Part shown: one piece after another, positions 1 through 60,432 of the stretch
How the letters are laid out: each line of letters starts with the position of its first letter
Position numbering within the stretch: the stretch's first letter is position 1
Origin: Microcaldota archaeon
GTDB lineage: Archaea; Micrarchaeota; Micrarchaeia; Micrarchaeales; Micrarchaeaceae
Length of the DNA stretch: 60,432 bases
Direction of reading: 5' to 3'
NCBI GenBank assembly: GCA_021799635.1
Contig: JAJZAB010000004.1
Span: forward strand, 1 to 60,432
The notes under the pieces: generated by a model
What the model was told of the DNA's origin: nothing
What the model saw: only the letters and a program-made list of their open reading frames with translations
Databases searched by the model: none
Translations under genes and position numbers: made by a program

Positions 1-1107
1 GGGCAAACAGCAACTCTAGACTTCCACTGCCCTATAGCATCAACAACAGCAGGCTCCCCGTTTTCTGGAGATCTTTTCATAGAATACAACGAAATCAACT
101 ATCCAACACAGGTAGTGCGCTTTGCAGCAATAAGCACAAAGGCAAGCCTGATAGGCCAGACAACGATACCAGTTATACTATCTGTGCCGATTACAATCAC
201 AAACGCGCAGGGCGTGCCCACGCCTGCGCCCTTCCAGCAGATGATATCCTTCGACCCGTCATCTTACTCCAGTTATGAGAGCGCTGACCTCGGCAACATA
301 AGGTTCTTCAGCGGAGTGAACGAGCTTCACTCCTGGTGCGAGAGCGGCTGCACCAATTCATCGTCCAGCGCCATCTTCTGGGTGAATCTGCCTGCCGGGG
401 TGCCAGCCAGCTCAAACACTGCACTAAGCATGGGGTTTGAATCTGTAGGCACAAACTACGACGGGGTTTTTGCAGGCGAGGCGCCGCAGCTGAGCCCTAC
501 CTACGGAGAATACGACAACGGGGCGAGCGTTTTCAGCTTCTACGACAACTTTGCAGGGACCCACATATCGGGCGCGTGGGACACGGCCGGCGGCGCCTAC
601 AGCGTAGACAACGGTTTGATAATAACTCCTGCCAACCTTGTAGGCGAATCCTTCTCGCTGAACAGCAAGTACACTGCGCCTCTTGTCATAGACACGCTGC
701 AGTACTTCACCACGACCGGGTCGCCAAACTATCTTGGGATATCGTTTACAAACATGACATCAACCACCTACGACTATTCTTCCGGATACTACACCCAGAT
801 AGAAGGAGGGAAACAGCTGCTGTGCTCAACCGGCGGCGCCCCTGCAACATGCGGAAGCCCCAGCGACACCGCAAACCCGAACCAGTACACCGAGCAGGTG
901 ACCACTCTCGAGGTGAACGGCGCAAAATCTGCGGCTGCACTGCAGAACTACGGCAACATGGTAGTCAACAACAACCCAACCTCCTCGGCTTCAGAATACC
1001 CTGGTTATATGGGATATGCCACAACTGGCCAGACCATATTGTCATACTGGTTCAGGATCAGGGCATACCCACCGAACGGCGTAATGCCCACAGTCACTCT
1101 GGGATGA
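1..1107 (+). CDS. Partial surface protein with DUF2341-like domain (5' end outside window)
   Basis: The frame is open from base 1, so the start lies outside the window and the GTG at 115 is probably internal. The visible 368 residues contain no membrane segment. A stretch beginning with PITITN and running through APFQQMI, SYESADLGNIRFF and WVNLPAG matches the pattern of DUF2341, a beta-sandwich domain common in archaeal extracellular proteins. It is followed by a concanavalin-like region starting near FSFYDNFAG. NxS/T sequons and paired cysteines agree with an extracellular, N-glycosylated protein. It ends with TGA nine bases before the convergent aglB stop. The missing N-terminus may hold a signal or pilin-type leader, so a pilin-like adhesin is possible. 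The exact role is unknown. Confidence 0.7.
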   Translation, partial: GQTATLDFHCPIASTTAGSPFSGDLFIEYNEINYPTQVVRFAAISTKASLIGQTTIPVILSVPITITNAQGVPTPAPFQQMISFDPSSYSSYESADLGNIRFFSGVNELHSWCESGCTNSSSSAIFWVNLPAGVPASSNTALSMGFESVGTNYDGVFAGEAPQLSPTYGEYDNGASVFSFYDNFAGTHISGAWDTAGGAYSVDNGLIITPANLVGESFSLNSKYTAPLVIDTLQYFTTTGSPNYLGISFTNMTSTTYDYSSGYYTQIEGGKQLLCSTGGAPATCGSPSDTANPNQYTEQVTTLEVNGAKSAAALQNYGNMVVNNNPTSSASEYPGYMGYATTGQTILSYWFRIRAYPPNGVMPTVTLG

Positions 1108-1116
1108 TGCCAGCGG

Positions 1117-3636
1117 TCAGCTATATTCTATATGGAATATCTTGGTATCGTTGTTCCTGTAAACTAGCTGCATGGTGACGTTGGCGTCGTTGTACGGACA
1201 CTCCAAGGTGTTGCACAGCACAATCAGCTTGAACATGTTGCTGCCAAGCATCTTTGGGCCAAGGATTGTTCCTCCGGTTATGCTGTTTTCCTGGTAGTCC
1301 ATCATGAAGGTGTAGTTTATTGCAGCCGTGGAGTTTGAAGTGTATAGAGCGTAGCCGCCGCTGCTCTGATTGACCAGAACTATGTTCTTGATAAGCGCCA
1401 CGCCGCGCTGGGCCACGCTGCCCAGGTAGGCAGAGAACTGGGTGCTTCCGTTGTGCGATGGCGCAGCCACAAGGTCTACGCTGTAGTACGGGTATGAGCT
1501 TGAATTGAATATGTATTCGGTGGAGTTCGCCAGGCTCTGCACGTGGAGGGAGCTCATCGTGTCGTAGCCGTAGGCTGTAGAGTTGGTTATGTTACCCTCA
1601 ATCGCTATGCCGGACAGCTCAGCGAACCAGTAGTTCCTTACAACTATATACTGCGGCCTGTTTATCTTTTCAAGGTAGGCGTAGTCTGTGCTCTCATTGA
1701 AAAGAAACCGCGACATGTTGTATATCTGCACCTCATTCTGCCCGCCAACGCTGTCTACAAGGCTCTGCCTGTGCGCCCAACCCTCAACTACAGAGCCGTC
1801 TGGCCACAGGGCAAGCACGGTGGCGTTGGCAGGGGTGTTGTTCCTCATCCACTGCATTGCGGCAAGGAACTGTGAATTTATGTCGTCTGCCTGCACGCTT
1901 GTGAAGGACTGTATATAGGTCTGTACGAAGTTCAGCGTTATGATTATGGCGAAAAGCCCGACCAAAAGAAGGAATATCATATTCATTATCTTTTTCCTTT
2001 CAGGATCCTTCTCAATGCCGAATACGTAAGCTATGCTGCCCAGGAAGAACACCGAGTACGCCACCAGCGCGGACACTATGCCGTTCTTCGAGACAAGTAC
2101 TGCTATGTAGAATACGGCAACGAATGCTGCAAGCATAGCCATGACCGGCGCCATCCTCGTCTTCCTGTAGGTAGCAGAGAGCACGCTGTAAACCGCGTAG
2201 GCAGACAGTATGGCGAACGGCACCGATACCAGCGAATTATACCTTATGGCGTTGATCTGTAGGTAGGTGGTGAGGGCAAAGTATGACGCTATGGCTATGA
2301 AGCCAAGAGTAGCGCTCCTGGCTGCGCTCATGTTGTGCCCGGCGTTGTATAGCCTCTTCCTGAACGCCAGGAACATAATTATACCTAACGGCGCCAGTAT
2401 GACCTGGTAGCTGAAGCTTGCCCATATGAAGGATAGGGTGGGCTTCTGCAGCTCCTGTATAGTGGTGTATAGCGCACCTGACGCTATAACCCCTCCTCCT
2501 CCGCTGGCAAGGTACGATACGTATTTGGGCGCCCCTGCAAAAAGGACCACAATGAATACTACAAGTATGGCAAGCACGAAACCAGCCCTCCTGTAGGGGG
2601 AGCCTGCTATGACGAACAGGCGGCTGCTGTTCTTCAGTATGTAGAATACTAGCAGCCCTCCCAGAAGCAGCGGAGCATAGAAAACGAAAAAGTGGTAGCT
2701 CCCAAGGGCAGGTACGCCTCTTATTACATTGGCAAGGATGAAAAGCCTTTCAAGGGTGTATGTAAGGAGAAGCGCCAAGGTCAGCACTACAGTACTATAT
2801 ACAAGGTCAAGCTCCGCCTTTGTGAAAGAGTATACTAGCATAACTGCCAGCGTAACTATATACACCACTATGGCAAAAGGCGCGCCGTTCCACACGGTTA
2901 TGCCTACCGCAAGAACCACACCGCTGGCTATGGCATAATAGTATTTGTGCATGCCCTTCTTCGCGTTTACCGACTTGAGCGCCAGCAGAAGCGAGGTTAT
3001 CAGGAATATAGTCACAAAGCCGTCGCCTCTGTAAACCAGCGCAGCGGTCCTGGCTATATCACCGCTCGATATAGCCACGAAGGTCATGGCCAGCAGCCCG
3101 AGAACCCTGCTCCTTGACAGCTCCCTTGACAGGAAGTAGGCGCCTATAGCGTCAAGCATGCCGAACAGTATGGGCACTAGCCTCATTATGGTGTAGTAGC
3201 CTATGCCGAAATACCTGAGCAGCATGTACGGTATTATTGTAACGTAGTAGAAGCCTTCAGGCTCCGTGACCCTGTAATGGCTAGGGAATCCGGAAAACAC
3301 GGAAACGTTAGGTATTATGTAATTGTTTTCAACAGCCTGCGTTATGACAGAATAGTGGTAAAAGCCGTCAGGCTCAAAGAAACCGGAGTACTTCAGCATG
3401 CCGACTCTGAGCACTACCGCAATTGCAAGTATGAGTATGAAAAGCGCTAGGAACAGGTACCTGTTGTCAAGTGGGGAGACGTGCTTAGCCTGGTGCTCGT
3501 GCAACTGCGCCTCGCTTCCTGCATGGGCTGCGCCCCCATCCTCTCTGGCTGCAGGCTCATGCCCCTCAGAACGCTTCTGCTGGCGCTTCAGCATCTCAAG
3601 CTTCTCCCTAAGTTCCTTCTCTGCTTTATCATCCAT
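1117..3636 (-). CDS. aglB: Oligosaccharyltransferase STT3/AglB
   Basis: Membrane enzyme that transfers lipid-linked glycan to Asn in N-x-S/T sequons on the outer face of the membrane. I start at the ATG at 3636 (839 aa), which gives a Lys/Glu-rich cytosolic N-terminus; the frame stays open 32 codons further upstream, but that extension looks non-coding. About 13 membrane helices are followed by a soluble C-terminal domain from about residue 575. Visible motifs are EPDGFYHY (acidic residue near 90, first loop), YRGDGF (203-206) and TIQE (392-395, the TIXE motif). The sequon-binding WWDxG motif appears only as LWPDG (611-614), a divergent form. It sits between surface-protein genes, its likely substrates. 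Family identity is firm; activity is inferred. Confidence 0.93.
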   Translation of the reverse strand: MDDKAEKELREKLEMLKRQQKRSEGHEPAAREDGGAAHAGSEAQLHEHQAKHVSPLDNRYLFLALFILILAIAVVLRVGMLKYSGFFEPDGFYHYSVITQAVENNYIIPNVSVFSGFPSHYRVTEPEGFYYVTIIPYMLLRYFGIGYYTIMRLVPILFGMLDAIGAYFLSRELSRSRVLGLLAMTFVAISSGDIARTAALVYRGDGFVTIFLITSLLLALKSVNAKKGMHKYYYAIASGVVLAVGITVWNGAPFAIVVYIVTLAVMLVYSFTKAELDLVYSTVVLTLALLLTYTLERLFILANVIRGVPALGSYHFFVFYAPLLLGGLLVFYILKNSSRLFVIAGSPYRRAGFVLAILVVFIVVLFAGAPKYVSYLASGGGGVIASGALYTTIQELQKPTLSFIWASFSYQVILAPLGIIMFLAFRKRLYNAGHNMSAARSATLGFIAIASYFALTTYLQINAIRYNSLVSVPFAILSAYAVYSVLSATYRKTRMAPVMAMLAAFVAVFYIAVLVSKNGIVSALVAYSVFFLGSIAYVFGIEKDPERKKIMNMIFLLLVGLFAIIITLNFVQTYIQSFTSVQADDINSQFLAAMQWMRNNTPANATVLALWPDGSVVEGWAHRQSLVDSVGGQNEVQIYNMSRFLFNESTDYAYLEKINRPQYIVVRNYWFAELSGIAIEGNITNSTAYGYDTMSSLHVQSLANSTEYIFNSSSYPYYSVDLVAAPSHNGSTQFSAYLGSVAQRGVALIKNIVLVNQSSGGYALYTSNSTAAINYTFMMDYQENSITGGTILGPKMLGSNMFKLIVLCNTLECPYNDANVTMQLVYRNNDTKIFHIEYS

Positions 3637-4222
3637 TGGCAACCACAAAACAAAGTAGACAGCTAAAATGCAAGACAGATTGGTCTCTTGTGTACGATTC
3701 CCAAGCGAGCTGCGATGGCTTCCCGAACGCAAGATGGCCTATAGGAATATGGAGGGATAAGGATAAATATGTTTGTGACAAGGCGGTACTTGCAAGTCCG
3801 GCCAGCCATCAGGTCTACGCAAATTGGAAGTATGCAGCGCGCTGCACTGCAAAACCGCGCAAGGCAATGCAAAAAGCCGCTTTTGAGGCCAACGCTACCA
3901 TTTTAAACCCTTGTGTACATAATATAATAGAAAGGAAGCCAAACCAGCGCTGCGGCAGCATTCGCATCCATCCAACAATCGAAAGCCGTTGGCTTTCTGC
4001 CATTGACTTTTGTAATATAATACCACTACATTCCAATTATAACATATGTGCCATATGGATTGCAAACTGCCTGCGCCGCAGAAGGCAAATGCGTTGATAA
4101 AAGAAAACAAATATGACAAAAGACGAAGTATAAAAGTTTATATATAAAATAAATTATAGAATTAACATATCTATTTAAATACTTTGCTTCAAATGTTAAT
4201 TCACAAATGTTTAAGTGAGACT
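3637..4222. other. Long intergenic region upstream of the S-layer gene
   Basis: About 590 bases with no convincing gene; short open frames on both strands lack family features. It contains a hairpin-forming sequence at 3981-3997 (gaaagcc, loop gtt, ggctttc) that resembles an IS605-type right end, followed by AT-rich DNA with two TATA-like boxes close to the S-layer start. An old insertion plus the promoter of a highly expressed gene is the simplest reading. A small RNA cannot be excluded. Confidence 0.5.
4137..4181 (+). promoter_or_regulatory. S-layer promoter, TATA boxes
   Basis: Two TATA-like elements are seen: tttatatataaaat at 4137-4150 and tatttaaata at 4172-4181. The second would place transcription start near 4205, leaving a leader of about 20 bases with a GTGA Shine-Dalgarno just before the ATG at 4223. 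Confidence 0.55.
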
Positions 4223-7132
4223 ATGAAACGTCTAAATGCAAAAAGAATAGCAGCAGTTGCTGCAGGTGCGGCACTGCTAGGAGTAGGTCTTGCGTTTGCA
4301 GGCCCAGTAACCTTCCAGAACGTACAAATAATAGGAAGCAGTGGACAGCCGCTAGTTCAGGTTGTTGTTGGATCCAAGGCTCAGATTACCGACGGTATAG
4401 CAGCGGCTAACATCGCAGCCGCGATAGGCAACCTCGCGTACACAAGCGTTGGAGTCACGGCAAGCGTGAACACGACAAATGCGCAGAAGGTGCTGCACGT
4501 GTCAGTTTCAAGCCCTTCAGGCTATTCACTTGCAAACCAGCAGGTATACCTGAATGAGACAGGAGCTGCATATGCATCAGGCTCATACGCATTCGGCGCA
4601 CTTATAGGATCAGTGCTAAACAGGGCGCTCCAATTGGGATCACCGCTGAACACCAAGTCGCTGCAGCCGTCAAGCACAGGCTACTCATACCCTGAGTCAA
4701 GCCCGCTATCTTTGACAGCGTCGCCGCAGGCGTCGCCGTACAGCGCGCAGAGCTTTGTGCCGTTCACAACAGTATCTGGATCTACGAACGGTGGCGGAAT
4801 GTCATTCTCCTCATTCCAGAGCAGCGGAGACAACATACTTGAAGTGACAAACGCACAGCTTCCAGGATTGCTGAGCAATTCCGGATCATACGGAGAAACA
4901 GAGGATCTTTGGATAACCGGTTTCCCAGTATATGACCAGGCATCAGGAGTGAACAACTTCATGGTCGGCAGTGTTGGCGGTGCATACCAGGCTGTATTCA
5001 ACAAGCCAATACAGTTCAGGACAGGGTCCAATTCCATAAACACAGCAGGGATAAGCCTGCTTGGAGAGAACTGGACAATACTGAACTACGAGCTGCCAGG
5101 CACAAGCGGATTCAACCAGCTGCCGTCAGCTGTAACTGCTGGATTGTCACCGACAACGGCAGTGGCCGGAGGAGAGCTCCAGCTTGCATCATCGCTTTCG
5201 CCTCTTACTACAGTGTATGTAGGCCAGAACATATCTACTCCAGGAAACACGTTCAAGGTTGAGCTTACAGACATAGGTCAGCCCAACAGCAACGGCGTAT
5301 CACCTGCAGGCTTGGATGTGTACTATCAGGGAGCGCTGACAAACGTAACAGCAGCAAGCCCTGGAACTACTACAGAGTTCAACGTATCAGGCCACAACCT
5401 TTACGTAAAGGTTAACCAGACATTCGCAGGTCTGTACGCATACCAGAAGTACGCAAAGCTGCAGCTGTACTCAAACGTGTTCAACGTAACAAGCGGGAAG
5501 GTATTCAACCAGACAAACGATCCTGGATGGTATACAACGCTTTACTGGACAAACACATCATCCACAAACTCAAAGCCTGAGGCTTTGCAGAGCATTATAA
5601 TATACAACACAACCCCAGGGTCGCTGAGCCCAGGGCAGAGCTTCTCTTTCATAGAGAACCCTGCGGTGTGGAAGTTCGAGTTCGTAGGTGACAACCTAGG
5701 CAACAACTTCGATCCTCTGACATGGGATCTGTCCACGTCTGGAAGCATAACCTACAACAACACGCCAATAGGCATAGGCAGCGGTCTTGGAAACATAAAC
5801 AACATAACAGAGCCGGCTCAGGTGCTGACTTTGACAAGCTCGATACCAAACGCGTTCAGCTACGCAGGGCAGGTCAGCTCAAGCGCAATGTACGATCTGA
5901 CTCCGTACATTCTTACGGAAGACTCCGTACAGACTCCTAACACTGTGACTGTAACTCTTACAAACACTGACGGACATGGCGGTTTCGTATCAGCTACAAA
6001 CCCGCTGACTATAACCATAAGAGGGTATCCGTCAAGCACAGCGCCAAGCGCGGTGTCGAACTCCATAGTATTCACCGCAACAGGAGGCCCAGTTACAATG
6101 GCAACTGACTTCTACAACATAACCTCAATACAGTTGTCGCAGGCGTTGCCAGGAGTCATTGTATCTGTAGACACCCCAGGAGCCGCAGCACTTGCTACGC
6201 TGACCACAGGCAACCCAACAGTTCTGTACACGCAGTCAGGAAAGGTGTACGACCTGCAGGCACCTGGTTCGTCAATACAGTACAACCAGCAGAACGGCCA
6301 GTCGCCTACAAGCATAACGCTGCAGGCAGTAAGCCCAGCGCCATCAGGAACTGGCTCATTAAAGTACTTTGTTGTGAACGCAACGGAATACCCAGTGCCA
6401 GGCCAGACCTCGCTGACAGACAAGCTAGGCTTCGGGATATACAACAGCACAGCAGGGGAGAGCGCAGCACCGCTGTTCCAGCTCAACCAGTCCTCAACAG
6501 GCACGAGGAACAACATGTCGTACACGTCAACGCAGAACGCGATCGTGAACGCACCTGTAGGGTTCAGGACTGAGCGCGGAAGCAAGGTTGCAGCCATAAC
6601 GCCTTCAAGCGTTACAATAGACTACGCAAAGGCGGTAGACGAGCTGCAGTTTGTTGTTGCAGCGTCAACAACATCTGTGTCCACAACCCAGCATACGTAC
6701 GGGCCGTTCGGCATAGGCCAAAGCGTCAACATGCCAGGCGTGAACCCGAACGTAACAGTGGCAAAGGTCACTGCAAACGTGACTCTGGGAAGCGGAAGCA
6801 GCTACACAATAACTGGATTGGACAACCTGACAGCAGTTCCGTCAGTGACAACAGCAACTACTCCAGTGCTGCTGAAGAACCTCACAACTACACCGTTGGT
6901 GGTCCTAGACTCGCAGGCAAACCCGGCTAGCTCGCTGGTACTGATAGGCAGCGGGTACGTCAACACCCTGTCGCAGCAGCTGCAGACAAGCGAGAACATA
7001 ACGTTCACGCCTACTACGCAGATAGTGCAGGCATACGGGAACAAGATCCTGGTTGCTGGATACACGGCAGGGCAGACAACTGCGGCCGCAAACCAGTTCA
7101 TACAGGACCTGTACGCAGCGGCAAGCAGCTGA
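4223..7132 (+). CDS. Major S-layer-type surface protein
   Basis: A 969-aa exported protein that most likely forms the cell-surface lattice. The start is ATG 4223, because GTGA lies about five bases upstream and the protein then opens with MKRLNAKRIAAVAAGAALLG, a clear signal peptide ending near AFAG. The frame extends 13 codons upstream without support. The mature part is rich in Ser, Thr, Gly and Asn, has many NxS/T sequons and no cysteine, and shows beta-rich low-complexity composition. The N-terminal region (VTFQNVQIIGSSGQPLVQVV, then DGIAAANIAAAIGNLA) has the look of euryarchaeal/DPANN S-layer proteins. There is no C-terminal membrane anchor, so attachment is probably non-covalent. It has its own promoter and a strong terminator and is surely abundant. 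Confidence 0.85.
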   Translation: MKRLNAKRIAAVAAGAALLGVGLAFAGPVTFQNVQIIGSSGQPLVQVVVGSKAQITDGIAAANIAAAIGNLAYTSVGVTASVNTTNAQKVLHVSVSSPSGYSLANQQVYLNETGAAYASGSYAFGALIGSVLNRALQLGSPLNTKSLQPSSTGYSYPESSPLSLTASPQASPYSAQSFVPFTTVSGSTNGGGMSFSSFQSSGDNILEVTNAQLPGLLSNSGSYGETEDLWITGFPVYDQASGVNNFMVGSVGGAYQAVFNKPIQFRTGSNSINTAGISLLGENWTILNYELPGTSGFNQLPSAVTAGLSPTTAVAGGELQLASSLSPLTTVYVGQNISTPGNTFKVELTDIGQPNSNGVSPAGLDVYYQGALTNVTAASPGTTTEFNVSGHNLYVKVNQTFAGLYAYQKYAKLQLYSNVFNVTSGKVFNQTNDPGWYTTLYWTNTSSTNSKPEALQSIIIYNTTPGSLSPGQSFSFIENPAVWKFEFVGDNLGNNFDPLTWDLSTSGSITYNNTPIGIGSGLGNINNITEPAQVLTLTSSIPNAFSYAGQVSSSAMYDLTPYILTEDSVQTPNTVTVTLTNTDGHGGFVSATNPLTITIRGYPSSTAPSAVSNSIVFTATGGPVTMATDFYNITSIQLSQALPGVIVSVDTPGAAALATLTTGNPTVLYTQSGKVYDLQAPGSSIQYNQQNGQSPTSITLQAVSPAPSGTGSLKYFVVNATEYPVPGQTSLTDKLGFGIYNSTAGESAAPLFQLNQSSTGTRNNMSYTSTQNAIVNAPVGFRTERGSKVAAITPSSVTIDYAKAVDELQFVVAASTTSVSTTQHTYGPFGIGQSVNMPGVNPNVTVAKVTANVTLGSGSSYTITGLDNLTAVPSVTTATTPVLLKNLTTTPLVVLDSQANPASSLVLIGSGYVNTLSQQLQTSENITFTPTTQIVQAYGNKILVAGYTAGQTTAAANQFIQDLYAAASS

Positions 7133-7158
7133 GCTCTGTAGCAATAGCACAGATTTAG

Positions 7159-7200
7159 TGGAAAGGCATTTTTGCCTTTCCATCTTCTCTTTTTTTGTTT
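7159..7200 (+). terminator. Intrinsic-like terminator of the S-layer gene
   Basis: Perfect 10-bp stem tggaaaggca (7159-7168) and tgcctttcca (7173-7182) with a tttt loop, followed by a T-rich tract to about 7200. It lies 26 bases after the S-layer stop codon. Confidence 0.85.
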
Positions 7201-7238
7201 TTTATCAAATACTTGCGTGAGCCATTTTTCTCATTATG

Positions 7239-7246
7239 TTTATAAA
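7239..7246 (+). promoter_or_regulatory. TATA box of surface protein gene
   Basis: The sequence tttataaa lies 36-43 bases before the ATG at 7282, which is a standard archaeal spacing for a short leader. It follows the S-layer terminator, so this gene has its own transcription unit. Confidence 0.5.
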
Positions 7247-7281
7247 CATTTTGATTCAATATCTAATTAGGTAAGACCAGC

Positions 7282-9339
7282 ATGAACTTCAGGATACTGT
7301 TAGCATTTGCTGTTTTGCTGCCTCTGATGGCGGGCGAGGCCCACGGTTCAGGAGTAGCCGTGGGCGCGCAGCTGCACTCCTTCCTGTCGCAGTATGTACC
7401 GAACTCAACAATAGATTCATCGTCGTATTACAACGCAAGCATAGGGCAGGACAGCTACGTCATAATCCAGCAGGGCACCTACAGTTATGCAGTTGTAAAC
7501 ACTACCAAAGGCTATTCATTCGTGCTAAACAATCAGACCGCCTTCCTTGTCCTAAGGCCGTTCCTCCTGAGCCAGTTCTATCCAAGCAACTCCGAGATCA
7601 ACTACCTTAACAACACCCTGCACGCCTTTGAGACTGAAGCAAACCCCCCGCTGGCAGACTGCCTCACAGAGACTGGCCTGGTGCAGTACACCTGCACAAA
7701 TGCAAACTCGTGCTTCTCCTGCTCTGCGGTGCCGGTGTGCAGGAAGGCGATGGCGCAGACCGGGGGGCCGTCTGGAACGCTAGGCCTTGGAATAATGAAC
7801 TTCTCGTACTACTACGGCATACTTAACGGCAGCTACCGCAGCTACTACTCAACATTGTCATCCATGAACCAGAGCAACATCGCCACAAGCCTGGCAAGGC
7901 TTTCAGGCATAGTGTCAGACATATCATCTGTAAGCTCTACCATGCCAAACAACCCCATATTCCCGCTGCCAGCCAGCTTCCCGCCGTCGGAGCTCAGCTC
8001 GTGCAACAGCTACTCTGCCACCTCTGCACCTTGGTACTGCCAGTCCCTCGGCTTCTGCGAGGCCACAACCTTCAATGCTACAGCGCTGTCATCGCTGCAA
8101 TCAAGCATAGCAGCGCTGCAGGCAATGCCGCTCTCAAACTCCAGCATATACAGCATTGCAGCCAACGCGACAGAAGCGGCAAGGCAGTACATGCAGCCGC
8201 TCATAATAAAGCAGTTCAACGGGGTCATAAACTCCACCTATGGCAGGTACAACTCAACAATAAGGAACGCGACCTCCCTGCTATCAAAGTTCAGCAATCA
8301 GAGCCTGGCGAACTCCATATCAGCTCTTGAGGCAGACTTCTCCATGCTCAAGGCCTACAATACATCCAGGAACGCAAGCTACTACAACCAGTCCATAGAG
8401 GCGCTGCTGTCCAACGTATCAGTCCTTTATTCATCAGTGCATTCCTCTTACGCGGCGCTGCAGTCGCTTGCTGCGAACAATACCGCCGCGATACTGTCAT
8501 CAGAGCTGAACTACAAGAATGTTCCGCAGGGCCTTTCATCCATAGCAAGCGAGCAGCAGTCCATCAACGCGCAGCTCGCCTCAGGTATAAATTCATCCCA
8601 GTACCAATCTATGTATGCAAACCTTGTCTCTATAAAACAGAGGTTCTCTGCGCTTGGGCCGATAAGCCTTGCGTCTGCAGTAAAGGGCATAGACGGCTAT
8701 CCGATAACGCAGCTTCTGTCCGGATCAGGCGCAACAGTGCAGCAGAAAATCTCCACTACGCCAGCGTACGCATTCCTGATATCCCTGCTCATAGCGATAG
8801 TTATAATACTGGTGGTATATATGGGCACCTTCCACAGGCTTAAGAGGAAGAGAAAGCTCAGGTTGCACCCGAGGGCCAGAAGGGCGTGGATACTGCTCTT
8901 TGTTGCCATGGCTGCCATAGGCGTTGCATACGCTCTTGTGACGTATTCATTCGCCCAGTCTGCCAACGCATTTCTGCCAATGAGCGGGTTCTTGAACTCG
9001 GTATCATCCCACAGCACAGTATACATAGCCTTCAACGGCGTAGCCGTCAACAGCTCTATAGTGAACTGCTCAGATTCGCTCAGGCAGACGCTTGTAGGCG
9101 AAGGGAAGGTAGTACACGTAATAACCATATCGAACTACAGCTGCGTATCGGCTGGCTCTTCGGCTTCAGGTGCAGGATGTTTCAACAGCATACTAGCCAG
9201 CGGCGACCCGGTAATTGTGATGGGTGGGAGCGGCAGCGGAATCTCATACAAGGGCATGTACGGCTACACGTTGTACGCCAGCGGCTATCCGGCCTCAGGA
9301 AGCTACTGCGTTCTAAACGATATTTTCAAGGTGCAGTGA
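7282..9339 (+). CDS. Membrane-anchored surface protein with helical ectodomain and C-terminal 4-Cys domain
   Basis: Unrecognised 685-aa protein. A signal peptide (residues 1-22) is followed by a long Ser/Asn-rich, sequon-rich ectodomain. Residues about 165-480 are mostly helical with heptad-like Leu/Ile spacing (coiled-coil candidate), and a Cys cluster lies near 135-155. A first membrane helix (about 495-515), a basic cytosolic loop (HRLKRKRKLRLHPRARR) and a second helix (about 535-555) follow. The C-terminal 125 residues lie outside again and contain four cysteines; this domain recurs in the next gene. The stop codon overlaps the next start (TGATG), so the two are translationally coupled. 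A surface or cell-contact structure is plausible, but function is unknown. Confidence 0.75.
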   Translation: MNFRILLAFAVLLPLMAGEAHGSGVAVGAQLHSFLSQYVPNSTIDSSSYYNASIGQDSYVIIQQGTYSYAVVNTTKGYSFVLNNQTAFLVLRPFLLSQFYPSNSEINYLNNTLHAFETEANPPLADCLTETGLVQYTCTNANSCFSCSAVPVCRKAMAQTGGPSGTLGLGIMNFSYYYGILNGSYRSYYSTLSSMNQSNIATSLARLSGIVSDISSVSSTMPNNPIFPLPASFPPSELSSCNSYSATSAPWYCQSLGFCEATTFNATALSSLQSSIAALQAMPLSNSSIYSIAANATEAARQYMQPLIIKQFNGVINSTYGRYNSTIRNATSLLSKFSNQSLANSISALEADFSMLKAYNTSRNASYYNQSIEALLSNVSVLYSSVHSSYAALQSLAANNTAAILSSELNYKNVPQGLSSIASEQQSINAQLASGINSSQYQSMYANLVSIKQRFSALGPISLASAVKGIDGYPITQLLSGSGATVQQKISTTPAYAFLISLLIAIVIILVVYMGTFHRLKRKRKLRLHPRARRAWILLFVAMAAIGVAYALVTYSFAQSANAFLPMSGFLNSVSSHSTVYIAFNGVAVNSSIVNCSDSLRQTLVGEGKVVHVITISNYSCVSAGSSASGAGCFNSILASGDPVIVMGGSGSGISYKGMYGYTLYASGYPASGSYCVLNDIFKVQ

Positions 9340-9923
9340 TGGACAACCAGAAGAAGGCGAGCCCAGGCAAAGATGACGTCAAAGCTAGGGGAAGCCCATC
9401 CGGGCACCCAACGCCGCGCCACGGCCCAAGCGCAGGAAAGAAGGCCGCAGCCGCCATAGGAATTGTGGTTATAGCCATAATAGTTGCCGGCGCCCTGGCT
9501 TTCGGCCTGAACCGATCTCCCCCCACAAGCATCAGCACATTCCTATCAAACTTCTACTCCGCGCCAAGGGTTGCCATATACACTACAGCATACAACGGGA
9601 CGCAGATAAGCAGCACTATAGGCTGCGCAAGCGCGCTTATAGAGAGCGTTGTTGGAAGCCCTTCACACCACAGGAACGCCAGCACCATAGATTTTTTTGC
9701 AATCAACGGGACCTCCTGCACGTACGAATTGGGTATAGGCGGCATCATAAAAAACTATACATATAACAGCATAAGCAACTGCATAAACATGAGCAGGAGC
9801 GAGCCTAGCATATTCATAAACTACAGCGAATCAAACTCAACCATAGTAAAGCCGGAATCCCTATACATATACGGAAACCAGAAGTTCCTGGCAATGTGCG
9901 GAATAACCACGGAAATAAGCTGA
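9339..9923 (+). CDS. Single-pass membrane protein with 4-Cys extracellular domain
   Basis: Unrecognised 194-aa protein. The ATG at 9339 overlaps the upstream TGA, which decides the start over the longer open frame. It has a basic cytosolic N-terminus (about 40 aa), one membrane helix (AIGIVVIAIIVAGALAFGL) and an extracellular domain with four cysteines and several sequons. Cysteine order and surrounding pattern (VAIYTTAYNG, then GCASAL, TSCTY, NCIN, AMCGI) parallel the last 125 residues of the upstream gene, so the two domains look paralogous. The pair probably acts together at the cell surface. Confidence 0.75.
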   Translation: MDNQKKASPGKDDVKARGSPSGHPTPRHGPSAGKKAAAAIGIVVIAIIVAGALAFGLNRSPPTSISTFLSNFYSAPRVAIYTTAYNGTQISSTIGCASALIESVVGSPSHHRNASTIDFFAINGTSCTYELGIGGIIKNYTYNSISNCINMSRSEPSIFINYSESNSTIVKPESLYIYGNQKFLAMCGITTEIS

Positions 9924-9940
9924 GGCCAGAAAGGCGTGCG

Positions 9941-11146
9941 CTAGGCTTTGTACTTGAGCATCGCAGCGACGCCGCCAAACCCCAGAAGCAGCTCGTTTCC
10001 GTACTGGCTGTTTGCTGATATAAAGACCACATCCACCACGGCCCTATCGGCCAGCTCTATGAGCTGCTCTATCGCGTCTTTCTCATCAACAACCTGGAGC
10101 GCACCGCCTTCGCTGTGCCTGGTCTGCCTGGAATTGCCCTGTTCCACCGCAACTATCTCGGCCCCGCATGTGCTGCACCTGTACCTCACCTCGGAGAACT
10201 CCGCGTCCTCGCTTATTATCAGCAGCGAGACGTTGTTGTTCATCAGAGCATTTTTTACCTTGTCGTATCCGGAGGCAGCCAGCCCGTTCCTGGAAACCTC
10301 GGTCAGGAACCTCTCCATAACCCTGCGCTCCTTTATGGCTGCCTGCTCGGTTAGCACCTCCTTCGACCTCTCAAGCAGCTCATTTATGCCCATGCTCTCA
10401 TCAGTATAGCCTGTGTCGAATACACCAAGCACCTTTATCTGGTAGTTCAGGTTCTTTGATTTGACAAAATTGTCCTTAGTAGGTCCCGGGCCTCCGACCA
10501 CCAGCCCGCTTATCTTGTAGGAATACTTTTCAAAAACGCTGTTCACCGAGTCTGCCACGCTCTTGTAGTAGTCGTTTATGCTCTCGTTTATTGCCCTCTC
10601 ATACCTGCCGGCAGACTGGCCTCCCTTCCTGACCTTGGCGTGCGCAAAAGACCTTATCTTTTTCTCAACCATTATGCTGGTGCCCTTCAGCACAGCTATG
10701 GTGGCCTCCCTGCCGTCCATCACCAGCAGCGCATACATATCCTTGGCCTCCATCATCGATAGTATAGGCTCGAGCAGGAACTGGGAATCGCACCTGTATA
10801 TGTTTGACTTGACGGGCTGTGGCGGCTCCATGGAGAAAAGCTCGATATCGGGCTTCGCCTGGACGCTGGAGATGTTGCCGCAGAACACTACTATGCCGTT
10901 CTTCGGAGGCGTCCTGTAGAGCTTGAGGTACTGCATTATCTTCTCCAGCGCGCCCTGCACGTTGAGCCTTGTGGTCTTGGACTTGATGTTGCCTGACTGC
11001 GAATGCTCGTCGCGCAGCTTGGCTATGGCGTCTGCTATATTGAAGCCTGGAGGCACATAGAAGCTTATCAGCTCGGTGCCGGCGCCGTGAACTGAAGCAA
11101 GCCTCTTGAGCTCTCTCTTTATGCTGTATTCATTCTTCATTTTCAT
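9941..11146 (-). CDS. prf1: Peptide chain release factor aRF1
   Basis: Recognises all three stop codons in the ribosomal A site and triggers peptide release; eRF1/aRF1 family. The 401-aa product has the NIKS stop-decoding motif (residues 53-56) in the N domain, the GGQ catalytic loop (175-177, in KGGQSAGRY) in the M domain, and a C domain with CSTCG (mini zinc ribbon). Start chosen at ATG 11146 (ATG 11140 is equally possible); the 27 extra codons upstream overlap a hairpin leader and are unlikely to be translated. Convergent with the preceding surface gene with 17 bases between stops. The leader contains a long inverted repeat (11155-11201), described separately. Confidence 0.95.
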   Translation of the reverse strand: MKMKNEYSIKRELKRLASVHGAGTELISFYVPPGFNIADAIAKLRDEHSQSGNIKSKTTRLNVQGALEKIMQYLKLYRTPPKNGIVVFCGNISSVQAKPDIELFSMEPPQPVKSNIYRCDSQFLLEPILSMMEAKDMYALLVMDGREATIAVLKGTSIMVEKKIRSFAHAKVRKGGQSAGRYERAINESINDYYKSVADSVNSVFEKYSYKISGLVVGGPGPTKDNFVKSKNLNYQIKVLGVFDTGYTDESMGINELLERSKEVLTEQAAIKERRVMERFLTEVSRNGLAASGYDKVKNALMNNNVSLLIISEDAEFSEVRYRCSTCGAEIVAVEQGNSRQTRHSEGGALQVVDEKDAIEQLIELADRAVVDVVFISANSQYGNELLLGFGGVAAMLKYKA

Positions 11147-11154
11147 TACCCGGT

Positions 11155-11201
11155 CTCGACAAGGAAGCCCGCGCCGCTTACGGGCGGTAGGAATTGTCGA
11201 G
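11155..11201. repeat. Nested inverted repeat in the prf1 leader, IS605-end-like
   Basis: Outer arms ctcgacaa (11155-11162) and ttgtcgag (11194-11201) are perfect. Inner arms gcccg (11167-11171) and cgggc (11181-11185) pair too. The middle, read on the + strand, resembles the right-end hairpin at 11670-11702 (aagccc, then gctta and ggtag). It lies between the prf1 TATA-like sequence (about 11222-11236) and the prf1 start, so it would be transcribed as the prf1 5' leader. It may be an insertion-end relic, a regulatory hairpin, or both. Confidence 0.6.
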
Positions 11202-11349
11202 TTAGTATCATATATCATTCCAAACATATATATTTGGTTAGTGGTAATAAACGCGCTATTCTTTTGCAGATTGATGACGGATATGCAAGGCTTATTGACT
11301 GACTTCCAGGATTGGTATTGCCGCTCATCTCTCCAAAGACGAGTTTGAA

Positions 11350-11700
11350 TCGCCTATCAAGAGGAATGTTCTCGGCGTTGATGTGAACAGCAAATGCTTT
11401 GCTGTTTCTGTTCTTCCCCCCAGCGGAAAGGCTATGCATCATGAAAGCAGAAACTATTTCATGTTCGGATGCAAGAGATGCGGAGTTGCCGTTAACTCCG
11501 TTAGAAAGGCAAGCCCGAACGCTGCCATAAAATCCCTGCTGGAGCGGAGAGACAACACTAACCATGATTATTTCCAGGTTTCCAATAGGCGAGTCCCTGT
11601 AGACTGACTTATTCGTCAAGGTGCGGTTGTTGAGCCGATTGTTGCTGTGCGACATGCGTCTTCAACTTATGGAAAGCCCAGAGGCTTTAGCCGTGGGTAG
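11350..11700 (+). pseudogene. Degraded TnpB (IS200/IS605 family) remnant
   Basis: In one frame the sequence reads KRNVLGVDVNSKCFAVSVL, matching the RuvC-I strand and catalytic Asp of TnpB, and soon after FGCKRCGVAVNSVRKASPNA, resembling the last zinc-ribbon CxxC and the RuvC-III region. The roughly 200 residues normally between them are missing. TGA at 11605 interrupts the frame, which then continues as far as YGKPRGFSRG and TAG at 11698. The end of the frame runs through a hairpin, as is usual where TnpB genes meet the right end of the element. No start codon or TnpA is present. It is a clear relic, not functional. Confidence 0.7.
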
Positions 11701-11704
11701 TTTA
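11666..11704 (+). mobile_element. IS605-type right-end relic
   Basis: The stretch ggaaagcccagaggctttag followed by ccgtgggtagttta has the imperfect palindrome (aaagcc/ggcttt) and GT-rich tail typical of IS200/IS605 right ends. It coincides with the end of the TnpB remnant, which supports the assignment. Confidence 0.6.
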
Positions 11705-11745
11705 CAAAACGAGGGCGCCTGAGCATGCGCCATAATAAGCATAAA

Positions 11746-11758
11746 TTATTATATAAAG
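11746..11758 (+). promoter_or_regulatory. TATA box of tRNA-Leu
   Basis: The AT-rich stretch ttattatataaag lies about 35-45 bases before the tRNA 5' end, the expected distance for an archaeal promoter with a short 5' leader removed by RNase P. Confidence 0.4.
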
Positions 11759-11790
11759 TCTATACAAAAGAATATAAATTGTAGCTCAAT

Positions 11791-11877
11791 GCAGGGGTGG
11801 CAGAGCTTGGCCAAATGCGACGGGCTTAGGACCCGTTCCCTTTAGAGGGTGCGAGAGTTCAAATCTCTCCCCCTGCA
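11791..11877 (+). tRNA. tRNA-Leu (anticodon UAG)
   Basis: 87-nt tRNA. Acceptor stem GCAGGGG pairs with CCCCTGC and the discriminator is A. The anticodon stem ACGGG/CCCGT encloses the loop CTTAGGA, giving anticodon UAG, which reads CUA and CUN leucine codons. A long variable arm (CCCTTTAGAGGG) is present, as expected for tRNA-Leu. The T arm is GAGAG TTCAAAT CTCTC. CCA is not encoded and no intron is seen. It lies inside a cluster of insertion-sequence relics. Confidence 0.97.
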
Positions 11878-11884
11878 AATGAAA

Positions 11885-12085
11885 ATTACGACGTCAAAGC
11901 AGGGTTCGGAAATCCGAAAAGCAAACCACCAGTGGCCGAAGGTTTCGAGTATTTTTCCCAAACCTCCAAGCGCTGCGCACGGGCTGTTGGAGTGGAATGG
12001 AAAGAAGCCCACACCATTCAGCGGTTAGAGTATGCCAACAATCCCAAAGGCAGGCACATCGTCTGTTGCCAGTGCTGCAGGATAA
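11885..12085 (+). pseudogene. Possible second TnpB zinc-ribbon remnant
   Basis: One open frame reads FSQTSKRCARAVGVEW and, after a spacer, KGRHIVCCQCCRINI. This follows the TnpB zinc-ribbon pattern (YTSxxCxxCG, spacer, CxxCG) with the second Cys of the first knuckle changed to Ala. It lacks RuvC motifs and any supported start and ends just before the next gene. It could be a separate relic or the displaced tail of the one before tRNA-Leu. Confidence 0.4.
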
Positions 12086-12094
12086 ATATAAATA
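12082..12094 (+). promoter_or_regulatory. TATA box of orphan gene
   Basis: ataaatataaata lies 23-35 bases before the ATG at 12117, so the transcript should be leaderless or nearly so. Confidence 0.5.
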
Positions 12095-12116
12095 TCTCTA
12101 TTATTAACAGATTTTC

Positions 12117-13427
12117 ATGGATAACACAAAGGACAATTTGATCAGGAACAACGTGGAGATTAGCTCTATAAGGGATCAGCTTAGGAAGGGGTGGGAGACC
12201 GCAGCGACTGCGCAGGGCGGCACATTTTTTACCGTACCGGATGGAAGATACAGGATGGAGGGATTTTACCACTACACAGCGCCGCCCATCCTGACAAAAG
12301 GCGGAGTAACAGGCCAAAGCGAAATACTGCATTTCATAATGTCAAGGGATGGAGGGGAGGGGGGATTAGTCCACTACGAGAGGGAAATAGAAAAATTTGC
12401 CATACCACTCCTAGGACAAATAAGAAAATACATAGGAGCTGAAATAGATTTCTGCAATGGAAATGTGTACGGTACAAACAAAGCTGAAAAAATCAATGAT
12501 TCAGATGCGACCCTTTTTGCCCTGGAGCCGCTAGCCAGGAAGAGCGTTGCGTTCTTTGATTCTATAGGATTTAGCGACTTGGGGTACCTGCTGCCTAATG
12601 AAAAATACCGGATATCAGAATACGAGTTCCTAAGCGAAATGCGCGGCCCGGGAAGAAGGCATAGAATACGCGCCAAGATTGATACGCTTGACAAGAATAG
12701 CGGCGACCCAGCACCCGATGGCACCGAATTGACGATTTACATAGGTAAAAATGAGGAATACAACATCAACAGGCTAGCAAGCTTTTTGAAGGAGAAAAGA
12801 GGGATCCCGTTCTCGCCTCCCTTCCCCGTGCCCAGGTTTATCGGCACAAATAGCATAAATACAATATCAAAATCGCTATACAATGACACCCCAGAGATAA
12901 AGAAGAAGCAGCTCTACGTAATGGACGGAGTCTCAGTAAACAACGGGGACATATTCCTTGACTTTCACAGCCTGGAAGACCACGCAATGTTCAAGGAATT
13001 TAGCGAGATGTCAAAGCGCGGTCCATCAGCTGAAAAAAGGCCAACAAACGGCGCCAAAAGCGATGATGAACTTTACAATGTTAACCTGGCCCTAAGCGTG
13101 ATAGAGAAATCCAACATGATGCGAATAAGGGCGTTTCCGGATGAGTATGCCATCAAGCCCAGGTTTGTCGGAAGGCGTGTAAGCGATTTAAAGAAATACT
13201 TCGGGAGCATGATCAACGTGGATTCACCCGAAGGCAAGGTAAAGGTGTTCTCGGCCAGCGACGACGTGTACAAGTGCTCCGTTGATTACATGTCTGTAAG
13301 CTACGCCGAACAAGACGTGCGCCCGTACTTTTATTCCTCATACGTAAGCCTAAATCAAAGGGAACAGGAGAGGGCTCTCCAACCACCAACTGCAGTGCAC
13401 ACTTCAGATATAGATACAGTTAAATGA
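12117..13427 (+). CDS. Hypothetical protein, 436 aa
   Basis: I do not recognise a family. The protein is soluble, with no signal peptide or membrane segment, mixed alpha/beta composition and few cysteines. The N-terminal half contains FYHYTAPPIL and a Gly-rich SRDGGEGGLVHYERE. The middle is charged (MRGPGRRHRIRAKIDTLD, then DGTELTIYIGK). The tail is unstructured with PPTAVHTS. The start is ATG 12117 with a TATA box immediately upstream and no Shine-Dalgarno. It stands alone, after a tRNA and insertion-sequence relics and convergent with a radical SAM gene. The position beside mobile relics makes recent acquisition possible. That is inference. Confidence 0.65.
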   Translation: MDNTKDNLIRNNVEISSIRDQLRKGWETAATAQGGTFFTVPDGRYRMEGFYHYTAPPILTKGGVTGQSEILHFIMSRDGGEGGLVHYEREIEKFAIPLLGQIRKYIGAEIDFCNGNVYGTNKAEKINDSDATLFALEPLARKSVAFFDSIGFSDLGYLLPNEKYRISEYEFLSEMRGPGRRHRIRAKIDTLDKNSGDPAPDGTELTIYIGKNEEYNINRLASFLKEKRGIPFSPPFPVPRFIGTNSINTISKSLYNDTPEIKKKQLYVMDGVSVNNGDIFLDFHSLEDHAMFKEFSEMSKRGPSAEKRPTNGAKSDDELYNVNLALSVIEKSNMMRIRAFPDEYAIKPRFVGRRVSDLKKYFGSMINVDSPEGKVKVFSASDDVYKCSVDYMSVSYAEQDVRPYFYSSYVSLNQREQERALQPPTAVHTSDIDTVK

Positions 13428-13482
13428 GCGTGTATAAAGCACAAGAATCCCAAAACCTGCTAATCGGCCAAATGACTTGGCA

Positions 13483-14559
13483 TCATGCGCTCTTTGTCCT
13501 TATTAAACCTGGCACATTGCCTACTATGCTCTGGTACGCTTCGCATGCAGTCCACTGCTTTGGCTCTGATCCGCTCTTTATCTGCAACCTGACCTCTTCC
13601 GCATCCTTGCCGTTCCATATGGCGCCCAGGTCATAACCTATATCGCGAAGGTTTGCTATCTTCCTGTTCCACATTATCGATGGATATACATTGCCGAAGC
13701 TGTCAAGGAATAGCGATGCCTCCATACTCCTGCTCCTCATTGGAGGGTTTCCGGTCTTCGCATAGTAAACCAGGTTCTTCAGGAATGCGCCTTCTATCGA
13801 AGGTATTATGCCCACATCAAACTCTCTCTTCCTGATGAACTGCTGCACCTCAGCTGCGACCTTCTGCCCATCAGGCCTTATATCTGGTGAATTTTCGTTG
13901 TGGTAGTAGTTTCCTGATATCTGCCCAACGTTTATATGGAAGTCCTTGTATCTAAGGTCTGGTATATCCTTCCTAACCTCTTCGTACGTCCTGTCTAGCT
14001 GGCCTTCGTTGAGCTTGCTCATGGTATAACCAAAAACGAAGAACAGCTGCGGATACGCTTTTTTGAGTTCCTTCAAGGATTTGAACATCTGTATTGCCCT
14101 ATCATAATTTCCCGGAATCCCCCTTATTTTATCATGCAGTTCCCTATGCCCGTCAAGGCTTACCGTTATCGACAGCCTAGGTATACCAATATCCAGCATC
14201 TCTTTTATCCTGCCAATGACAAGCTCTTTGCTGCAGAGCGAATTGGTCGGCATCGTAAGTATGTAGAGACCCTTCGAGTTCTCGTAAAAAGCTCTGGCTA
14301 TGTCAACTATGTCCCTGCGGAGGAACGGCTCCCCCCCAGTCAGCTCAATCCACCTAAATGAAGTATTTTTTCTGGCAAATTCCCTTACTTCCTCGATTGT
14401 GAGCTCTCCCTTGGGCTTCAGCTCCCATATGTTACAGGTAAGGCACCTGGACTGGCACAAGAGCGTAACCGCAAAATTGAGCTTGTACGGCCTTTCAAGC
14501 TCCGTGAAGTTGGATTTAAGCGCAGTATAACCTATGCCTGCAAGCTGCTTTATTGCCAA
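13483..14559 (-). CDS. Radical SAM protein
   Basis: Radical SAM enzyme of unknown substrate. CQSRCLTC at residues 35-42 is the CxxxCxxC motif that binds the [4Fe-4S] cluster, followed by LTGGEPFLRRD (SAM-binding GGE) and SLDGHRELHDKIRG, as in peptide- or lipid-modifying members. The C-terminal part (SMEASLFLDSFGNVYPSIMW) resembles the start of SPASM-type extensions, but only one cysteine (TACEAYQ) is present there, so no complete auxiliary cluster is expected. 358 aa. The start is TTG at 14559, since no ATG or GTG fits the conserved N-terminus. A TATA-rich stretch (14601-14612) precedes it. It neighbours a glycan island, so sugar or lipid modification is possible but unproven. Confidence 0.85.
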   Translation of the reverse strand: MAIKQLAGIGYTALKSNFTELERPYKLNFAVTLLCQSRCLTCNIWELKPKGELTIEEVREFARKNTSFRWIELTGGEPFLRRDIVDIARAFYENSKGLYILTMPTNSLCSKELVIGRIKEMLDIGIPRLSITVSLDGHRELHDKIRGIPGNYDRAIQMFKSLKELKKAYPQLFFVFGYTMSKLNEGQLDRTYEEVRKDIPDLRYKDFHINVGQISGNYYHNENSPDIRPDGQKVAAEVQQFIRKREFDVGIIPSIEGAFLKNLVYYAKTGNPPMRSRSMEASLFLDSFGNVYPSIMWNRKIANLRDIGYDLGAIWNGKDAEEVRLQIKSGSEPKQWTACEAYQSIVGNVPGLIRTKSA

Positions 14560-14600
14560 GATAACACGCCCTGCCTTAAGTCTGCACTGATGCTATTAAC

Positions 14601-14612
14601 TTTAAATATATA
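14601..14612. promoter_or_regulatory. TATA element between radical SAM and glycoprotein genes
   Basis: tttaaatatata is nearly symmetric and lies about 45 bases upstream of the radical SAM start on the minus strand and about 100 bases upstream of the + strand glycoprotein gene. It most likely serves the minus-strand gene. Confidence 0.4.
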
Positions 14613-14626
14613 TTTGCAGATATTTA

Positions 14627-14683
14627 AGCATTCCTGTGGATGCCGGGAAGCCCCACGCTACGCCACCTGATGCGGTGATTTAA
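14627..14683 (+). mobile_element. Weak IS605-type end relic
   Basis: One frame reads SIPVDAGKPHATPPDAVI and then stops. IPVDAGKPHA resembles TnpB C-termini (compare VPVD and GKPRGF in the 11.6-kb relic). The DNA gggaagccccacgc has the palindromic start of such ends. The match is short, so confidence is low. Confidence 0.3.
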
Positions 14684-14697
14684 TCAGATCCGATGCA

Positions 14698-15507
14698 TTG
14701 CTAATGCTTTTAATTATATCGTCCATAACCCCTATCCTCGGGCTGACCGGCGCCGGCACCGTGACCCTAACCGGCAGTTGCTCGCAGAGCGTAGTAAATG
14801 CTTCCCATAATTACGTGAATTTTTCGCTTATCAACTACGGCAACCAGAGCGCCTCCGGCCTCATAATAGCGCCTCGAATAGTCGGGGCAGAGACCTACAA
14901 TAGCTACGCCTCGCTGCAGTACCTATCCCCATACCAGAACTACTCCACCAGGTTCTACCTGTACAACTTTTCAGAGCCTGGAGCATATGCTGACGCGTTT
15001 GTAGTGCAGTACTCACAGGGCAGCAGCACGTTTTATGCGCTTTTCCCGTGCCTGGTCAATGTGCTTAGCGCAACTCAGAGCCTTGTCGGGATAAGTTCGA
15101 TAAATCAGACTGGAGACAGGGTGGCAGTTTCGGTAGTCAACCTTCAGGATTATCCAGTCAACGTCATCATATCAAGCATAGTTCCGCCGTCGTTCAATGC
15201 AAGCCCGGCGCAGGAGTACATCGATGTAGGGGCAGGCTCCCACTCAAAAGCCACATTCAACATATCATACCCAACCGGATACTCCGCATCCTACGCTGTA
15301 GCCTTCGCAAGCTCCTATTCCGAAGGGGGAAAGCACTATTCAAGCATAGATACATACACCGTGAACACAAGCCCAGCGAAAAGCGGCGCCACAGCCGCGG
15401 GATATCTGTTCTTCGGAGGCATTGCGCTTATATTTGCCGTGTTGGTGGTACTTATTGTTATATCTGTAATAAAAAGTAAAAAGGGGCCAAGAACCGGCAG
15501 CACATAG
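14698..15507 (+). CDS. Type I membrane glycoprotein
   Basis: Unrecognised exported protein of about 269 aa. The start is unclear: TTG 14698 or ATG 14704. A GGTGAT motif at 14674-14679 lies too far upstream to settle it. A short hydrophobic leader (LLIISSITPILGL) is followed by two beta-rich modules with sequons and cysteines and one C-terminal membrane helix (LFFGGIALIFAVLVVLIVIS) before a short basic tail. The layout is that of a surface-anchored protein with Ig/CARDB-like repeats; the first covers about residues 20-120, the second about 125-225. It is followed closely by the GT2 gene and may be a substrate or scaffold of the glycosylation genes around it. Confidence 0.7.
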   Translation: MLMLLIISSITPILGLTGAGTVTLTGSCSQSVVNASHNYVNFSLINYGNQSASGLIIAPRIVGAETYNSYASLQYLSPYQNYSTRFYLYNFSEPGAYADAFVVQYSQGSSTFYALFPCLVNVLSATQSLVGISSINQTGDRVAVSVVNLQDYPVNVIISSIVPPSFNASPAQEYIDVGAGSHSKATFNISYPTGYSASYAVAFASSYSEGGKHYSSIDTYTVNTSPAKSGATAAGYLFFGGIALIFAVLVVLIVISVIKSKKGPRTGST

Positions 15508-15514
15508 TGTTTTG

Positions 15515-16192
15515 ATGGGAAAAAGAGCACCGTACATAAGCGTGATAATACCTACCCTAAACGAGCAGGAAAACATAGGCAGGGTAATCCGTGGAATCAA
15601 ATCCGCCCTTGGCAGATACAGCTATGAGATAATAGTGGTGGATAAGCATTCACAGGATAGGACCGCAGGCATAGCCAGGGAGCTTGGGGCGCTTGTTATA
15701 AATGACAGCGGCGGCAAGGGGTCTGCGCTGATAAGGGGGTTTAGTGAAGCCAGCGGCAAAATCCTGATATCAATGGACGCAGACCTCTCGCACAGGCCTG
15801 ATGAGCTGAGGCTGCTGGTAGCTGGGATAGAGTCAGGGTACGACATGTGCGCTGGGTCAAGGTTCATGGCAAGGGGAGGAACCGAAGACATGCCATTATT
15901 GAGGAGGGCGGGCAACAGGTTTTTTGTATGGCTTGTCAATTTCGTGTACGGCTCGTCATTCACCGACCTGTGCTACGGATACAGGGCGTTTAAAAAAGAC
16001 GCGGTAAAAAAACTCCACCTGCAAGAGCGCGGTTTCGGGATAGAGACGGAAATGAGCATAAAGGCGACAAAGGCAGCGCTGAAGATAATCGAGGTTCCGA
16101 GCTATGAGAAGAAGCGAGCTTCTGGAGCAGGGAAGCTTAGGACAGTTTCAGACGGATATGCGATACTTAAGACAATCTTTTCGAATCTGTAG
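15515..16192 (+). CDS. Family 2 glycosyltransferase (dolichyl-phosphate sugar synthase-like)
   Basis: GT2 enzyme, probably making polyprenyl/dolichyl-phosphate-bound sugar at the cytosolic membrane face for later use by GT-C enzymes. The 225-aa GT-A domain shows ISVIIPTLNEQENI (nucleotide-binding strand), a donor-site VVDKHSQDRT where most members have DDGS, and the metal-binding DAD at 88-90 (ISMDADLSH). It ends without membrane helices, like DPM1/archaeal AglD-type soluble forms. The start is ATG 15515; TTG 15512 just before it is less likely. It lies seven bases after the upstream stop. Convergent with the GT-C gene. Confidence 0.9.
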   Translation: MGKRAPYISVIIPTLNEQENIGRVIRGIKSALGRYSYEIIVVDKHSQDRTAGIARELGALVINDSGGKGSALIRGFSEASGKILISMDADLSHRPDELRLLVAGIESGYDMCAGSRFMARGGTEDMPLLRRAGNRFFVWLVNFVYGSSFTDLCYGYRAFKKDAVKKLHLQERGFGIETEMSIKATKAALKIIEVPSYEKKRASGAGKLRTVSDGYAILKTIFSNL

Positions 16193-16200
16193 CGCATCGA

Positions 16201-17934
16201 TCAGCTTGGAGAGCTCTTTATCCCGGTTATGTAAAAAAAGCCGAAGAGTTTCCCCTCCGGGGTGTAGGTTGCATTGGCCAGGCTCTGCAGGTTGAAGGTG
16301 CTTTGCACGTAGGTGCACGTGTTGTTTGGGGTATAGCACCAGTATCCGTAGTCCAGCACAAGGCAGCCATACTGGCTCTTGTAGCTTTCGTAGCTCTGGG
16401 GGTTGAGATCAAACATCTGTATCGAAGTCCTGTTGTTTATGTTGAACAGGGTAGGGTCATAGCTGAACACAAGGCAGGACGGGGGTATAAGGCGGCTGCT
16501 GTTGTATACAAAGTTCTCGTAAAAACGCGCCGAACCAGCCTGTGGTATTGCAGAGGGGCTTACAGCCAGCAGCGGCGCCGCGGCGTAGATGGGGTATGCG
16601 ATGATAAAAAGCACGAATGCAAGCACGGCGAACCTTGCCGCCCTGTAGATCGGCCTCCTGCTTCTCCTGAGCTGACCCGCAGTGCACGCGATGTACGCGG
16701 CGTACCCTCCAAGTATGCCGGCCTGCGCCGCAAGCTCCAGCATGAACCTCCAGTCAACCCCGTACGTCACACCGCCGGCATAAAATGATGTGTATAGGAT
16801 GAAGAACGCGAGGAACCATATACCTATAGCCAGAAGCTCCCTGCGCATAGTTGCCATCATTGCAGCCGCTCCGGCAATGGCGATCAAAGTGAATATTATC
16901 GGCTGCATGATATACTGGCTCTTGAAGGCGTTGAACCAGTAGCTTACGTTGGCGCACACATTGGCGTTGAAATTCTGCAGGTTTATGGACGAGCTCGGGG
17001 TTATGGATGTGAAATTGCTATCGCAGCTCTTCTGCACGAAGGTGCCCTGGTATCCGTAGTTTCCAGTCGTAAGCTCGGTATAAAAATATGTTATTTCCGG
17101 AGTTATGGCAATTACAAATACAAGGATGACAAGCAGCACCCTGGTGTTCAGGAGGTTCCTCCTTACCATCCTGAAGTTTTTCAGGATAGAGCTGGTGATC
17201 CTTTTGTCATCAAGCACAATGTACATCGCAGGTATAACCAGCAGGTAGAGGACCGCATCCACTTTTGTATAGGTCAGCAGCGATATCGAGAAAAGCACAG
17301 CAGCAAGCGTAGCCAGGCTCTTCTTGTGGACGAAAACCAGCATGAAAAAAAGCGCTATAAGCGAATACGTGAGCATAGGCAGGTCGGAAGTGGTAGGCCT
17401 TGCCCAGACAAGCAATACCGGCGACAGCGCAACGAGAAGCTCGGAGAAAAGCCCGGCAACCGGGGCCTTGGTAATCATGGTACCAACGAAGAAAACCATC
17501 ATCACGGCGATCACAGCAAGCGCCAGCATGGTGTTGTAAGCCGTTGCCAGATTGACGCCAAAAAACAGGAACCCTACGGCGAGGTTGAACGCAGTCCCTA
17601 TCGGTTCATGGTATATCTGCCCGGAATAGCAGTAGCTTGGCGTACCGTAATTGCACATCCACGCCTGCCCCATGTGGAGCAGGTCCAGCGCACCTCCCTG
17701 GTATATGGCATCGTCGAAGAAGAGCTGCTGGGTAGGCTTTACAATTGCAAGCTCCGCAAGCAGGAAGATGAGCATTATGGCTATCATAATAATCAGGTGC
17801 CATCTCTTAACCCCGGCGCCTTTCAGCGCAGATTTTATGTGGTCCCTGGCCGCCACTGCGGCCACCAGTGTGCCGATGAACGAAATGATCAGTGAAACAG
17901 TCAGTATATATTCAGCAACTCCGGCAACATTCAT
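16201..17934 (-). CDS. GT-C-type membrane glycosyltransferase (ArnT/PMT-like)
   Basis: 577 aa, about 11-12 membrane helices plus a C-terminal extracellular domain with sequons and cysteines. The first outer loop holds FFDDAIYQGGALDLLHMG, with the paired acidic residues typical of GT-C catalytic loops, and YHEPIGTAF resembles the HEP/KP motif of ArnT and PMT enzymes. It should use a polyprenyl-phosphate sugar on the outer membrane face. The ATG overlaps the stop of the upstream carbamoyltransferase (ATGA), so the two are translationally coupled, suggesting action on the same glycan. Exact donor and acceptor cannot be read from the sequence. Confidence 0.8.
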   Translation of the reverse strand: MNVAGVAEYILTVSLIISFIGTLVAAVAARDHIKSALKGAGVKRWHLIIMIAIMLIFLLAELAIVKPTQQLFFDDAIYQGGALDLLHMGQAWMCNYGTPSYCYSGQIYHEPIGTAFNLAVGFLFFGVNLATAYNTMLALAVIAVMMVFFVGTMITKAPVAGLFSELLVALSPVLLVWARPTTSDLPMLTYSLIALFFMLVFVHKKSLATLAAVLFSISLLTYTKVDAVLYLLVIPAMYIVLDDKRITSSILKNFRMVRRNLLNTRVLLVILVFVIAITPEITYFYTELTTGNYGYQGTFVQKSCDSNFTSITPSSSINLQNFNANVCANVSYWFNAFKSQYIMQPIIFTLIAIAGAAAMMATMRRELLAIGIWFLAFFILYTSFYAGGVTYGVDWRFMLELAAQAGILGGYAAYIACTAGQLRRSRRPIYRAARFAVLAFVLFIIAYPIYAAAPLLAVSPSAIPQAGSARFYENFVYNSSRLIPPSCLVFSYDPTLFNINNRTSIQMFDLNPQSYESYKSQYGCLVLDYGYWCYTPNNTCTYVQSTFNLQSLANATYTPEGKLFGFFYITGIKSSPS

Positions 17935-19640
17935 TTAATTCCCGCCTTGTTTGTGACAAAAAAACCATTTATAAACATGTACCTTGTTTTTGTTTCTTTC
18001 ATTGTGTATATCGCATCTTCTGGAGACATTACTATCGGCATGCCGTGGATATTAAAGCTTGTATTGAGGACTATGCCGCGCCCAGAGCTTCTCTTCACCT
18101 TTTTCAGGAGCCCGGCATACCTTTGGTTCTCGTTACCTACCATCTGCGGCCTCGCGGATCCGTCCACGTGCATGACCGATTTCGTGTGCTCGCGCATATT
18201 CTCCCTGACGCGATAGGCCATAGTCATGAATTTGTCGTAGCCCTTGCCATCGTACTCCAGCAAGCTGTCAACATCCTCCTCAAGCACCGATGGCGCAAAT
18301 GGCTGGAACCACTCCCTCCTCTTAACGTAAAGGTTCAGCTTATCCCTGACATCATCGGAGTCGCTGGGAGCAAGTATGCTCCTGTTGCCCAGGGCTCTTG
18401 GCCCGAATTCCATCCTGTCGTGGAACCAGAACACGTAGTTGCCCTCGCTTATCAGCTGCGCAGCGTGGGAAGCCTGCTCCTCATCAGCCTCCTCCTGTAC
18501 GCTCAGGCTCCTTTCTTTCTTCAATGACTTCTCTGTAACCGCCCCTTCGTACGCGTCGCCCAGGTACGGTGAGAATGCGTATTTCGATGCACCGTTGATG
18601 ATGTGGTTTGCGTAAAGCGCGGCGCCAAGCGCGATTCCGCCATCTCCCATGTGCGGAAATACATACCAGCGCTTCAGCGCGTCCAGCCTCCTGATCTGCA
18701 TGTTTGCCTTTACATTTGAGAAAACTCCACCCGCGAACGCGACGTCGCTTATGCCGAACCTGTCTATCGAATTGCTTACGAATTTGGCAAGTGTATTCTC
18801 GAAAAGCTGCTGGGCGAAGTAGGAGAACTGCTCCCTCGGCGTCTTCCATGCGATGCGCTGCAGTGCGTCAAACTGCCTTGCAGGCCCGTACTTACTGCGC
18901 ATTATGGTGCCTGTGACATGGAATAGCCCCTTCAACGGGTTGTCCTCTGGAGGGAACGGATATGAGTAGTCCGCCATCGCCATCACCTTTCCCTCATCTT
19001 CAAGTTCCCTCATCCCTACTATATTGGTGACCTGCTCAAAAAATATGCCGATTGAATCCCTGGCTCCTATCCTTATGTGCCTGGTCAGCTCTTTCCCGTT
19101 GAATGTGCTCACCGTAGCTGAGACTCCGTCCCCTAGTCCATCGACAGTTATGACCAGCGAGTTTTTGAACGGCGAGGTAAAAGCCGCAGTGGCGGCGTGG
19201 GCTACGTGGTGCTCAACTATGTACAGCTTGTACTTGCTGAAACCCATCCTGTCGAGCCGCCTCCTTATTAAACTGCTGCTTACCCTGTTGCATAGTGGCA
19301 ATATGCCCACGTTTGTCATAGTATATTTTAGGTTATGGCGCAGGTTTTCGAACCGCGGCCTGAGCATCTTCCTTCTCCTGAAAAGGTAGTAGTTTTCCTT
19401 CATTCTCGGGAAAATTCTTTCCAGGGTCTTTGTAAATTCTGTAGTAGTGAACGCTACATGCTTGACTTCGCCAGGCTTTATGCCAGCGTGCCTTAGCGCC
19501 GCCTGGATCGAATTCGTTGGGAAGCTCACCTCGAGCTTCCTTTTTGTGAATCTCTCCTCGTTCGCGGCGTATATTATCTGGTCGTCCCTGATAAGAGCTG
19601 CGCCAGAATCATGTCCATCCCACAAACCAAGCACATACAT
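17931..19640 (-). CDS. NodU/CmcH-type O-carbamoyltransferase
   Basis: Transfers a carbamoyl group from carbamoyl phosphate, via carbamoyl-adenylate, to a hydroxyl on a sugar or similar acceptor. The N-terminal Kae1-like domain begins MYVLGLWDGHDSGAALI and includes EERFTKRK and the metal-site HHVAHAATA. The C-terminal YrdC-like half carries FGPRALGNRSILA and FNIHGMPIV. The start is set at ATG 19640 by homology (569 aa); nine extra codons from ATG 19667 are possible, and a TATA-like tattatat near 19690 would fit either. Coupled to the GT-C gene, it probably decorates a surface glycan. A HypF role is unlikely because acylphosphatase and zinc-finger domains are absent. Confidence 0.9.
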   Translation of the reverse strand: MYVLGLWDGHDSGAALIRDDQIIYAANEERFTKRKLEVSFPTNSIQAALRHAGIKPGEVKHVAFTTTEFTKTLERIFPRMKENYYLFRRRKMLRPRFENLRHNLKYTMTNVGILPLCNRVSSSLIRRRLDRMGFSKYKLYIVEHHVAHAATAAFTSPFKNSLVITVDGLGDGVSATVSTFNGKELTRHIRIGARDSIGIFFEQVTNIVGMRELEDEGKVMAMADYSYPFPPEDNPLKGLFHVTGTIMRSKYGPARQFDALQRIAWKTPREQFSYFAQQLFENTLAKFVSNSIDRFGISDVAFAGGVFSNVKANMQIRRLDALKRWYVFPHMGDGGIALGAALYANHIINGASKYAFSPYLGDAYEGAVTEKSLKKERSLSVQEEADEEQASHAAQLISEGNYVFWFHDRMEFGPRALGNRSILAPSDSDDVRDKLNLYVKRREWFQPFAPSVLEEDVDSLLEYDGKGYDKFMTMAYRVRENMREHTKSVMHVDGSARPQMVGNENQRYAGLLKKVKRSSGRGIVLNTSFNIHGMPIVMSPEDAIYTMKETKTRYMFINGFFVTNKAGIK

Positions 19641-19842
19641 GTGATCAACAGAGAAGATGCAAAGCATTACAACGTAAACCTTAAAAACCTCAATATAATA
19701 AGATTCATATCAAAGGCTTAAAATATATCGCTGCGCGTCTGCAGCCTGCCCTACCAATCTCAAACTCGAAAGTCCGGCTAGATTGTTATGTTAGTGCTTT
19801 AATAGTGACATCAAGCTCATTAAAAAAAATCATGTTGTTCGA

Positions 19843-21819
19843 ATGTTGAAAATAAAGAACATAAAGATAAACACGCAGAGGGCGCTTTTCGTAGTTGCAT
19901 CATTCCTTTTCATAATCGAGATGAATGGTCCGATGCTGTTCAGCTCAATATCTAAGATATCTCTTCTCCTAAACGCCCTTTTCTCAATTTTATACATTGT
20001 CTATGCAATGTTTTTCATACTTTACGAAAGCGGCAGGCTGAGGAACAGGTCATACCTGGTGACGCTGCTGGCTGCAATTGTGCTGATTTTTGCAATGGTA
20101 AACTCATACGACCTGCTATTCTTGGGGTCAAATACCTATCCACTAACATTTGAGACTACGCTGACTTTCGGCGTCATACCTCTATACCTTCCAATAATAC
20201 TGTTCATATTCCTTGGCGTGAACCTCATCAGGCAGAAGTTCACCGCCAAGTACCGCCACAGGGCCAGGGCAATAGCGCTGCTCATGTTCGCCGGGGCGCT
20301 CATAATGATATTCATCCTTTTCTTTTCCAGGCTCTTCGGCGCTCAGTTCGGGCTGGACGATGAGGAATTCCTTACCCTCCATGCTGCTACGGCGCTGGCA
20401 AACGGGCACAATCCCTATACTGAAAATTTCAGCGCTGTAATATACAACGCGTACGAAAGCAACAGCGTTGGCCTGCCGACTTCTACAACTAACAACATGG
20501 TTGTAGGCGGCGTCAATTATCCCGCACTCTCCTTTCTAGTTTCGGTCCCGTTTGCTCTCGCCACCAAGCTAGGGATATTCAACTTTACTGGGACAGGCCT
20601 GACAGTCGATGTCGCAATATTCATATTCATAATGATATTTTCTATCGCCTACATACTGAAACCAGAGCACATCAGGTATCCTCCAATCCCGATAATACTG
20701 TTCATACTAATATCCATATCACTGCTTTCATCGTTTACTAATTTCCTTATGTTCGCAGTTATAATACTGGCTTTCTACTGGATAGACAGCAAATATGTAT
20801 GGATACTTCTTGGCATAGCCGCCTCGCTTCAGGAGGAACTCTGGGTTGCAGTGATTCTTTTTCTTGTATACGCATTCAGGAACCACGGAGTGGCCAGAGG
20901 TACGTATACCCTGCTCGGAACTGCACTTGTATTTCTCGCGATAAACGGGTATTTCATTGCAATCGGCCCATCTGCGTACATAAGCAATGTCTTTACCCCG
21001 GTCAATGGCTACGTACTCCCTTCAGCATACGCAATAATCGGATACATGGTCCTCATACTCTACCCGCTGACGCTCAACGCAATAAACTACCTATTCTACG
21101 CTGCAATACTGTCAGTAGTGATAATATTCGCATACTTCAATGAGAAAAATATGATATTCCTGCTTGCTTTCGTGCCTTTCCTGTTCCTCTACCATGCAAT
21201 ATCGCCGTACTTCAACTTTTTTGTAGCCGCGCTGATAGTGTCTTTATACGCGAGGGACAGGACAGCCATAAAAACAAAAGCCAAAAGCAAGGCCAGGCCG
21301 GCCAGGCTGCGCAGCCAAGCCACAGGCAATAGCCCCGTGGCTGCGTTAGCCGCCATCACACTGATAGTGATCATAATTGCCATAACGTCAGCTTTGGTAA
21401 TCCAGGCGCACAAAAAATACGAAGCCTACGGAATATCGGTCTCCGATCCAAGGCTTGCGGCATCCGCAAACTACACATTCTACAACGCCACGATTGCGTA
21501 TTCCGATACAAATCTAACCGAAATATCAATAATAATGTACGGCATGTACAGGAATGGCACAGTCCCGGCGCAATACGGCATACTTGACCAGGGCAGGATT
21601 CTGTACTCCCCGTTCCGCAACAATTCGAACCAGACCAACAGTACCCTCAGCTACAAGATAAATCCAAATATACTATACCTAAACAGCAGCAGCGGGTCAA
21701 TTAATTTCTCTACAGTTGTACCGAGCAACGCAGTGAACATAGTGGATTCGGCAGAATGCGTAATGTATTTCGGATCCTTCTACTATACGTGCCCAAAAGC
21801 CGCGATTGGCGCAAAGTGA
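19843..21819 (+). CDS. Polytopic GT-C-like membrane protein with sequon-rich ectodomain
   Basis: 658 aa with about 13-14 membrane helices. The loop GLDDEEFLTLHAATALANG, followed by HNPYT, is the paired-acid loop of GT-C/GT87-like mannosyltransferases. A Lys/Arg-rich cytosolic segment (KTKAKSKARPARLR, about 485-500) precedes the last helix and a C-terminal extracellular domain of about 125 aa with many NxS/T sites and two cysteines. The start is ATG 19843; no strong Shine-Dalgarno is present. It faces away from the carbamoyltransferase across a 200-bp gap that holds no other gene. It probably adds sugars from a lipid-phosphate donor outside the membrane; specificity unknown. Confidence 0.7.
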   Translation: MLKIKNIKINTQRALFVVASFLFIIEMNGPMLFSSISKISLLLNALFSILYIVYAMFFILYESGRLRNRSYLVTLLAAIVLIFAMVNSYDLLFLGSNTYPLTFETTLTFGVIPLYLPIILFIFLGVNLIRQKFTAKYRHRARAIALLMFAGALIMIFILFFSRLFGAQFGLDDEEFLTLHAATALANGHNPYTENFSAVIYNAYESNSVGLPTSTTNNMVVGGVNYPALSFLVSVPFALATKLGIFNFTGTGLTVDVAIFIFIMIFSIAYILKPEHIRYPPIPIILFILISISLLSSFTNFLMFAVIILAFYWIDSKYVWILLGIAASLQEELWVAVILFLVYAFRNHGVARGTYTLLGTALVFLAINGYFIAIGPSAYISNVFTPVNGYVLPSAYAIIGYMVLILYPLTLNAINYLFYAAILSVVIIFAYFNEKNMIFLLAFVPFLFLYHAISPYFNFFVAALIVSLYARDRTAIKTKAKSKARPARLRSQATGNSPVAALAAITLIVIIIAITSALVIQAHKKYEAYGISVSDPRLAASANYTFYNATIAYSDTNLTEISIIMYGMYRNGTVPAQYGILDQGRILYSPFRNNSNQTNSTLSYKINPNILYLNSSSGSINFSTVVPSNAVNIVDSAECVMYFGSFYYTCPKAAIGAK

Positions 21820-21889
21820 CGCTTCAGATTCCATAGACCTGGGCAGCGTAGGTATACGATGTAAGTAAAGCAATCCCTTCCCAGAGTCG

Positions 21890-23602
21890 TCAATCACCGC
21901 CGCTTCCAGCTGCCGAAAGGCCGTCACGCCTTTCTGCTATCTCATCCTTTACTTCACTTATGAAATCCTTTATCCCAACTCCGCTGAGCTGCTTTCCATC
22001 CCTATACCTAACAGATATGGTGTATGATTCAGCCTCCTTGCTGCCAACAACTATAATGTACGGCACGTAGCCCATCTGTGCATCCCTTATCTTGTACGAC
22101 AGGGTTCTGCCCGATAGGTCTAACCCTGTCTTTATCCCGGCCTGCACAAACTCCCTGAATACGTTCTGGGCGTGCTCTGCCGCCTGCTCCGATATCGTTA
22201 TTATCCTTGCCTGTTCCGGCGCCAGCCAGACCGGGAACTTCCCTCCATAGTGCTCCGTTATTATTCCTATAAACCTTTCAAGCGATCCCAGGATGGCCCT
22301 GTGTATGATTACGACAGGGTGCTCTTTGTCGTCAGCTCCTGTGTAGTGCAGGTCGAATCTCTGCGGAAGCTGGTAATCCACCTGAACCGTTGCGCACTGC
22401 CACTTCCTTCCCAAGGCATCGCTTATGTCGAAGTCAATTTTAGGCCCGTAAAATGCACCTTCCTTCTCTTTTATCACGTAGTCCATTTTGTTGGCCGCGA
22501 GGGCCTTCTCCAGCGCCTTGGTCGCCCTATCCCAGAGAGCCTCATCGCCAAGGTGGCTGTCCGGCATTGTTGACAGCTTGGCTTCATACCTGAACCTGAA
22601 TTTTCCGTACAGGTCATCCACCAGTCTTAGCACAGAGGTGAGCTCCTGCTCTATCTGGTCCTCCCGCATGAATATGTGCGCGTCGTCCTGGGTCATCTCC
22701 CTCACCCTGAAAAGTCCTGTCAGGGATCCGCTTATCTCATTCCTGTAGAGCTTGTCAAATATCGCCATCCTCACCGGAAGTTCCCTGTAGCTCCACTTCC
22801 TAGATTTGAATATTAGTATGGTGGATGGGCAGTTCATAGGCTTCATTCCCAGCTGCTCGTTCTCTTCGGAGCCGAACAGGAACATGTTTTCCCTGTAGTG
22901 CTCCATGTGCCCGCTAGCATGCCACAGGGCTACGTTTGCCAGGACTGGAGTGGCGATTTCCTGATAAGAATATTCCTCCAGCTTCTCCCTCTCAAGCTTG
23001 ATCAGCTCCTTGAATATTGAATAGCCTTTCTGATGCCAGTACACCATGCCTGGAGATACCTCTTGGAAGCTGAAAAGGTCAAGCCTCTCTCCTATCATCC
23101 TGTGGTCGGCTTCCTTCAGCCCTGAATATTCGCTCTTCCTTACAATCGATGTGTCAACCTTCCTTTTTTTTCCTACAGGCGATGCCTCCTCCGTCAAGCC
23201 GTAACTCCTGGACTGCTCGGCCAACGGATGCCCTTTTATATCAATGGAAAGGCTCTTGTTCCAGCCGAACGGCGCGCTATATACTTCTGCGCTGTGCTTC
23301 TGGGCTTCCTTTACCATGTACTGGAAGAGGTTCATAGCCCTCTGCGGTTCCTCCAGGTTGCTGCTCAGGTGCGCAAAAGGATACAGCAGCACCCTTCCTA
23401 TCTTGTTCTTAGCTGCAAAATCCATGCCGTCCCTCACAGCCTTGCTGCCCATCGCCTCTGTATCATCCTTCTCTATAGCCACAAGCAGCATCAGGACATT
23501 CTCAATCCTGACAGGCTTGCGCTCCGCGTGCTCATGGGCGCTTGATTCAGGCTCTATGGGCCTGAACTCTACCGATTTGGCGTCGAGCTGAAGTATCCTC
23601 AT
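21890..23602 (-). CDS. thrS: Threonyl-tRNA synthetase, archaeal type
   Basis: Charges tRNA-Thr. The 570-aa class II enzyme starts with the archaeal D-aminoacyl-tRNA deacylase-like editing domain (residues 1-140, MRILQLDAKSVEF), which removes mischarged serine. The catalytic core has motif 2 (FRVREMTQDDAHIF) and motif 3 (ILGSLERFIGIITEHYGG). Zinc ligands are the Cys in MKPMNCPST and the His in DDAHIF and VIIHRAILG. The C-terminal anticodon domain ends near AERRDG. The start is ATG 23602, where the editing domain begins; 51 upstream in-frame codons overlap the divergent cysS promoter and are rejected. Confidence 0.96.
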   Translation of the reverse strand: MRILQLDAKSVEFRPIEPESSAHEHAERKPVRIENVLMLLVAIEKDDTEAMGSKAVRDGMDFAAKNKIGRVLLYPFAHLSSNLEEPQRAMNLFQYMVKEAQKHSAEVYSAPFGWNKSLSIDIKGHPLAEQSRSYGLTEEASPVGKKRKVDTSIVRKSEYSGLKEADHRMIGERLDLFSFQEVSPGMVYWHQKGYSIFKELIKLEREKLEEYSYQEIATPVLANVALWHASGHMEHYRENMFLFGSEENEQLGMKPMNCPSTILIFKSRKWSYRELPVRMAIFDKLYRNEISGSLTGLFRVREMTQDDAHIFMREDQIEQELTSVLRLVDDLYGKFRFRYEAKLSTMPDSHLGDEALWDRATKALEKALAANKMDYVIKEKEGAFYGPKIDFDISDALGRKWQCATVQVDYQLPQRFDLHYTGADDKEHPVVIIHRAILGSLERFIGIITEHYGGKFPVWLAPEQARIITISEQAAEHAQNVFREFVQAGIKTGLDLSGRTLSYKIRDAQMGYVPYIIVVGSKEAESYTISVRYRDGKQLSGVGIKDFISEVKDEIAERRDGLSAAGSGGD

Positions 23603-23625
23603 ACTTACAACTTTGTCAACAAAGA

Positions 23626-23639
23626 TTTTTATATGCATA
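23626..23639. promoter_or_regulatory. Shared TATA region of thrS and cysS
   Basis: The 64-bp gap between the divergent synthetases contains tttttatatgcata, which reads as a TATA box on both strands. It lies 28-41 bases from the cysS ATG and 24-37 bases from the thrS ATG, so both transcripts would have very short leaders. Confidence 0.5.
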
Positions 23640-23666
23640 CAAAAAATCAGATATGGTGCATATAAA

Positions 23667-25133
23667 ATGCTCCGCCTTTTCAACACCCTAACCAGATCAA
23701 AGGAGGTCTTCAGGCCGATATCGCAAGAGATCGTTTGCATGTATACCTGCGGCATTACTGCGTACTACACCGCGCACATAGGCAACATGAGGACCTATAT
23801 AAATGAGGACATCCTGAAGAGGGTGCTCCTCCACAGGGGCTACCGTGTGAATCACGTCCAGAACATAACGGACGTCGGACATCTGGCCAGCGATGCCGGG
23901 GAAGGGGATGACAAACTGCGCCACGAGGCGGAGAAGGAAAAAAAGAGCATGAAGGAAATTGCCGACATGTACACCGCCATATTCACGGATGACCTGAATA
24001 GGCTGAACGTAATAATGCCAAACACAATGCCAAAGGCTACGGACCACATACCAGAGATGCTTGATCTGATAGCCAAGTTGGACAGGAAGGGCTATCTATA
24101 CAAGGCTGAAAACGGGATTTATTTCGACACGTCCAAGTTCGCGGGATACGGCGAACTTACGGGAATGAGCTTTGAAAGGCTTGTAAGTGAGCTCAGGGAG
24201 GGCGCCAGGGTAGAAAAGGTGGCTGGGAAACGAAACCCCACAGATTTTGCGGTTTGGCGCTTTGCATCCGGCTCAGAAAAGGAATGCATCTGGGATTCGC
24301 CATTCGGGAGAGGCTTTCCTGGCTGGCACATAGAGTGCAGCGCCATGAGCATGAAATATTTGGGTAAGCATTTCGACATCCACTGCGGCGGGATAGACCA
24401 CATACAGATACACCATACAAACGAGATAGCGCAGTCGGAAGCCGCGACAGGCGAGAAATTCGTCAACTACTGGGTACACAACAACTTCCTGGTTGTAGAT
24501 GATAAGAAGATGTCAAAGTCACTGAGGAGCATCTACTCTGTAGACCACGTTATGAAAATGGGATATTCTGCCATCGCGCTAAGGTTCTTCCTGCTTTCAG
24601 GGCACTATAGGCAGACCCTCAACTTTACGTTCGAAGCCATGTCAAATGCTGAAAAGACCATGCGCGGCATATACCAGTTCCTGGAAAGGCTTGCGTCTGC
24701 CCCAAGAGCGGAGAAATCCGCCGACTCCAGAGCGTTCATGGCCAAAATAAGAGTCAGCGTAAGAATGTTCTTCAAGAGCCTTGACGATGACCTCAATATG
24801 CCAGCCGCCCTTGCAGCGATGCACGGAGTTATAAAGGATACAAATATCAGGATTGCCGAGGGCAAGCTTAGCAGGACAGAGGCAGCCTGCGTAATTGATG
24901 GGATGATGGAGATGGACGAGGTGCTAGGCCTGGAGTTTGCCAAGCAGATTAAAAAAGGAGAGCCAAAGTCGGCATCGGAGATAGAAGCCCTAATAAATGA
25001 TAGGGATGCTGCCAGAAGGGCGAAGGACTTTGCCAAGGCAGACAGGATACGCACCATGCTAAAGCAGAAATTCCACGTTGTAGTTGAGGACACCGAAAGC
25101 GGTTCAAGATGGCACGAAGAGCAAAGCCAATAA
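23667..25133 (+). CDS. cysS: Cysteinyl-tRNA synthetase
   Basis: Class I synthetase, 488 aa. It has the zinc-site Cys in MYTCGITAYY, the HIGH variant HIGN (37-40), FPGWHIECS and HCGGIDHIQIHHTNEIAQ (split below 20 here as HCGGIDHI and HHTNEIAQSE, the remaining zinc ligands), and KKMSKS for ATP binding. The C-terminal helical anticodon domain ends after residue 480 without a further extension. The start is ATG 23667 with GGTG eight bases upstream; 18 more in-frame codons overlap the promoter. Its presence means Cys-tRNA is made directly, not through the SepRS pathway. Confidence 0.96.
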   Translation: MLRLFNTLTRSKEVFRPISQEIVCMYTCGITAYYTAHIGNMRTYINEDILKRVLLHRGYRVNHVQNITDVGHLASDAGEGDDKLRHEAEKEKKSMKEIADMYTAIFTDDLNRLNVIMPNTMPKATDHIPEMLDLIAKLDRKGYLYKAENGIYFDTSKFAGYGELTGMSFERLVSELREGARVEKVAGKRNPTDFAVWRFASGSEKECIWDSPFGRGFPGWHIECSAMSMKYLGKHFDIHCGGIDHIQIHHTNEIAQSEAATGEKFVNYWVHNNFLVVDDKKMSKSLRSIYSVDHVMKMGYSAIALRFFLLSGHYRQTLNFTFEAMSNAEKTMRGIYQFLERLASAPRAEKSADSRAFMAKIRVSVRMFFKSLDDDLNMPAALAAMHGVIKDTNIRIAEGKLSRTEAACVIDGMMEMDEVLGLEFAKQIKKGEPKSASEIEALINDRDAARRAKDFAKADRIRTMLKQKFHVVVEDTESGSRWHEEQSQ

Positions 25134-25188
25134 GACCATAAATAAAATACTTTTTATAAATATGAAAAATATGCCTTCTGAACGAAAA

Positions 25189-25200
25189 GCTTTTAAATGC
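25189..25200 (+). promoter_or_regulatory. Promoter of the pilin-like gene
   Basis: gcttttaaatgc, and a second TATA-like tttttataaatatg at 25151-25163, lie between cysS and the 133-aa membrane gene. The first would give a leader of about 30 bases containing GTGAT just before ATG 25256. Confidence 0.45.
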
Positions 25201-25255
25201 TACTGCAAAATATATCCTAATATCGGTTTTATTTGCCGATATGAAAGTGATTTGA

Positions 25256-25657
25256 ATGAACGGACTACACAAAATATACGCGAACTACAGGCTAAGAAGG
25301 ACAATACCAATGTTGGCGATGTCTTTTCTTATGGTGAGCGGATTGCTATCCTCTGTCTCTTTTTCGGCAGGAGGGATAACTACTAGCGTAACCAGCACCG
25401 TATGCGCACTATACAACACTGTGCACGATGTGATATTCTTCTTGGGCCTGGCTCTGATGATAGCAGGTGCAGCTCTGTATGCTGGATCAACAGTAATGCC
25501 GGCAACGCAGAAGGGGCAAGTGCAGGGATATGGAATGGGAATGATTATGGGAGGCATAATCGGTGTTATAATAGCACTGGCATCTCCATTCATTCTACAG
25601 ATAATAAGTGGAAGCACATCCCTTGCAGCAAGCTGCGCAGGGTACGGAACATTCTAG
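25256..25657 (+). CDS. Two-helix VirB2/CedA1-like pilin candidate
   Basis: 133 aa. A basic N-terminus (KIYANYRLRRT) and signal-like helix (residues 18-38) are followed by two membrane helices (about 57-77 and 95-117) joined by a short polar loop PATQKGQVQGYG. The mature part ends in a short Cys-containing tail. This is the layout of VirB2/TrbC and archaeal CedA1/TraV-like T4SS pilins, which are processed to two-helix subunits; similarity is by architecture, not clear sequence identity. GTGAT lies before ATG 25256. It has its own promoter and a strong terminator, as expected for a highly expressed structural subunit at the head of the membrane cluster. Confidence 0.65.
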   Translation: MNGLHKIYANYRLRRTIPMLAMSFLMVSGLLSSVSFSAGGITTSVTSTVCALYNTVHDVIFFLGLALMIAGAALYAGSTVMPATQKGQVQGYGMGMIMGGIIGVIIALASPFILQIISGSTSLAASCAGYGTF

Positions 25658-25706
25658 CTGTTCTATTGAATAGCTAGATTTTTTTTCTTTTTCTTTTTTC
25701 TTTTTT
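25653..25706 (+). terminator. Hairpin plus T-run after the pilin-like gene
   Basis: Stem tctagct (25653-25659) and agctaga (25672-25678), followed by an almost unbroken T/TC tract to 25706. The left arm includes the stop codon TAG of the 133-aa gene. Confidence 0.75.
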
Positions 25707-25799
25707 ATGCTTTATAGCGTAAGCCCTGTCAAACCTATTTATTCCTTTGCCAACCTATTATATTTTAGAGGTTTTTATGCCTATTATAGGTGTGCTTGA

Positions 25800-26531
25800 A
25801 TGACCAACGTGCTTGTATACTCAAAGGATACCTATCTTAAGCACATAGGGCACCTCCTCCTTTTCTCGATTTCCTTTATAATAGCGCTGCTAATACCGGT
25901 CTTTGCAGCCTTTCCAACATACAACGACATAGGCGCAATATTCGTAAGGACTGCTAGCATATTCGTCAACATAAACGCGTTAAGCAGCGCGATAATAGTA
26001 GCTTCTACGATGTTTTCGCTGCTGTTCCTCAGCTTCGCCATAGTGGCCATAAACATCATAGTGAAGCACAGCAGAACCCATGTAAGGATAAAAAAGGACG
26101 TGCTGGACGGGCTGGAAAAGTACACGAGCAGGGTATTTGTAGTACTCCTGATATACCTTCTGCTGGTCACCGCAGCCAACCTCATCACATACCACTACAA
26201 ATCGTCAGGAATCATCACAGCTGTTGTTGGGCTGATTTTAATTCCATTCTTCTTCTACGCCCCTTCCGCCATAGTCATAGATGATAGGAGGATATGGAGG
26301 TCCATGCGCTCCAGCGCTACATTTTTTGTAAAAAGGTTCGACTACTTCCTGCTCTGGCTTGTATTGTCAATACTTCTACTAACTCTTTTTGACTTCATAT
26401 TCATAACGATAAGCGGGACGCTGCTGTCAAGATACGCCATGCTGGTCTTCGATTCGTTGTTCATACTGCCATTCCTGGTTGTCCTGCAGAGCGAGTGCTA
26501 CATGAAAAGATTTGCGATGCTCAAACGCTGA
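25800..26531 (+). CDS. Six-helix membrane protein
   Basis: 243 aa, about six membrane helices with a basic loop (KHSRTHVRIKKDVLDGLEKY) in the middle. The pattern FYAPSAIVIDDRRIWRSMRS between helices is reminiscent of YciC/DUF7847-like and glycerophosphodiester phosphodiesterase-associated membrane domains, but I cannot assign a family firmly. GGTG lies before the ATG. A TATA-like tattatatttt (about 25759) gives it a separate promoter. It sits between the pilin candidate and the six VirB6-like genes on the same strand and may belong to the same machine; a helper in membrane insertion is only a guess. Confidence 0.65.
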   Translation: MTNVLVYSKDTYLKHIGHLLLFSISFIIALLIPVFAAFPTYNDIGAIFVRTASIFVNINALSSAIIVASTMFSLLFLSFAIVAINIIVKHSRTHVRIKKDVLDGLEKYTSRVFVVLLIYLLLVTAANLITYHYKSSGIITAVVGLILIPFFFYAPSAIVIDDRRIWRSMRSSATFFVKRFDYFLLWLVLSILLLTLFDFIFITISGTLLSRYAMLVFDSLFILPFLVVLQSECYMKRFAMLKR

Positions 26532-26562
26532 CGTTAAACCTTTTTTTTTACCTATACCATTC

Positions 26563-26570
26563 ATATAAAT
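26563..26570 (+). promoter_or_regulatory. TATA box of the VirB6-like gene array
   Basis: atataaat lies 34-41 bases before ATG 26604, within a T-rich intergenic stretch after the upstream stop. The next five genes follow with gaps of 10 bases or less, or an overlap, so one transcript of about 7.7 kb is likely. Confidence 0.5.
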
Positions 26571-26603
26571 ACCTTTTTAGCACATTTCTAGTGTTTGAGG
26601 AGT

Positions 26604-28358
26604 ATGCGCAGCATAATTGTTGCTTTATTTTTTGCTCTGACGCTCCTATACATAGCACAGCAACTCACGCTGCCTAACGCACAGAGCGTGGCTATAAATC
26701 CGAGCGCAACGCAGAACCTAGACCTTGGCCAGTTTGTTAACTTCATAGCATTGGCGACAGGGTTCCACGGCCCCCCTCCAACTTACCAGTGGTATGAAGG
26801 AGTGAGCTCAACATGCACCAGCGACGCCCTCATAACAGGCGCCGTAGGCGGTGCCTATACCTACAAGCCAACTGCTACTGGGACTACGTACATATGCACG
26901 AGCGCCTCGAGCGGCGGCGTTACGGTTTACTCGAACACCGTGGAAGTAGTAACGAACCCGGCTCTGTCTACCCCAGCCGCATATCCATCTTCTGCGACAT
27001 ACGTCCCAGGCCAGGTCATAAACATAATAGTCCAGCCTTCCGGAGGCACCCCTCCGTACAACTACCAGTGGTTCAACGCAACTTCAGGTCCCGGAACGTT
27101 AATACCCGGTGCTACATCGTCAACATTCTCTGAAACTGCAGGAGGAGCAATAAAAACGTTCAAATACTACGCCAGGGTTACTGACAGCGCAACCGCCCCG
27201 GAGCTTGCCATATCCCCGCAGTCGTCTGTTGTGGTAAGCAACACGCCGCCGCTGCAGACGTTGAACTGCATAGTCACTGGCACAATGCTTTCCTTTGGCC
27301 AGTGCATTTCTTACATGATTCCCCTAGCCCTTATAGGCCTAATGCTGTCACTGGCGCTCATAGCGCTTGCTTACATGATTGGCGAGATACTTGATATGGG
27401 CGGGCTGAAGGGTTGGTACAAGAATGAGCTGAAGGAGACAGCAAAGAGCGCGCTTCTCATAGTTATAATAATATCATCACTAGTTATACTAAGTTCCATA
27501 GCAGCTAGCCTGGCCGGCGCGGCAGCGGCGACTGGCACCCCAACCGACATATACACCAACCTTGGCGGACTATACAACGTAGTGAACAGTAGCTACCTCA
27601 CTAGCCAGCGAAACATAGCCTCTACAGCTTATAGCGAGATGGTAGACCTGGACATAGGGCTAGGTGCAGTTAAGGGAATCGCTATATCCACATGGATACC
27701 ATTCCCAATACTTCCTCCACCCCTTCCCATATTCGGATCTACGCAGTTCGGCTCTTCAGAGCCCATATACGTTAGCACAATACTTAGCTCTAAGGGATCT
27801 CCCAATACCTCCTTCGTTAACGACGCAATAATGATAATCGCCCTGCCGGTATACATAATAATGCAGGTCCAGGCAGATGCGCTGTGGTCAATAATAGAAA
27901 TTGGCATGCTTATATTCATACCGGTAGGTATACTGCTCAGGGCGCTCCCGTTAATGAGGGCGCTGGGAGGCGCGCTGGTTGCAATCGGCATAGGAATCGG
28001 GCTCATATACCCAGCCGTACTTGTCGGGTTCAACATGCCGGTGTCAAGCTACTTCCAAGCAGTTTCCCCGCCAGCCGGCAGTGGATGCTCAATCCCCGGC
28101 TTTGGAGGTATCCTTGGGAGTGTTGTAAGCATTGCGTGCGGATATCTAGGAGGTATTGTAGGCTTGGGTTCTGGCTTTGCAAGCGTCGGCAGCGTGTATT
28201 ATGCAATAAACCTGGTGCTTGCATACGAGTTCGACCTTATAATACAGTTCCTTCTGTTCGTGATTGATATAATTATAATTATTACACTGGTTAGTAACAT
28301 AGCGAAGATGCTTGGAGGCAGCCTGCGCCTAGGAATAGGCAACATCAAATTGATATAG
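26604..28358 (+). CDS. VirB6/TrbL-like membrane protein A with two Ig-like ectodomains
   Basis: 584 aa. ATG 26604 is preferred over TTG 26595 because GAGG lies directly upstream and a signal peptide then begins MRSIIVALFFALTLLYIAQQ. Two Ig-like modules follow (about 30-115 and 118-215), each with the Cys/Trp or Tyr-Gln-Trp pattern (TYQWYEG, YNYQWFN). From about residue 230 come seven or so helices. YMIGEILDMGG and LKGWYKNELKETAKSALLI form the conserved N-proximal block, and RALPLMRALGGALVAIGIG followed by YP (about 445-468) is the block shared with the five following genes. It is the first of six tandem paralogues; the Ig domains are unique to it and may contact a partner cell or the pilus. 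Confidence 0.7.
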   Translation: MRSIIVALFFALTLLYIAQQLTLPNAQSVAINPSATQNLDLGQFVNFIALATGFHGPPPTYQWYEGVSSTCTSDALITGAVGGAYTYKPTATGTTYICTSASSGGVTVYSNTVEVVTNPALSTPAAYPSSATYVPGQVINIIVQPSGGTPPYNYQWFNATSGPGTLIPGATSSTFSETAGGAIKTFKYYARVTDSATAPELAISPQSSVVVSNTPPLQTLNCIVTGTMLSFGQCISYMIPLALIGLMLSLALIALAYMIGEILDMGGLKGWYKNELKETAKSALLIVIIISSLVILSSIAASLAGAAAATGTPTDIYTNLGGLYNVVNSSYLTSQRNIASTAYSEMVDLDIGLGAVKGIAISTWIPFPILPPPLPIFGSTQFGSSEPIYVSTILSSKGSPNTSFVNDAIMIIALPVYIIMQVQADALWSIIEIGMLIFIPVGILLRALPLMRALGGALVAIGIGIGLIYPAVLVGFNMPVSSYFQAVSPPAGSGCSIPGFGGILGSVVSIACGYLGGIVGLGSGFASVGSVYYAINLVLAYEFDLIIQFLLFVIDIIIIITLVSNIAKMLGGSLRLGIGNIKLI

Positions 28359-28366
28359 TGGATTGA

Positions 28367-29533
28367 ATGATAGGTGCACCAATACTGAACAACTGCGCCA
28401 TATACGGCGCCTCAAACTATACCAACAACTGGCTCGGCATAAACTACCTTGTCATACTGGCCGGACTCTTTCTTGTCGCATTTATTTACATGATATCAAA
28501 GTTCATGCCGGCGAACATGAAGGCCAGGATAGTGTCAATGACAAGAGTTGAGCTGGTGGAGCTGTTCACCTCAGCGCTCATAATAGTAGTCCTGCTTTTC
28601 TTTGCTTCTGCAGTGTGCAATATATCTTCAACTCTAAGCTATCAGGCTACAGGATCATCATACAGCCCTTTTATTTACAGTGATTTCTACATAGGAAACC
28701 TTACCTTCAACACCGGGCTGAAACTCCTTTCGCAGGTATATACTCTATCAATAGGATTCGCGATTGATGGAAGGCTTCTTACCGCAGTTTCAAACTTTCT
28801 GTCAACACTTGTATCCGCCCCGGAACAGTCCGGCATAATCCAGATAACATTTCCATTCGGGTACGACCTTGGGGTTTTATACAATTCCGTAAGCACGCTG
28901 TTCCTGGACTTCCTGGCCCCGATTGTAGTGGCAGCCCTCGGCACCCTTTTCGTACAGTGGATATCAATCCCGCTAATACAGGCCACGGCGTTCGTTGTGG
29001 TACTTCCAATAGCGATAATAATGCGCTCTCTACCTCTCTCTGGAGCCGGAGGAGGGCTCAGGAGCGCCTCAAACGCAGTACTTGCCATAGCGGTAGCTGC
29101 ATACCTCATATACCCGCTTACAATATCCTTTGATCCATGCATGATATCATGGATATACGGTAACAGCAGCTGCATAGCAGCTCCAAACTATTCTGCGCCG
29201 TATATTCCTTCGTACCAGCTGAATACCCTTACACCCGGAGTCCTGTCGGCCATCTCTTCAAACAGCACGGCCAGGACAGGGATAGCCGGTATATCAACAC
29301 CAATGATAAATTCATTCATAGGAACCGCTTTCGATGCAGGAATAGGCGCAGTAGATCCATACACCCTGCTGTCCTCCACGCAGACAATGATAATATACAT
29401 ATCGCAGTTCATTTTCCAGGGCGTGATACTATTTGCGCTCGACATAACAATTACGATAGGATTTGCATTCGGCCTGTCAAAGGCGCTGGATGCCGGCCTC
29501 GGGGGGCAGTCGCCCTTCTGGAGCAACATATAG
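28367..29533 (+). CDS. VirB6/TrbL-like membrane protein B
   Basis: 388 aa, about seven helices. The N-proximal block reads YMISKFMPANMKAR and then TRVELVELFTSALIIVVLL. The central block is RSLPLSGAGGGLRSASNAV followed by YP (about 219-245), the most diverged of the six because TR is replaced by SG. Extracellular loops contain sequons and pairs of cysteines. There is no obvious cleavable signal peptide. It starts nine bases after the previous stop (spacer contains GTGG) and ends eight bases before the next ATG. Role inferred: inner-membrane channel component of a T4SS-like complex. Confidence 0.7.
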   Translation: MIGAPILNNCAIYGASNYTNNWLGINYLVILAGLFLVAFIYMISKFMPANMKARIVSMTRVELVELFTSALIIVVLLFFASAVCNISSTLSYQATGSSYSPFIYSDFYIGNLTFNTGLKLLSQVYTLSIGFAIDGRLLTAVSNFLSTLVSAPEQSGIIQITFPFGYDLGVLYNSVSTLFLDFLAPIVVAALGTLFVQWISIPLIQATAFVVVLPIAIIMRSLPLSGAGGGLRSASNAVLAIAVAAYLIYPLTISFDPCMISWIYGNSSCIAAPNYSAPYIPSYQLNTLTPGVLSAISSNSTARTGIAGISTPMINSFIGTAFDAGIGAVDPYTLLSSTQTMIIYISQFIFQGVILFALDITITIGFAFGLSKALDAGLGGQSPFWSNI

Positions 29534-29540
29534 TGTTTTT

Positions 29541-30980
29541 ATGATACCGTACAACAGCCTGATAGCACTTCCGGCCCTCGCTGTAGCTACATCCAGCTTC
29601 CCAGCCGCGCAGGCAGCCCTCATGCCGCTTGTTGTCGCAGCCTTGCTGCTTGACACTGTAATCATATCAGTATGGTACATGCTTGGCATAATACTGAACA
29701 ACTCCACTGTAAAAATATCTGCAAGGGGTGAATTCTACCAGCTGCTTGGAACCGCCATACTAATTGCAATACTGCTTTCGATTTTCCTGATATTCTCGCA
29801 GACCTTCTTCTCCCTGCTCAACTCATCAAGCACAGCCGGTGGGCTGATGAGCAATTCTACACTCGGCACCATGTGCAGCAATATAGAAAGCACTACGAAG
29901 GTAAATGCGCTGACCAGCGGCGGACTGCTAGGCACAATATGCTCCTACATAACCGGCAGGGCAGACAGCCTTACATACAGGATGGGATATCCGCTAGCTG
30001 CATCTGACGTGATAATCGCAAACCTTACCAACCAGACAGCTTTCAACCTAAATAATCTTTTTATAGTTGACTCCTACCTGGGCTTCCTTTCAAAGCTATC
30101 TCCTACATTTAGCATATGCATATCTGGTGAGGTGGACTCTCCAGTGTGCTTAGTCCCACTACCTATTCCACCTCCTGCCTTTGATTCTACACTTTCTGCT
30201 ACCCCATACGCCGGGTTCGACCTTGTATACAAAGGGTTTTCCTCTCTAGGCGCGCTGATGACCCTATCATTCGAGTCATTCATAGTGCAGCTTGGCCTTT
30301 CCACAATGTTCCTTTTCATATGGCCAGCGCTGCTATTTGTTGGCATAGTTCTAAGGGCCACGTTCTTCACCAGGAAGATCGGTGGGCTTTTCATAGCAAT
30401 TGCAATAGGAGCTATAATATTCTACCCGTTGGTATTCTCCATCCAATACCTCACCCTGGGAAGGGGGCTGGGCAACATAACAGGGTTTGGAAATGTGATA
30501 TCTGCAAACCCAAATTCCATTTCATCAATATATGGATTCAACAGCATAACATCCAATTCCCTTACAGCCATACCAGGATACACCCCAAACTTCTATGTCG
30601 AACCTGCTTTCAACAACATAGCATATTCAACGGGCTGCTGGCCTGGAGGGTCGTCCTCGGTCCCGTCTGACGGAGCGCTGGGCGCGGAAGTGACTGACAT
30701 CGGAGAACTTCAAATTCCTTTTGTATCACTTGTAGAATTGTTGTCATCGCTTTACGGGTCATTTGTCTCCGGGTATCCAAGCATGTCTCTGACCTTCCAG
30801 TGCACCGCCTCCCAGGCTCAGAATACCCTATTTGCCTTCTTGAACGCTTACGGTATATACGGAATATCTGCATACCTGCTGCCAATCCTCAACATACTTA
30901 TAGTAGTATCAGCTATAATAGGTCTCTCTGGGCTGCTAGGAGGAGATACGCAGCTCGCCGGGCTCAGTAAATTGATTTAG
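29541..30980 (+). CDS. VirB6/TrbL-like membrane protein C
   Basis: 479 aa. The start is ATG 29541, seven bases after the upstream TAG; the open frame extends back into gene B but that part is a shadow. The N-proximal block is WYMLGIILNNSTVKISARGE and then FYQLLGTAILIAILL. The shared central block is RATFFTRKIGGLFIAIAIG followed by FYP (about 272-293). It has long extracellular loops with four or more cysteines and many Ser/Asn, the longest of the set. Hydrophobic segments give about seven helices. The C-terminus ends GGDTQLAGLSKLI, similar in style to the ends of A, D and F (GG or GS, then L). Confidence 0.7.
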   Translation: MIPYNSLIALPALAVATSSFPAAQAALMPLVVAALLLDTVIISVWYMLGIILNNSTVKISARGEFYQLLGTAILIAILLSIFLIFSQTFFSLLNSSSTAGGLMSNSTLGTMCSNIESTTKVNALTSGGLLGTICSYITGRADSLTYRMGYPLAASDVIIANLTNQTAFNLNNLFIVDSYLGFLSKLSPTFSICISGEVDSPVCLVPLPIPPPAFDSTLSATPYAGFDLVYKGFSSLGALMTLSFESFIVQLGLSTMFLFIWPALLFVGIVLRATFFTRKIGGLFIAIAIGAIIFYPLVFSIQYLTLGRGLGNITGFGNVISANPNSISSIYGFNSITSNSLTAIPGYTPNFYVEPAFNNIAYSTGCWPGGSSSVPSDGALGAEVTDIGELQIPFVSLVELLSSLYGSFVSGYPSMSLTFQCTASQAQNTLFAFLNAYGIYGISAYLLPILNILIVVSAIIGLSGLLGGDTQLAGLSKLI

Positions 30981-30989
30981 TTGGTTTGG

Positions 30990-32093
30990 ATGAACATTAA
31001 ATTTGCCAGAAAGAAAAATGTGCTTGGGTGCGCCCTGTCCGTGCTCATAGCCATGGCTCTTCTGGTGCAGGCACCAGGAGCAGTAACCACTCAATCGCAG
31101 ACCTTCTGCTCTTCCATACTTCCCCCTGGTCCAGGCCCGGCCCTGTCAAACTACGCGTCTCTGGATGGGCTTGTTGGTATATCTCTTCTAATACTACTTA
31201 CAATGTCTGTAATAGCAGGTATTGTTTACGTAATCGGCTCTTCTTTCAGGATAAACAGCCTTGTCAGGTTCAGCAAGCAGGAGGTTGGCGAGATAATATT
31301 GACTGCAATCATAGTGCTAATATTTATAGGCACTTTTGCAATAGGCGGAGCCTTCAAGCCGCCCAAGATAATAACCATAACCGGCGCTTACAATGAAAAT
31401 GTGTTCATATATGACTGCGGGTACCTCGCCAATTCTTCAATCTCCCTAATCCCGCTTTACTTTGATGTGCTCATTGGCCAGGATATGATAAACCTCCTGT
31501 CATCACTTAAAATTACTGTAATGCCAGAGGATTTTGGATTTTCTGACACCCCTCTCTCTGGATATAGCGTTGCTGCTTCTGCGACCGGAGTTGTCCTAAA
31601 TTTCAGCGTGGTTTTAACCGGGCTGCTGGTAGCTACGGCCGTGCTGCTTGGCATATTCTATGCACTACTGCCTATTTTCCTCTTTGCAGGCATAATACTG
31701 AGAACCCTACCGTTTACCAGGGCTGCAGGTGGGGCATTCCTAGGACTTTTCATCGCATTCTACATATTTTTCCCAAACATACTGCACTTCACGCTTACCA
31801 CGCTGCCGACTCCTCCGCTTATACTCACCCCACCGTCCAACGTTCTCAACGGCATACTAAGCAATATCACAAACTTTGTAAATATTATTTCAACATTTGG
31901 TGCTATACTATCCTCTACTCTCTCCCCAACCGCCTTGCTTTCGACAGTTATAGGCATACTTGTTGATAACATCTATGCTGCCTTTGCTGCAATAATCTCA
32001 CTAATATTATCATTCGACTTTATGGAAACGATGGGCGACCTTCTTGGGTCCCCAAGCCTGCAATCCGGCAATACCCTGAAGAGGCTGTTATAA
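30990..32093 (+). CDS. VirB6/TrbL-like membrane protein D
   Basis: 367 aa from ATG 30990 (TTG 30981 is the alternative). The N-terminus MNIKFARKKNVLGCALSVLI leads a signal peptide ending near APGAV. The N-proximal block is VYVIGSSFRINSLVRFSKQE and then VGEIILTAIIVLIFI. The shared block is RTLPFTRAAGGAFLGLFIA followed by FFP (about 238-258). Its stop overlaps the next start (TAATG), so translation is coupled. The two cysteines near 43 and 145 may form an extracellular disulfide. Confidence 0.7.
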   Translation: MNIKFARKKNVLGCALSVLIAMALLVQAPGAVTTQSQTFCSSILPPGPGPALSNYASLDGLVGISLLILLTMSVIAGIVYVIGSSFRINSLVRFSKQEVGEIILTAIIVLIFIGTFAIGGAFKPPKIITITGAYNENVFIYDCGYLANSSISLIPLYFDVLIGQDMINLLSSLKITVMPEDFGFSDTPLSGYSVAASATGVVLNFSVVLTGLLVATAVLLGIFYALLPIFLFAGIILRTLPFTRAAGGAFLGLFIAFYIFFPNILHFTLTTLPTPPLILTPPSNVLNGILSNITNFVNIISTFGAILSSTLSPTALLSTVIGILVDNIYAAFAAIISLILSFDFMETMGDLLGSPSLQSGNTLKRLL

Positions 32094-33172
32094 TGATCCC
32101 AAAAAAAATTTTGACTATTGCAATCATCCTCGCCGCGCTTGCATCAAGCAATGGTATAATAGTCCCAGGAGCCGCAACCCAAGGCTACGGCACCGCGGCA
32201 CTGCAGCTGCTCCCAATAGATATACACACGTGGATACCCATAGCCCTGCTCATTGTACTACTGATAACCATAATAGCAGCATTCATCTACATGCTTAGCG
32301 GAATAATAGGAAGCCAGAATGTCAGGGCGTGGTCCCTGGGTCAGGTAAATGAGGCATTCGTCTCCCTGATATTCCTGCTCATATTCGCCTTCTTCACCTA
32401 CCTTTTCTTCATCAACCCACAGGGCCCCTTCGGGGCCCTGGGTCTGATCCCGCCTGGCTGTACTGGATCTAGCGTAAATACAATATACACCCTATCTGCT
32501 TGCGATATAAACGCCTTCACCACAGACGCATTCACAATGACCCAGGTGGTGTTCTTTACCGGTTACTTTGCCGGAATATCTAGCGGGATCAACGCAGGGT
32601 TTTCAGCTCCGGGAATTCCAGGCATAAGCGCAAGCGTATTGCTATCAAGTTTCGTGCCAAGCTCAGCAGAGTCAATACTTGGCACAATGTTCAGCGCACT
32701 GCTGTTCATGCTCGTGCTCAACCAGGTGCAGGTCCTATTCATAAGCGCCGCCCTGTTATTCTTATCGCTGTTCATGGTGATAGGTCTGATAGCCAGGACT
32801 TTCGGCATAACCCGAAGCTTTGGAGGAATAATGATAGCTTTCGGCCTTGGCCTCGGCCTGGTGTACCCTCTGCTTGTCACAATAAGCTACGGATTCATAC
32901 TCAATGGCATAGGCACCCTAAACTTCTCCGGGCTGCTGGTTGAACTCACGGGGCTTGTGGCTGAGCTGTTCTTCACCATACTAACCTCAGTTACCTCAGG
33001 GTCCGCGTATTTGCTGCCAAACAACTTTATACTTCCGCTTGCATACGTAATAGCAGGCCTGACATTTATACCATTTATAAACTTCACCATACTAGAGACG
33101 TTCGTCAGCGACTTTTCGAAGGCACTTGGCCAGCAGGTCAGCTTCCTATCGTTGATATCTACACTATTGTGA
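32093..33172 (+). CDS. VirB6/TrbL-like membrane protein E
   Basis: 359 aa. Signal-like N-terminus MIPKKILTIAIILAALASSN. The N-proximal block is IYMLSGIIGSQNVRAWSLGQ and then VNEAFVSLIFLLIF. The shared block is RTFGITRSFGGIMIAFGLG followed by VYP (about 235-256). Two cysteines bracket a loop of about 18 residues (PPGCTG to ACDIN), probably extracellular. It begins inside the stop codon of D and is followed four bases later by F, so D-E-F form the tightest part of the array. Confidence 0.7.
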   Translation: MIPKKILTIAIILAALASSNGIIVPGAATQGYGTAALQLLPIDIHTWIPIALLIVLLITIIAAFIYMLSGIIGSQNVRAWSLGQVNEAFVSLIFLLIFAFFTYLFFINPQGPFGALGLIPPGCTGSSVNTIYTLSACDINAFTTDAFTMTQVVFFTGYFAGISSGINAGFSAPGIPGISASVLLSSFVPSSAESILGTMFSALLFMLVLNQVQVLFISAALLFLSLFMVIGLIARTFGITRSFGGIMIAFGLGLGLVYPLLVTISYGFILNGIGTLNFSGLLVELTGLVAELFFTILTSVTSGSAYLLPNNFILPLAYVIAGLTFIPFINFTILETFVSDFSKALGQQVSFLSLISTLL

Positions 33173-33176
33173 TCCC

Positions 33177-34328
33177 ATGGCGTGGAAATATAAAACGGCA
33201 ACACTGTTCTTCGTTCTTACAGTGTTTTTGCTAGCCCCGCCCGGCATTAAAATAGTTAATTCCGCAAGCGCGTCCATAAACATAGGGTACGTTGTTTTTG
33301 CCAGCGCCTCCGCCTGTGGCCTCCTTCCGTCTTCCTTCGCCGCAAATGTGCTCTCCGACGCGCCGTGGTACTGCCCCATAAACGGTCAGATTTATACAGC
33401 GTGGGCCAATGACCTGCCGTTTGTGCTTTTCGTAGTGCTGCTCGCTTTTATGATAGCCTCTATTATATTCATGGTAGGAGTTGCGCTAAGGGACAACAAG
33501 ATAAGGAATTTTGGAATCGGCGAACTCTACGAGGCAACCGCCAGCGCAATAATAGTGGTGTTTTTCCTTTACGTATGCGCAATAGTGTTCGGAATAACGC
33601 CTGCAATACTCGTCGGAGCCATAAACCCATATCCGGTAGCGTTCAATCTTATACTTTCGACAATAAACTCAGCCGAGGCAGTATACCAATCAATATTCGG
33701 GGTATACCTTACAGATATGTTTTATGTATCTATAAACACGCAGCTTAGCGTGTACGGTCTAAACCTTAACGGAATCTCAAGCACCATAACAAGTATATAC
33801 ACGCTATATCTTGAGGTGTTCGTAATACAGCCATCCGCAGTCATCGCCACCTTCCTTGTAGATGGGATAGCCGCGCTATACAGCGAGTACTACCTAATAG
33901 TATTTTTTGCAGTCGCCTCGATACCGGCCTTCGTTATACCTGGCGTAGTGCTGAGGGCCATCCTACCCACCAGGGCGCTGGGCGGAGTACTGATGGCCAT
34001 TGGCATAGGATTCTACCTCGTAATGCCGACAATGTTTGCCGTAGCCTATTATTTCACAGCCCCGCAGATACTCCACCAGCTTGCAACTGCAAATTCACAG
34101 CTCAACAGATGGGGAACAGGCTCTGGAGCTGAGACCAACGGCCTGTCTCCCTCGGCCCCGCTGCCGCTAGCCCTGCAAAGCGTGCAGTCAGCGCTGTCCT
34201 CTTTCTGGCTCATGATACTTTTCTACCCGGTGCTGATAATAGCAGTAGCATACGCCTTCATAAGCCAGCTTGCCAATTTCCTTGGCGGAGCCAGCAACAT
34301 TTCTGGCAGGATTAGAAGTTTTATATAG
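33177..34328 (+). CDS. VirB6/TrbL-like membrane protein F
   Basis: 383 aa. Signal-like N-terminus with a cleavable look (ending near NSASA). The N-proximal block is IFMVGVALRDNKIRNFGIGE and then LYEATASAIIVVFFL. The shared block is RAILPTRALGGVLMAIGIG followed by VMP (about 259-281). The last helix is followed by FLGGASNISGRIRSFI, resembling the C-terminus of A (MLGGSLRLGIG). It closes the six-gene array; the next gene has its own TATA box. Confidence 0.7.
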   Translation: MAWKYKTATLFFVLTVFLLAPPGIKIVNSASASINIGYVVFASASACGLLPSSFAANVLSDAPWYCPINGQIYTAWANDLPFVLFVVLLAFMIASIIFMVGVALRDNKIRNFGIGELYEATASAIIVVFFLYVCAIVFGITPAILVGAINPYPVAFNLILSTINSAEAVYQSIFGVYLTDMFYVSINTQLSVYGLNLNGISSTITSIYTLYLEVFVIQPSAVIATFLVDGIAALYSEYYLIVFFAVASIPAFVIPGVVLRAILPTRALGGVLMAIGIGFYLVMPTMFAVAYYFTAPQILHQLATANSQLNRWGTGSGAETNGLSPSAPLPLALQSVQSALSSFWLMILFYPVLIIAVAYAFISQLANFLGGASNISGRIRSFI

Positions 34329-34339
34329 CATTGTGCTCA

Positions 34340-34350
34340 TATAAATATAA
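34340..34350 (+). promoter_or_regulatory. TATA box before the VirB3/VirB4N-like pair
   Basis: tataaatataa lies about 25-35 bases before ATG 34374, so the transcript is nearly leaderless. It starts a second transcription unit within the transfer locus. Confidence 0.5.
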
Positions 34351-34373
34351 AATAGAATTGCGTATTGGTTTTT

Positions 34374-35210
34374 ATGAACCCTAAAATATTCATGTTTTTG
34401 GGACTTCTTGGCGTGTCGATAGCCCTTCTAATAATAGCGCTAGCCGTACCACTGTCCATACTCCCATCTCCGATAAAGATACTGATACTGGCCCTATCCC
34501 TATTATTTGACATACTGGCGTTCTCATCCAGGCACTATTCCTATATAATAATGCCTGCCCTGCAGCAGAGAAGCAAGAGGATTGTGCTAAGCAACGAGGA
34601 GCCGTACTGGATGTCAACCTCTGAGGATTCTATAATAAAGAGGGAAAAGGGCTATTTTATAGCCTCTGTGTATATAAGTATACCAATATACCGTTCCGCA
34701 ACTGAAATGACCGATCTTGAGAAAGTTGATTTTTCAAGGCAGGCCAGCAAGCTCATAGGGGTAAGCAGGGATCCGGTGAGGTTTACCACAGAGATGTACC
34801 TGATGAACAAGGATGCGTACCTGCAGATACTCAGGGATGCAATAAGCGCCGCAGAAAACGATCAAGCAAGGCTTATGCAGCAGAAATCAACCGACCCGGA
34901 GGAGCTCGACATGGTAAAGGGCAAGCTCGCGATGTGGAAAAACATATTTGACAACGTAAGCAAGGTGCAGTCTCTTGAGCTTACGTCTTATGTCACAGTG
35001 TCAGCCGAAGGCCTGAAGGAATACGAGGCCGTGAGCCTGGCACAGCAGAAGGCCAGAGAGATGATGTCGGGCATAGCTTCCATACTGGGCGTGACGCCTA
35101 GTATAATAACTGGCAAGGACATACTTAAGTTTGTTGAACCTGAATACCTAATACCTTTCTCAACAATAACCGAGCAGATAAACAAGAACATAGAGGAAGA
35201 GGTGATATGA
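34374..35210 (+). CDS. Two-helix membrane protein with cytosolic VirB4 N-domain-like region (copy 1)
   Basis: 278 aa from ATG 34374. Two helices (residues about 4-50) are followed by a cytosolic domain: IIKREKGYFIASVYISIPIY, a helical middle (YLQILRDAISAAENDQARLM, then a charged coiled stretch), and a beta strand ELTSYVTVSAEG leading to EYEAVSLAQQKAREMMSGI. The order of two helices, beta-rich start, long helices and a second beta unit recalls PrgI/VirB3 plus the N-terminal domain of VirB4/TraC, here detached from the ATPase. The next gene has the same plan. GATATGA joins it closely to that gene. Assignment is by architecture only. Confidence 0.55.
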   Translation: MNPKIFMFLGLLGVSIALLIIALAVPLSILPSPIKILILALSLLFDILAFSSRHYSYIIMPALQQRSKRIVLSNEEPYWMSTSEDSIIKREKGYFIASVYISIPIYRSATEMTDLEKVDFSRQASKLIGVSRDPVRFTTEMYLMNKDAYLQILRDAISAAENDQARLMQQKSTDPEELDMVKGKLAMWKNIFDNVSKVQSLELTSYVTVSAEGLKEYEAVSLAQQKAREMMSGIASILGVTPSIITGKDILKFVEPEYLIPFSTITEQINKNIEEEVI

Positions 35211-36044
35211 GTGGACGAAGAAGAGATAATGTACCTTGCCTTTTCGCTTCTCGTTGTGCTAATAGTGTTTGCCTTCCTTTCCTCTTTTGGGAAAGGGTGG
35301 TCACTGCTGGCGGCAATACTGGCAGTCATAACCGCTGTTATAATAATTATGATAAACTGGGCTGACTTCATCATATTCCCGTTTTTTACCAAGACGTTCG
35401 GAATTACGTTCCAGCCTGCGCGCGACTACAACATAATAAAGACCCAGGACGCAATAGTAAAAAACGTAAACGGGCTGTTCTACGCCACCGGCTTCCTCAC
35501 CGCAAACGTCTTCTCCTACTCTTTCAAGGAGGAACAGAACGATCAGGATATAGAGTCTAAGCTTCTTGCAGCGCCAGACAACTGGGAGAAGGCTGTGATG
35601 AGCACCAACTTCCCGTTCAAGTTTCACGTCCTGTCGGCCGGAAATGACATACAGCAGGTAAGGGATGAGTTTGAGGGCAAGAGAAGCTATCAGGAATTCC
35701 AACTCTCAAGGATGCAGCAAAAGGAGGGTGCGGCCAACGAGTCAGCCATAACCGAAATAAGGAGGAACATCAGTGTGATACAGGCAAAAATAGACAGAAT
35801 TTCAAGGGGCGAGAAGCCGGTATCCTCAATAATGTACATAGAGACCACTGCAGTGGGGGTTAGCGAAAAGGCTGCGGTTGACAACCTCACGGCGCAGATA
35901 AAGCAGCTGCAAATATCGATGAGTTCCCTGGACCTGCAGATCAGCAGGGTTGTAGGCCGAGAGCTATATCTGCTGTTCAAGTTTAACTTTTCGCTTCCGT
36001 GGAGCATAAAGGAGGTAGAATCGCAGTTCTCCAAGGAAGGCTAA
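35211..36044 (+). CDS. Two-helix membrane protein with cytosolic VirB4 N-domain-like region (copy 2)
   Basis: 277 aa with a GTG start at 35211, directly after the upstream stop. Two helices (about 6-50) precede a cytosolic domain with DAIVKNVNGLFYATGFLTAN, FPFKFHVLSAG, a coiled coil (EIRRNISVIQAKIDRISRGE), the strand SSIMYIETTAVGVSEKAA and a last helix pair. The central NxVxGLFYATGF strand matches IKREKGYFIASV in the previous protein in position and pattern, so the two genes look like an ancient duplication. Both precede the VirB4-like ATPase and plausibly anchor it to the membrane channel. That is inference. Confidence 0.55.
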   Translation: MDEEEIMYLAFSLLVVLIVFAFLSSFGKGWSLLAAILAVITAVIIIMINWADFIIFPFFTKTFGITFQPARDYNIIKTQDAIVKNVNGLFYATGFLTANVFSYSFKEEQNDQDIESKLLAAPDNWEKAVMSTNFPFKFHVLSAGNDIQQVRDEFEGKRSYQEFQLSRMQQKEGAANESAITEIRRNISVIQAKIDRISRGEKPVSSIMYIETTAVGVSEKAAVDNLTAQIKQLQISMSSLDLQISRVVGRELYLLFKFNFSLPWSIKEVESQFSKEG

Positions 36045-36051
36045 ACATAAG

Positions 36052-36060
36052 TTATATAAA
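36052..36060 (+). promoter_or_regulatory. TATA box of the VirB4-like ATPase gene
   Basis: ttatataaa lies about 30-38 bases before ATG 36090. A third promoter in the locus would let the ATPase be expressed separately from the channel genes. Confidence 0.5.
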
Positions 36061-36089
36061 ATAAAAGACAGAATGTAATAGTGGTTTGA

Positions 36090-37604
36090 ATGAGTTTGGT
36101 GAAGTTACAAAGGCTTATGAGCGATGAGATAGCAAAGAGGACGTTTTTCTCAAGACCGCCAGAGCCTCCGGCAAGCGTACTGCTCAGCGACCCGTTCCAG
36201 GCCATATACATAGGCACTACAAAAATATTCAAGGTACCATTCAGCTGGTCGTTCATGAACCTTACTAACCCACACATAGCAGTTGTAGGAATAACCGGCT
36301 CAGGAAAGAGCTTCTTTGTGAAAACGCTGCTTAGGAGGGCAAACTACGTCTGGAACACAAATGCAATAATAATAGACTGGGCTGGGGAATACAAATCCTG
36401 GGTAGAGCAGACGAGAGGCAAGGTGGTGTCCCTGGCGAAGGGCGACTACATAAACATAATGGACCTCTCCGGCATGAAGCCGCTCGACAGGACCAAGCAG
36501 ATAATGACCTCCTTCGAGATACTCACTGACATAGCACAGTTTCCAGAGCAGAAAAGGCTCACGCAGGAGGCGATGGAGCAGTCGTACACCAATTTCGGGT
36601 TCACACTGTACGAAAAGCCGGTGGAAGGGAAGGAAGTGCCGACTCTAAAGGAGGTTATATCCCTACTGCAGGAGAAGCTCCAGGAAGGCACGTACCAGTA
36701 TCCAGCTGAGCTGGAAAATGCGATATACAGGCTAAGGCAGTTCGCCAGAGAGGGTGAAGACTATTTCTCCAGGAAAAGCACCATCGACCTTGGCAAGCTG
36801 TCAGAATCCGGGCTTGTCGACATAGACCTCTCCGGCTTGCCCGATGAAAAATTCCGCGCCCTGGCAGCGCTGTTCATACTGCAGACGCTGAAAGAAAAGA
36901 TGAGAGCCGAGGGGTGGAGCGAAACAAAAGGGCTCAAGGCAATAGTGGTCCTTGACGAGGCCTGGAAGGTTGCCGGAGATGATAGGAGCGATGCGATAAC
37001 GATAGTTAGGGAGGGCAGAAAGTACCAGTTCGGCTTGATAGTGGCTTCGCAAAACCCGACTGATGTAAACGAGGCGATATTCTCCAACGTCGGCACAACG
37101 TTCATACTAAGGATCAAGTTTGAGAAATTTATGAATTACCTGCAGGGATCGCTGAGGTTCTCCGAATTCATAAAGGGTGAAATAAGCAAGTTCGGCGTAG
37201 GCCAGGCCGCCGTGGAGATGGCGTTCCAGACAGCGCTCAATTTCCCAGAAACATTCGTGCTCGAAAGGATACAGGGAGAGGGGCCGCTCTACGTGTACAC
37301 GATAGACCTGTCAGATGTGCTGACGCAGAGCGAGATCAGCGCCGGCATAATACAGAAAGAATATCTGCTAGAAAAGGACGAATTCAAAAACAAGTTTATA
37401 GAGTACAACATCAACGTCGATAACATAAATGATATTTTTGCCTCAATTGATGCCGCAAACAGGTCGATAAAGGTGCTTGATTTCATACGCCTACTAAAGA
37501 GCGAATCCGTTCAGAACTCCAGCATTGTGGCATTTTTCAAGAGCTTGAGCATAGAGGATTCGATTATATCAAGAATAATATCTTATGCTGGTGGCAATGG
37601 CTAA
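36090..37604 (+). CDS. VirB4/HerA-class ATPase of the transfer apparatus
   Basis: 504-aa cytosolic motor of the VirB4/TraC/CedB-HerA group. It has Walker A GITGSGKS (67-74), IIIDWAGEYKSW (a HerA/VirB4 signature after the first strands), Walker B IVVLDEAW (285-292) and VASQNPTDVNEAIFSNVGT (the conserved Gln and downstream sensor region). It lacks the usual VirB4 N-terminal domain, which may be supplied by the two preceding genes. The C-terminal 75 residues (from about NINVDNINDIFASIDA) form an added helical domain that recurs as the next gene. The downstream start overlaps its end. It probably powers pilus or DNA movement. No second ATPase of VirD4 type is seen. Confidence 0.88.
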   Translation: MSLVKLQRLMSDEIAKRTFFSRPPEPPASVLLSDPFQAIYIGTTKIFKVPFSWSFMNLTNPHIAVVGITGSGKSFFVKTLLRRANYVWNTNAIIIDWAGEYKSWVEQTRGKVVSLAKGDYINIMDLSGMKPLDRTKQIMTSFEILTDIAQFPEQKRLTQEAMEQSYTNFGFTLYEKPVEGKEVPTLKEVISLLQEKLQEGTYQYPAELENAIYRLRQFAREGEDYFSRKSTIDLGKLSESGLVDIDLSGLPDEKFRALAALFILQTLKEKMRAEGWSETKGLKAIVVLDEAWKVAGDDRSDAITIVREGRKYQFGLIVASQNPTDVNEAIFSNVGTTFILRIKFEKFMNYLQGSLRFSEFIKGEISKFGVGQAAVEMAFQTALNFPETFVLERIQGEGPLYVYTIDLSDVLTQSEISAGIIQKEYLLEKDEFKNKFIEYNINVDNINDIFASIDAANRSIKVLDFIRLLKSESVQNSSIVAFFKSLSIEDSIISRIISYAGGNG

Positions 37605-37905
37605 CCCCAACACTTTCGTAATAAGCAGAATAGAGCTCAGGAGGATGCTGATTGCATACGGCATAACCGACAGGAACATTTCTGCGCTGTTCAGCAGCAT
37701 GGAGAAAGCACACAGGCACATCAACATAATACAGTTCGTTGCCATGTTGGATAAAGCCGGGATTAGCAGGGACAAGATATCAAACATCTTCAGGAGGCTA
37801 AACATGAGCGATATAATGATAAGCGAAGTGCTCAACATGGTCGATGAAAGCAAGATCGTAGCCGAAACCGGTAGGTTGTACGCAGCAAGCATAGATATTG
37901 GTTGA
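37597..37905 (+). CDS. Small helical protein, stand-alone copy of the ATPase C-terminal domain
   Basis: 102 aa from ATG 37597 (ATG 37585 adds four residues). GGTGG three bases upstream favours 37597, and the start overlaps the ATPase stop. The sequence is all-helical: YGITDRNISALFSSMEKAHR, then INIIQFVAMLDKAGISRDKI and NMSDIMISEVLNMVDE. It aligns with the last 75 residues of the ATPase in spacing and type (NINDIFASIDAANRSIKVLD, then FIRLLKSE and SIEDSIISRIISYA). The stand-alone unit may compete with, cap or regulate the ATPase hexamer. Function is inferred. Confidence 0.7.
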   Translation: MANPNTFVISRIELRRMLIAYGITDRNISALFSSMEKAHRHINIIQFVAMLDKAGISRDKISNIFRRLNMSDIMISEVLNMVDESKIVAETGRLYAASIDIG

Positions 37906-37910
37906 TGTAG

Positions 37911-38330
37911 ATGGAGAAGCTAAAGCCGCGCTGCATAATCTGCGGGGAGGAAAAGGAAGGCCTTAACATAAAGATCGACAACATAGTAACAACAATAAGG
38001 TGGATCAACTCCCACACCATAAGGGCGAAGAGCAGGGGAAGGCCGGTGGTGTGCCGCGAATGCTTCCCAAAGTACTACAAGGCGAGGAAAAGCTATGAAA
38101 AGAAGCTTGTGTCATACCTGATAATCGGCATACTTTTCGCTATATTCATAATCGTGGCTTCCAGGGCCCGCCCGTCATCATTCCTTTTTGGGTTTGCCAT
38201 AATAGTCTTCATGTTCCTGCTTTCAATCATATCATACGTGCCTTCTGTGGAAACGAAAGCTGCAGGCGCAGCCCGTCAAGCCAAAACCAGCCAAACTAAT
38301 GGGTATAAAAGAGGAAGGCACAAAACATGA
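37911..38330 (+). CDS. Zinc-ribbon membrane protein
   Basis: 139 aa. An N-terminal zinc ribbon has CIICGEE and, after about 38 residues, CREC. It is followed by a basic stretch (KYYKARKSYEKK), two membrane helices (about 67-84 and 89-108) with a short loop, and a basic Ala/Lys/Thr-rich cytosolic tail. The zinc ribbon lies in the cytosol, so it could bind the ATPase or nucleic acid at the membrane. It starts five bases after the previous stop. Not recognised as a named family. Confidence 0.65.
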   Translation: MEKLKPRCIICGEEKEGLNIKIDNIVTTIRWINSHTIRAKSRGRPVVCRECFPKYYKARKSYEKKLVSYLIIGILFAIFIIVASRARPSSFLFGFAIIVFMFLLSIISYVPSVETKAAGAARQAKTSQTNGYKRGRHKT

Positions 38331-38382
38331 TGATGCAAAATAGTATTAAAATACGTGAATAACAATTATCTAGAGTGATGCA

Positions 38383-39120
38383 TTGGCTGAGGAACAGGGC
38401 AAGGCAGGTTTTATAGAGCCTGACATCGAGGAGATTAGCTTAAAGAGCAGGCTTTCTGGCAGCTTTGAGGAAATCTCAAAGAGAGTGTCGTCCCTGCAGT
38501 TCTTCTACGCAAAGCTTGACAGCGATGGGATCTCCATCCTAAGGATAGAAAGCAGAGACATACAGAAAAGGCCATTCCTATTTTTCATAATAAGGATGAC
38601 AAAGGACAACATAAACGTCCAATATTCGATAGCCCACGATTCTAGCCCGAAGCTGAGAAGGCTTTACATACTGAAGAACCTGCTAGCTATACTGTCGCTT
38701 ATAGCTGATATATACCAAGCAGACAACGCCGAGCTTTTCCAGCACCTGGACTCTGCCATAGAAGATGTCACCAATTCAATAACCCAGAGCTATAGCGCCC
38801 TTTTCAACAACTACGATTCGCTGTTCAATGAGTACAGGGAGCTGAAGAGGCTTAACATAGTGCTAACCGCTTCCAACAAGAACCTCACCGTGCAGGGCAT
38901 GCAGCTAAGCGCTGAAAACAAGGACCTGAAGGACAGGATGAAATCGCTAGAGATGTATTCTGACGAGTCGCTGATGGTGATGGTGCAGGACTGGATAGAA
39001 ACCCACGACAGCACCATAGACATAAATGACTTCTCCAAAGTGCACAAAGTACCTCCACCCAGGGTGGAGCAGATTCTTAACAAGATGGTATCGCTCGGCT
39101 ATATAGAGATAAAAGGTTAG
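38383..39120 (+). CDS. Coiled-coil winged-helix protein
   Basis: 245 aa. The start is TTG 38383, decided by GTGAT at 38375-38379; the nearby ATG at 38378 is out of frame. The N-terminal alpha/beta domain (about 20-120, containing LRIESRDIQKRPFLFFIIRM) is followed by a coiled coil (about 120-185, NEYRELKRLNIVLTASNKNL) and a C-terminal winged helix (about 190-245, DWIETHDSTIDINDFSK, then PPPRVEQILNKMVSLGYIEI). It is soluble. It could be a regulator of the locus or a DNA-binding component delivering substrate to the ATPase. No family name can be given. Confidence 0.65.
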   Translation: MAEEQGKAGFIEPDIEEISLKSRLSGSFEEISKRVSSLQFFYAKLDSDGISILRIESRDIQKRPFLFFIIRMTKDNINVQYSIAHDSSPKLRRLYILKNLLAILSLIADIYQADNAELFQHLDSAIEDVTNSITQSYSALFNNYDSLFNEYRELKRLNIVLTASNKNLTVQGMQLSAENKDLKDRMKSLEMYSDESLMVMVQDWIETHDSTIDINDFSKVHKVPPPRVEQILNKMVSLGYIEIKG

Positions 39121-39123
39121 GCT

Positions 39124-39273
39124 ATGAAATACGTGATAAGGATAAACAAGCGCATCAAGTACCTAAAGACGTATAAGATATTAAAAAAAGCCGGACCGAG
39201 TGATAACTTCCTTACAAGAGTCTTTGTTAGGTTATTCAATAAAAAGGAGCCCAAAGATGAAATGCCCCTCTGA
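39124..39273 (+). CDS. 49-residue basic peptide
   Basis: Short open frame from ATG 39124 to TGA 39271-39273, filling the 170-bp gap between two longer genes. The product is strongly basic and amphipathic (RINKRIKYLKTYKILKKAG, then RVFVRLFNKKEPKDE). It begins three bases after the previous stop and ends 17 bases before the next start. Close packing and codon use like the neighbours suggest a real gene. It could bind DNA or membranes. Only conservation can confirm it. Confidence 0.5.
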   Translation: MKYVIRINKRIKYLKTYKILKKAGPSDNFLTRVFVRLFNKKEPKDEMPL

Positions 39274-39290
39274 GTTGGCGTAGTGGTAAT

Positions 39291-41663
39291 ATGCGTTTCA
39301 AAAAGTTCTTCATCATTGCTGTAGTAATCGTAATACTGATAGCCGCATTCATGGCGTACATAGGGGTCAGTTTCAGGTCGCTGCTTTCAACAGTAACGAA
39401 GCCCACACCGCCGCCAATAACATATCTTAATACATCAGTCGCGGCCACCAACCTGCTTTCGTACAACCTTGGCACCTCCCTGATCCCATACGCACTTGTG
39501 TACTACAATGAAAAGAACATCTCCTCCATAAATATAAACGCCACGCTCTTTTTGACCCCGCCGCCCAAGAGCATCTACATACTGAACGATAGCAACAGCT
39601 GCCCGTTCAACTGCCAGAACCTTCCAAACATAATAAGCGCGGTAAAAGCGGCACTGGTCCAATACAATGTAGTCGGCAGCCAGTCCCAGATATATACCAT
39701 AGACCAGCAAGATCTTGCATACCTGCCAAACGATTCGGCCCTCATAATACTGGGGAGCGCTATGCCATTCTCAATGTATTCAAAAGTAAACGGGACAAAT
39801 CAAATGCTTTTATCATATCTCCTAAATAAGGGGACAGATATAGTATACGCAGGCAGCAACTTCTCTTACGCCACACAGGGAGACATACTAATTAACGTAA
39901 CTTCTTCAACCCTGCCTACCTACCTTTCCTGGACGCAGCACAATGAAATATACAGCAACAGCGGCTTTTTCTTTAACTACAGCACGTTCAGCTTTACGCT
40001 CGGCAGCCAGTACGGTCCACTCACATACGTGAGCTACGGGAACGGATCAATACTCGCGTTCCCGAATTACATAACGACATGGAAGAATGCAAGCGACGCT
40101 GGCCACGATGTGGCAAAGTCATTATCGCAGCTTTTCTGGCTACCGAAATACGCATTTGGATATGCAAATGCCACAATTTTAAACAGGACAAATTCAACAG
40201 GCGACGTCGGAGTAGTTATGGCATATTCGTCGAATACGCTGCAATACAATAATAGAATAAAATCCCGGGACCAGGGCTATGGCAGAATAGTCGTGTATAC
40301 AAACAGTACATATTCCATAGGAAACTTCACTAATGACATTTACAAGTATGAGTCATACAAAACAAACTTAACGATAAACGGCACAATGGCCATTGATGAC
40401 AATATAGTTCCCGGCGAACAAATACTGCCGATACCAACAATATCCCTTTTCCTACCGAGTTCGCAGCCGAAGCTCTATTCTCCACACATAGTAATCTCGG
40501 ATCTCAATTCAACCAGGGTGCAGACTATACCTCTCTCATCTTTCAACGCGAGCGGCAACATATCCGTAATAGAGCCGCTGACCCTGTACCTGCCTCCGGG
40601 AAGGTACATAGCCCAGGTGCTCGGTTTCTACGATAACCAGTATGCAGCAGCCCTTTTCAACGTGTACCCGATTGAAATCAGCCTTGCTTCGGCAAACTAC
40701 ACAAACGGCGCCTTCACATTCAAGCTAGAGTCTTCAAACACGCCGCTGTCAAATATAGGGTATAACATATCTGTTAACAAGCTGTATCCTGCAAATGGCA
40801 CAGTAAGCAACGGGACTATTGTATACGTTCTGCCGAAAGGGTCGCCCAAGCTGAGAGGTAACATCACATTCAGCATAGGCATGCTGACAAAGGTTTTCAC
40901 CTACAGCACATCAAACAGCCCAATAAAGATAGTCATACCTTCGCAATACATAGAGCTTGCAATTGTAGTGCTGGTAATGTTTATAATAATAACGGTGGTG
41001 AGGGCCCCCAACAGGGACGAATTCTACATAGACGTGCCAACGATGACAAAGGTAAAGCCGATACCTATAAAGCTCAAGGCGGAGGATGTTGTCCAGGCAT
41101 TCGATAAGCTTAACGTCTATTACCACTGGAAGTACATGCCGCTTTCAGTGGCAGAAGCCAAGATAGCCATCGCCAACAACCTGAGGTATAACAATATGAC
41201 GGTAAACCTAACGCACAGCAACGTAGACGTGATACTGAATCAACTAGTTACGGCGGGCTACCTTGTGGGCGCAGACGGGCTATACGCTCCGAAAGCTTGG
41301 ATTTCGCAGAGCGGCCACGATATAGAATACCTTGCCACTTTCAAGAAGCTCAGGGTATACCTAGTCAACCACGCCTATGTATTTACAGATATAGATAGCA
41401 GCGATAAGGCTGACATAATAGCAACCATACACAACGAAAGGGTATACATCGTCATATTCTCGCAGACCAGCAAGTTCAAGAAAATGCCAGTGTCGCCAAG
41501 CGCAAAGACATACATAGCATTCCTAAACTCCTACAAATTGGATGAGTTCGAAAACTACATGCGCGAGTACTCAACGCCTTCTGCAGAAGAACTTAGGATG
41601 TACATATCCGTCGGACAGGTGAAGCTAGTGGACGCAGACAATCCGGAATACATACTTACATAA
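39291..41663 (+). CDS. Large exported glycoprotein with transmembrane helix and cytosolic tail
   Basis: 790 aa. An N-terminal anchor or signal (residues 5-24) is followed by a large ectodomain (about 30-560) with more than 30 NxS/T sequons. The ectodomain includes a GATase/LD-like alpha/beta segment (LPNDSALIILGSAMPFSM, then KGTDIVYAGSNF) and late beta-sandwich modules (TLYLPPGRYIAQVLGFYDNQ). One helix (about 563-583, ELAIVVLVMFIIITVV) leads to a cytosolic part of about 200 aa with a winged-helix-like region (SNVDVILNQLVTAGYLVGAD) and an alpha/beta region (KKLRVYLVNHAYVFTDIDSS). GTGG precedes the ATG. It closes the transfer locus and could connect cell-surface contact with the cytosolic machinery. 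Confidence 0.65.
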   Translation: MRFKKFFIIAVVIVILIAAFMAYIGVSFRSLLSTVTKPTPPPITYLNTSVAATNLLSYNLGTSLIPYALVYYNEKNISSININATLFLTPPPKSIYILNDSNSCPFNCQNLPNIISAVKAALVQYNVVGSQSQIYTIDQQDLAYLPNDSALIILGSAMPFSMYSKVNGTNQMLLSYLLNKGTDIVYAGSNFSYATQGDILINVTSSTLPTYLSWTQHNEIYSNSGFFFNYSTFSFTLGSQYGPLTYVSYGNGSILAFPNYITTWKNASDAGHDVAKSLSQLFWLPKYAFGYANATILNRTNSTGDVGVVMAYSSNTLQYNNRIKSRDQGYGRIVVYTNSTYSIGNFTNDIYKYESYKTNLTINGTMAIDDNIVPGEQILPIPTISLFLPSSQPKLYSPHIVISDLNSTRVQTIPLSSFNASGNISVIEPLTLYLPPGRYIAQVLGFYDNQYAAALFNVYPIEISLASANYTNGAFTFKLESSNTPLSNIGYNISVNKLYPANGTVSNGTIVYVLPKGSPKLRGNITFSIGMLTKVFTYSTSNSPIKIVIPSQYIELAIVVLVMFIIITVVRAPNRDEFYIDVPTMTKVKPIPIKLKAEDVVQAFDKLNVYYHWKYMPLSVAEAKIAIANNLRYNNMTVNLTHSNVDVILNQLVTAGYLVGADGLYAPKAWISQSGHDIEYLATFKKLRVYLVNHAYVFTDIDSSDKADIIATIHNERVYIVIFSQTSKFKKMPVSPSAKTYIAFLNSYKLDEFENYMREYSTPSAEELRMYISVGQVKLVDADNPEYILT

Positions 41664-41672
41664 CGCCAACAA

Positions 41673-41706
41673 GGGAGCCCGGACGCTTCAGCAGTTTGTA
41701 GTTTAT
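41673..41706 (+). mobile_element. Solo IS605-type right-end relic
   Basis: Between two convergent genes. The sequence gagcccggacgcttcagc followed by agtttgtagtttat matches the 11.67-kb right end at about 24 of 32 positions by eye. One frame reads EPGRFSSL-stop, close to the KPRGFSRG-stop seen there. No transposase sequence is adjacent. Confidence 0.45.
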
Positions 41707-41737
41707 ATAATTTTTATTGCATACCTCATGCCCATTG

Positions 41738-43375
41738 CTACCCATCCACTGGCGTTTTGTCGGAGGCGTCAGAAACTGCACCATCTAAATATGGATTCAC
41801 CTGACTAGCCTGCTCCTTTGGCTTTGGGAAATGTTTTGATATGACTTTATTCAGCTTTGTCTCGATAGAGGAGCTGTCCTCGCCGGTAAGGTCTCCAAGG
41901 TCTTTTGACAATTGTTTTATATACCTAGATATGGCCTTATACCTATTGAAATTAAAATTCATCTGGTCCTGCCCCCTTACGTACCTCTGGACTCCACGCG
42001 CCGCTTCCATAACGGCCAGCTTTATCTCTTCAACTATCTCGGCTTCCTGTGAGATGGCTTCCTTCCCGACCCCAGAATACGGTATATAAACTGATGAGAC
42101 GTTTACAAGTATGCTAACAGGCTGCGATTCTATGTCTATGCTATATCTCCTCCAGTCAATGCCCTTAACCGCTTGAGTTATTGCACACACACCGCTGTCA
42201 AACAAAAGCGGAACCCTGTTGGCGAATCTAAGTATATTCCCAGAATATCCATCATCGTCCTTTTTGCCTGAGTTGCCTCCGTATGTGACTGCCGCCTCCA
42301 CTATAAAAGGAACGCCCCCCCTGAATACTTTCGGCGTTCTCTGCGTCACAGACATGTGGTCTGGATTTAGTATATTGCTTAAAGCTACTTTTATCTGGTC
42401 CTCTCCTATCGGCACTATAGATGAGGCATCGGGCGCCACCCATTTCACCTTCCTGAAGGCATTTATTATTTTCTCTGCGTCGTCCCACCCCATTTTTTTT
42501 GGGTCTTTATCGAGATCTATGCTCGGATCTGCATCTTTCAGTTCTCCAACCTTGTTTGGCGTAGTCCTTGCAAATGTGTCGGTAAGAAAGGAGGAAATCT
42601 TCCTGCTGTTGCTCAAGTGGGAGAACTCCAGCAGGTCATTTGCCGACAGCCCAAGCGGGTGCGGCTTTGCGACCTTTGGTCTTTCTGGCATTTTTTCAAC
42701 CGCCCTCATAAAAACTAACTCTTGGCCGCTAGGGTCTACCAGGCTTATCTTTGCGTGTGGATTAGACAGCGCTGTTCTGCGCAAATATTCCAATACTCCG
42801 TGGTCCCCGGATTCATACCTTATTTCAGAAAACTCGCCCTCAACCGATAGGCCTATAAATTCTTCATCAATATCGACCATATTCTCAATTATCGGTTTGT
42901 TGTTCGCAGTATTAAGGCTTATAAAACAGGAGTAGGCGTGTCCGCGGCCGGTAGAAGACTTCACAAAAATCGGCTTACCAGTGGTTATCTGCGAGAATAA
43001 AAGGCACCCCGCCGCGCCTATGCCCTGCTGGCCGCGCTGCTGGATGTGCCTGTGGAACTTCGTCCCTGCAAATATCGTAGCAAGCGCCTTCCCAACGTAG
43101 CCCTTTGGTATGCCTGGGCCATTGTCTGATACTATTACTGCATACCTGTTATTGCTATGCTGGTTTTCCACTTTCCTTACAACTACCTTTATATCTGGCA
43201 ATATTCCGGCTTCTTCGCATGCGTCAAGGGAGTTTGTTACGTACTCGTGCACTATTGTGACAAGCGACCTTCCAGCGCCGGAGTAGCCAAGCATCTGCCG
43301 GTTTTTCTTGAAAAATTCAGCAGCAGAATGCTCCCTAAACTCTTTGAATATTTTATCTGCTTCGGTTACTGCCAT
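41738..43375 (-). CDS. top6B: DNA topoisomerase VI subunit B
   Basis: ATPase subunit of the type IIB topoisomerase that relaxes and decatenates DNA by passing duplexes. The 545-aa protein shows the GHKL fold: HEYVTNSLDACEEAG (Mg-binding Asn), VSDNGPGIP, TKFHRHIQQRGQQGIGAAG (lid and G-box), then the H2TH and transducer regions (VTQRTPKVFRGGVPFIVEAA, and the Lys-containing switch region ERPKVAKPHPLG). A charged tail follows the transducer. The start is ATG 43375. Subunit A is not next to it, unlike in many euryarchaea. Tail-to-tail with the large surface gene. Confidence 0.96.
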   Translation of the reverse strand: MAVTEADKIFKEFREHSAAEFFKKNRQMLGYSGAGRSLVTIVHEYVTNSLDACEEAGILPDIKVVVRKVENQHSNNRYAVIVSDNGPGIPKGYVGKALATIFAGTKFHRHIQQRGQQGIGAAGCLLFSQITTGKPIFVKSSTGRGHAYSCFISLNTANNKPIIENMVDIDEEFIGLSVEGEFSEIRYESGDHGVLEYLRRTALSNPHAKISLVDPSGQELVFMRAVEKMPERPKVAKPHPLGLSANDLLEFSHLSNSRKISSFLTDTFARTTPNKVGELKDADPSIDLDKDPKKMGWDDAEKIINAFRKVKWVAPDASSIVPIGEDQIKVALSNILNPDHMSVTQRTPKVFRGGVPFIVEAAVTYGGNSGKKDDDGYSGNILRFANRVPLLFDSGVCAITQAVKGIDWRRYSIDIESQPVSILVNVSSVYIPYSGVGKEAISQEAEIVEEIKLAVMEAARGVQRYVRGQDQMNFNFNRYKAISRYIKQLSKDLGDLTGEDSSSIETKLNKVISKHFPKPKEQASQVNPYLDGAVSDASDKTPVDG

Positions 43376-43406
43376 ATAAAACCTCTGTATCTAGTATACT
43401 AAACCG

Positions 43407-43931
43407 TTAAAACTTTGCCGAATGGTACTTTTCCTTATTCTTCCTGTGGGCAGCCTCCATCCTCAAGTAGGCCACCTTATGGGTACCGCCTGTTATTAAT
43501 GTGTTTACCGCGGTCTCTGCCTCATTTATCTCGTCATCGCTGCCTATAAAGCTCACGGTGTCTCCATAAACACTGATTTTTGCCGAGCTTACTCCTTCTA
43601 TGTACTTTTTGGTCTTACCACCGGCACCTATTATCCTAGCCTTTATCCTTTTGACCCTCTTTTCACTGCCTAACTCCTGTTTTAGATCTATGGAAGAAAA
43701 ATAATAACCCTCATCTACCAGAAGCCTAGCTACGTTTATGTCAAAACCCCTACCGAAGGCATAGATCACCGCCTTAGCTATAAACTCAGAGTACGGTGTG
43801 CCAATTACAGATACGCATCCCTCAGTATCTATCTCTATATCACAGTGGCAAATTCTGCTGATAAGCTTCCTGGCGTTCCTATCCTTTTTAAGTATATCCA
43901 TTCTTTCCCTTGGTATATATATTTTTTCCAT
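43407..43931 (-). CDS. KH-domain RNA-binding protein (Pno1/Krr1-like)
   Basis: 174-aa protein with two KH domains, as in archaeal homologues of Dim2/Pno1 that help small-subunit ribosome assembly. The second KH has the GxxG loop in ARIIGAGGKTKKYIEGVS. The first (about 1-90) is degenerate with KLISRICHCDIEID and lacks a good GxxG. The C-terminus TVNTLITGGTHKVAYLRMEA fits the family (SxxxGxxHxxVYxxLE). Its start is 31 bases after the top6B start region on the same strand side, so the two are probably co-transcribed in the order KH then top6B. Confidence 0.88.
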   Translation of the reverse strand: MEKIYIPRERMDILKKDRNARKLISRICHCDIEIDTEGCVSVIGTPYSEFIAKAVIYAFGRGFDINVARLLVDEGYYFSSIDLKQELGSEKRVKRIKARIIGAGGKTKKYIEGVSSAKISVYGDTVSFIGSDDEINEAETAVNTLITGGTHKVAYLRMEAAHRKNKEKYHSAKF

Positions 43932-44138
43932 CCTATCAAATAATTATATTTTCATATGCTATTATACTTTCTGCTTGTTGGTATTTAATATACTAATTTC
44001 ATTAGCAAAACCATATAATTATATATAATTTTTATACATTCCACGTTATTAAGGTAACAATTTCGATTATATCATTGTAAAAATCTATAATATTAGCGGA
44101 ACGCCAGCCGCTTTCTAGAGTTCCTCTATTTAGAAAGG

Positions 44139-44146
44139 TTTAAATA
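44139..44146 (+). promoter_or_regulatory. TATA box of winged-helix gene
   Basis: tttaaata, preceded by the purine-rich gaaagg (BRE-like). Expected transcription start near 44172, which falls at the left arm of the inverted repeat. Confidence 0.55.
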
Positions 44147-44170
44147 CTTACTTATTCACAATAAAATCGT

Positions 44171-44212
44171 GATTCAGTCATGATTGGTGCTTTGGCACGT
44201 CATGACTAAATC
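44171..44212 (+). promoter_or_regulatory. 13-bp inverted repeat, likely operator or leader hairpin
   Basis: Arms gattcagtcatga (44171-44183) and tcatgactaaatc (44200-44212) match at 12 of 13 positions around a 16-base centre. It lies where transcription should begin and 14 bases before the ATG of a gene encoding a DNA-binding winged helix. Autoregulation is the natural hypothesis. Confidence 0.6.
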
Positions 44213-44226
44213 TGAGTTGGGTAAAG

Positions 44227-44763
44227 ATGCGCTCAAAAAAAGAAATAGAAAAAGAGCTCATGGATATAAAAGCAAAACTCCAGAGCATTTCTGACGGGAA
44301 GGTTAACTATAAGCAGTCAGTTCAGGTGAAGGAGGATAATGGCAGCACGTCGTCCAACCTGTTTACAATAGTAAAATACATGTTTGATGAAAATAGGAAA
44401 AATACACTTTTGCTTAAGAACATACTCGAAAGCATAGCAAGGCTTGAAACAGAGCTGCGCGACGCATACTACGAAGAAGTAGCTGAACCCGAAGAAAAAC
44501 AGACGAATGTCAAAGGCATAAAGGAGATTCCTGTATCTGGTTTAGACGCCCAGATAATACAGGCCGTGCAGATAATGGGCATGGCCTGTGCCGATGACAT
44601 AAAGAAGCGCATGAATTACAAGGGCAGGAATGCCGCTTCTACCAGGCTAAATAAGTTATACAAAATAGGACTGCTGCAGAGATATCAGCTTGGCAGGAAG
44701 GTTTATTACAAATATGATGCTGGCAAGGCGACCGACACACTAATTGTTTCACCCCCACAGTAA
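44227..44763 (+). CDS. Winged-helix DNA-binding protein with coiled coil
   Basis: 178 aa. A basic helix (MRSKKEIEKELMDIKAKLQS) and a further coiled-coil segment (about 55-80) suggest dimerisation. The C-terminal winged helix (about 105-170) contains LDAQIIQAVQIMGMACADDI, the recognition-like NAASTRLNKLYKIGLLQ and a wing RYQLGRKVYYKYD. It probably regulates transcription, perhaps its own, through the palindrome just upstream. It ends at a perfect terminator. No named family recognised. Confidence 0.75.
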   Translation: MRSKKEIEKELMDIKAKLQSISDGKVNYKQSVQVKEDNGSTSSNLFTIVKYMFDENRKNTLLLKNILESIARLETELRDAYYEEVAEPEEKQTNVKGIKEIPVSGLDAQIIQAVQIMGMACADDIKKRMNYKGRNAASTRLNKLYKIGLLQRYQLGRKVYYKYDAGKATDTLIVSPPQ

Positions 44764-44764
44764 C

Positions 44765-44800
44765 CGGAGCCCGTGAGATTCGGGCTCCGACTTTTTTTTA
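44765..44800 (+). terminator. Strong intrinsic-like terminator
   Basis: Perfect 9-bp GC-rich stem cggagcccg (44765-44773) and cgggctccg (44781-44789) with a tgagatt loop, followed by ac and a run of T. It begins one base after the stop codon. Confidence 0.9.
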
Positions 44801-44830
44801 CACACTATTTTAATAGTTGTTGTGCAATCC

Positions 44831-44840
44831 TATATAAATT
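44831..44840 (+). promoter_or_regulatory. TATA box of lysS
   Basis: tatataaatt, 26-35 bases before ATG 44866. GGTG six bases before the ATG serves as the Shine-Dalgarno, so the leader must be very short. Confidence 0.5.
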
Positions 44841-44865
44841 ACCTGCAGGGCGTATTGGTGCAGAA

Positions 44866-46293
44866 ATGAACGATGAAAACGCTAAAACCAGCGAGCTAAT
44901 ATCGCGGCTTCCATATAAATACCGTGCAAGCAAGCTGGCCATGTACATAAAAGAAAACTATACCAGGCTGGAAGGCAAAAATGTATCAATAGCTGGCAGG
45001 GCAGTGGCCGTAAGGAAGTCAGGGAAGCTTATCTTTGTGGATGTGCTAGACAGCTCTGGAAAGATACAGGCGTACTTTGACTACTCGGTTTTAGGAGAAA
45101 AAGTATTTGAGAGCGTTAAAACACTAAACAGCGGCGACATAATAGGGGCCATAGGTACGGTATTCAAGACAAAACCAGGAGAGATTAGCGTAAAAGTAGA
45201 GAAGTATAAGATGCTTGCCAAGGCAGTGCGAGTCCTACCTGATAAATGGAAAGGCATACAGGACGTAGAGCTTAGATACAGAAAAAGGTACCTAGATCTT
45301 ATAGTAAATCCCCAGGTAAGGAATATATTCATTGGCAGGAGCAGGATAAGTAGCCTTATAAGGAAATTCTTGGATAGAAAGGGCTTTATAGAGTTTGAAA
45401 CCCCAGTGATACAGCCTCTTTACGGCGGCGCAGATGCCGAGCCGTTTAAGGTCTTTGTAAATACCCTCAACGAGGAAGACTATCTTAGGATATCAAACGA
45501 GCTATACCTGAAAAGGCTTATAATAGGGGGATTTGACAAGGTATACGAGATATACAAGGCATTCAGAAATGAGGATATAGACAGCACACACAGCCCCGAG
45601 TTTACCATGATAGAATGGTACCAGGCGTACGCCGATTACAAGGATATGATGAGAATGAATGAACAATTGCTGGAATACATAGCTAAAAATTTGCACAACT
45701 CATATACCATTGAATACCAGGGGCAAAAAATAAGCATCAAGGCACCATTTAAAAGAATCAGATTTATCGAAAGCATAAATGAAAAGGTCGGCGTTAATAT
45801 ATTATCATTGGGAGATGAGAAGCTTTTCGAATTGGCTGAAAAGCATGGAATAAGGTTTGATAAAGGAAAACGTACAAGGTCTCACGCTTACGCAAAGCTG
45901 CTGGAAGTTTTAGTGCAGCCGGATCTAATCCAGCCAACATTTGTGATTGATTTCCCAAGGGAGACCTCGCCGCTTACAAGGCCTAAAAGGGGCAATCATA
46001 AGCTGACTGAAAGGTTTGAGCTTTACATATGCGGCATAGAAATATCAAACGCATACTCCGAGCTCCAGAATCCATTCATACAAAGGGAGAACTTTGAGGA
46101 GGAGAGCAAGAAAAGTGCCCAGGGCGACAGAGAGGCCGAGCCGTTTGACAATGATTTCATAGAAGCGATGGAATACGGCATGCCGCCAACAGGTGGTCTT
46201 GGCATGGGCATAGATCGCGTTGTAATGATATTTACCAACAGCCGTTCTATAAAGGAGACCATACTGTTCCCGATGGAAAAAAGAGGGTCCTAA
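44866..46293 (+). CDS. lysS: Lysyl-tRNA synthetase, class II
   Basis: 475 aa from ATG 44866; 31 upstream in-frame codons cover the terminator and promoter and are rejected. The N-terminal OB-fold anticodon domain (about 40-130, NVSIAGRAVAVRKSGKLIF) is followed by the class II core: motif 1 around FIEFETPVIQP, motif 2 FRNEDIDSTHSPEFTMIEW (conserved Arg and Glu), and motif 3 GLGMGIDRVVMIFTNS, ending in LFPM. This is the bacterial/eukaryotic form. Many archaea use the unrelated class I LysRS. The stop overlaps the convergent NUDIX-UDG stop by four bases. Confidence 0.95.
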   Translation: MNDENAKTSELISRLPYKYRASKLAMYIKENYTRLEGKNVSIAGRAVAVRKSGKLIFVDVLDSSGKIQAYFDYSVLGEKVFESVKTLNSGDIIGAIGTVFKTKPGEISVKVEKYKMLAKAVRVLPDKWKGIQDVELRYRKRYLDLIVNPQVRNIFIGRSRISSLIRKFLDRKGFIEFETPVIQPLYGGADAEPFKVFVNTLNEEDYLRISNELYLKRLIIGGFDKVYEIYKAFRNEDIDSTHSPEFTMIEWYQAYADYKDMMRMNEQLLEYIAKNLHNSYTIEYQGQKISIKAPFKRIRFIESINEKVGVNILSLGDEKLFELAEKHGIRFDKGKRTRSHAYAKLLEVLVQPDLIQPTFVIDFPRETSPLTRPKRGNHKLTERFELYICGIEISNAYSELQNPFIQRENFEEESKKSAQGDREAEPFDNDFIEAMEYGMPPTGGLGMGIDRVVMIFTNSRSIKETILFPMEKRGS

Positions 46294-47270
46294 GCTGTTT
46301 TCAATATGGTCCTGAGCTTTTTGAAGTCCTCCTTTATAATTAGTATGTGCTTCCTTAGCCTTATTGCAGCGGCGGGGTGCAGGGTTATAAAATATTTGCG
46401 CCCCTTCATTTCAACCACAGAGCCGTGCTTCTCCAACACCTTTACCTTATCGTACAGTGCACCAGCCGAAACAGAGCCTAGCATAACTATTATTTCCGGA
46501 TTTATTATCTCCACCTGCTTTAAAAGGAACGGGAGGCACCTGCGTATTTCTGGCTCTCTCGGCGCCCTATTTCCAGGTGGGAAAAATTGTACAACACTAG
46601 TTATGTAAACTTCATGCCTGTCCAGCCCAGCTATTTTTATAAGTTCGTTTAGCAACTCTCCGCTTCTGCCTACAAAAGGCCTTGCCGATGAGTCCTCATC
46701 CCTGCCTGGTGCCTGACCGACTATCATCACGCGCGCATTTAGCGCACCCTCGCCAGGTACAAACCTGTAGCTCAGGGCCCAGCCTTTTGATATGCCCGGA
46801 AGCGCCCGGTATTCCTCGTTTAGATCATGCATCATTGCTACTCTATCAATATACTCGTTGGCTGCACTGAGAGCAGCTTTCATGTCCCTGAACGATATTT
46901 TCCTAATCGCATCATCAAAATCTAGCCATTCATAGCCGGAATGCTCGTCAGATATGGTGATTTTTGAATCGCAGGGCACCCTAGCCATAAATATCCGTAG
47001 GGTCTTTTTCACCTTACTTTTTTTTTCGACGAACCAGTACGATGTTGTATAACTGAAAAAATGCTCAGGATGCACCACAAGGCCTGTTTCCTCGTATGCT
47101 TCCCTAATCGCTGCATCATTGTAGCCTTCACCTTTCTCCAGGTGCCCCTTTGGTATGTCCAGCCATCCATCTGGGTTCTTCAAGAACAAGAAAAGCCTCC
47201 TCCTGCCATTAATGCAATATATGATGAACCCACCGTCATAAGCGAACTTCATAGTATCATACACCATCAT
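46290..47270 (-). CDS. NUDIX hydrolase - family 4-like uracil DNA glycosylase fusion
   Basis: 326-aa two-domain protein. Residues about 8-140 form an Ap4A-hydrolase-like NUDIX domain with a complete NUDIX box, G42 to L64 (GHLEKGEGYNDAAIREAYEE, then TGL). Residues about 150-326 are a UDG domain: motif GQAPGRDED (185-193), RPFVGRSGELLN, PPGNRAP and HPAAAIR (His298). Classical family 4 enzymes bind [4Fe-4S] through CxxC, KC in KCRPP and one later Cys; here the N-terminal CxxC is absent, KC is QF and only Cys245 remains, so no cluster is expected. The ATG overlaps the exosortase stop (ATGA); ATG 47252 is an alternative. Joint role inferred: sanitation of damaged nucleotides and uracil repair. Confidence 0.9.
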   Translation of the reverse strand: MMVYDTMKFAYDGGFIIYCINGRRRLFLFLKNPDGWLDIPKGHLEKGEGYNDAAIREAYEETGLVVHPEHFFSYTTSYWFVEKKSKVKKTLRIFMARVPCDSKITISDEHSGYEWLDFDDAIRKISFRDMKAALSAANEYIDRVAMMHDLNEEYRALPGISKGWALSYRFVPGEGALNARVMIVGQAPGRDEDSSARPFVGRSGELLNELIKIAGLDRHEVYITSVVQFFPPGNRAPREPEIRRCLPFLLKQVEIINPEIIVMLGSVSAGALYDKVKVLEKHGSVVEMKGRKYFITLHPAAAIRLRKHILIIKEDFKKLRTILKTA

Positions 47271-48811
47271 ATTTCATTTGCTGTGAGGTACGCATTGCAC
47301 AATATGCCGTAATTGCCGTAAGCAAACCTTCCGCTCAGCGTGTCGTATATGCCTGATTCTATATAGTTAAAAAGCCCGGCAGAGCTGTAATTTAAGCTGC
47401 TGCAGCTTCGTGGCACGGTGCTGTTCATTGGGGTAAAAAACTCATAATTCATTGATACATAGCTGCCTGATATGTTGTATGGTGCAGCAAAATAGTTTAC
47501 ATAAAAAGTCATATTTCCTGAAGTGGCAATTGCGCTCGATACAGTTATTCCGTTTTTAATTATGATGGAATGCGAGGAGCGCAGACTGTTGTATGGCGTG
47601 GTTATAACTCCAGCAATAGGCCTGGGTGAAAGAGACGCCAGGACATAAGTTACGAAATCTGACCCGCTGTAATCTCCCATTGCGAATGCCCCTATAGTAT
47701 TAGAAGCACCCAATACTATGCTGTTGCTGTCTACTCTAGATAAGGTATACCCAACTATCTTCATAGAAGCAGAGCTTTCGGCTGAGGTTAGGTTGCTGTA
47801 GAAGAAGGTGGGGGAGCTGCGTATCGCGGTAAGGTATGGAAGTGTAAAAAGCATACCAAAAATGCCCATCGCTATAACCACCATGGACGGCATTGCATAG
47901 CTGCTTAGGTTCGTGCTCCTAAGTCCATTCCTTATGGCGCTAAGCTCGCCTCTCGGTATCTTCTTAATTGATAGGCCGTATTTGCCTGATGCCAGCAGCA
48001 TTACTATTATAGTTAAATAGAAAAGTATCTGCCCCGCAAAAAGGTGGAATGTACCTACTGCTTGGGTTATCCCGTAGTAAACCCATTCCGTAGATATGAA
48101 AAACATCCTTACAAAATTAAATATCAGCATCAGGGCAACCCCGGACCCCACCCATATGGCTTTGGCACTAAACCTTCCATTATATAAGTAAGCTACCGGA
48201 ATCAGGAAAAAAACGATGGCCATGAACGTACCTATTGGGGCGCACGTAGAGGCTATAGAGATGCTAGTATTCGAATGGGAACTTATTACAATGCCATTTA
48301 TTGTTACTGGAGCACCCAGCACCCTAAGCACTTCGTATACAAACTGTGCGTTTAGATTTGCAAATACTGTGTTTTGCGACAGCAGCGGCACCAGAAGCAG
48401 CGGAGAAGCGAAAACGGAAAATAAAACCAGAAGCTTAAGCCTTTTCAGTCCTTCAAAGCCGAAAATGGTTATTATGCATGAAATTATAAACATAGGGAAT
48501 ATGAAAGCATCAAGCCTGTACGTGCCAAAAACAAAAGAGAGGCCGACGCGCAGGTAGGATAGTACCAGCAAATAAGCAATAAAAATCCCTATCCCTATGG
48601 CAACGTTTGCCATATCCATGTTAAAACGCAGTTTCTCCTTCATCGAGAATATTATAAGCGGAAACAGCATTAGCATTACTACTATTATATACGTAGTTGG
48701 ATCTGAATCCAGTATGGAGAAATTTGTCACATAAATTATGTTTATGTAAGCCAGAAGGATAGCTATAAAAAGCAACCCCACCCCAAGTACTTTACTCGAA
48801 TCAGTTGCCAT
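47267..48811 (-). CDS. Exosortase/archaeosortase-like transpeptidase with fused ectodomain
   Basis: 514 aa. About eight to ten membrane helices carry the exosortase catalytic triad: Cys190 (SIASTCAPIGTF), Arg235 (LIFNFVRMFFI) and His256 (GTFHLFAGQ). Such enzymes cut C-terminal sorting tags and may attach proteins to lipid or glycan. A further helix near 310-330 is followed by a C-terminal extracellular domain of about 185 aa with sequons and two cysteines, not present in basic archaeosortases. No clear matching C-terminal sorting tag is seen in the window's surface proteins. Coupled by ATGA to the NUDIX-UDG gene. Family assignment good, substrate unknown. Confidence 0.82.
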   Translation of the reverse strand: MATDSSKVLGVGLLFIAILLAYINIIYVTNFSILDSDPTTYIIVVMLMLFPLIIFSMKEKLRFNMDMANVAIGIGIFIAYLLVLSYLRVGLSFVFGTYRLDAFIFPMFIISCIITIFGFEGLKRLKLLVLFSVFASPLLLVPLLSQNTVFANLNAQFVYEVLRVLGAPVTINGIVISSHSNTSISIASTCAPIGTFMAIVFFLIPVAYLYNGRFSAKAIWVGSGVALMLIFNFVRMFFISTEWVYYGITQAVGTFHLFAGQILFYLTIIVMLLASGKYGLSIKKIPRGELSAIRNGLRSTNLSSYAMPSMVVIAMGIFGMLFTLPYLTAIRSSPTFFYSNLTSAESSASMKIVGYTLSRVDSNSIVLGASNTIGAFAMGDYSGSDFVTYVLASLSPRPIAGVITTPYNSLRSSHSIIIKNGITVSSAIATSGNMTFYVNYFAAPYNISGSYVSMNYEFFTPMNSTVPRSCSSLNYSSAGLFNYIESGIYDTLSGRFAYGNYGILCNAYLTANEI

Positions 48812-48879
48812 AATGACACCAAGAGTCCTCAGTCGAAATGGGCTTCATCACATATCAGCAGTTACTCTCCTCTTCACAG

Positions 48880-48893
48880 GACAACTAGTTGTC
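48880..48893. promoter_or_regulatory. Perfect 14-bp palindrome between divergent genes
   Basis: gacaactagttgtc is its own reverse complement and is flanked by cttc and gaag. It lies about 70 bases from each of the divergent exosortase and archease starts, so it could be an operator. Confidence 0.4.
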
Positions 48894-48964
48894 GAAGTTA
48901 ATATTAATAAGAGATGCGTCGCAATAGATAATACGATAGAATAAAAATCGAGACGAGGACTGCA

Positions 48965-49399
48965 ATGCCAAAGATGTATATGTTTACAAACCACACTGCA
49001 GACATCGAATTTGTAGCTTACGGCAAGGCTACTGCAGAACTATTTAAAAATTCACTGCTCGCCATGTTTGAGGCAATAGCAGATACTAAAAAACTGCAGG
49101 GCGATGGCCGGCCAACAAGGCAATTCAGCGTGGCAGCGAAGTCCTACACCGAGGTGGAGGCTTTGTGGCTCCTGCTCCAAGGCGCGCTATCAAAAGCGGA
49201 TGCGATGGGATGCTTTTGCTATAGTGCAAGAGTTATGCCGATAAAAAAGGAAAAAGGCAAATGCAGCGTCAATGCCATATGCTATGCAAAAAAGAAAACC
49301 CCAGAGTCCGCAAATTTTGATGTGAAGGGTGTATCCCTATTTGACATGAAAATCAGAAAGGGCAAGAGGCTCTCAGCCAGCGTCGTGCTAGATGTATGA
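48965..49399 (+). CDS. Archease (RtcB-ligase activator)
   Basis: Chaperone that promotes guanylylation and turnover of the tRNA-splicing ligase RtcB. The 144-aa protein begins with HTADIEFVAYGKATAELFKN and LLAMFEAIAD, the family signature, and ends with VKGVSLFDMKIRKGKRLSAS followed by VVLDV. The His-Thr-Ala-Asp and the terminal Asp, metal ligands in the family, are kept. The middle (VAAKSYTEVEALWLLLQGAL) is more diverged than usual. No RtcB gene is in the window. Stops tail-to-tail three bases from the DUF981 gene. Confidence 0.88.
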   Translation: MPKMYMFTNHTADIEFVAYGKATAELFKNSLLAMFEAIADTKKLQGDGRPTRQFSVAAKSYTEVEALWLLLQGALSKADAMGCFCYSARVMPIKKEKGKCSVNAICYAKKKTPESANFDVKGVSLFDMKIRKGKRLSASVVLDV

Positions 49400-49402
49400 T
49401 AT

Positions 49403-50011
49403 CTAGCCGCCAGCCAGGTGCGATGGTATTGCGCTGGTTCCTATGACAAGAGCAAGTATGCTACCTATCAAAAGCGTTATCCAGAATAGGTAAATCAGCA
49501 AATACCACAAGTAACTCCTGTTTTTTATCCCTGCCTGCGCCCTATCGAGCATCACCATTACTGGGTAGCCAAGGATACCCCCTACGCCGAATAGGGTGTA
49601 TAGCCCGAGCAGCGCAAGCGGCTCTGTAGTCAGTTTAAGGGAATAGCCAAATGCCCCATACCACATCGCCATTATTCCAAGCAGAAGGCCGTAGAAGCCT
49701 ATATACTGCAGCTTCATCTTCAAGTAGATTGTAGCGGCAGCTCCGATGAAAAGGAGGCCTACCAAAGGATATATATCGTAGAAAAGCACATTATAGCTTC
49801 CTGGCAGTGGCCAGGTGAACTGCCCGTACAGGCCGCTCAGAAACATATACACTCCTATTGCTGCAAGCGGTATAGTTCCGGCTTTGATTATCTCCTCCGC
49901 CCTTTTGCCTTTCCTAAATAAGAAGTAGCTCTGCACCGTCATGTAAAGTATTATCAGACCTGCAAACCCGAGCGCAAACAGCTGGGATCCAAGGATATCT
50001 ATAAATGCCAT
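49403..50011 (-). CDS. DUF981 family membrane protein
   Basis: 202 aa with seven predicted helices. The stretch FLSGLYGQFTWPLPGSYNVL, followed by FYDIYPLVGL, is the hallmark of DUF981, an archaeal family of unknown function. Short basic loops (FRKGKRAEEIIKAG, AQAGIKNRSY) mark cytosolic sides. Single-gene unit. Confidence 0.85.
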   Translation of the reverse strand: MAFIDILGSQLFALGFAGLIILYMTVQSYFLFRKGKRAEEIIKAGTIPLAAIGVYMFLSGLYGQFTWPLPGSYNVLFYDIYPLVGLLFIGAAATIYLKMKLQYIGFYGLLLGIMAMWYGAFGYSLKLTTEPLALLGLYTLFGVGGILGYPVMVMLDRAQAGIKNRSYLWYLLIYLFWITLLIGSILALVIGTSAIPSHLAGG

Positions 50012-50126
50012 AATATAACATCATAAGTTTGATTTATATACATTTCTCTTGATGCCTGTTTTGTTGGAAGGCCAAATTCTGCAGCATTCCTGCATAAATA
50101 AATACCTTGGTTAATATCTAATCAAT

Positions 50127-51662
50127 ATGCATGGCAAAAGTATCAACAAGTACCTAGTGGTCATCACAGTAATAGCTCTTGCATATTTTGCGATCTGGAC
50201 TTACTATGGCATACACAAGTACAATACATACAATACAGAGTATTACGACATAGGGATATACGCGTATGCTATGTATTGGCACATACACTACGCAGCCGGA
50301 GTTGCTCCAATATTATACATTTCAACATTTGCGAACCACGTATCTCTATTCATGCCTCTTATACTGCCTCTGTTCTATCTTTACCAGAGCCCTGCCATGC
50401 TTTATATTATACAAGGAATGGCTCTGGCAATAACCACTGTCCTTGTCTACATAGTAACGAATGATATTACGAAAAGCATGCCACTTGGCTTCGCTTTTGC
50501 CGTAGCATTCATGATAAATCCAGGCATAAGAGGATTGACCATATTTGATTCACATTTCGAAGCATTCATCCCATTCTTTTACATATTTTCATTTTACTTT
50601 TTCATTAAAGGGAAAAAGGCTCTTTTCTGCATAGGTATGATATTCCTCCTAAGCATAATAGAGGCAACTTTTCCAGTTGCGCTGACCCTGCTGGCCGGCC
50701 TGCTGATTTACGAGCTCCTATACGGCAGGGTTTACGAGACAAAAAAGGGATTCCATGACAAAATGCTAATGCTGGGGGTCGGATTCATGATAACTATAAT
50801 ATTCATCGGATTCTATATTCTCGTAATCAATACGGCAATATCGAGCTACCCCAGCGTACCATCCACTACAGTGCCTCCGATAATCAGAACATTGAACTTT
50901 ATATCAGTTGCATTGTCAAAAAATAACCTTGCTGGGTACAATGGAGTTATTCTGGGCGGCGGCTTTGTCGACCTTATAATGCTGCTGTTCGGCTTTGGAA
51001 TACTCACGATGGCAAACCCTTTAATAAGCATTATCCTATATTCCCCGTGGCTCTTTGAGGTATTTGTAGAGCACGATCCATTTTTTGTTGCGCAGACCTA
51101 TCAGTATCTTGCATACGTGGTTGGGGCAAGCTATGTTTCCGCCATAATAGGATATCTCATATTATCCAAAAGGCATAAGAGCGCCAAGGCCAGCATCAGC
51201 CTCCTAAATATAAACATTAAAAAAAGCAGGTGGGTAAGCCCTGCATTTGTGCTCACCCTATCAATAATAATATCTGTGGAAATGTTCTTTGTTTCCGGCG
51301 CATACTACACTGCTTTCTACACTCCAAACAGTGCAAACTATACTCAGATAAATTCCGCACTGGCCCTCATACCAATCAACGCGACAGTAATGGCGCAGCA
51401 GCCCATAGCTGCCCATTTATACTACATAAAGGAGCTGGAGCTGCCGCCGCCAGACAATCCGATAAACCCAGCGCTATGGCACATAAACGTTACCACATAC
51501 TGGTTCAAGCCCCAGTACGTAGTAATCGACAGCAGGCTGTCCAGCTATTCAGAGCTTGTAAACTCCTCCAACTTCAACATATACAACTACACAAAGTATA
51601 ACTACACGGTCTACTACAACGAATCAGGATTGGAAATATTTAAGAAAAACAACCAAACGTAA
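50127..51662 (+). CDS. DUF2079-type polytopic membrane protein (GT-C-like)
   Basis: 511 aa, about 11-12 membrane helices and a C-terminal extracellular domain rich in NxS/T and Tyr. EYYDIGIYAYAMYWHIHY, FANHVSLFMPLILPLFYLYQ and FDSHFEAFIPFFYIFSFYF form the DUF2079 pattern (acid-containing first loop, NHxSP-like and DSHFE motifs). The family is thought to be GT-C-related, so transfer of a lipid-linked sugar on the outer face is possible. Single-gene unit with its own AT-rich promoter region. Confidence 0.75.
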   Translation: MHGKSINKYLVVITVIALAYFAIWTYYGIHKYNTYNTEYYDIGIYAYAMYWHIHYAAGVAPILYISTFANHVSLFMPLILPLFYLYQSPAMLYIIQGMALAITTVLVYIVTNDITKSMPLGFAFAVAFMINPGIRGLTIFDSHFEAFIPFFYIFSFYFFIKGKKALFCIGMIFLLSIIEATFPVALTLLAGLLIYELLYGRVYETKKGFHDKMLMLGVGFMITIIFIGFYILVINTAISSYPSVPSTTVPPIIRTLNFISVALSKNNLAGYNGVILGGGFVDLIMLLFGFGILTMANPLISIILYSPWLFEVFVEHDPFFVAQTYQYLAYVVGASYVSAIIGYLILSKRHKSAKASISLLNINIKKSRWVSPAFVLTLSIIISVEMFFVSGAYYTAFYTPNSANYTQINSALALIPINATVMAQQPIAAHLYYIKELELPPPDNPINPALWHINVTTYWFKPQYVVIDSRLSSYSELVNSSNFNIYNYTKYNYTVYYNESGLEIFKKNNQT

Positions 51663-51678
51663 CATCCGCAATCCGATT

Positions 51679-51712
51679 GGAAGCCAACGGTTTCAGTAGT
51701 TTGAGGATGTCA
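51679..51712 (+). mobile_element. Solo IS605-type right-end relic
   Basis: ggaagccaacggtttcagta followed by gtttgaggatgtca shows the palindromic start and the GAGGATGTCA tail typical of these ends. One frame reads LEANGFSSLRMS, parallel to KPRGFSRG and EPGRFSSL in the other relics. It lies between the DUF2079 gene and tRNA-Cys. Confidence 0.45.
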
Positions 51713-51748
51713 GTTTGTAGGATGCAACTTTTGAAGTTGTTAAGCTGA

Positions 51749-51819
51749 AGCCAGGAGAGGGAGTTGAACCCCCCTTTGCCGCTCTGCAGGCGGCCGCATG
51801 GCCGATCTGCCATCCTGGC
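51749..51819 (-). tRNA. tRNA-Cys (anticodon GCA)
   Basis: 71-nt tRNA on the minus strand. Acceptor stem GCCAGGA pairs with TCCTGGC, with discriminator U as expected for tRNA-Cys. The anticodon stem GCCGC/GCGGC encloses loop CTGCAGA, anticodon GCA. The T loop is TTCAACT. CCA is not encoded and no intron is seen. It serves the CysRS encoded in the same window. Confidence 0.97.
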
Positions 51820-51903
51820 ATGCTGCAATACCGTTTTTATTGCTTCTTATTTATATTTTATCATTTATAGATATGTTACATATTAATTCAATAAGTGAGT
51901 ATA

Positions 51904-53070
51904 ATGGACACGGACCAAATTACCATACCGAGAACCCTAATATCAAAAACTGAATCATTTGACGCAAATACGCCAATTTCAAGGATCATCTCCTCCATAG
52001 ATGCGCACGGTGCAGTAATAGTAAACAAAAATGAGAAATACTATGGCATAATAGACAATGAGTCATTGTACAAATACGGCAGCACAATAAGGCTCGGCAA
52101 CAAGAAAAGCGCGGGAAAATTTGTCACCAAAACTCCCATAATAACAGACAGCACCCCCGTAGATGATGTACTGCTGAATTTTTATAATACAAGAGCAAAG
52201 GCCCTCCCGTACTCATCAGGTAAAACGGTCAACGGTGTTTTGAAAAGATTTACAATGCTGAAAATATTGTTATCACTAAAGATGCTAAACGATATAAAAG
52301 TCAGTGAAGCTATGACCACCCCGGTCCTGGCAATTGATTCGAGCTCTAACCTATCCCACGCCAAGGCAATCATGAGGGAAAGGAACATAAACAGGCTGGT
52401 TATATTACAGAATGATAAGCTGTATGGCATAATAACAAACCACGACCTTATGCACAAATACGCCCAAAGGCTGGAGCGGCTCCCTGAAATGAAAGACAGC
52501 AAATACAATCCTTTAAACATACCAATATCAAGCATAGCAGCCTCAAATCCCGTAGTGATAGACCAGGGCAAAAGCGTTGCAGAGGCCGCCAGGGAGATGG
52601 TAGAGAGGAACATATCATCGATAATAGTGACTAAAGGCAGGAATCCCGTAGGAATAATAACGGTATTGGATATATTCAACAGCATACTTCTGAGGAGGCA
52701 CATAGAAAAGCATAAGATATTCATATCCGGGCTCAGCGCAGAGCTTCAGGAATACCAGGGTGAGGTGGCCGATGAGCTGACCGCTTTTATGAGGAAGGTG
52801 GAGGCTGTAAAGAAGGCACACCCCCTCTACGTTACCGTTAATATAAAAAAAATAAAGGGCAATGAATACGAAATGCACGCCAGGATGGCGGTAGAAAACT
52901 TCGGTACAGTGAATGCGGCTGCAGAAGACTATACGATTGAAAAGACCCTCAGGCAACTGATAGAAAGGCTTACAAAGGATGTGATAAAAAGCAAGGAAAA
53001 ATATATTAAAATAAGGAACAGAACTGAATTCAGGGAAGGCATGGAAGAGAGTGCTGGCTATGAAGAATAG
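51904..53070 (+). CDS. Four-CBS-domain protein with S30AE/RaiA-like C-terminal domain
   Basis: 388 aa from ATG 51904; the frame also allows GTG 51895. Two CBS pairs bind adenosine-type ligands: the first pair (about 1-125) is degenerate, the second (about 130-270) has VSEAMTTPVLAIDSSSNLSH, NINRLVILQNDKLYGIITNH and NISSIIVTKGRNPVGIITVL. The last 110 residues (LYVTVNIKKIKGNEYEMHAR, then AAEDYTIEKTLRQLIERLTK) have the alternating strand-helix pattern of ribosome hibernation factors. An energy-sensing factor acting on ribosomes is a fair inference. It overlaps the next gene. Confidence 0.8.
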   Translation: MDTDQITIPRTLISKTESFDANTPISRIISSIDAHGAVIVNKNEKYYGIIDNESLYKYGSTIRLGNKKSAGKFVTKTPIITDSTPVDDVLLNFYNTRAKALPYSSGKTVNGVLKRFTMLKILLSLKMLNDIKVSEAMTTPVLAIDSSSNLSHAKAIMRERNINRLVILQNDKLYGIITNHDLMHKYAQRLERLPEMKDSKYNPLNIPISSIAASNPVVIDQGKSVAEAAREMVERNISSIIVTKGRNPVGIITVLDIFNSILLRRHIEKHKIFISGLSAELQEYQGEVADELTAFMRKVEAVKKAHPLYVTVNIKKIKGNEYEMHARMAVENFGTVNAAAEDYTIEKTLRQLIERLTKDVIKSKEKYIKIRNRTEFREGMEESAGYEE

Positions 53071-53536
53071 GAGAAGGAAAAGCCTAAAATCCCAGTCAAG
53101 CTTTGAGCTACTGATAACAGTTGCCTTCGGCTTGATAATACTACTGCCAATTGTCGTGCTAGCGTTTATACAGATATCTGCGTCAAACTCAAGCCTTTCC
53201 TCTGCGGAAGCGCAGGCAGCCGCCGAAAAAATAACAAGCGTGGCGACGACCGTTGGCGCCCAGGGGTACCCTGCCAAGCAGCTTGTGCTTGTCCAAGTCC
53301 CTCCCAGCGTGCAGAACATATACGTAGGGACGTTAAGCAATCAGGTTGGGCACGAGGTCGTTTTCGTAACCAGCACCAGCGCAGGACTAAGCTACATCAC
53401 TTCCTACACTCCAACCAACATAAGCGGGTACCTTGAGGACATAACCTCGCCAGGCACATACCTGGTCAACGTCAGCGCGCAGACTTCCTGCCCCTCAAAT
53501 GCCAAGGTCCCGTGTGTATACATACAGTCGTCGTGA
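53060..53536 (+). CDS. Class III signal peptide (pilin-like) protein
   Basis: 158 aa from ATG 53060, which lies inside the end of the CBS gene; GTG 53051 is the alternative. A basic start (KNRRRKSLK) is followed by SQSSFELLITVAFGLIILL, the class III/EppA-FlaK-type leader: cleavage before Gln-Ser-Ser-x-Glu and a hydrophobic assembly helix. The rest is a beta-rich extracellular head with sequons and two cysteines close to the end (SCPSNAKVPC). The gene ends with TGA that belongs to an IS605-end-like motif, so the original C-terminus may have been a little longer. It probably forms or decorates surface filaments. Confidence 0.8.
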   Translation: MKNRRRKSLKSQSSFELLITVAFGLIILLPIVVLAFIQISASNSSLSSAEAQAAAEKITSVATTVGAQGYPAKQLVLVQVPPSVQNIYVGTLSNQVGHEVVFVTSTSAGLSYITSYTPTNISGYLEDITSPGTYLVNVSAQTSCPSNAKVPCVYIQSS

Positions 53537-53569
53537 CATCCTCCCCTTAAACGGCGTAGGGTTTCCCGC
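53534..53569 (-). mobile_element. Solo IS605-type right-end relic (minus strand)
   Basis: tgacatcctccccttaaacg followed by gcgtagggtttcccgc is, on the minus strand, gggaaaccc, hairpin, ggggaggatgtca, the classic look of an IS605 right end. Its first three bases form the stop codon of the pilin-like gene. Confidence 0.55.
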
Positions 53570-53577
53570 TCATGCTG

Positions 53578-54234
53578 CTAAGACTGATCGAACCTAAGAA
53601 GATACGCGTTTCTATAAACCTTATTGCCCCTCTTGACACCATATAAAGTGAAAGACCTTTTTGGCTTGAGCTTGTTCAGCTGAAAGAAGCTGGCTGTTAT
53701 TTTCTTATCGCTTATATAAATGTTATAGCCGTTGCTCAGTTCGTCTATCCTGGATACAAAAGCACCCCTCACTTCTATAAAATTGATCAGCTTCTTCATT
53801 ATCATATCTGCTTTGCCATTGTCTCCGCGCAGCTGGACCACAGCTTCATAATAGCCAGAGGTCCTTCTGTAGCAATCCATGCACATTGTCCTCTTTGTCT
53901 CTATCCGTATTTTCTTTTCGAACTCCACCATCCCCATTTCCTCCTGGCAAGAAAAGCGCACTGCTGCGCTGCTCTCATCGAAGCTTATTACCGATATGTT
54001 GCACTTGGTACCAAGCGAGTGCCTTATTGCGTCTTTTAGGGAGTTCTTGCTTACGGGCATGTATCCCTCCGATGTCCTAATCCTCTTGCATGATTTGCAC
54101 GATTCGACCACGGCATAGTCCCTCAAGGTCTTCATTATTTTGTCAGCAACGCATACCTCGCAGAACTCGCCTATGAATTTCACATCATTGCTTGATCTGT
54201 TGCAAGTTGGGCAGTATCTGGTCATTTGCATCAT
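53578..54234 (-). CDS. nmd3: NMD3 homologue
   Basis: Archaeal NMD3, a zinc-binding protein linked to large ribosomal subunit maturation. The 218-aa protein has CPTC and CEVC (residues about 8-28, first zinc site), CKSC and CMDC (second site), followed by alternating strand-helix units (GGYYEAVVQLRG-like RRTSGYYEAVVQLRGDNG, with a typical VSRIDELSNGYNIYIS). It is shorter than eukaryotic NMD3, as usual for archaea, and lacks the shuttling tail. Its ATG overlaps the secD stop; ATG 54225 is an alternative start. Confidence 0.9.
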   Translation of the reverse strand: MMQMTRYCPTCNRSSNDVKFIGEFCEVCVADKIMKTLRDYAVVESCKSCKRIRTSEGYMPVSKNSLKDAIRHSLGTKCNISVISFDESSAAVRFSCQEEMGMVEFEKKIRIETKRTMCMDCYRRTSGYYEAVVQLRGDNGKADMIMKKLINFIEVRGAFVSRIDELSNGYNIYISDKKITASFFQLNKLKPKRSFTLYGVKRGNKVYRNAYLLRFDQS

Positions 54235-55808
54235 TCTGAATAGTGCTTGCTCAATATAGCGCCATAAGCAGGCCTCGTAATCATGACCCCGAGGAGAGCC
54301 CCTATTATGGTGGATTCGGAGAAGCCTATCACCGAGACTAGAGAGGTAGAGAAAAAGAGGGGCAGCATGGCCAGTACCAGCAGCGCAGCGTCAGCCCATA
54401 CTATGTAGAAGGCGTTGCCCAGCAGCACCTTTGTTGAGCTTTGGTGGGACCCCCTGGCTATAATCTCATCAGTTATTATTATCTGGGCATCCACCCCTGT
54501 ACCTACAACTGCAATCATCCCAGCCACCGCAGCAAGGTCTATAGTGCCTATGAGCCCTATTATAGATACTATGATGAACAGCTCCATCATAGTCGTGAGC
54601 AATATTGGCACCACAAGGAACATTTTTTTGTACCTTATAACTATAAACACGGAAACAAACACTATGGCCAGCACGCCAGCCAGGCCGCTTATGTATAGGA
54701 AGTGAGACCCAAGCGTCGGCGGTATGGTAGTAGGCGTCCCAGCTATGACAGCCACAGGCAGCGCACCGCCGCTAAGTATGCTGGCTATCTGCTTTGTCTG
54801 CGACGTTGCGTAGGTGAGCTGCTGCTGCTTATTCAGGGTGGTCGGTGCAACACCAGATATCTCATAGCTGTCGCTTACGTTGCCGCCAGTTATTGATGGG
54901 TTGAGCACCGGGGCGGTGAGTAGTCCGACTATGGGCCACGATTCAAGCACCGTCTGATTGAGCGAAACCTGTGTGAAGGTCGGGGTCATGTTGGCCCTGC
55001 TCTCCAGCTTTACAGTGTAGTTGTTTGCATAAAGGTATGAAAGGAAGGTGCGGTTTATTCCGGCGCTGGCAATTATATTCTTGTACTTGCCGCTGCTCTG
55101 CTGCAGAAATCTCTCAGCGTTTGACACGCTAGAGTTTGTGTTGTAGACTTCCTGGAATGGTATGGTCTGATTTCCAAATGCGAGGGCGCTTGTTATAGCT
55201 GCAGCCGCAGCTGCCTGGGAGGTGAGCGTAGTTGAGTTGATCGGCACCGATCCATTTATGAATATGGCGGTGTTAGTCGGCCTGTCCAGGAACATGTACA
55301 ACGGCTTGTTCGCATCGCCAAACACCACATGGGCGAAATTGTTCGATGCGCTCTGCGTAGTGAAAAACGTCACTCCCCACGATACCGTGTTGTTGGTTAT
55401 CGTAGGGGATAGCTGGCCTATGCTGCCTTTCAGTATGTCGCTTCCGTTCAATGCCTCCCTGCCGTTTACAATCCCGTCAAACCTCCCCTGGCTCTGTATT
55501 ATCCCTATTGTCTGGTTTATGTCAGATTCTGATACGGTTGGTACTATCACATATACCTCGCTGCTACCTATGCCCTCTACAGTAACCTCCTTGAGGCCGA
55601 AAGTAGACACCCTCTGCTGCAGTGCGGTTATCAAAGCGCTCATTGCGCTTGCATTCACACTGTGCTCCAGCGTTACCGGTATCTGTGTACCGCCTACAAA
55701 TTCTATCCCGAAGTGCAAGCCATAGTGTAGGTCCAGCGCCGCCAGTGCTACACCTATAAATATAAGGACCAGTATCCTCCTGTCCTTCAAATAATCGGTA
55801 AACTTCAT
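54231..55808 (-). CDS. secD: Protein-export membrane protein SecD
   Basis: RND-type partner of SecF that uses the ion gradient to aid release of exported proteins on the outer face. 525 aa: an N-terminal helix (LVLIFIGVALAALDLHYGLH), FGIEFVGGTQIPVTLE (SecD signature), a large first periplasm-side domain with many sequons, and five C-terminal helices with GTGVDAQIIITDEI (conserved D...D/E region of motif D6) and LLGNAFYIVWADAALLVLA. The ATG overlaps the secF stop by four bases (ATGA), and its own stop overlaps nmd3. Confidence 0.94.
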   Translation of the reverse strand: MKFTDYLKDRRILVLIFIGVALAALDLHYGLHFGIEFVGGTQIPVTLEHSVNASAMSALITALQQRVSTFGLKEVTVEGIGSSEVYVIVPTVSESDINQTIGIIQSQGRFDGIVNGREALNGSDILKGSIGQLSPTITNNTVSWGVTFFTTQSASNNFAHVVFGDANKPLYMFLDRPTNTAIFINGSVPINSTTLTSQAAAAAAITSALAFGNQTIPFQEVYNTNSSVSNAERFLQQSSGKYKNIIASAGINRTFLSYLYANNYTVKLESRANMTPTFTQVSLNQTVLESWPIVGLLTAPVLNPSITGGNVSDSYEISGVAPTTLNKQQQLTYATSQTKQIASILSGGALPVAVIAGTPTTIPPTLGSHFLYISGLAGVLAIVFVSVFIVIRYKKMFLVVPILLTTMMELFIIVSIIGLIGTIDLAAVAGMIAVVGTGVDAQIIITDEIIARGSHQSSTKVLLGNAFYIVWADAALLVLAMLPLFFSTSLVSVIGFSESTIIGALLGVMITRPAYGAILSKHYSE

Positions 55809-56962
55809 CTTCCCGCCTCCTTCTTTTTCTTGTACTCAAGCACCATGGGGGTGTTGCCGAACCACGTTGTGAATATGTCGGCTATGAGCCCCGCCAAAAC
55901 CACCCCGGCTATCTCATAGTAGGTTGGTATGAACGCTATGTATGATATAATGAGAAGTATGGAGAACGAGATTATTGCTGAGGATGTCATAGTCGCGCCA
56001 GTTTTGAAGGTGTAGAAAGCCCTCTGCGTTGGCGTATCTTCGCTCCTCTTCAGTATCCTTATGGATGAAAGTAGTGATGTGTCTATGGAGTATCCTATAA
56101 GCATGAGTATGCCTCCTATAGACGCTATTCCTAGCGGTATACCGAAGGCGCCCATGGCCCCCAGCGCGACTATTATATCGTTAGCCGCGCTGAAAACGAC
56201 CGCCATTGCCGGAATCGGGCTTCTGAACACTAAGAACACTGCAATGGCTACTAGTATGAAAGCCGCTATTATTATGGTCTCCATCTGTGATAGGAAGAAG
56301 GCGCCCAGAGTTGGTGTAACGTCATTGTAGGAGTACGAGCTGAAGCTTATTATAGACTGCATTTTCGACACAACCAATGACTTGTATTTGGCGCTTGCGT
56401 TAGTATAGGCGCCCTGCGCCAGGGCCAGCATGGATGCCGGGTTTGTAGAATTATATGATGGTGCACTGTTAATGAAAGGCGAAAGCACCGAAAGCTCCCG
56501 TGCCAGGGTTGTGTTCATCTGCGATGTATATTTTGTTTCGTTTGCCGTCTCTCCTGATACCACTGCAGCCAAGGTGGAATTGTCAGGCTGGCTCTTGAGC
56601 TGCGCCTGTGCAGAAGCGAGCAGGAATGCGCTTGTTGTATAGTTGCTGTAAAGATTGTACATGCTTATCGTGTACTGCTCTGCGTCTGCAATGCTGCTGT
56701 TTGAATCTATTGTTATCGATATCCCTCCAGGGGACCTTGAGATGCTTGCTTCAGCTCCGGGAATCTTGGAATCTATGACCGCGGTAATACTGCGTATGTT
56801 TATCGATGTATTGGAAGTCTGCAGCTGTATGTTTACCCCACCTTTCAATGACTGATCAAGCTGTATTTTCGGTATAAAATAAAGGCTTATCAGCAGCAGC
56901 GCTATTGGTATAAGAACAAGAAACTTGTAATTCTTCATTTCGTAGATATTGCCAATAGCCAT
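55805..56962 (-). CDS. secF: Protein-export membrane protein SecF
   Basis: 385 aa; partner of SecD. One N-terminal helix (YKFLVLIPIALLLISLYFIP), then LDQSLKGGVNIQLQTS, an outer domain with sequons, and five helices with VFSAANDIIVALGAMGAFGI, GGILMLIGYSIDTSLLSSIR (the conserved YSxxDT/RIRE region) and the C-terminal segment FTTWFGNTPMVLEYKKKKE. ATG 56962 is taken as start; ATG 56938 (MKNYKF) is equally plausible. First gene of the overlapping secF-secD-nmd3 operon. Confidence 0.92.
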   Translation of the reverse strand: MAIGNIYEMKNYKFLVLIPIALLLISLYFIPKIQLDQSLKGGVNIQLQTSNTSINIRSITAVIDSKIPGAEASISRSPGGISITIDSNSSIADAEQYTISMYNLYSNYTTSAFLLASAQAQLKSQPDNSTLAAVVSGETANETKYTSQMNTTLARELSVLSPFINSAPSYNSTNPASMLALAQGAYTNASAKYKSLVVSKMQSIISFSSYSYNDVTPTLGAFFLSQMETIIIAAFILVAIAVFLVFRSPIPAMAVVFSAANDIIVALGAMGAFGIPLGIASIGGILMLIGYSIDTSLLSSIRILKRSEDTPTQRAFYTFKTGATMTSSAIISFSILLIISYIAFIPTYYEIAGVVLAGLIADIFTTWFGNTPMVLEYKKKKEAGR

Positions 56963-57045
56963 TAAGACCAGTTATTTCAGATAAAATTGCATATTAAAAC
57001 ATAAAAGTCAGGAAGAAACAAAAAAAGCACAAAAAGGAAGAGAAA

Positions 57046-57321
57046 CTACGCGTATCTCTTCATGAGCTTTAGATGCAGCGATGATGCGAATCCGAAAACG
57101 ATTACGAATATCGCCATAAGTATGAGGGCCCATCCAAAGAAACCTGCGACTCCAAGCGATCCAGGGACCAGAGTTGCGAGTATTATGCCCAATATGAAAA
57201 GGTATATTCCCCAGTATATGCCCCTGAATATGTTCCATCCAGAGTGCCTTTCCTGGTAGTGCAACCTTCTTTTGTATGATAATTCTGGATCTATCATTAT
57301 TATATTCTTCTTTTCTGCCAT
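57046..57321 (-). CDS. Small two-helix membrane protein
   Basis: 91 aa. A charged cytosolic N-terminus (PELSYKRRLHYQERHSGWNI) is followed by two adjacent helices (about 34-55 and 59-80) with a tight Gly-rich turn (PGSLGVAGFFGW), ending with KLMKRYA. No family recognised. I considered SecE, but the real SecE is at 59456. It is a single gene upstream of the secF operon. Confidence 0.6.
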   Translation of the reverse strand: MAEKKNIIMIDPELSYKRRLHYQERHSGWNIFRGIYWGIYLFILGIILATLVPGSLGVAGFFGWALILMAIFVIVFGFASSLHLKLMKRYA

Positions 57322-57419
57322 TTACACACCATTATAATATTCTATGCAAAATATTAAAAAGATACTACAATATAGAATGCTGCACCCCAAGTTAGCCGCA
57401 GCATTAAGAAAGTGATTGG

Positions 57420-58193
57420 ATGTCAAGGATGCGCTCAAAAAGACACAGGCAGGAGCGTGAGGAGTACATTATCAAGGAGCAGAAGAAGGTAGACCAGGGG
57501 ATATTTGATAGGCAGACGATGATATACCTAAGCAAGTTTTACAACAGCGGCATCATAAGTAAGCTAGATTTCATACTCGCCAGGGGGAAGGAAGCTGACG
57601 TCTACGCGGCAGAAGCCGGCACGGCAAAGATAACCGGGGGCAGGCCGTTCGCAATAGTCAAATTTTTTAGGCTGGAGACCTCATCATTCATCAAAATGGC
57701 GAATTACATAGTTGGAGACCCTAGGTTCAGCAGGCAGATAGGGAAAAGCAGGAAGTACATAATAAACACATGGTGCAAGAAAGAATTCGGCAATCTGAAC
57801 ATAGCCAACATGGCGGGGGTCAAAGCTCCGAAACCGTACATGGCGAACGGCAACATAATCGCCATGGAGTTCATAGGCGCGGATGGAAAGGCCTCCCCGG
57901 AGCTGAAGGATGTGGAACTCCGTAATCCAGAGAAAACGCTGGAGCACATCCTAGGGGACATAAGGAAGCTCTACTCGGTGCAGCTGGTGCACGCCGATAT
58001 AAGCGAGTACAACATACTAATAAAAGGAGACGTGCCGTACATGATAGACTTTGGGCAGGCGGTCTCGATTAGGCATCCTGCCTCAGCTGGTTTTCTATCG
58101 CGTGACATAAAAAATATCCTTGACTACTTCAACAAGCAGTACAAAATATCAAAAGACTTCTCAGAGGTCTATAAAGATATTGTGAATGGCTGA
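57420..58193 (+). CDS. rio1: RIO1-type atypical protein kinase
   Basis: Kinase/ATPase of late small-subunit ribosome maturation. 257 aa: a basic N-terminal helix, the RIO1 loop LARGKEADVYAAE (where STGKEANVY is usual), catalytic Lys81 in AIVKFFRLE, catalytic HADISEYN (191-198) and metal-binding IDFGQAV (209-215). It ends soon after the kinase fold. GTGAT precedes ATG 57420. The 3' end overlaps the convergent thiI by 25 bases. Confidence 0.94.
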   Translation: MSRMRSKRHRQEREEYIIKEQKKVDQGIFDRQTMIYLSKFYNSGIISKLDFILARGKEADVYAAEAGTAKITGGRPFAIVKFFRLETSSFIKMANYIVGDPRFSRQIGKSRKYIINTWCKKEFGNLNIANMAGVKAPKPYMANGNIIAMEFIGADGKASPELKDVELRNPEKTLEHILGDIRKLYSVQLVHADISEYNILIKGDVPYMIDFGQAVSIRHPASAGFLSRDIKNILDYFNKQYKISKDFSEVYKDIVNG

Positions 58194-59338
58194 GCACGGC
58201 CTTCCTTCACCATCGTTGTGAGGGATAGCGTTTTCTCAACTGCGGAGTCCAGGCCGCACTCCTTGTAAAGCCGCTCAACCTGGGCAGCGTTTGTGGAAGT
58301 CGCCGGTCTCTTCGCATTTATGGAGCATACATCCCTGTACCGCTGCACTGAGATACCATACGTCCCTATGCTCTTTGCCATGTCTATTATTTCTTCCTTG
58401 TCAAAACCTATCAGTGGCCTAACAATAAGCGTGCCCACTCCGCTCTGGGACGATGAAATATTACTTGCGGTTTGCGATGCCACCTGCCCAAGGCTCTCGC
58501 CTGTGACTATTGCATCCGCACCAGACACGCCGGCTATTTTGTCGGCCATCCTGTGCATAAAAAGTTTGAAAAGCACAAGCTCATACCTTTCGTGTATCCT
58601 GAGGGTTGCCGCCTGGAAAACATGAAACGGGGCGTAATATGAGGCTACAGATGTGCCGTACACAGACAGCCGTTCAATTATCTTCGGGATTTTTGATGAA
58701 AGCGCTTCCTGGGCGTCTCTGAAACCGTGCACGTGTAGGTATGAAAGCCTCAGGCCCCTCTTCATCGCGTAGTAGGATGCTACTGGGGAGTCGATTCCCC
58801 CAGACAGCAGGGATACCGCCGTTCCGGAAGAGCCCACAGGAAGCCCTCCGGGCCCAGGTATCTTGCGCCTGAAAAGCAAGGTGCCGTATCCAGTGACATT
58901 TACGAAAAGGGTTTTTCGCGAGTCCCTGTCAATCCTGAATGGCGCCTCCTCGGATTTTTTTATGAACTCTCCGACAATGTCATGAGAATCGAAATCAACC
59001 TTCTTGTACGATCTGTGCGCAACTATCCTTACAGTCTCTGCCCGGCCCACTATCCTATTCGCTTCGGAAAGTATAGAATCCAGGCTGTTCTCTGATACAG
59101 CTACAGGGGCAAACCAGGATACCCCAAACACGTGCTTCAACTCCTTCAGTACTCCGTTCATCTTAGATTTGTCTTCAAGGTCAACCAAAAAATGATCCCT
59201 TCTATAGTACACCGAAGCGCCGTACCCCTCAAGCGCGTGTTCGATGTTGCTTTTCAGCTGTCCGATGAATTCGGGCCTGTTTTTGCCCTTTAGCCATATC
59301 TCGCCGAAGCGGACCACCACCTGCTTTGGATTATCCAT
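58169..59338 (-). CDS. thiI: tRNA 4-thiouridine synthase ThiI
   Basis: Makes 4-thiouridine at position 8 of tRNA and/or moves sulfur for thiamine synthesis. 389 aa from ATG 59338 (GTG 59350 adds four residues). N-terminal ferredoxin-like domain (RFGEIWLKGKNR), THUMP domain (about 75-165) and PP-loop ATPase with LLSGGIDSPVASY (177-189), GDSLGQ-like TGESLGQVASQT, and CSINAKRPAT bearing the conserved Cys. No C-terminal rhodanese domain is present, as in most archaea, so another sulfur donor is needed. Confidence 0.94.
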   Translation of the reverse strand: MDNPKQVVVRFGEIWLKGKNRPEFIGQLKSNIEHALEGYGASVYYRRDHFLVDLEDKSKMNGVLKELKHVFGVSWFAPVAVSENSLDSILSEANRIVGRAETVRIVAHRSYKKVDFDSHDIVGEFIKKSEEAPFRIDRDSRKTLFVNVTGYGTLLFRRKIPGPGGLPVGSSGTAVSLLSGGIDSPVASYYAMKRGLRLSYLHVHGFRDAQEALSSKIPKIIERLSVYGTSVASYYAPFHVFQAATLRIHERYELVLFKLFMHRMADKIAGVSGADAIVTGESLGQVASQTASNISSSQSGVGTLIVRPLIGFDKEEIIDMAKSIGTYGISVQRYRDVCSINAKRPATSTNAAQVERLYKECGLDSAVEKTLSLTTMVKEGRAQPFTISL

Positions 59339-59455
59339 ATTCCCACACAAAAGAAAGCTATAAAAATATCAACAATTAACAAGATACTGCAGCTTATGGC
59401 GTCATTTGAAAGCGCATTATTTATCTAAACGTCAAATGATTTAATACTGATTGTC

Positions 59456-59653
59456 ATGAATATCGTTGGAGGGATTAAGAGCTTTATAGCAAACTCTAAG
59501 CACATAATGTACGTTAGCTACAAGCCTACGCACGACAGGTTTGTCAGGACTGCAAAGATAATAATAGTGGGCATACTGCTAGTAGGTGCCCTCGGCTTTA
59601 TCATAGCCATAATAATATCTCTTATTACAACCGGCACTCTGTCATTGGTATGA
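59456..59653 (+). CDS. secE: Preprotein translocase subunit SecE
   Basis: 65-aa single-helix subunit of the SecYE translocon. The amphipathic N-terminal helix (GGIKSFIANSKHIMYVSYKP) with the conserved Lys-Pro, then THDRFVRTAKIIIVGILLVG and a C-terminal membrane helix (ALGFIIAIIISLI) match archaeal SecE/Sss1. The stop overlaps the next start (ATGA). In many archaea secE is followed by nusG; here it is followed by an NFACT-R gene. Confidence 0.88.
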   Translation: MNIVGGIKSFIANSKHIMYVSYKPTHDRFVRTAKIIIVGILLVGALGFIIAIIISLITTGTLSLV

Positions 59654-60432
59654 TAAGTGTGATAATGGAGATCGAAATAGACTTTACAGAAAGCGCACAG
59701 CAGAATGCGGACGATTTCTATAAAAAATCAAAGAAACTGCTCCAAAAGAAGGCAGGCGCAGCCCAGGCAATAAAGGATCTCGAGAACAGATTAAAAAAAT
59801 TGAAAGCAGAAGGAAAACCGGAAGAGCGTGCCACAAGGATTAAGATAAGGACCCAGAAGGAATGGTATGAAAAATTCCACTGGTCTGCCACAAGCGGCGG
59901 CCTGCTGACAATCGGAGGCAGGGACGCACAGCAGAACGAGATCCTGAACTCAAAGCACTTCGACAGCCAGGACCTTTTTTTCCATGCAGACATATTCGGT
60001 GCGTCGGTCACCATACTCAAGGGAGGAGTGGGTGCCCCAGCGCCTGAAAGGGAGGAGGCTGCGCAGTTCGCAGCCTGCTACTCGAGCGCATGGAAGGAGA
60101 TGCTCCATTCAGTCGACGTCTATGCCATGCGAAGGGATCAGGTGAGCAAGTCTACTGGCAAGGGTGCCGTAGGCACCGGGAGCTTCCTGCTCAGCGGTGA
60201 GAGGGAATGGTACAGGAATACCCGGCTGGCACTGGTCTTTTTTATGAGAGAAGAAAGGCTAAACGTTGTTTCGCAGCTCACATTCGACAGGATGGCCGAG
60301 AAGCCAGCCGCCTATGTGCTTGCTACGCAGGGCAGCTCAAAGAAGTCAGACGCGGCCAAGGTGATATCAAAGGCGCTGTCATACAACGACCTGGATGCGA
60401 TAATGCAGCAGCTCCCGGCCGGAACCTTCCAT
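59650..60432 (+). CDS. NFACT-R (DUF814) protein, partial at right edge
   Basis: 261 visible codons, open to the window edge. The start ATG 59650 overlaps the secE stop; ATG 59665 (MEIEIDFTES) is the alternative. It begins where the middle coiled coil of RqcH/Rqc2 proteins begins (SAQQNADDFYKKSKKLLQKK) and proceeds into the NFACT-R domain: WYEKFHWSATSGGLLTIGGR, DAQQNEILNSKHF, DLFFHADIFGASVTILKGG and KGAVGTGSFLLSGEREWYRN. The usual N-terminal NFACT-N and HhH domains are not encoded upstream, so this is a split or shortened version of the ribosome quality-control factor. The rest of the gene lies outside. Confidence 0.85.
   Translation, partial: MISVIMEIEIDFTESAQQNADDFYKKSKKLLQKKAGAAQAIKDLENRLKKLKAEGKPEERATRIKIRTQKEWYEKFHWSATSGGLLTIGGRDAQQNEILNSKHFDSQDLFFHADIFGASVTILKGGVGAPAPEREEAAQFAACYSSAWKEMLHSVDVYAMRRDQVSKSTGKGAVGTGSFLLSGEREWYRNTRLALVFFMREERLNVVSQLTFDRMAEKPAAYVLATQGSSKKSDAAKVISKALSYNDLDAIMQQLPAGTFH

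Follow-up and report, generated by a model that had tools for sequence, protein, structure and literature searches.

The window, a stretch of 60,432 nucleotides of a Micrarchaeota contig (JAJZAB010000004.1), carries at 25256–41663 a run of 15 collinear genes plus an extra conserved ORF of 49 amino acids. All of them lie on the + strand, as the sequence-only reading had placed its ORFs, and the intergenic gaps are mostly −20 to +60 bp. The first gene (25256..25657, +) encodes a VirB2/CedA1-like pilin of 133 amino acids, assigned by family and profile matches, with a signal/transmembrane (TM) segment, two further hydrophobic helices, a short basic loop and a near-invariant cysteine pair (C50 and C127). 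The window pilin alone matched TrbC at 0.022; of 20 orthologues, 7 matched T4SS_pilin (best 2.8e-5) and 7 matched TrbC (best 1e-4), all these matches being below the Pfam gathering score and sub-threshold for most members. Two independent pilin profiles both had TrwL of R388 as their best PDB match (E 0.024 for one). The protein first proposed as a pilin from its two helices thus groups with the VirB2/TrbC pilins, and the locus possesses the VirB2-type pilin of a type IV secretion system (T4SS) in the broad sense, though at scores below the Pfam gathering score. Immediately 3′ of the pilin gene, a long T-rich tract (25665..25710, +) can be read directly from the sequence. Since transcription in archaea terminates at poly-T, this tract is probably a terminator, which would probably allow the pilin to be made in excess.

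A polytopic membrane protein of 243 amino acids (25800..26531, +) comes next; it had no match in a Pfam search, and its orthologues occupy the same position across the class. It is followed by six polytopic VirB6-like proteins of 359–587 amino acids, designated B6a to B6f, which are homologous to one another (hhalign, 98.6–99.8%). Each position is separately conserved, as 443 of 448 position assignments fell on the diagonal. B6a (26595..28358, +) bears N-terminal Ig-like domains (Ig_3, 0.0016; SprB, 0.00091; both below cut-off). The N-terminal TM pair of B6b (28367..29533, +) resembles the pilin (hhalign, 91.0%), and a similar resemblance between pilin and channel protein has been reported for CedA1/CedA and VirB2/VirB6 (PMC9905601). 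B6c (29541..30980, +), B6d (30981..32093, +) and B6e (32093..33172, +) were assigned by B6 homology and their conserved place. The best conserved member, B6f (33177..34328, +), has a predicted signal/TM segment and very long membrane helices (AF2 pLDDT 85); its PDB matches included the VirB6 protein TrwI with a probability of 0.51–0.82, which was not significant by E-value and was accompanied by generic helical matches. Pfam and NCBIfam scans gave the B6 proteins no sequence match to the VirB6, TrbL or CedA families, only scattered chance matches, although their topology and pilin resemblance agree with CedA. The claim of six VirB6/TrbL-like proteins stands as regards six homologous polytopic proteins, which gave no VirB6/TrbL sequence match; with the weak structural match, a VirB6 identity is only suggestive.

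N1 (34365..35210, +) and N2 (35211..36044, +), of about 280 amino acids each, are paralogues (hhalign, 99.9%) that combine two N-terminal TM helices with a VirB4 N-terminal-like domain and lack an ATPase domain. The six best PDB matches of the N2 model (AF2 pLDDT 83) were all TrwK/VirB4, with probabilities of 0.95–1.00, E-values of 0.02–0.18 and a TM score of about 0.4, which supports the proposal of two membrane-anchored VirB4-N-like proteins. A membrane-anchored, VirB3-like VirB4 N-terminal domain, another part of a broad-sense T4SS, is therefore present, although its E-values are weak. The adjoining gene (36090..37604, +) encodes a soluble motor ATPase of the HerA/VirB4 superfamily (504 amino acids) with Walker A (GITGSGKS) and Walker B (VVLDEAW) motifs and a C-terminal helical domain. 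It matched the P-loop families DUF87 (1.3e-20), AAA_10 (1.7e-13) and P-loop_TraG (1.5e-10) and, in the PDB, VirB4 4ag5 (1e-9) and HerA. Among NCBIfam models, CedD (3.6e-20) ranked before CedB (8.3e-18), VirB4 CD1110 (1.2e-17) and HerA (1.8e-15), its scores of 72 and 64 bits standing against Ced cut-offs of 600 for CedD and 700 for CedB. The VirB4/HerA class given to this protein in the sequence-only reading agrees with this ranking, and the best matches supply the VirB4-type ATPase of a broad-sense T4SS. Overlapping its end is the gene for a soluble 106-aa protein (s106; 37585..37905, +), which is paralogous to the C-terminal domain of the ATPase (hhalign, 98.8%, E 1.1e-16).

The 3′ end of the locus encodes accessory proteins. 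The first, of 139 amino acids and conserved in place (37911..38330, +), has a CxxC...CxxC zinc motif and two TM helices. A soluble 245-aa protein (38383..39120, +) was assigned a coiled coil and a winged-helix-like C-terminal end from an alignment and weak matches only. The 49-aa basic small protein (MKYVIRINKRIKYLKTY...; 39124..39273, +) lies in a gap that a similar peptide fills in most sampled loci (median gap 164.5 bp, 86 loci). The last gene (39291..41663, +), conserved in position, encodes a 790-aa protein in which two TM helices flank a large extracellular portion and the C-terminal portion is cytoplasmic; Pfam and NCBIfam searches gave it no family match, and it is a candidate envelope-spanning component. 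Matches of its profile to designed TIM barrels in the PDB were discarded as composition artefacts.

The gene order recurs across dozens of Micrarchaeota loci, so that the neighbourhood comparison proposed beforehand revealed both conserved order and conserved co-occurrence. Every locus gene tested is under purifying selection (dN/dS = 0.05–0.22). Given this selection, the recurrent order, the mutual homology of the six B6 proteins and that of N1 and N2, the locus is not a chance assembly. The same genome contains, elsewhere, a second cassette of four genes, pilin-B6-N-ATPase, and many relatives also carry this minimal form. The cassette and the window operon are homologous part by part (98.4–100%), and the operon is a paralogue-expanded form (six B6, two N) of the cassette. 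The locus thereby exemplifies a route from a four-gene transfer cassette to a larger multi-channel apparatus. In ARM-1, the core parts are retained, though scattered over several sites. An ATPase tree placed the large-operon and minimal-cassette types together, with deep support of 0.65–0.81; because of this low support and the lack of an authentic HerA sequence in it, we did not use the tree to decide between HerA and VirB4. The minimal cassette, the 49-aa ORF and the paralogy between s106 and the ATPase C-terminus had escaped the sequence-only reading.

The ATPase occurs in 245 of 295 genomes of the phylum and in 89 of the 96 near-complete ones. In 163 of 164 Micrarchaeota genomes, N and B6 either occurred together or were jointly missing, and neither was found in the approximately 228 genomes of other archaea searched. 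The Micrarchaeota families without N and B6 are f10, f13, f15, most of f17, and f22. ATPase distances track those of the flanking TopoVI-B gene (r=0.85). The conserved order, the presence in 89 of 96, the TopoVI-B correlation and the purifying selection together indicate that the locus is not a mobile element. It might still be viewed as an integrated conjugative element or the remnant of one, as T4SS-type genes are present and the genome of another micrarchaeon, Mia14, has been suspected of containing conjugative elements (PMC5498576). We consider this extremely improbable: the site is fixed beside TopoVI-B throughout the phylum, with none of the mobility or patchy distribution of such elements, and the relaxase and VirD4 families tested (PF03432, PF02534 and PF12696) had no match in the genome itself (88% complete), in keeping with the earlier remark that neither was visible. 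Lack of these families is what would be expected of a domesticated Ced-type system. The nearest plasmid relatives of the ATPase are VirB4/TraC proteins, 117 of 167 of them on conjugative plasmids, and no close plasmid relative was found, which also speaks against an integrated element. Comparisons with profiles of pNOB8/pKEF9 proteins, and with single bacterial plasmid VirB6, VirB4-N (TrsD), PrgI and pilin profiles, detected the ATPases alone; with one or two sequences per profile, these negatives are uninformative.

The crenarchaeal Ced system imports DNA by conjugation-related machinery consisting of the polytopic CedA, the two-helix CedA1/A2 and the HerA/VirB4 ATPase CedB. Ced of the Sulfolobales (CedA, CedA1, CedA2, CedB, CedD, CedE) is, like the window locus, chromosomal and without a relaxase, and it has a two-helix pilin and a polytopic channel protein with a paralogue (CedA/CedE); the window ATPase is most similar to its CedD and CedB. 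A VirB4 N-domain function shared between paralogues is a further likeness (PMC11868833). By contrast, where CedB and CedD each unite TM segment, N-domain and ATPase in a single chain, the window locus has no such protein and splits these domains over N1/N2 and the ATPase; it also has six channel paralogues where Ced has one or two, and adds s106, the zinc-motif, coiled-coil and 790-aa proteins and the basic small ORF. Ted of the Thermoproteales (TedA, TedB, TedC), likened here by its description, is a minimal pilin-channel-ATPase set that resembles the four-gene sister cassette, with no split between ATPase and N-domain and no expansion described; its pilin is of the cleavable-signal type (PMC9905601). 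From the R388 T4SS, TrwK/VirB4 corresponds best to N2, TrwL/VirB2 to the pilin and TrwI/VirB6 in part to B6f, whereas equivalents of VirB8, VirB10, VirD4 and relaxase were not recognised. Among monoderm MPF_FATA systems, the order is matched by a Spiroplasma element with pilin, TM (VirB6-like) protein, 116-aa protein and VirB4, and on a Pediococcus plasmid a separate TrsD protein adjoins a DUF87 ATPase. Patescibacteria, an ultra-small host-dependent lineage, have a phylum-wide T4SS without relaxase (PMC12102498); it differs in being bacterial and in its reported VirB4 plus T4CP, and neither sixfold channel expansion nor duplicated N-domain proteins have been described in Patescibacteria or MPF_FATA systems. 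A search of openly available journal papers returned no description of a T4SS in Micrarchaeota or DPANN.

Relatedness of the machinery to T4SS and Ced is well supported. The T4SS-like character claimed at the outset holds for the pilin, the N-domain, the ATPase and the conserved order, and lacks a VirB6/TrbL sequence match for the six polytopic proteins. None of the outcomes named beforehand as speaking against it (an unrelated transporter family for these six, a pilin outside VirB2/CedA1, or no conserved co-occurrence) overturned the interpretation. We therefore favor, with a probability of about 70%, a transport machine that is fixed in the chromosome of Micrarchaeota and inherited vertically, shares its ancestry with T4SS and the archaeal DNA-import systems Ced and Ted, and was enlarged by duplication of a four-gene core. 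The core of pilin, VirB6-like channel, VirB4 N-domain and ATPase would have been duplicated to give six channel and two N-domain proteins, and accessory proteins would have been added. By analogy with VirB4 architecture, the ATPase ring may dock onto a membrane platform of N1 and N2, while the six different B6 proteins may form one large, probably hetero-oligomeric channel, through which the pilin, if it behaves like VirB2/CedA1, would be polymerized into a thin pilus. B6a, through its Ig-like domains, could project outward together with the 790-aa protein, towards the S-layer or a partner. The apparatus is plausibly a contact machine that exchanges macromolecules with hosts or kin, and plausibly a DNA importer: when the cell touches its host or a sister, it would move macromolecules across the membrane, the cargo being most plausibly imported DNA that could serve as template or nucleotide source. 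Transfer of DNA or any other cargo is what we infer from these relationships.

VirB4-type ATPases are required in pilus biogenesis. The parts could serve an adhesion or attachment pilus that kept T4SS assembly and lost cargo transport, its ATPase only extracting and polymerizing pilin. The Ig-like domains of B6a suggest surface contact, the coupling protein and relaxase families tested had no match, and thin filaments, possibly pili, have been seen on ARM-1 cells (PMC11329633). We nevertheless regard this as unlikely, since six distinct, separately conserved channel-type proteins seem excessive for one pilus, the single-B6 cassette has a pilin too, and VirD4 and relaxase are likewise missing from Ced and Ted, of which Ced is nonetheless a DNA importer (PMC9905601, PMC11868833). 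Export of proteins, such as effectors or surface proteins, into a host or across the S-layer deserves slightly more credence but is also a minority possibility. It would suit a host-dependent lifestyle, and the relaxase-free T4SS of Patescibacteria is thought to be co-opted and essential for epibiotic growth (PMC12102498); against it, no coupling protein family matched, the ATPase is most similar to the DNA-import ATPases CedD and CedB, and no effector candidate was identified. Lastly, the DUF87/HerA matches of the ATPase and the lack of a named family for the B6 proteins would fit a HerA-type DNA repair translocase beside an unrelated envelope complex or transporter. This is improbable, as HerA is outscored by the CedD, CedB and VirB4 CD1110 models, the N2 model folds like a VirB4 N-domain, and the same four parts are linked at two loci of one genome and across the class.

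Micrarchaeota are tiny, host-attached archaea with genomes below 1–2 Mb that have lost much of their biosynthesis. The transport machine favored here is a testable candidate for the route by which these DPANN archaea and their hosts exchange material. Nearly universal in the phylum and vertically inherited, it would, if T4SS-like, parallel the T4SS that Patescibacteria need for epibiotic growth, an apparent convergence of the bacterial and archaeal ultra-small radiations. Cryo-ET of Microcaldus variisymbioticus ARM-1 showed nanotubes ending on a 21-nm barrel (PMC11329633), and that of Ca. M. harzensis showed filaments at contact sites (PMC8975820), in both cases without a molecular candidate. 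It is a speculative, rather doubtful idea that the machine is this 21-nm envelope barrel of ARM-1, a hetero-oligomer of six channel proteins that docks host nanotubes and imports host macromolecules, which would then be DNA as a nucleotide source, or proteins. The ARM-1 and A_DKE (harzensis) genomes both encode the window system.

The locus at window 25256-41663 probably works like the Ced/Ted and T4SS machines and is probably related to them. All the reading frames named by the sequence-only reading were found, closely packed on the + strand. The leftmost gene (25256-25657) encodes a 133-aa pilin candidate and is followed by m243, a polytopic protein of 243 aa, six further polytopic proteins, B6a to B6f (587, 388, 479, 370, 359, and 383 aa), N1 and N2 (each ~280 aa, with N-terminal TM helices), a 504-aa ATPase, s106 (106 aa), zn139 (139 aa, CxxC/TM), the coiled-coil protein cc245 (245 aa), and, rightmost, a 790-aa protein. 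A basic 49-aa ORF (39124-39273), between cc245 and the 790-aa gene, had been overlooked; a similar peptide, MKYxVRINKRxRYxRVYxIxKR...NxLTKLFxK, lies between the corresponding genes in most loci sampled from the order. Immediately 3′ of the pilin gene lies a strong T-rich tract (25665-25710), a probable terminator between the pilin gene and the channel operon.

A VirB4/HerA-class ATPase had been claimed, and NCBIfam models of CedD (3.6e-20), CedB (8.3e-18), and VirB4 CD1110 (1.2e-17) indeed score ahead of HerA (1.8e-15), all far under the equivalog cut-offs. Among plasmid proteins, VirB4/TraC and related ATPases come closest, all below 60% identity and at most ~27% in the rows listed. N1 and N2 are paralogs (hhalign profile-profile probability 99.9%; percentages for homology below are of this kind), and s106 duplicates the C-terminal domain of the ATPase as a free-standing protein (98.8%). 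Structures were predicted for two proteins, N2 and B6f. The six best PDB matches of the N2 model (pLDDT 83) were TrwK/VirB4 chains (probability 0.95-1.00, E 0.02-0.18), in agreement with the VirB4-N-domain likeness proposed for the two anchored proteins. Thus, as judged from these profiles and the N2 model, the N-domain and the motor of VirB4 reside here on separate subunits.

The pilin gave sub-threshold matches to T4SS_pilin (best 2.8e-5) and TrbC (best 1e-4), and two independent profiles of the pilin both had TrwL as their top PDB match (E 0.024 and 0.038), which supports the two-helix pilin assignment. Two cysteines are conserved among its orthologs, one ahead of the first pilin helix and the other close to the C-terminus, and may form a disulfide within the filament. 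B6a-f, the six proposed VirB6/TrbL-like proteins, are mutually homologous (98.6-99.8%); family-profile searches matched them to no sequence family, and the B6f model (pLDDT 85, very long membrane helices) matched the VirB6 protein TrwI at probability 0.51-0.82, amid unspecific helical proteins. In its N-terminal part, B6b is similar to the pilin (91%; all non-B6 membrane proteins of the locus, <20%), the relation published for CedA1/CedA of Ced and, at lower significance, for VirB2/VirB6 (PMC9905601).

The gene order, from pilin, m243, B6a-f, N1, N2, ATPase, s106, zn139, and cc245 to the 790-aa gene, with its end adjoining TopoVI-B, recurs throughout the order, and the identical module order, with pilin duplications, is found elsewhere in the class, so that the proposed gene-neighborhood check came out positive. 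Exactly six B6 genes are present in 61 of 82 B6-bearing loci, the remainder being mostly contig-truncated. Position predicted the best B6 profile in 443 of 448 cases, a partly circular result, since BLAST assignments to the window genes, though not position, went into building the profiles. The B6 block lies apart from N1-N2-ATPase in some lineages, and in ARM-1 the parts are scattered (B6 block, L187; N1-N2, L189; ATPase module, L136), indicating that the set is kept by selection without operon linkage. Pairwise distances over 51 loci follow those of TopoVI-B (r = 0.85 for the ATPase, 0.84 for N2, 0.71 for B6f, and 0.85 for the 790-aa protein; Mantel p ≤ 0.001), and dN/dS was 0.046-0.224 across all genes tested. 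The locus is a core chromosomal trait; given this synteny, these distances, and this dN/dS range, we reject a mobile element as its identity. One related locus carries, between zn139 and cc245, a 401-aa ORF (L103:12199-13401) resembling a TnpB-type transposon protein (N-terminus compared by eye), an apparent insertion.

Related loci belong nearly all to Candidatus Micrarchaeota, including Ca. Micrarchaeum A_DKE, Ca. Mancarchaeum, and ARM-1. The ATPase is present in 57 of 60 close relatives (64-78% identity); across the phylum, 245 of 295 genomes have it, as do 89 of the 96 that are ≥90% complete. Among 164 Micrarchaeota genomes of ≥85% completeness, the N2 and B6f profiles match 151 and 152, respectively, and are concordant in 163 (both, 151; neither, 12; B6 only, 1; counts ignore kinship); a search of ~228 other archaeal genomes found neither. 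Most of the 12 genomes lacking both belong to families f10, f13, f15, f17, and f22, and the N and B6 parts therefore appear to have been lost jointly. In L191, L192, L195, and L198, from families outside the order, B6-type matches number up to 16, spread over several clusters and some of them within very large proteins (open frames >700 aa). The main text of open-access papers on cultured or well-studied Micrarchaeota (PMC5498576, PMC8975820, PMC11329633, PMC5864196) makes no mention of VirB-type genes.

The same genome carries a second, minimal cassette of single pilin, B6, N, and ATPase genes (G000:C4:234057-237359; L184:10058-13360); three proteins of 228, 180, and 366 aa, none with a family match, are encoded after it. 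The cassette's products are homologous to their window counterparts (pilin 98.4%, B6 99.1-99.8%, N 99.8-99.9%, ATPase 100%). The four-gene set also occurs in ARM-1 and other family members, and its ATPase in at least 104 of 197 relatives, a lower bound because it evolves fast. In one genome of family f11 the cassette is of intermediate size, pilin-B6-N-ATPase-s106-zn139 (L197:8740-13293; G075:C30), and its ATPase clusters with the window type in the ATPase tree. Together, these cassettes suggest a series that begins with a Ced/Ted-like core of four genes and leads to the enlarged operon. A bacterial element, from Spiroplasma, has the same core order (pilin, TM protein, 116 aa, VirB4). Ced itself is defined by a single-chain CedB/CedD architecture; since the window locus has a different one and scores far beneath the cut-offs, we do not count it as a member. 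The nearest ecological parallel is the T4SS of Patescibacteria (PMC12102498).

Our best inference of the mechanism is that the motor ATPase would dock onto N1/N2, the six different B6 proteins would build a large composite channel, and the pilin would polymerize to a pilus; the 790-aa protein and the Ig domains of B6a, facing outward, would touch the S-layer or a partner cell, and macromolecules would be transported upon contact. The relaxase and VirD4 families tested (PF03432, PF02534, PF12696) had no match in the genome of the window, as had been noted, a provisional result at 88% completeness. Because of this lack and the similarity to CedD/CedB, we favor DNA import as the putative cargo and direction, which would fit organisms with incomplete nucleotide synthesis (PMC8975820); protein export is possible, as is a purely adhesive function. 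The ARM-1 envelope bears a 21-nm barrel of unknown identity, a docking site for host-derived nanotubes (PMC11329633), and the locus is a candidate for encoding it.

Two further ATPase genes were seen in the same genome. A third HerA/VirB4-superfamily ATPase of ~605 aa (L185:4336-6153; G000:C4:334335-336152, - strand) has CedB as its best NCBIfam match (3.7e-16), with neither pilin nor B6 among its neighbors, and similar matches recur in relatives. A DUF87-like ATPase (G000:C2:30880-33017; L186:4880-7018) is interrupted by a TAG stop into frames of 264 and 436 aa and is possibly a pseudogene.
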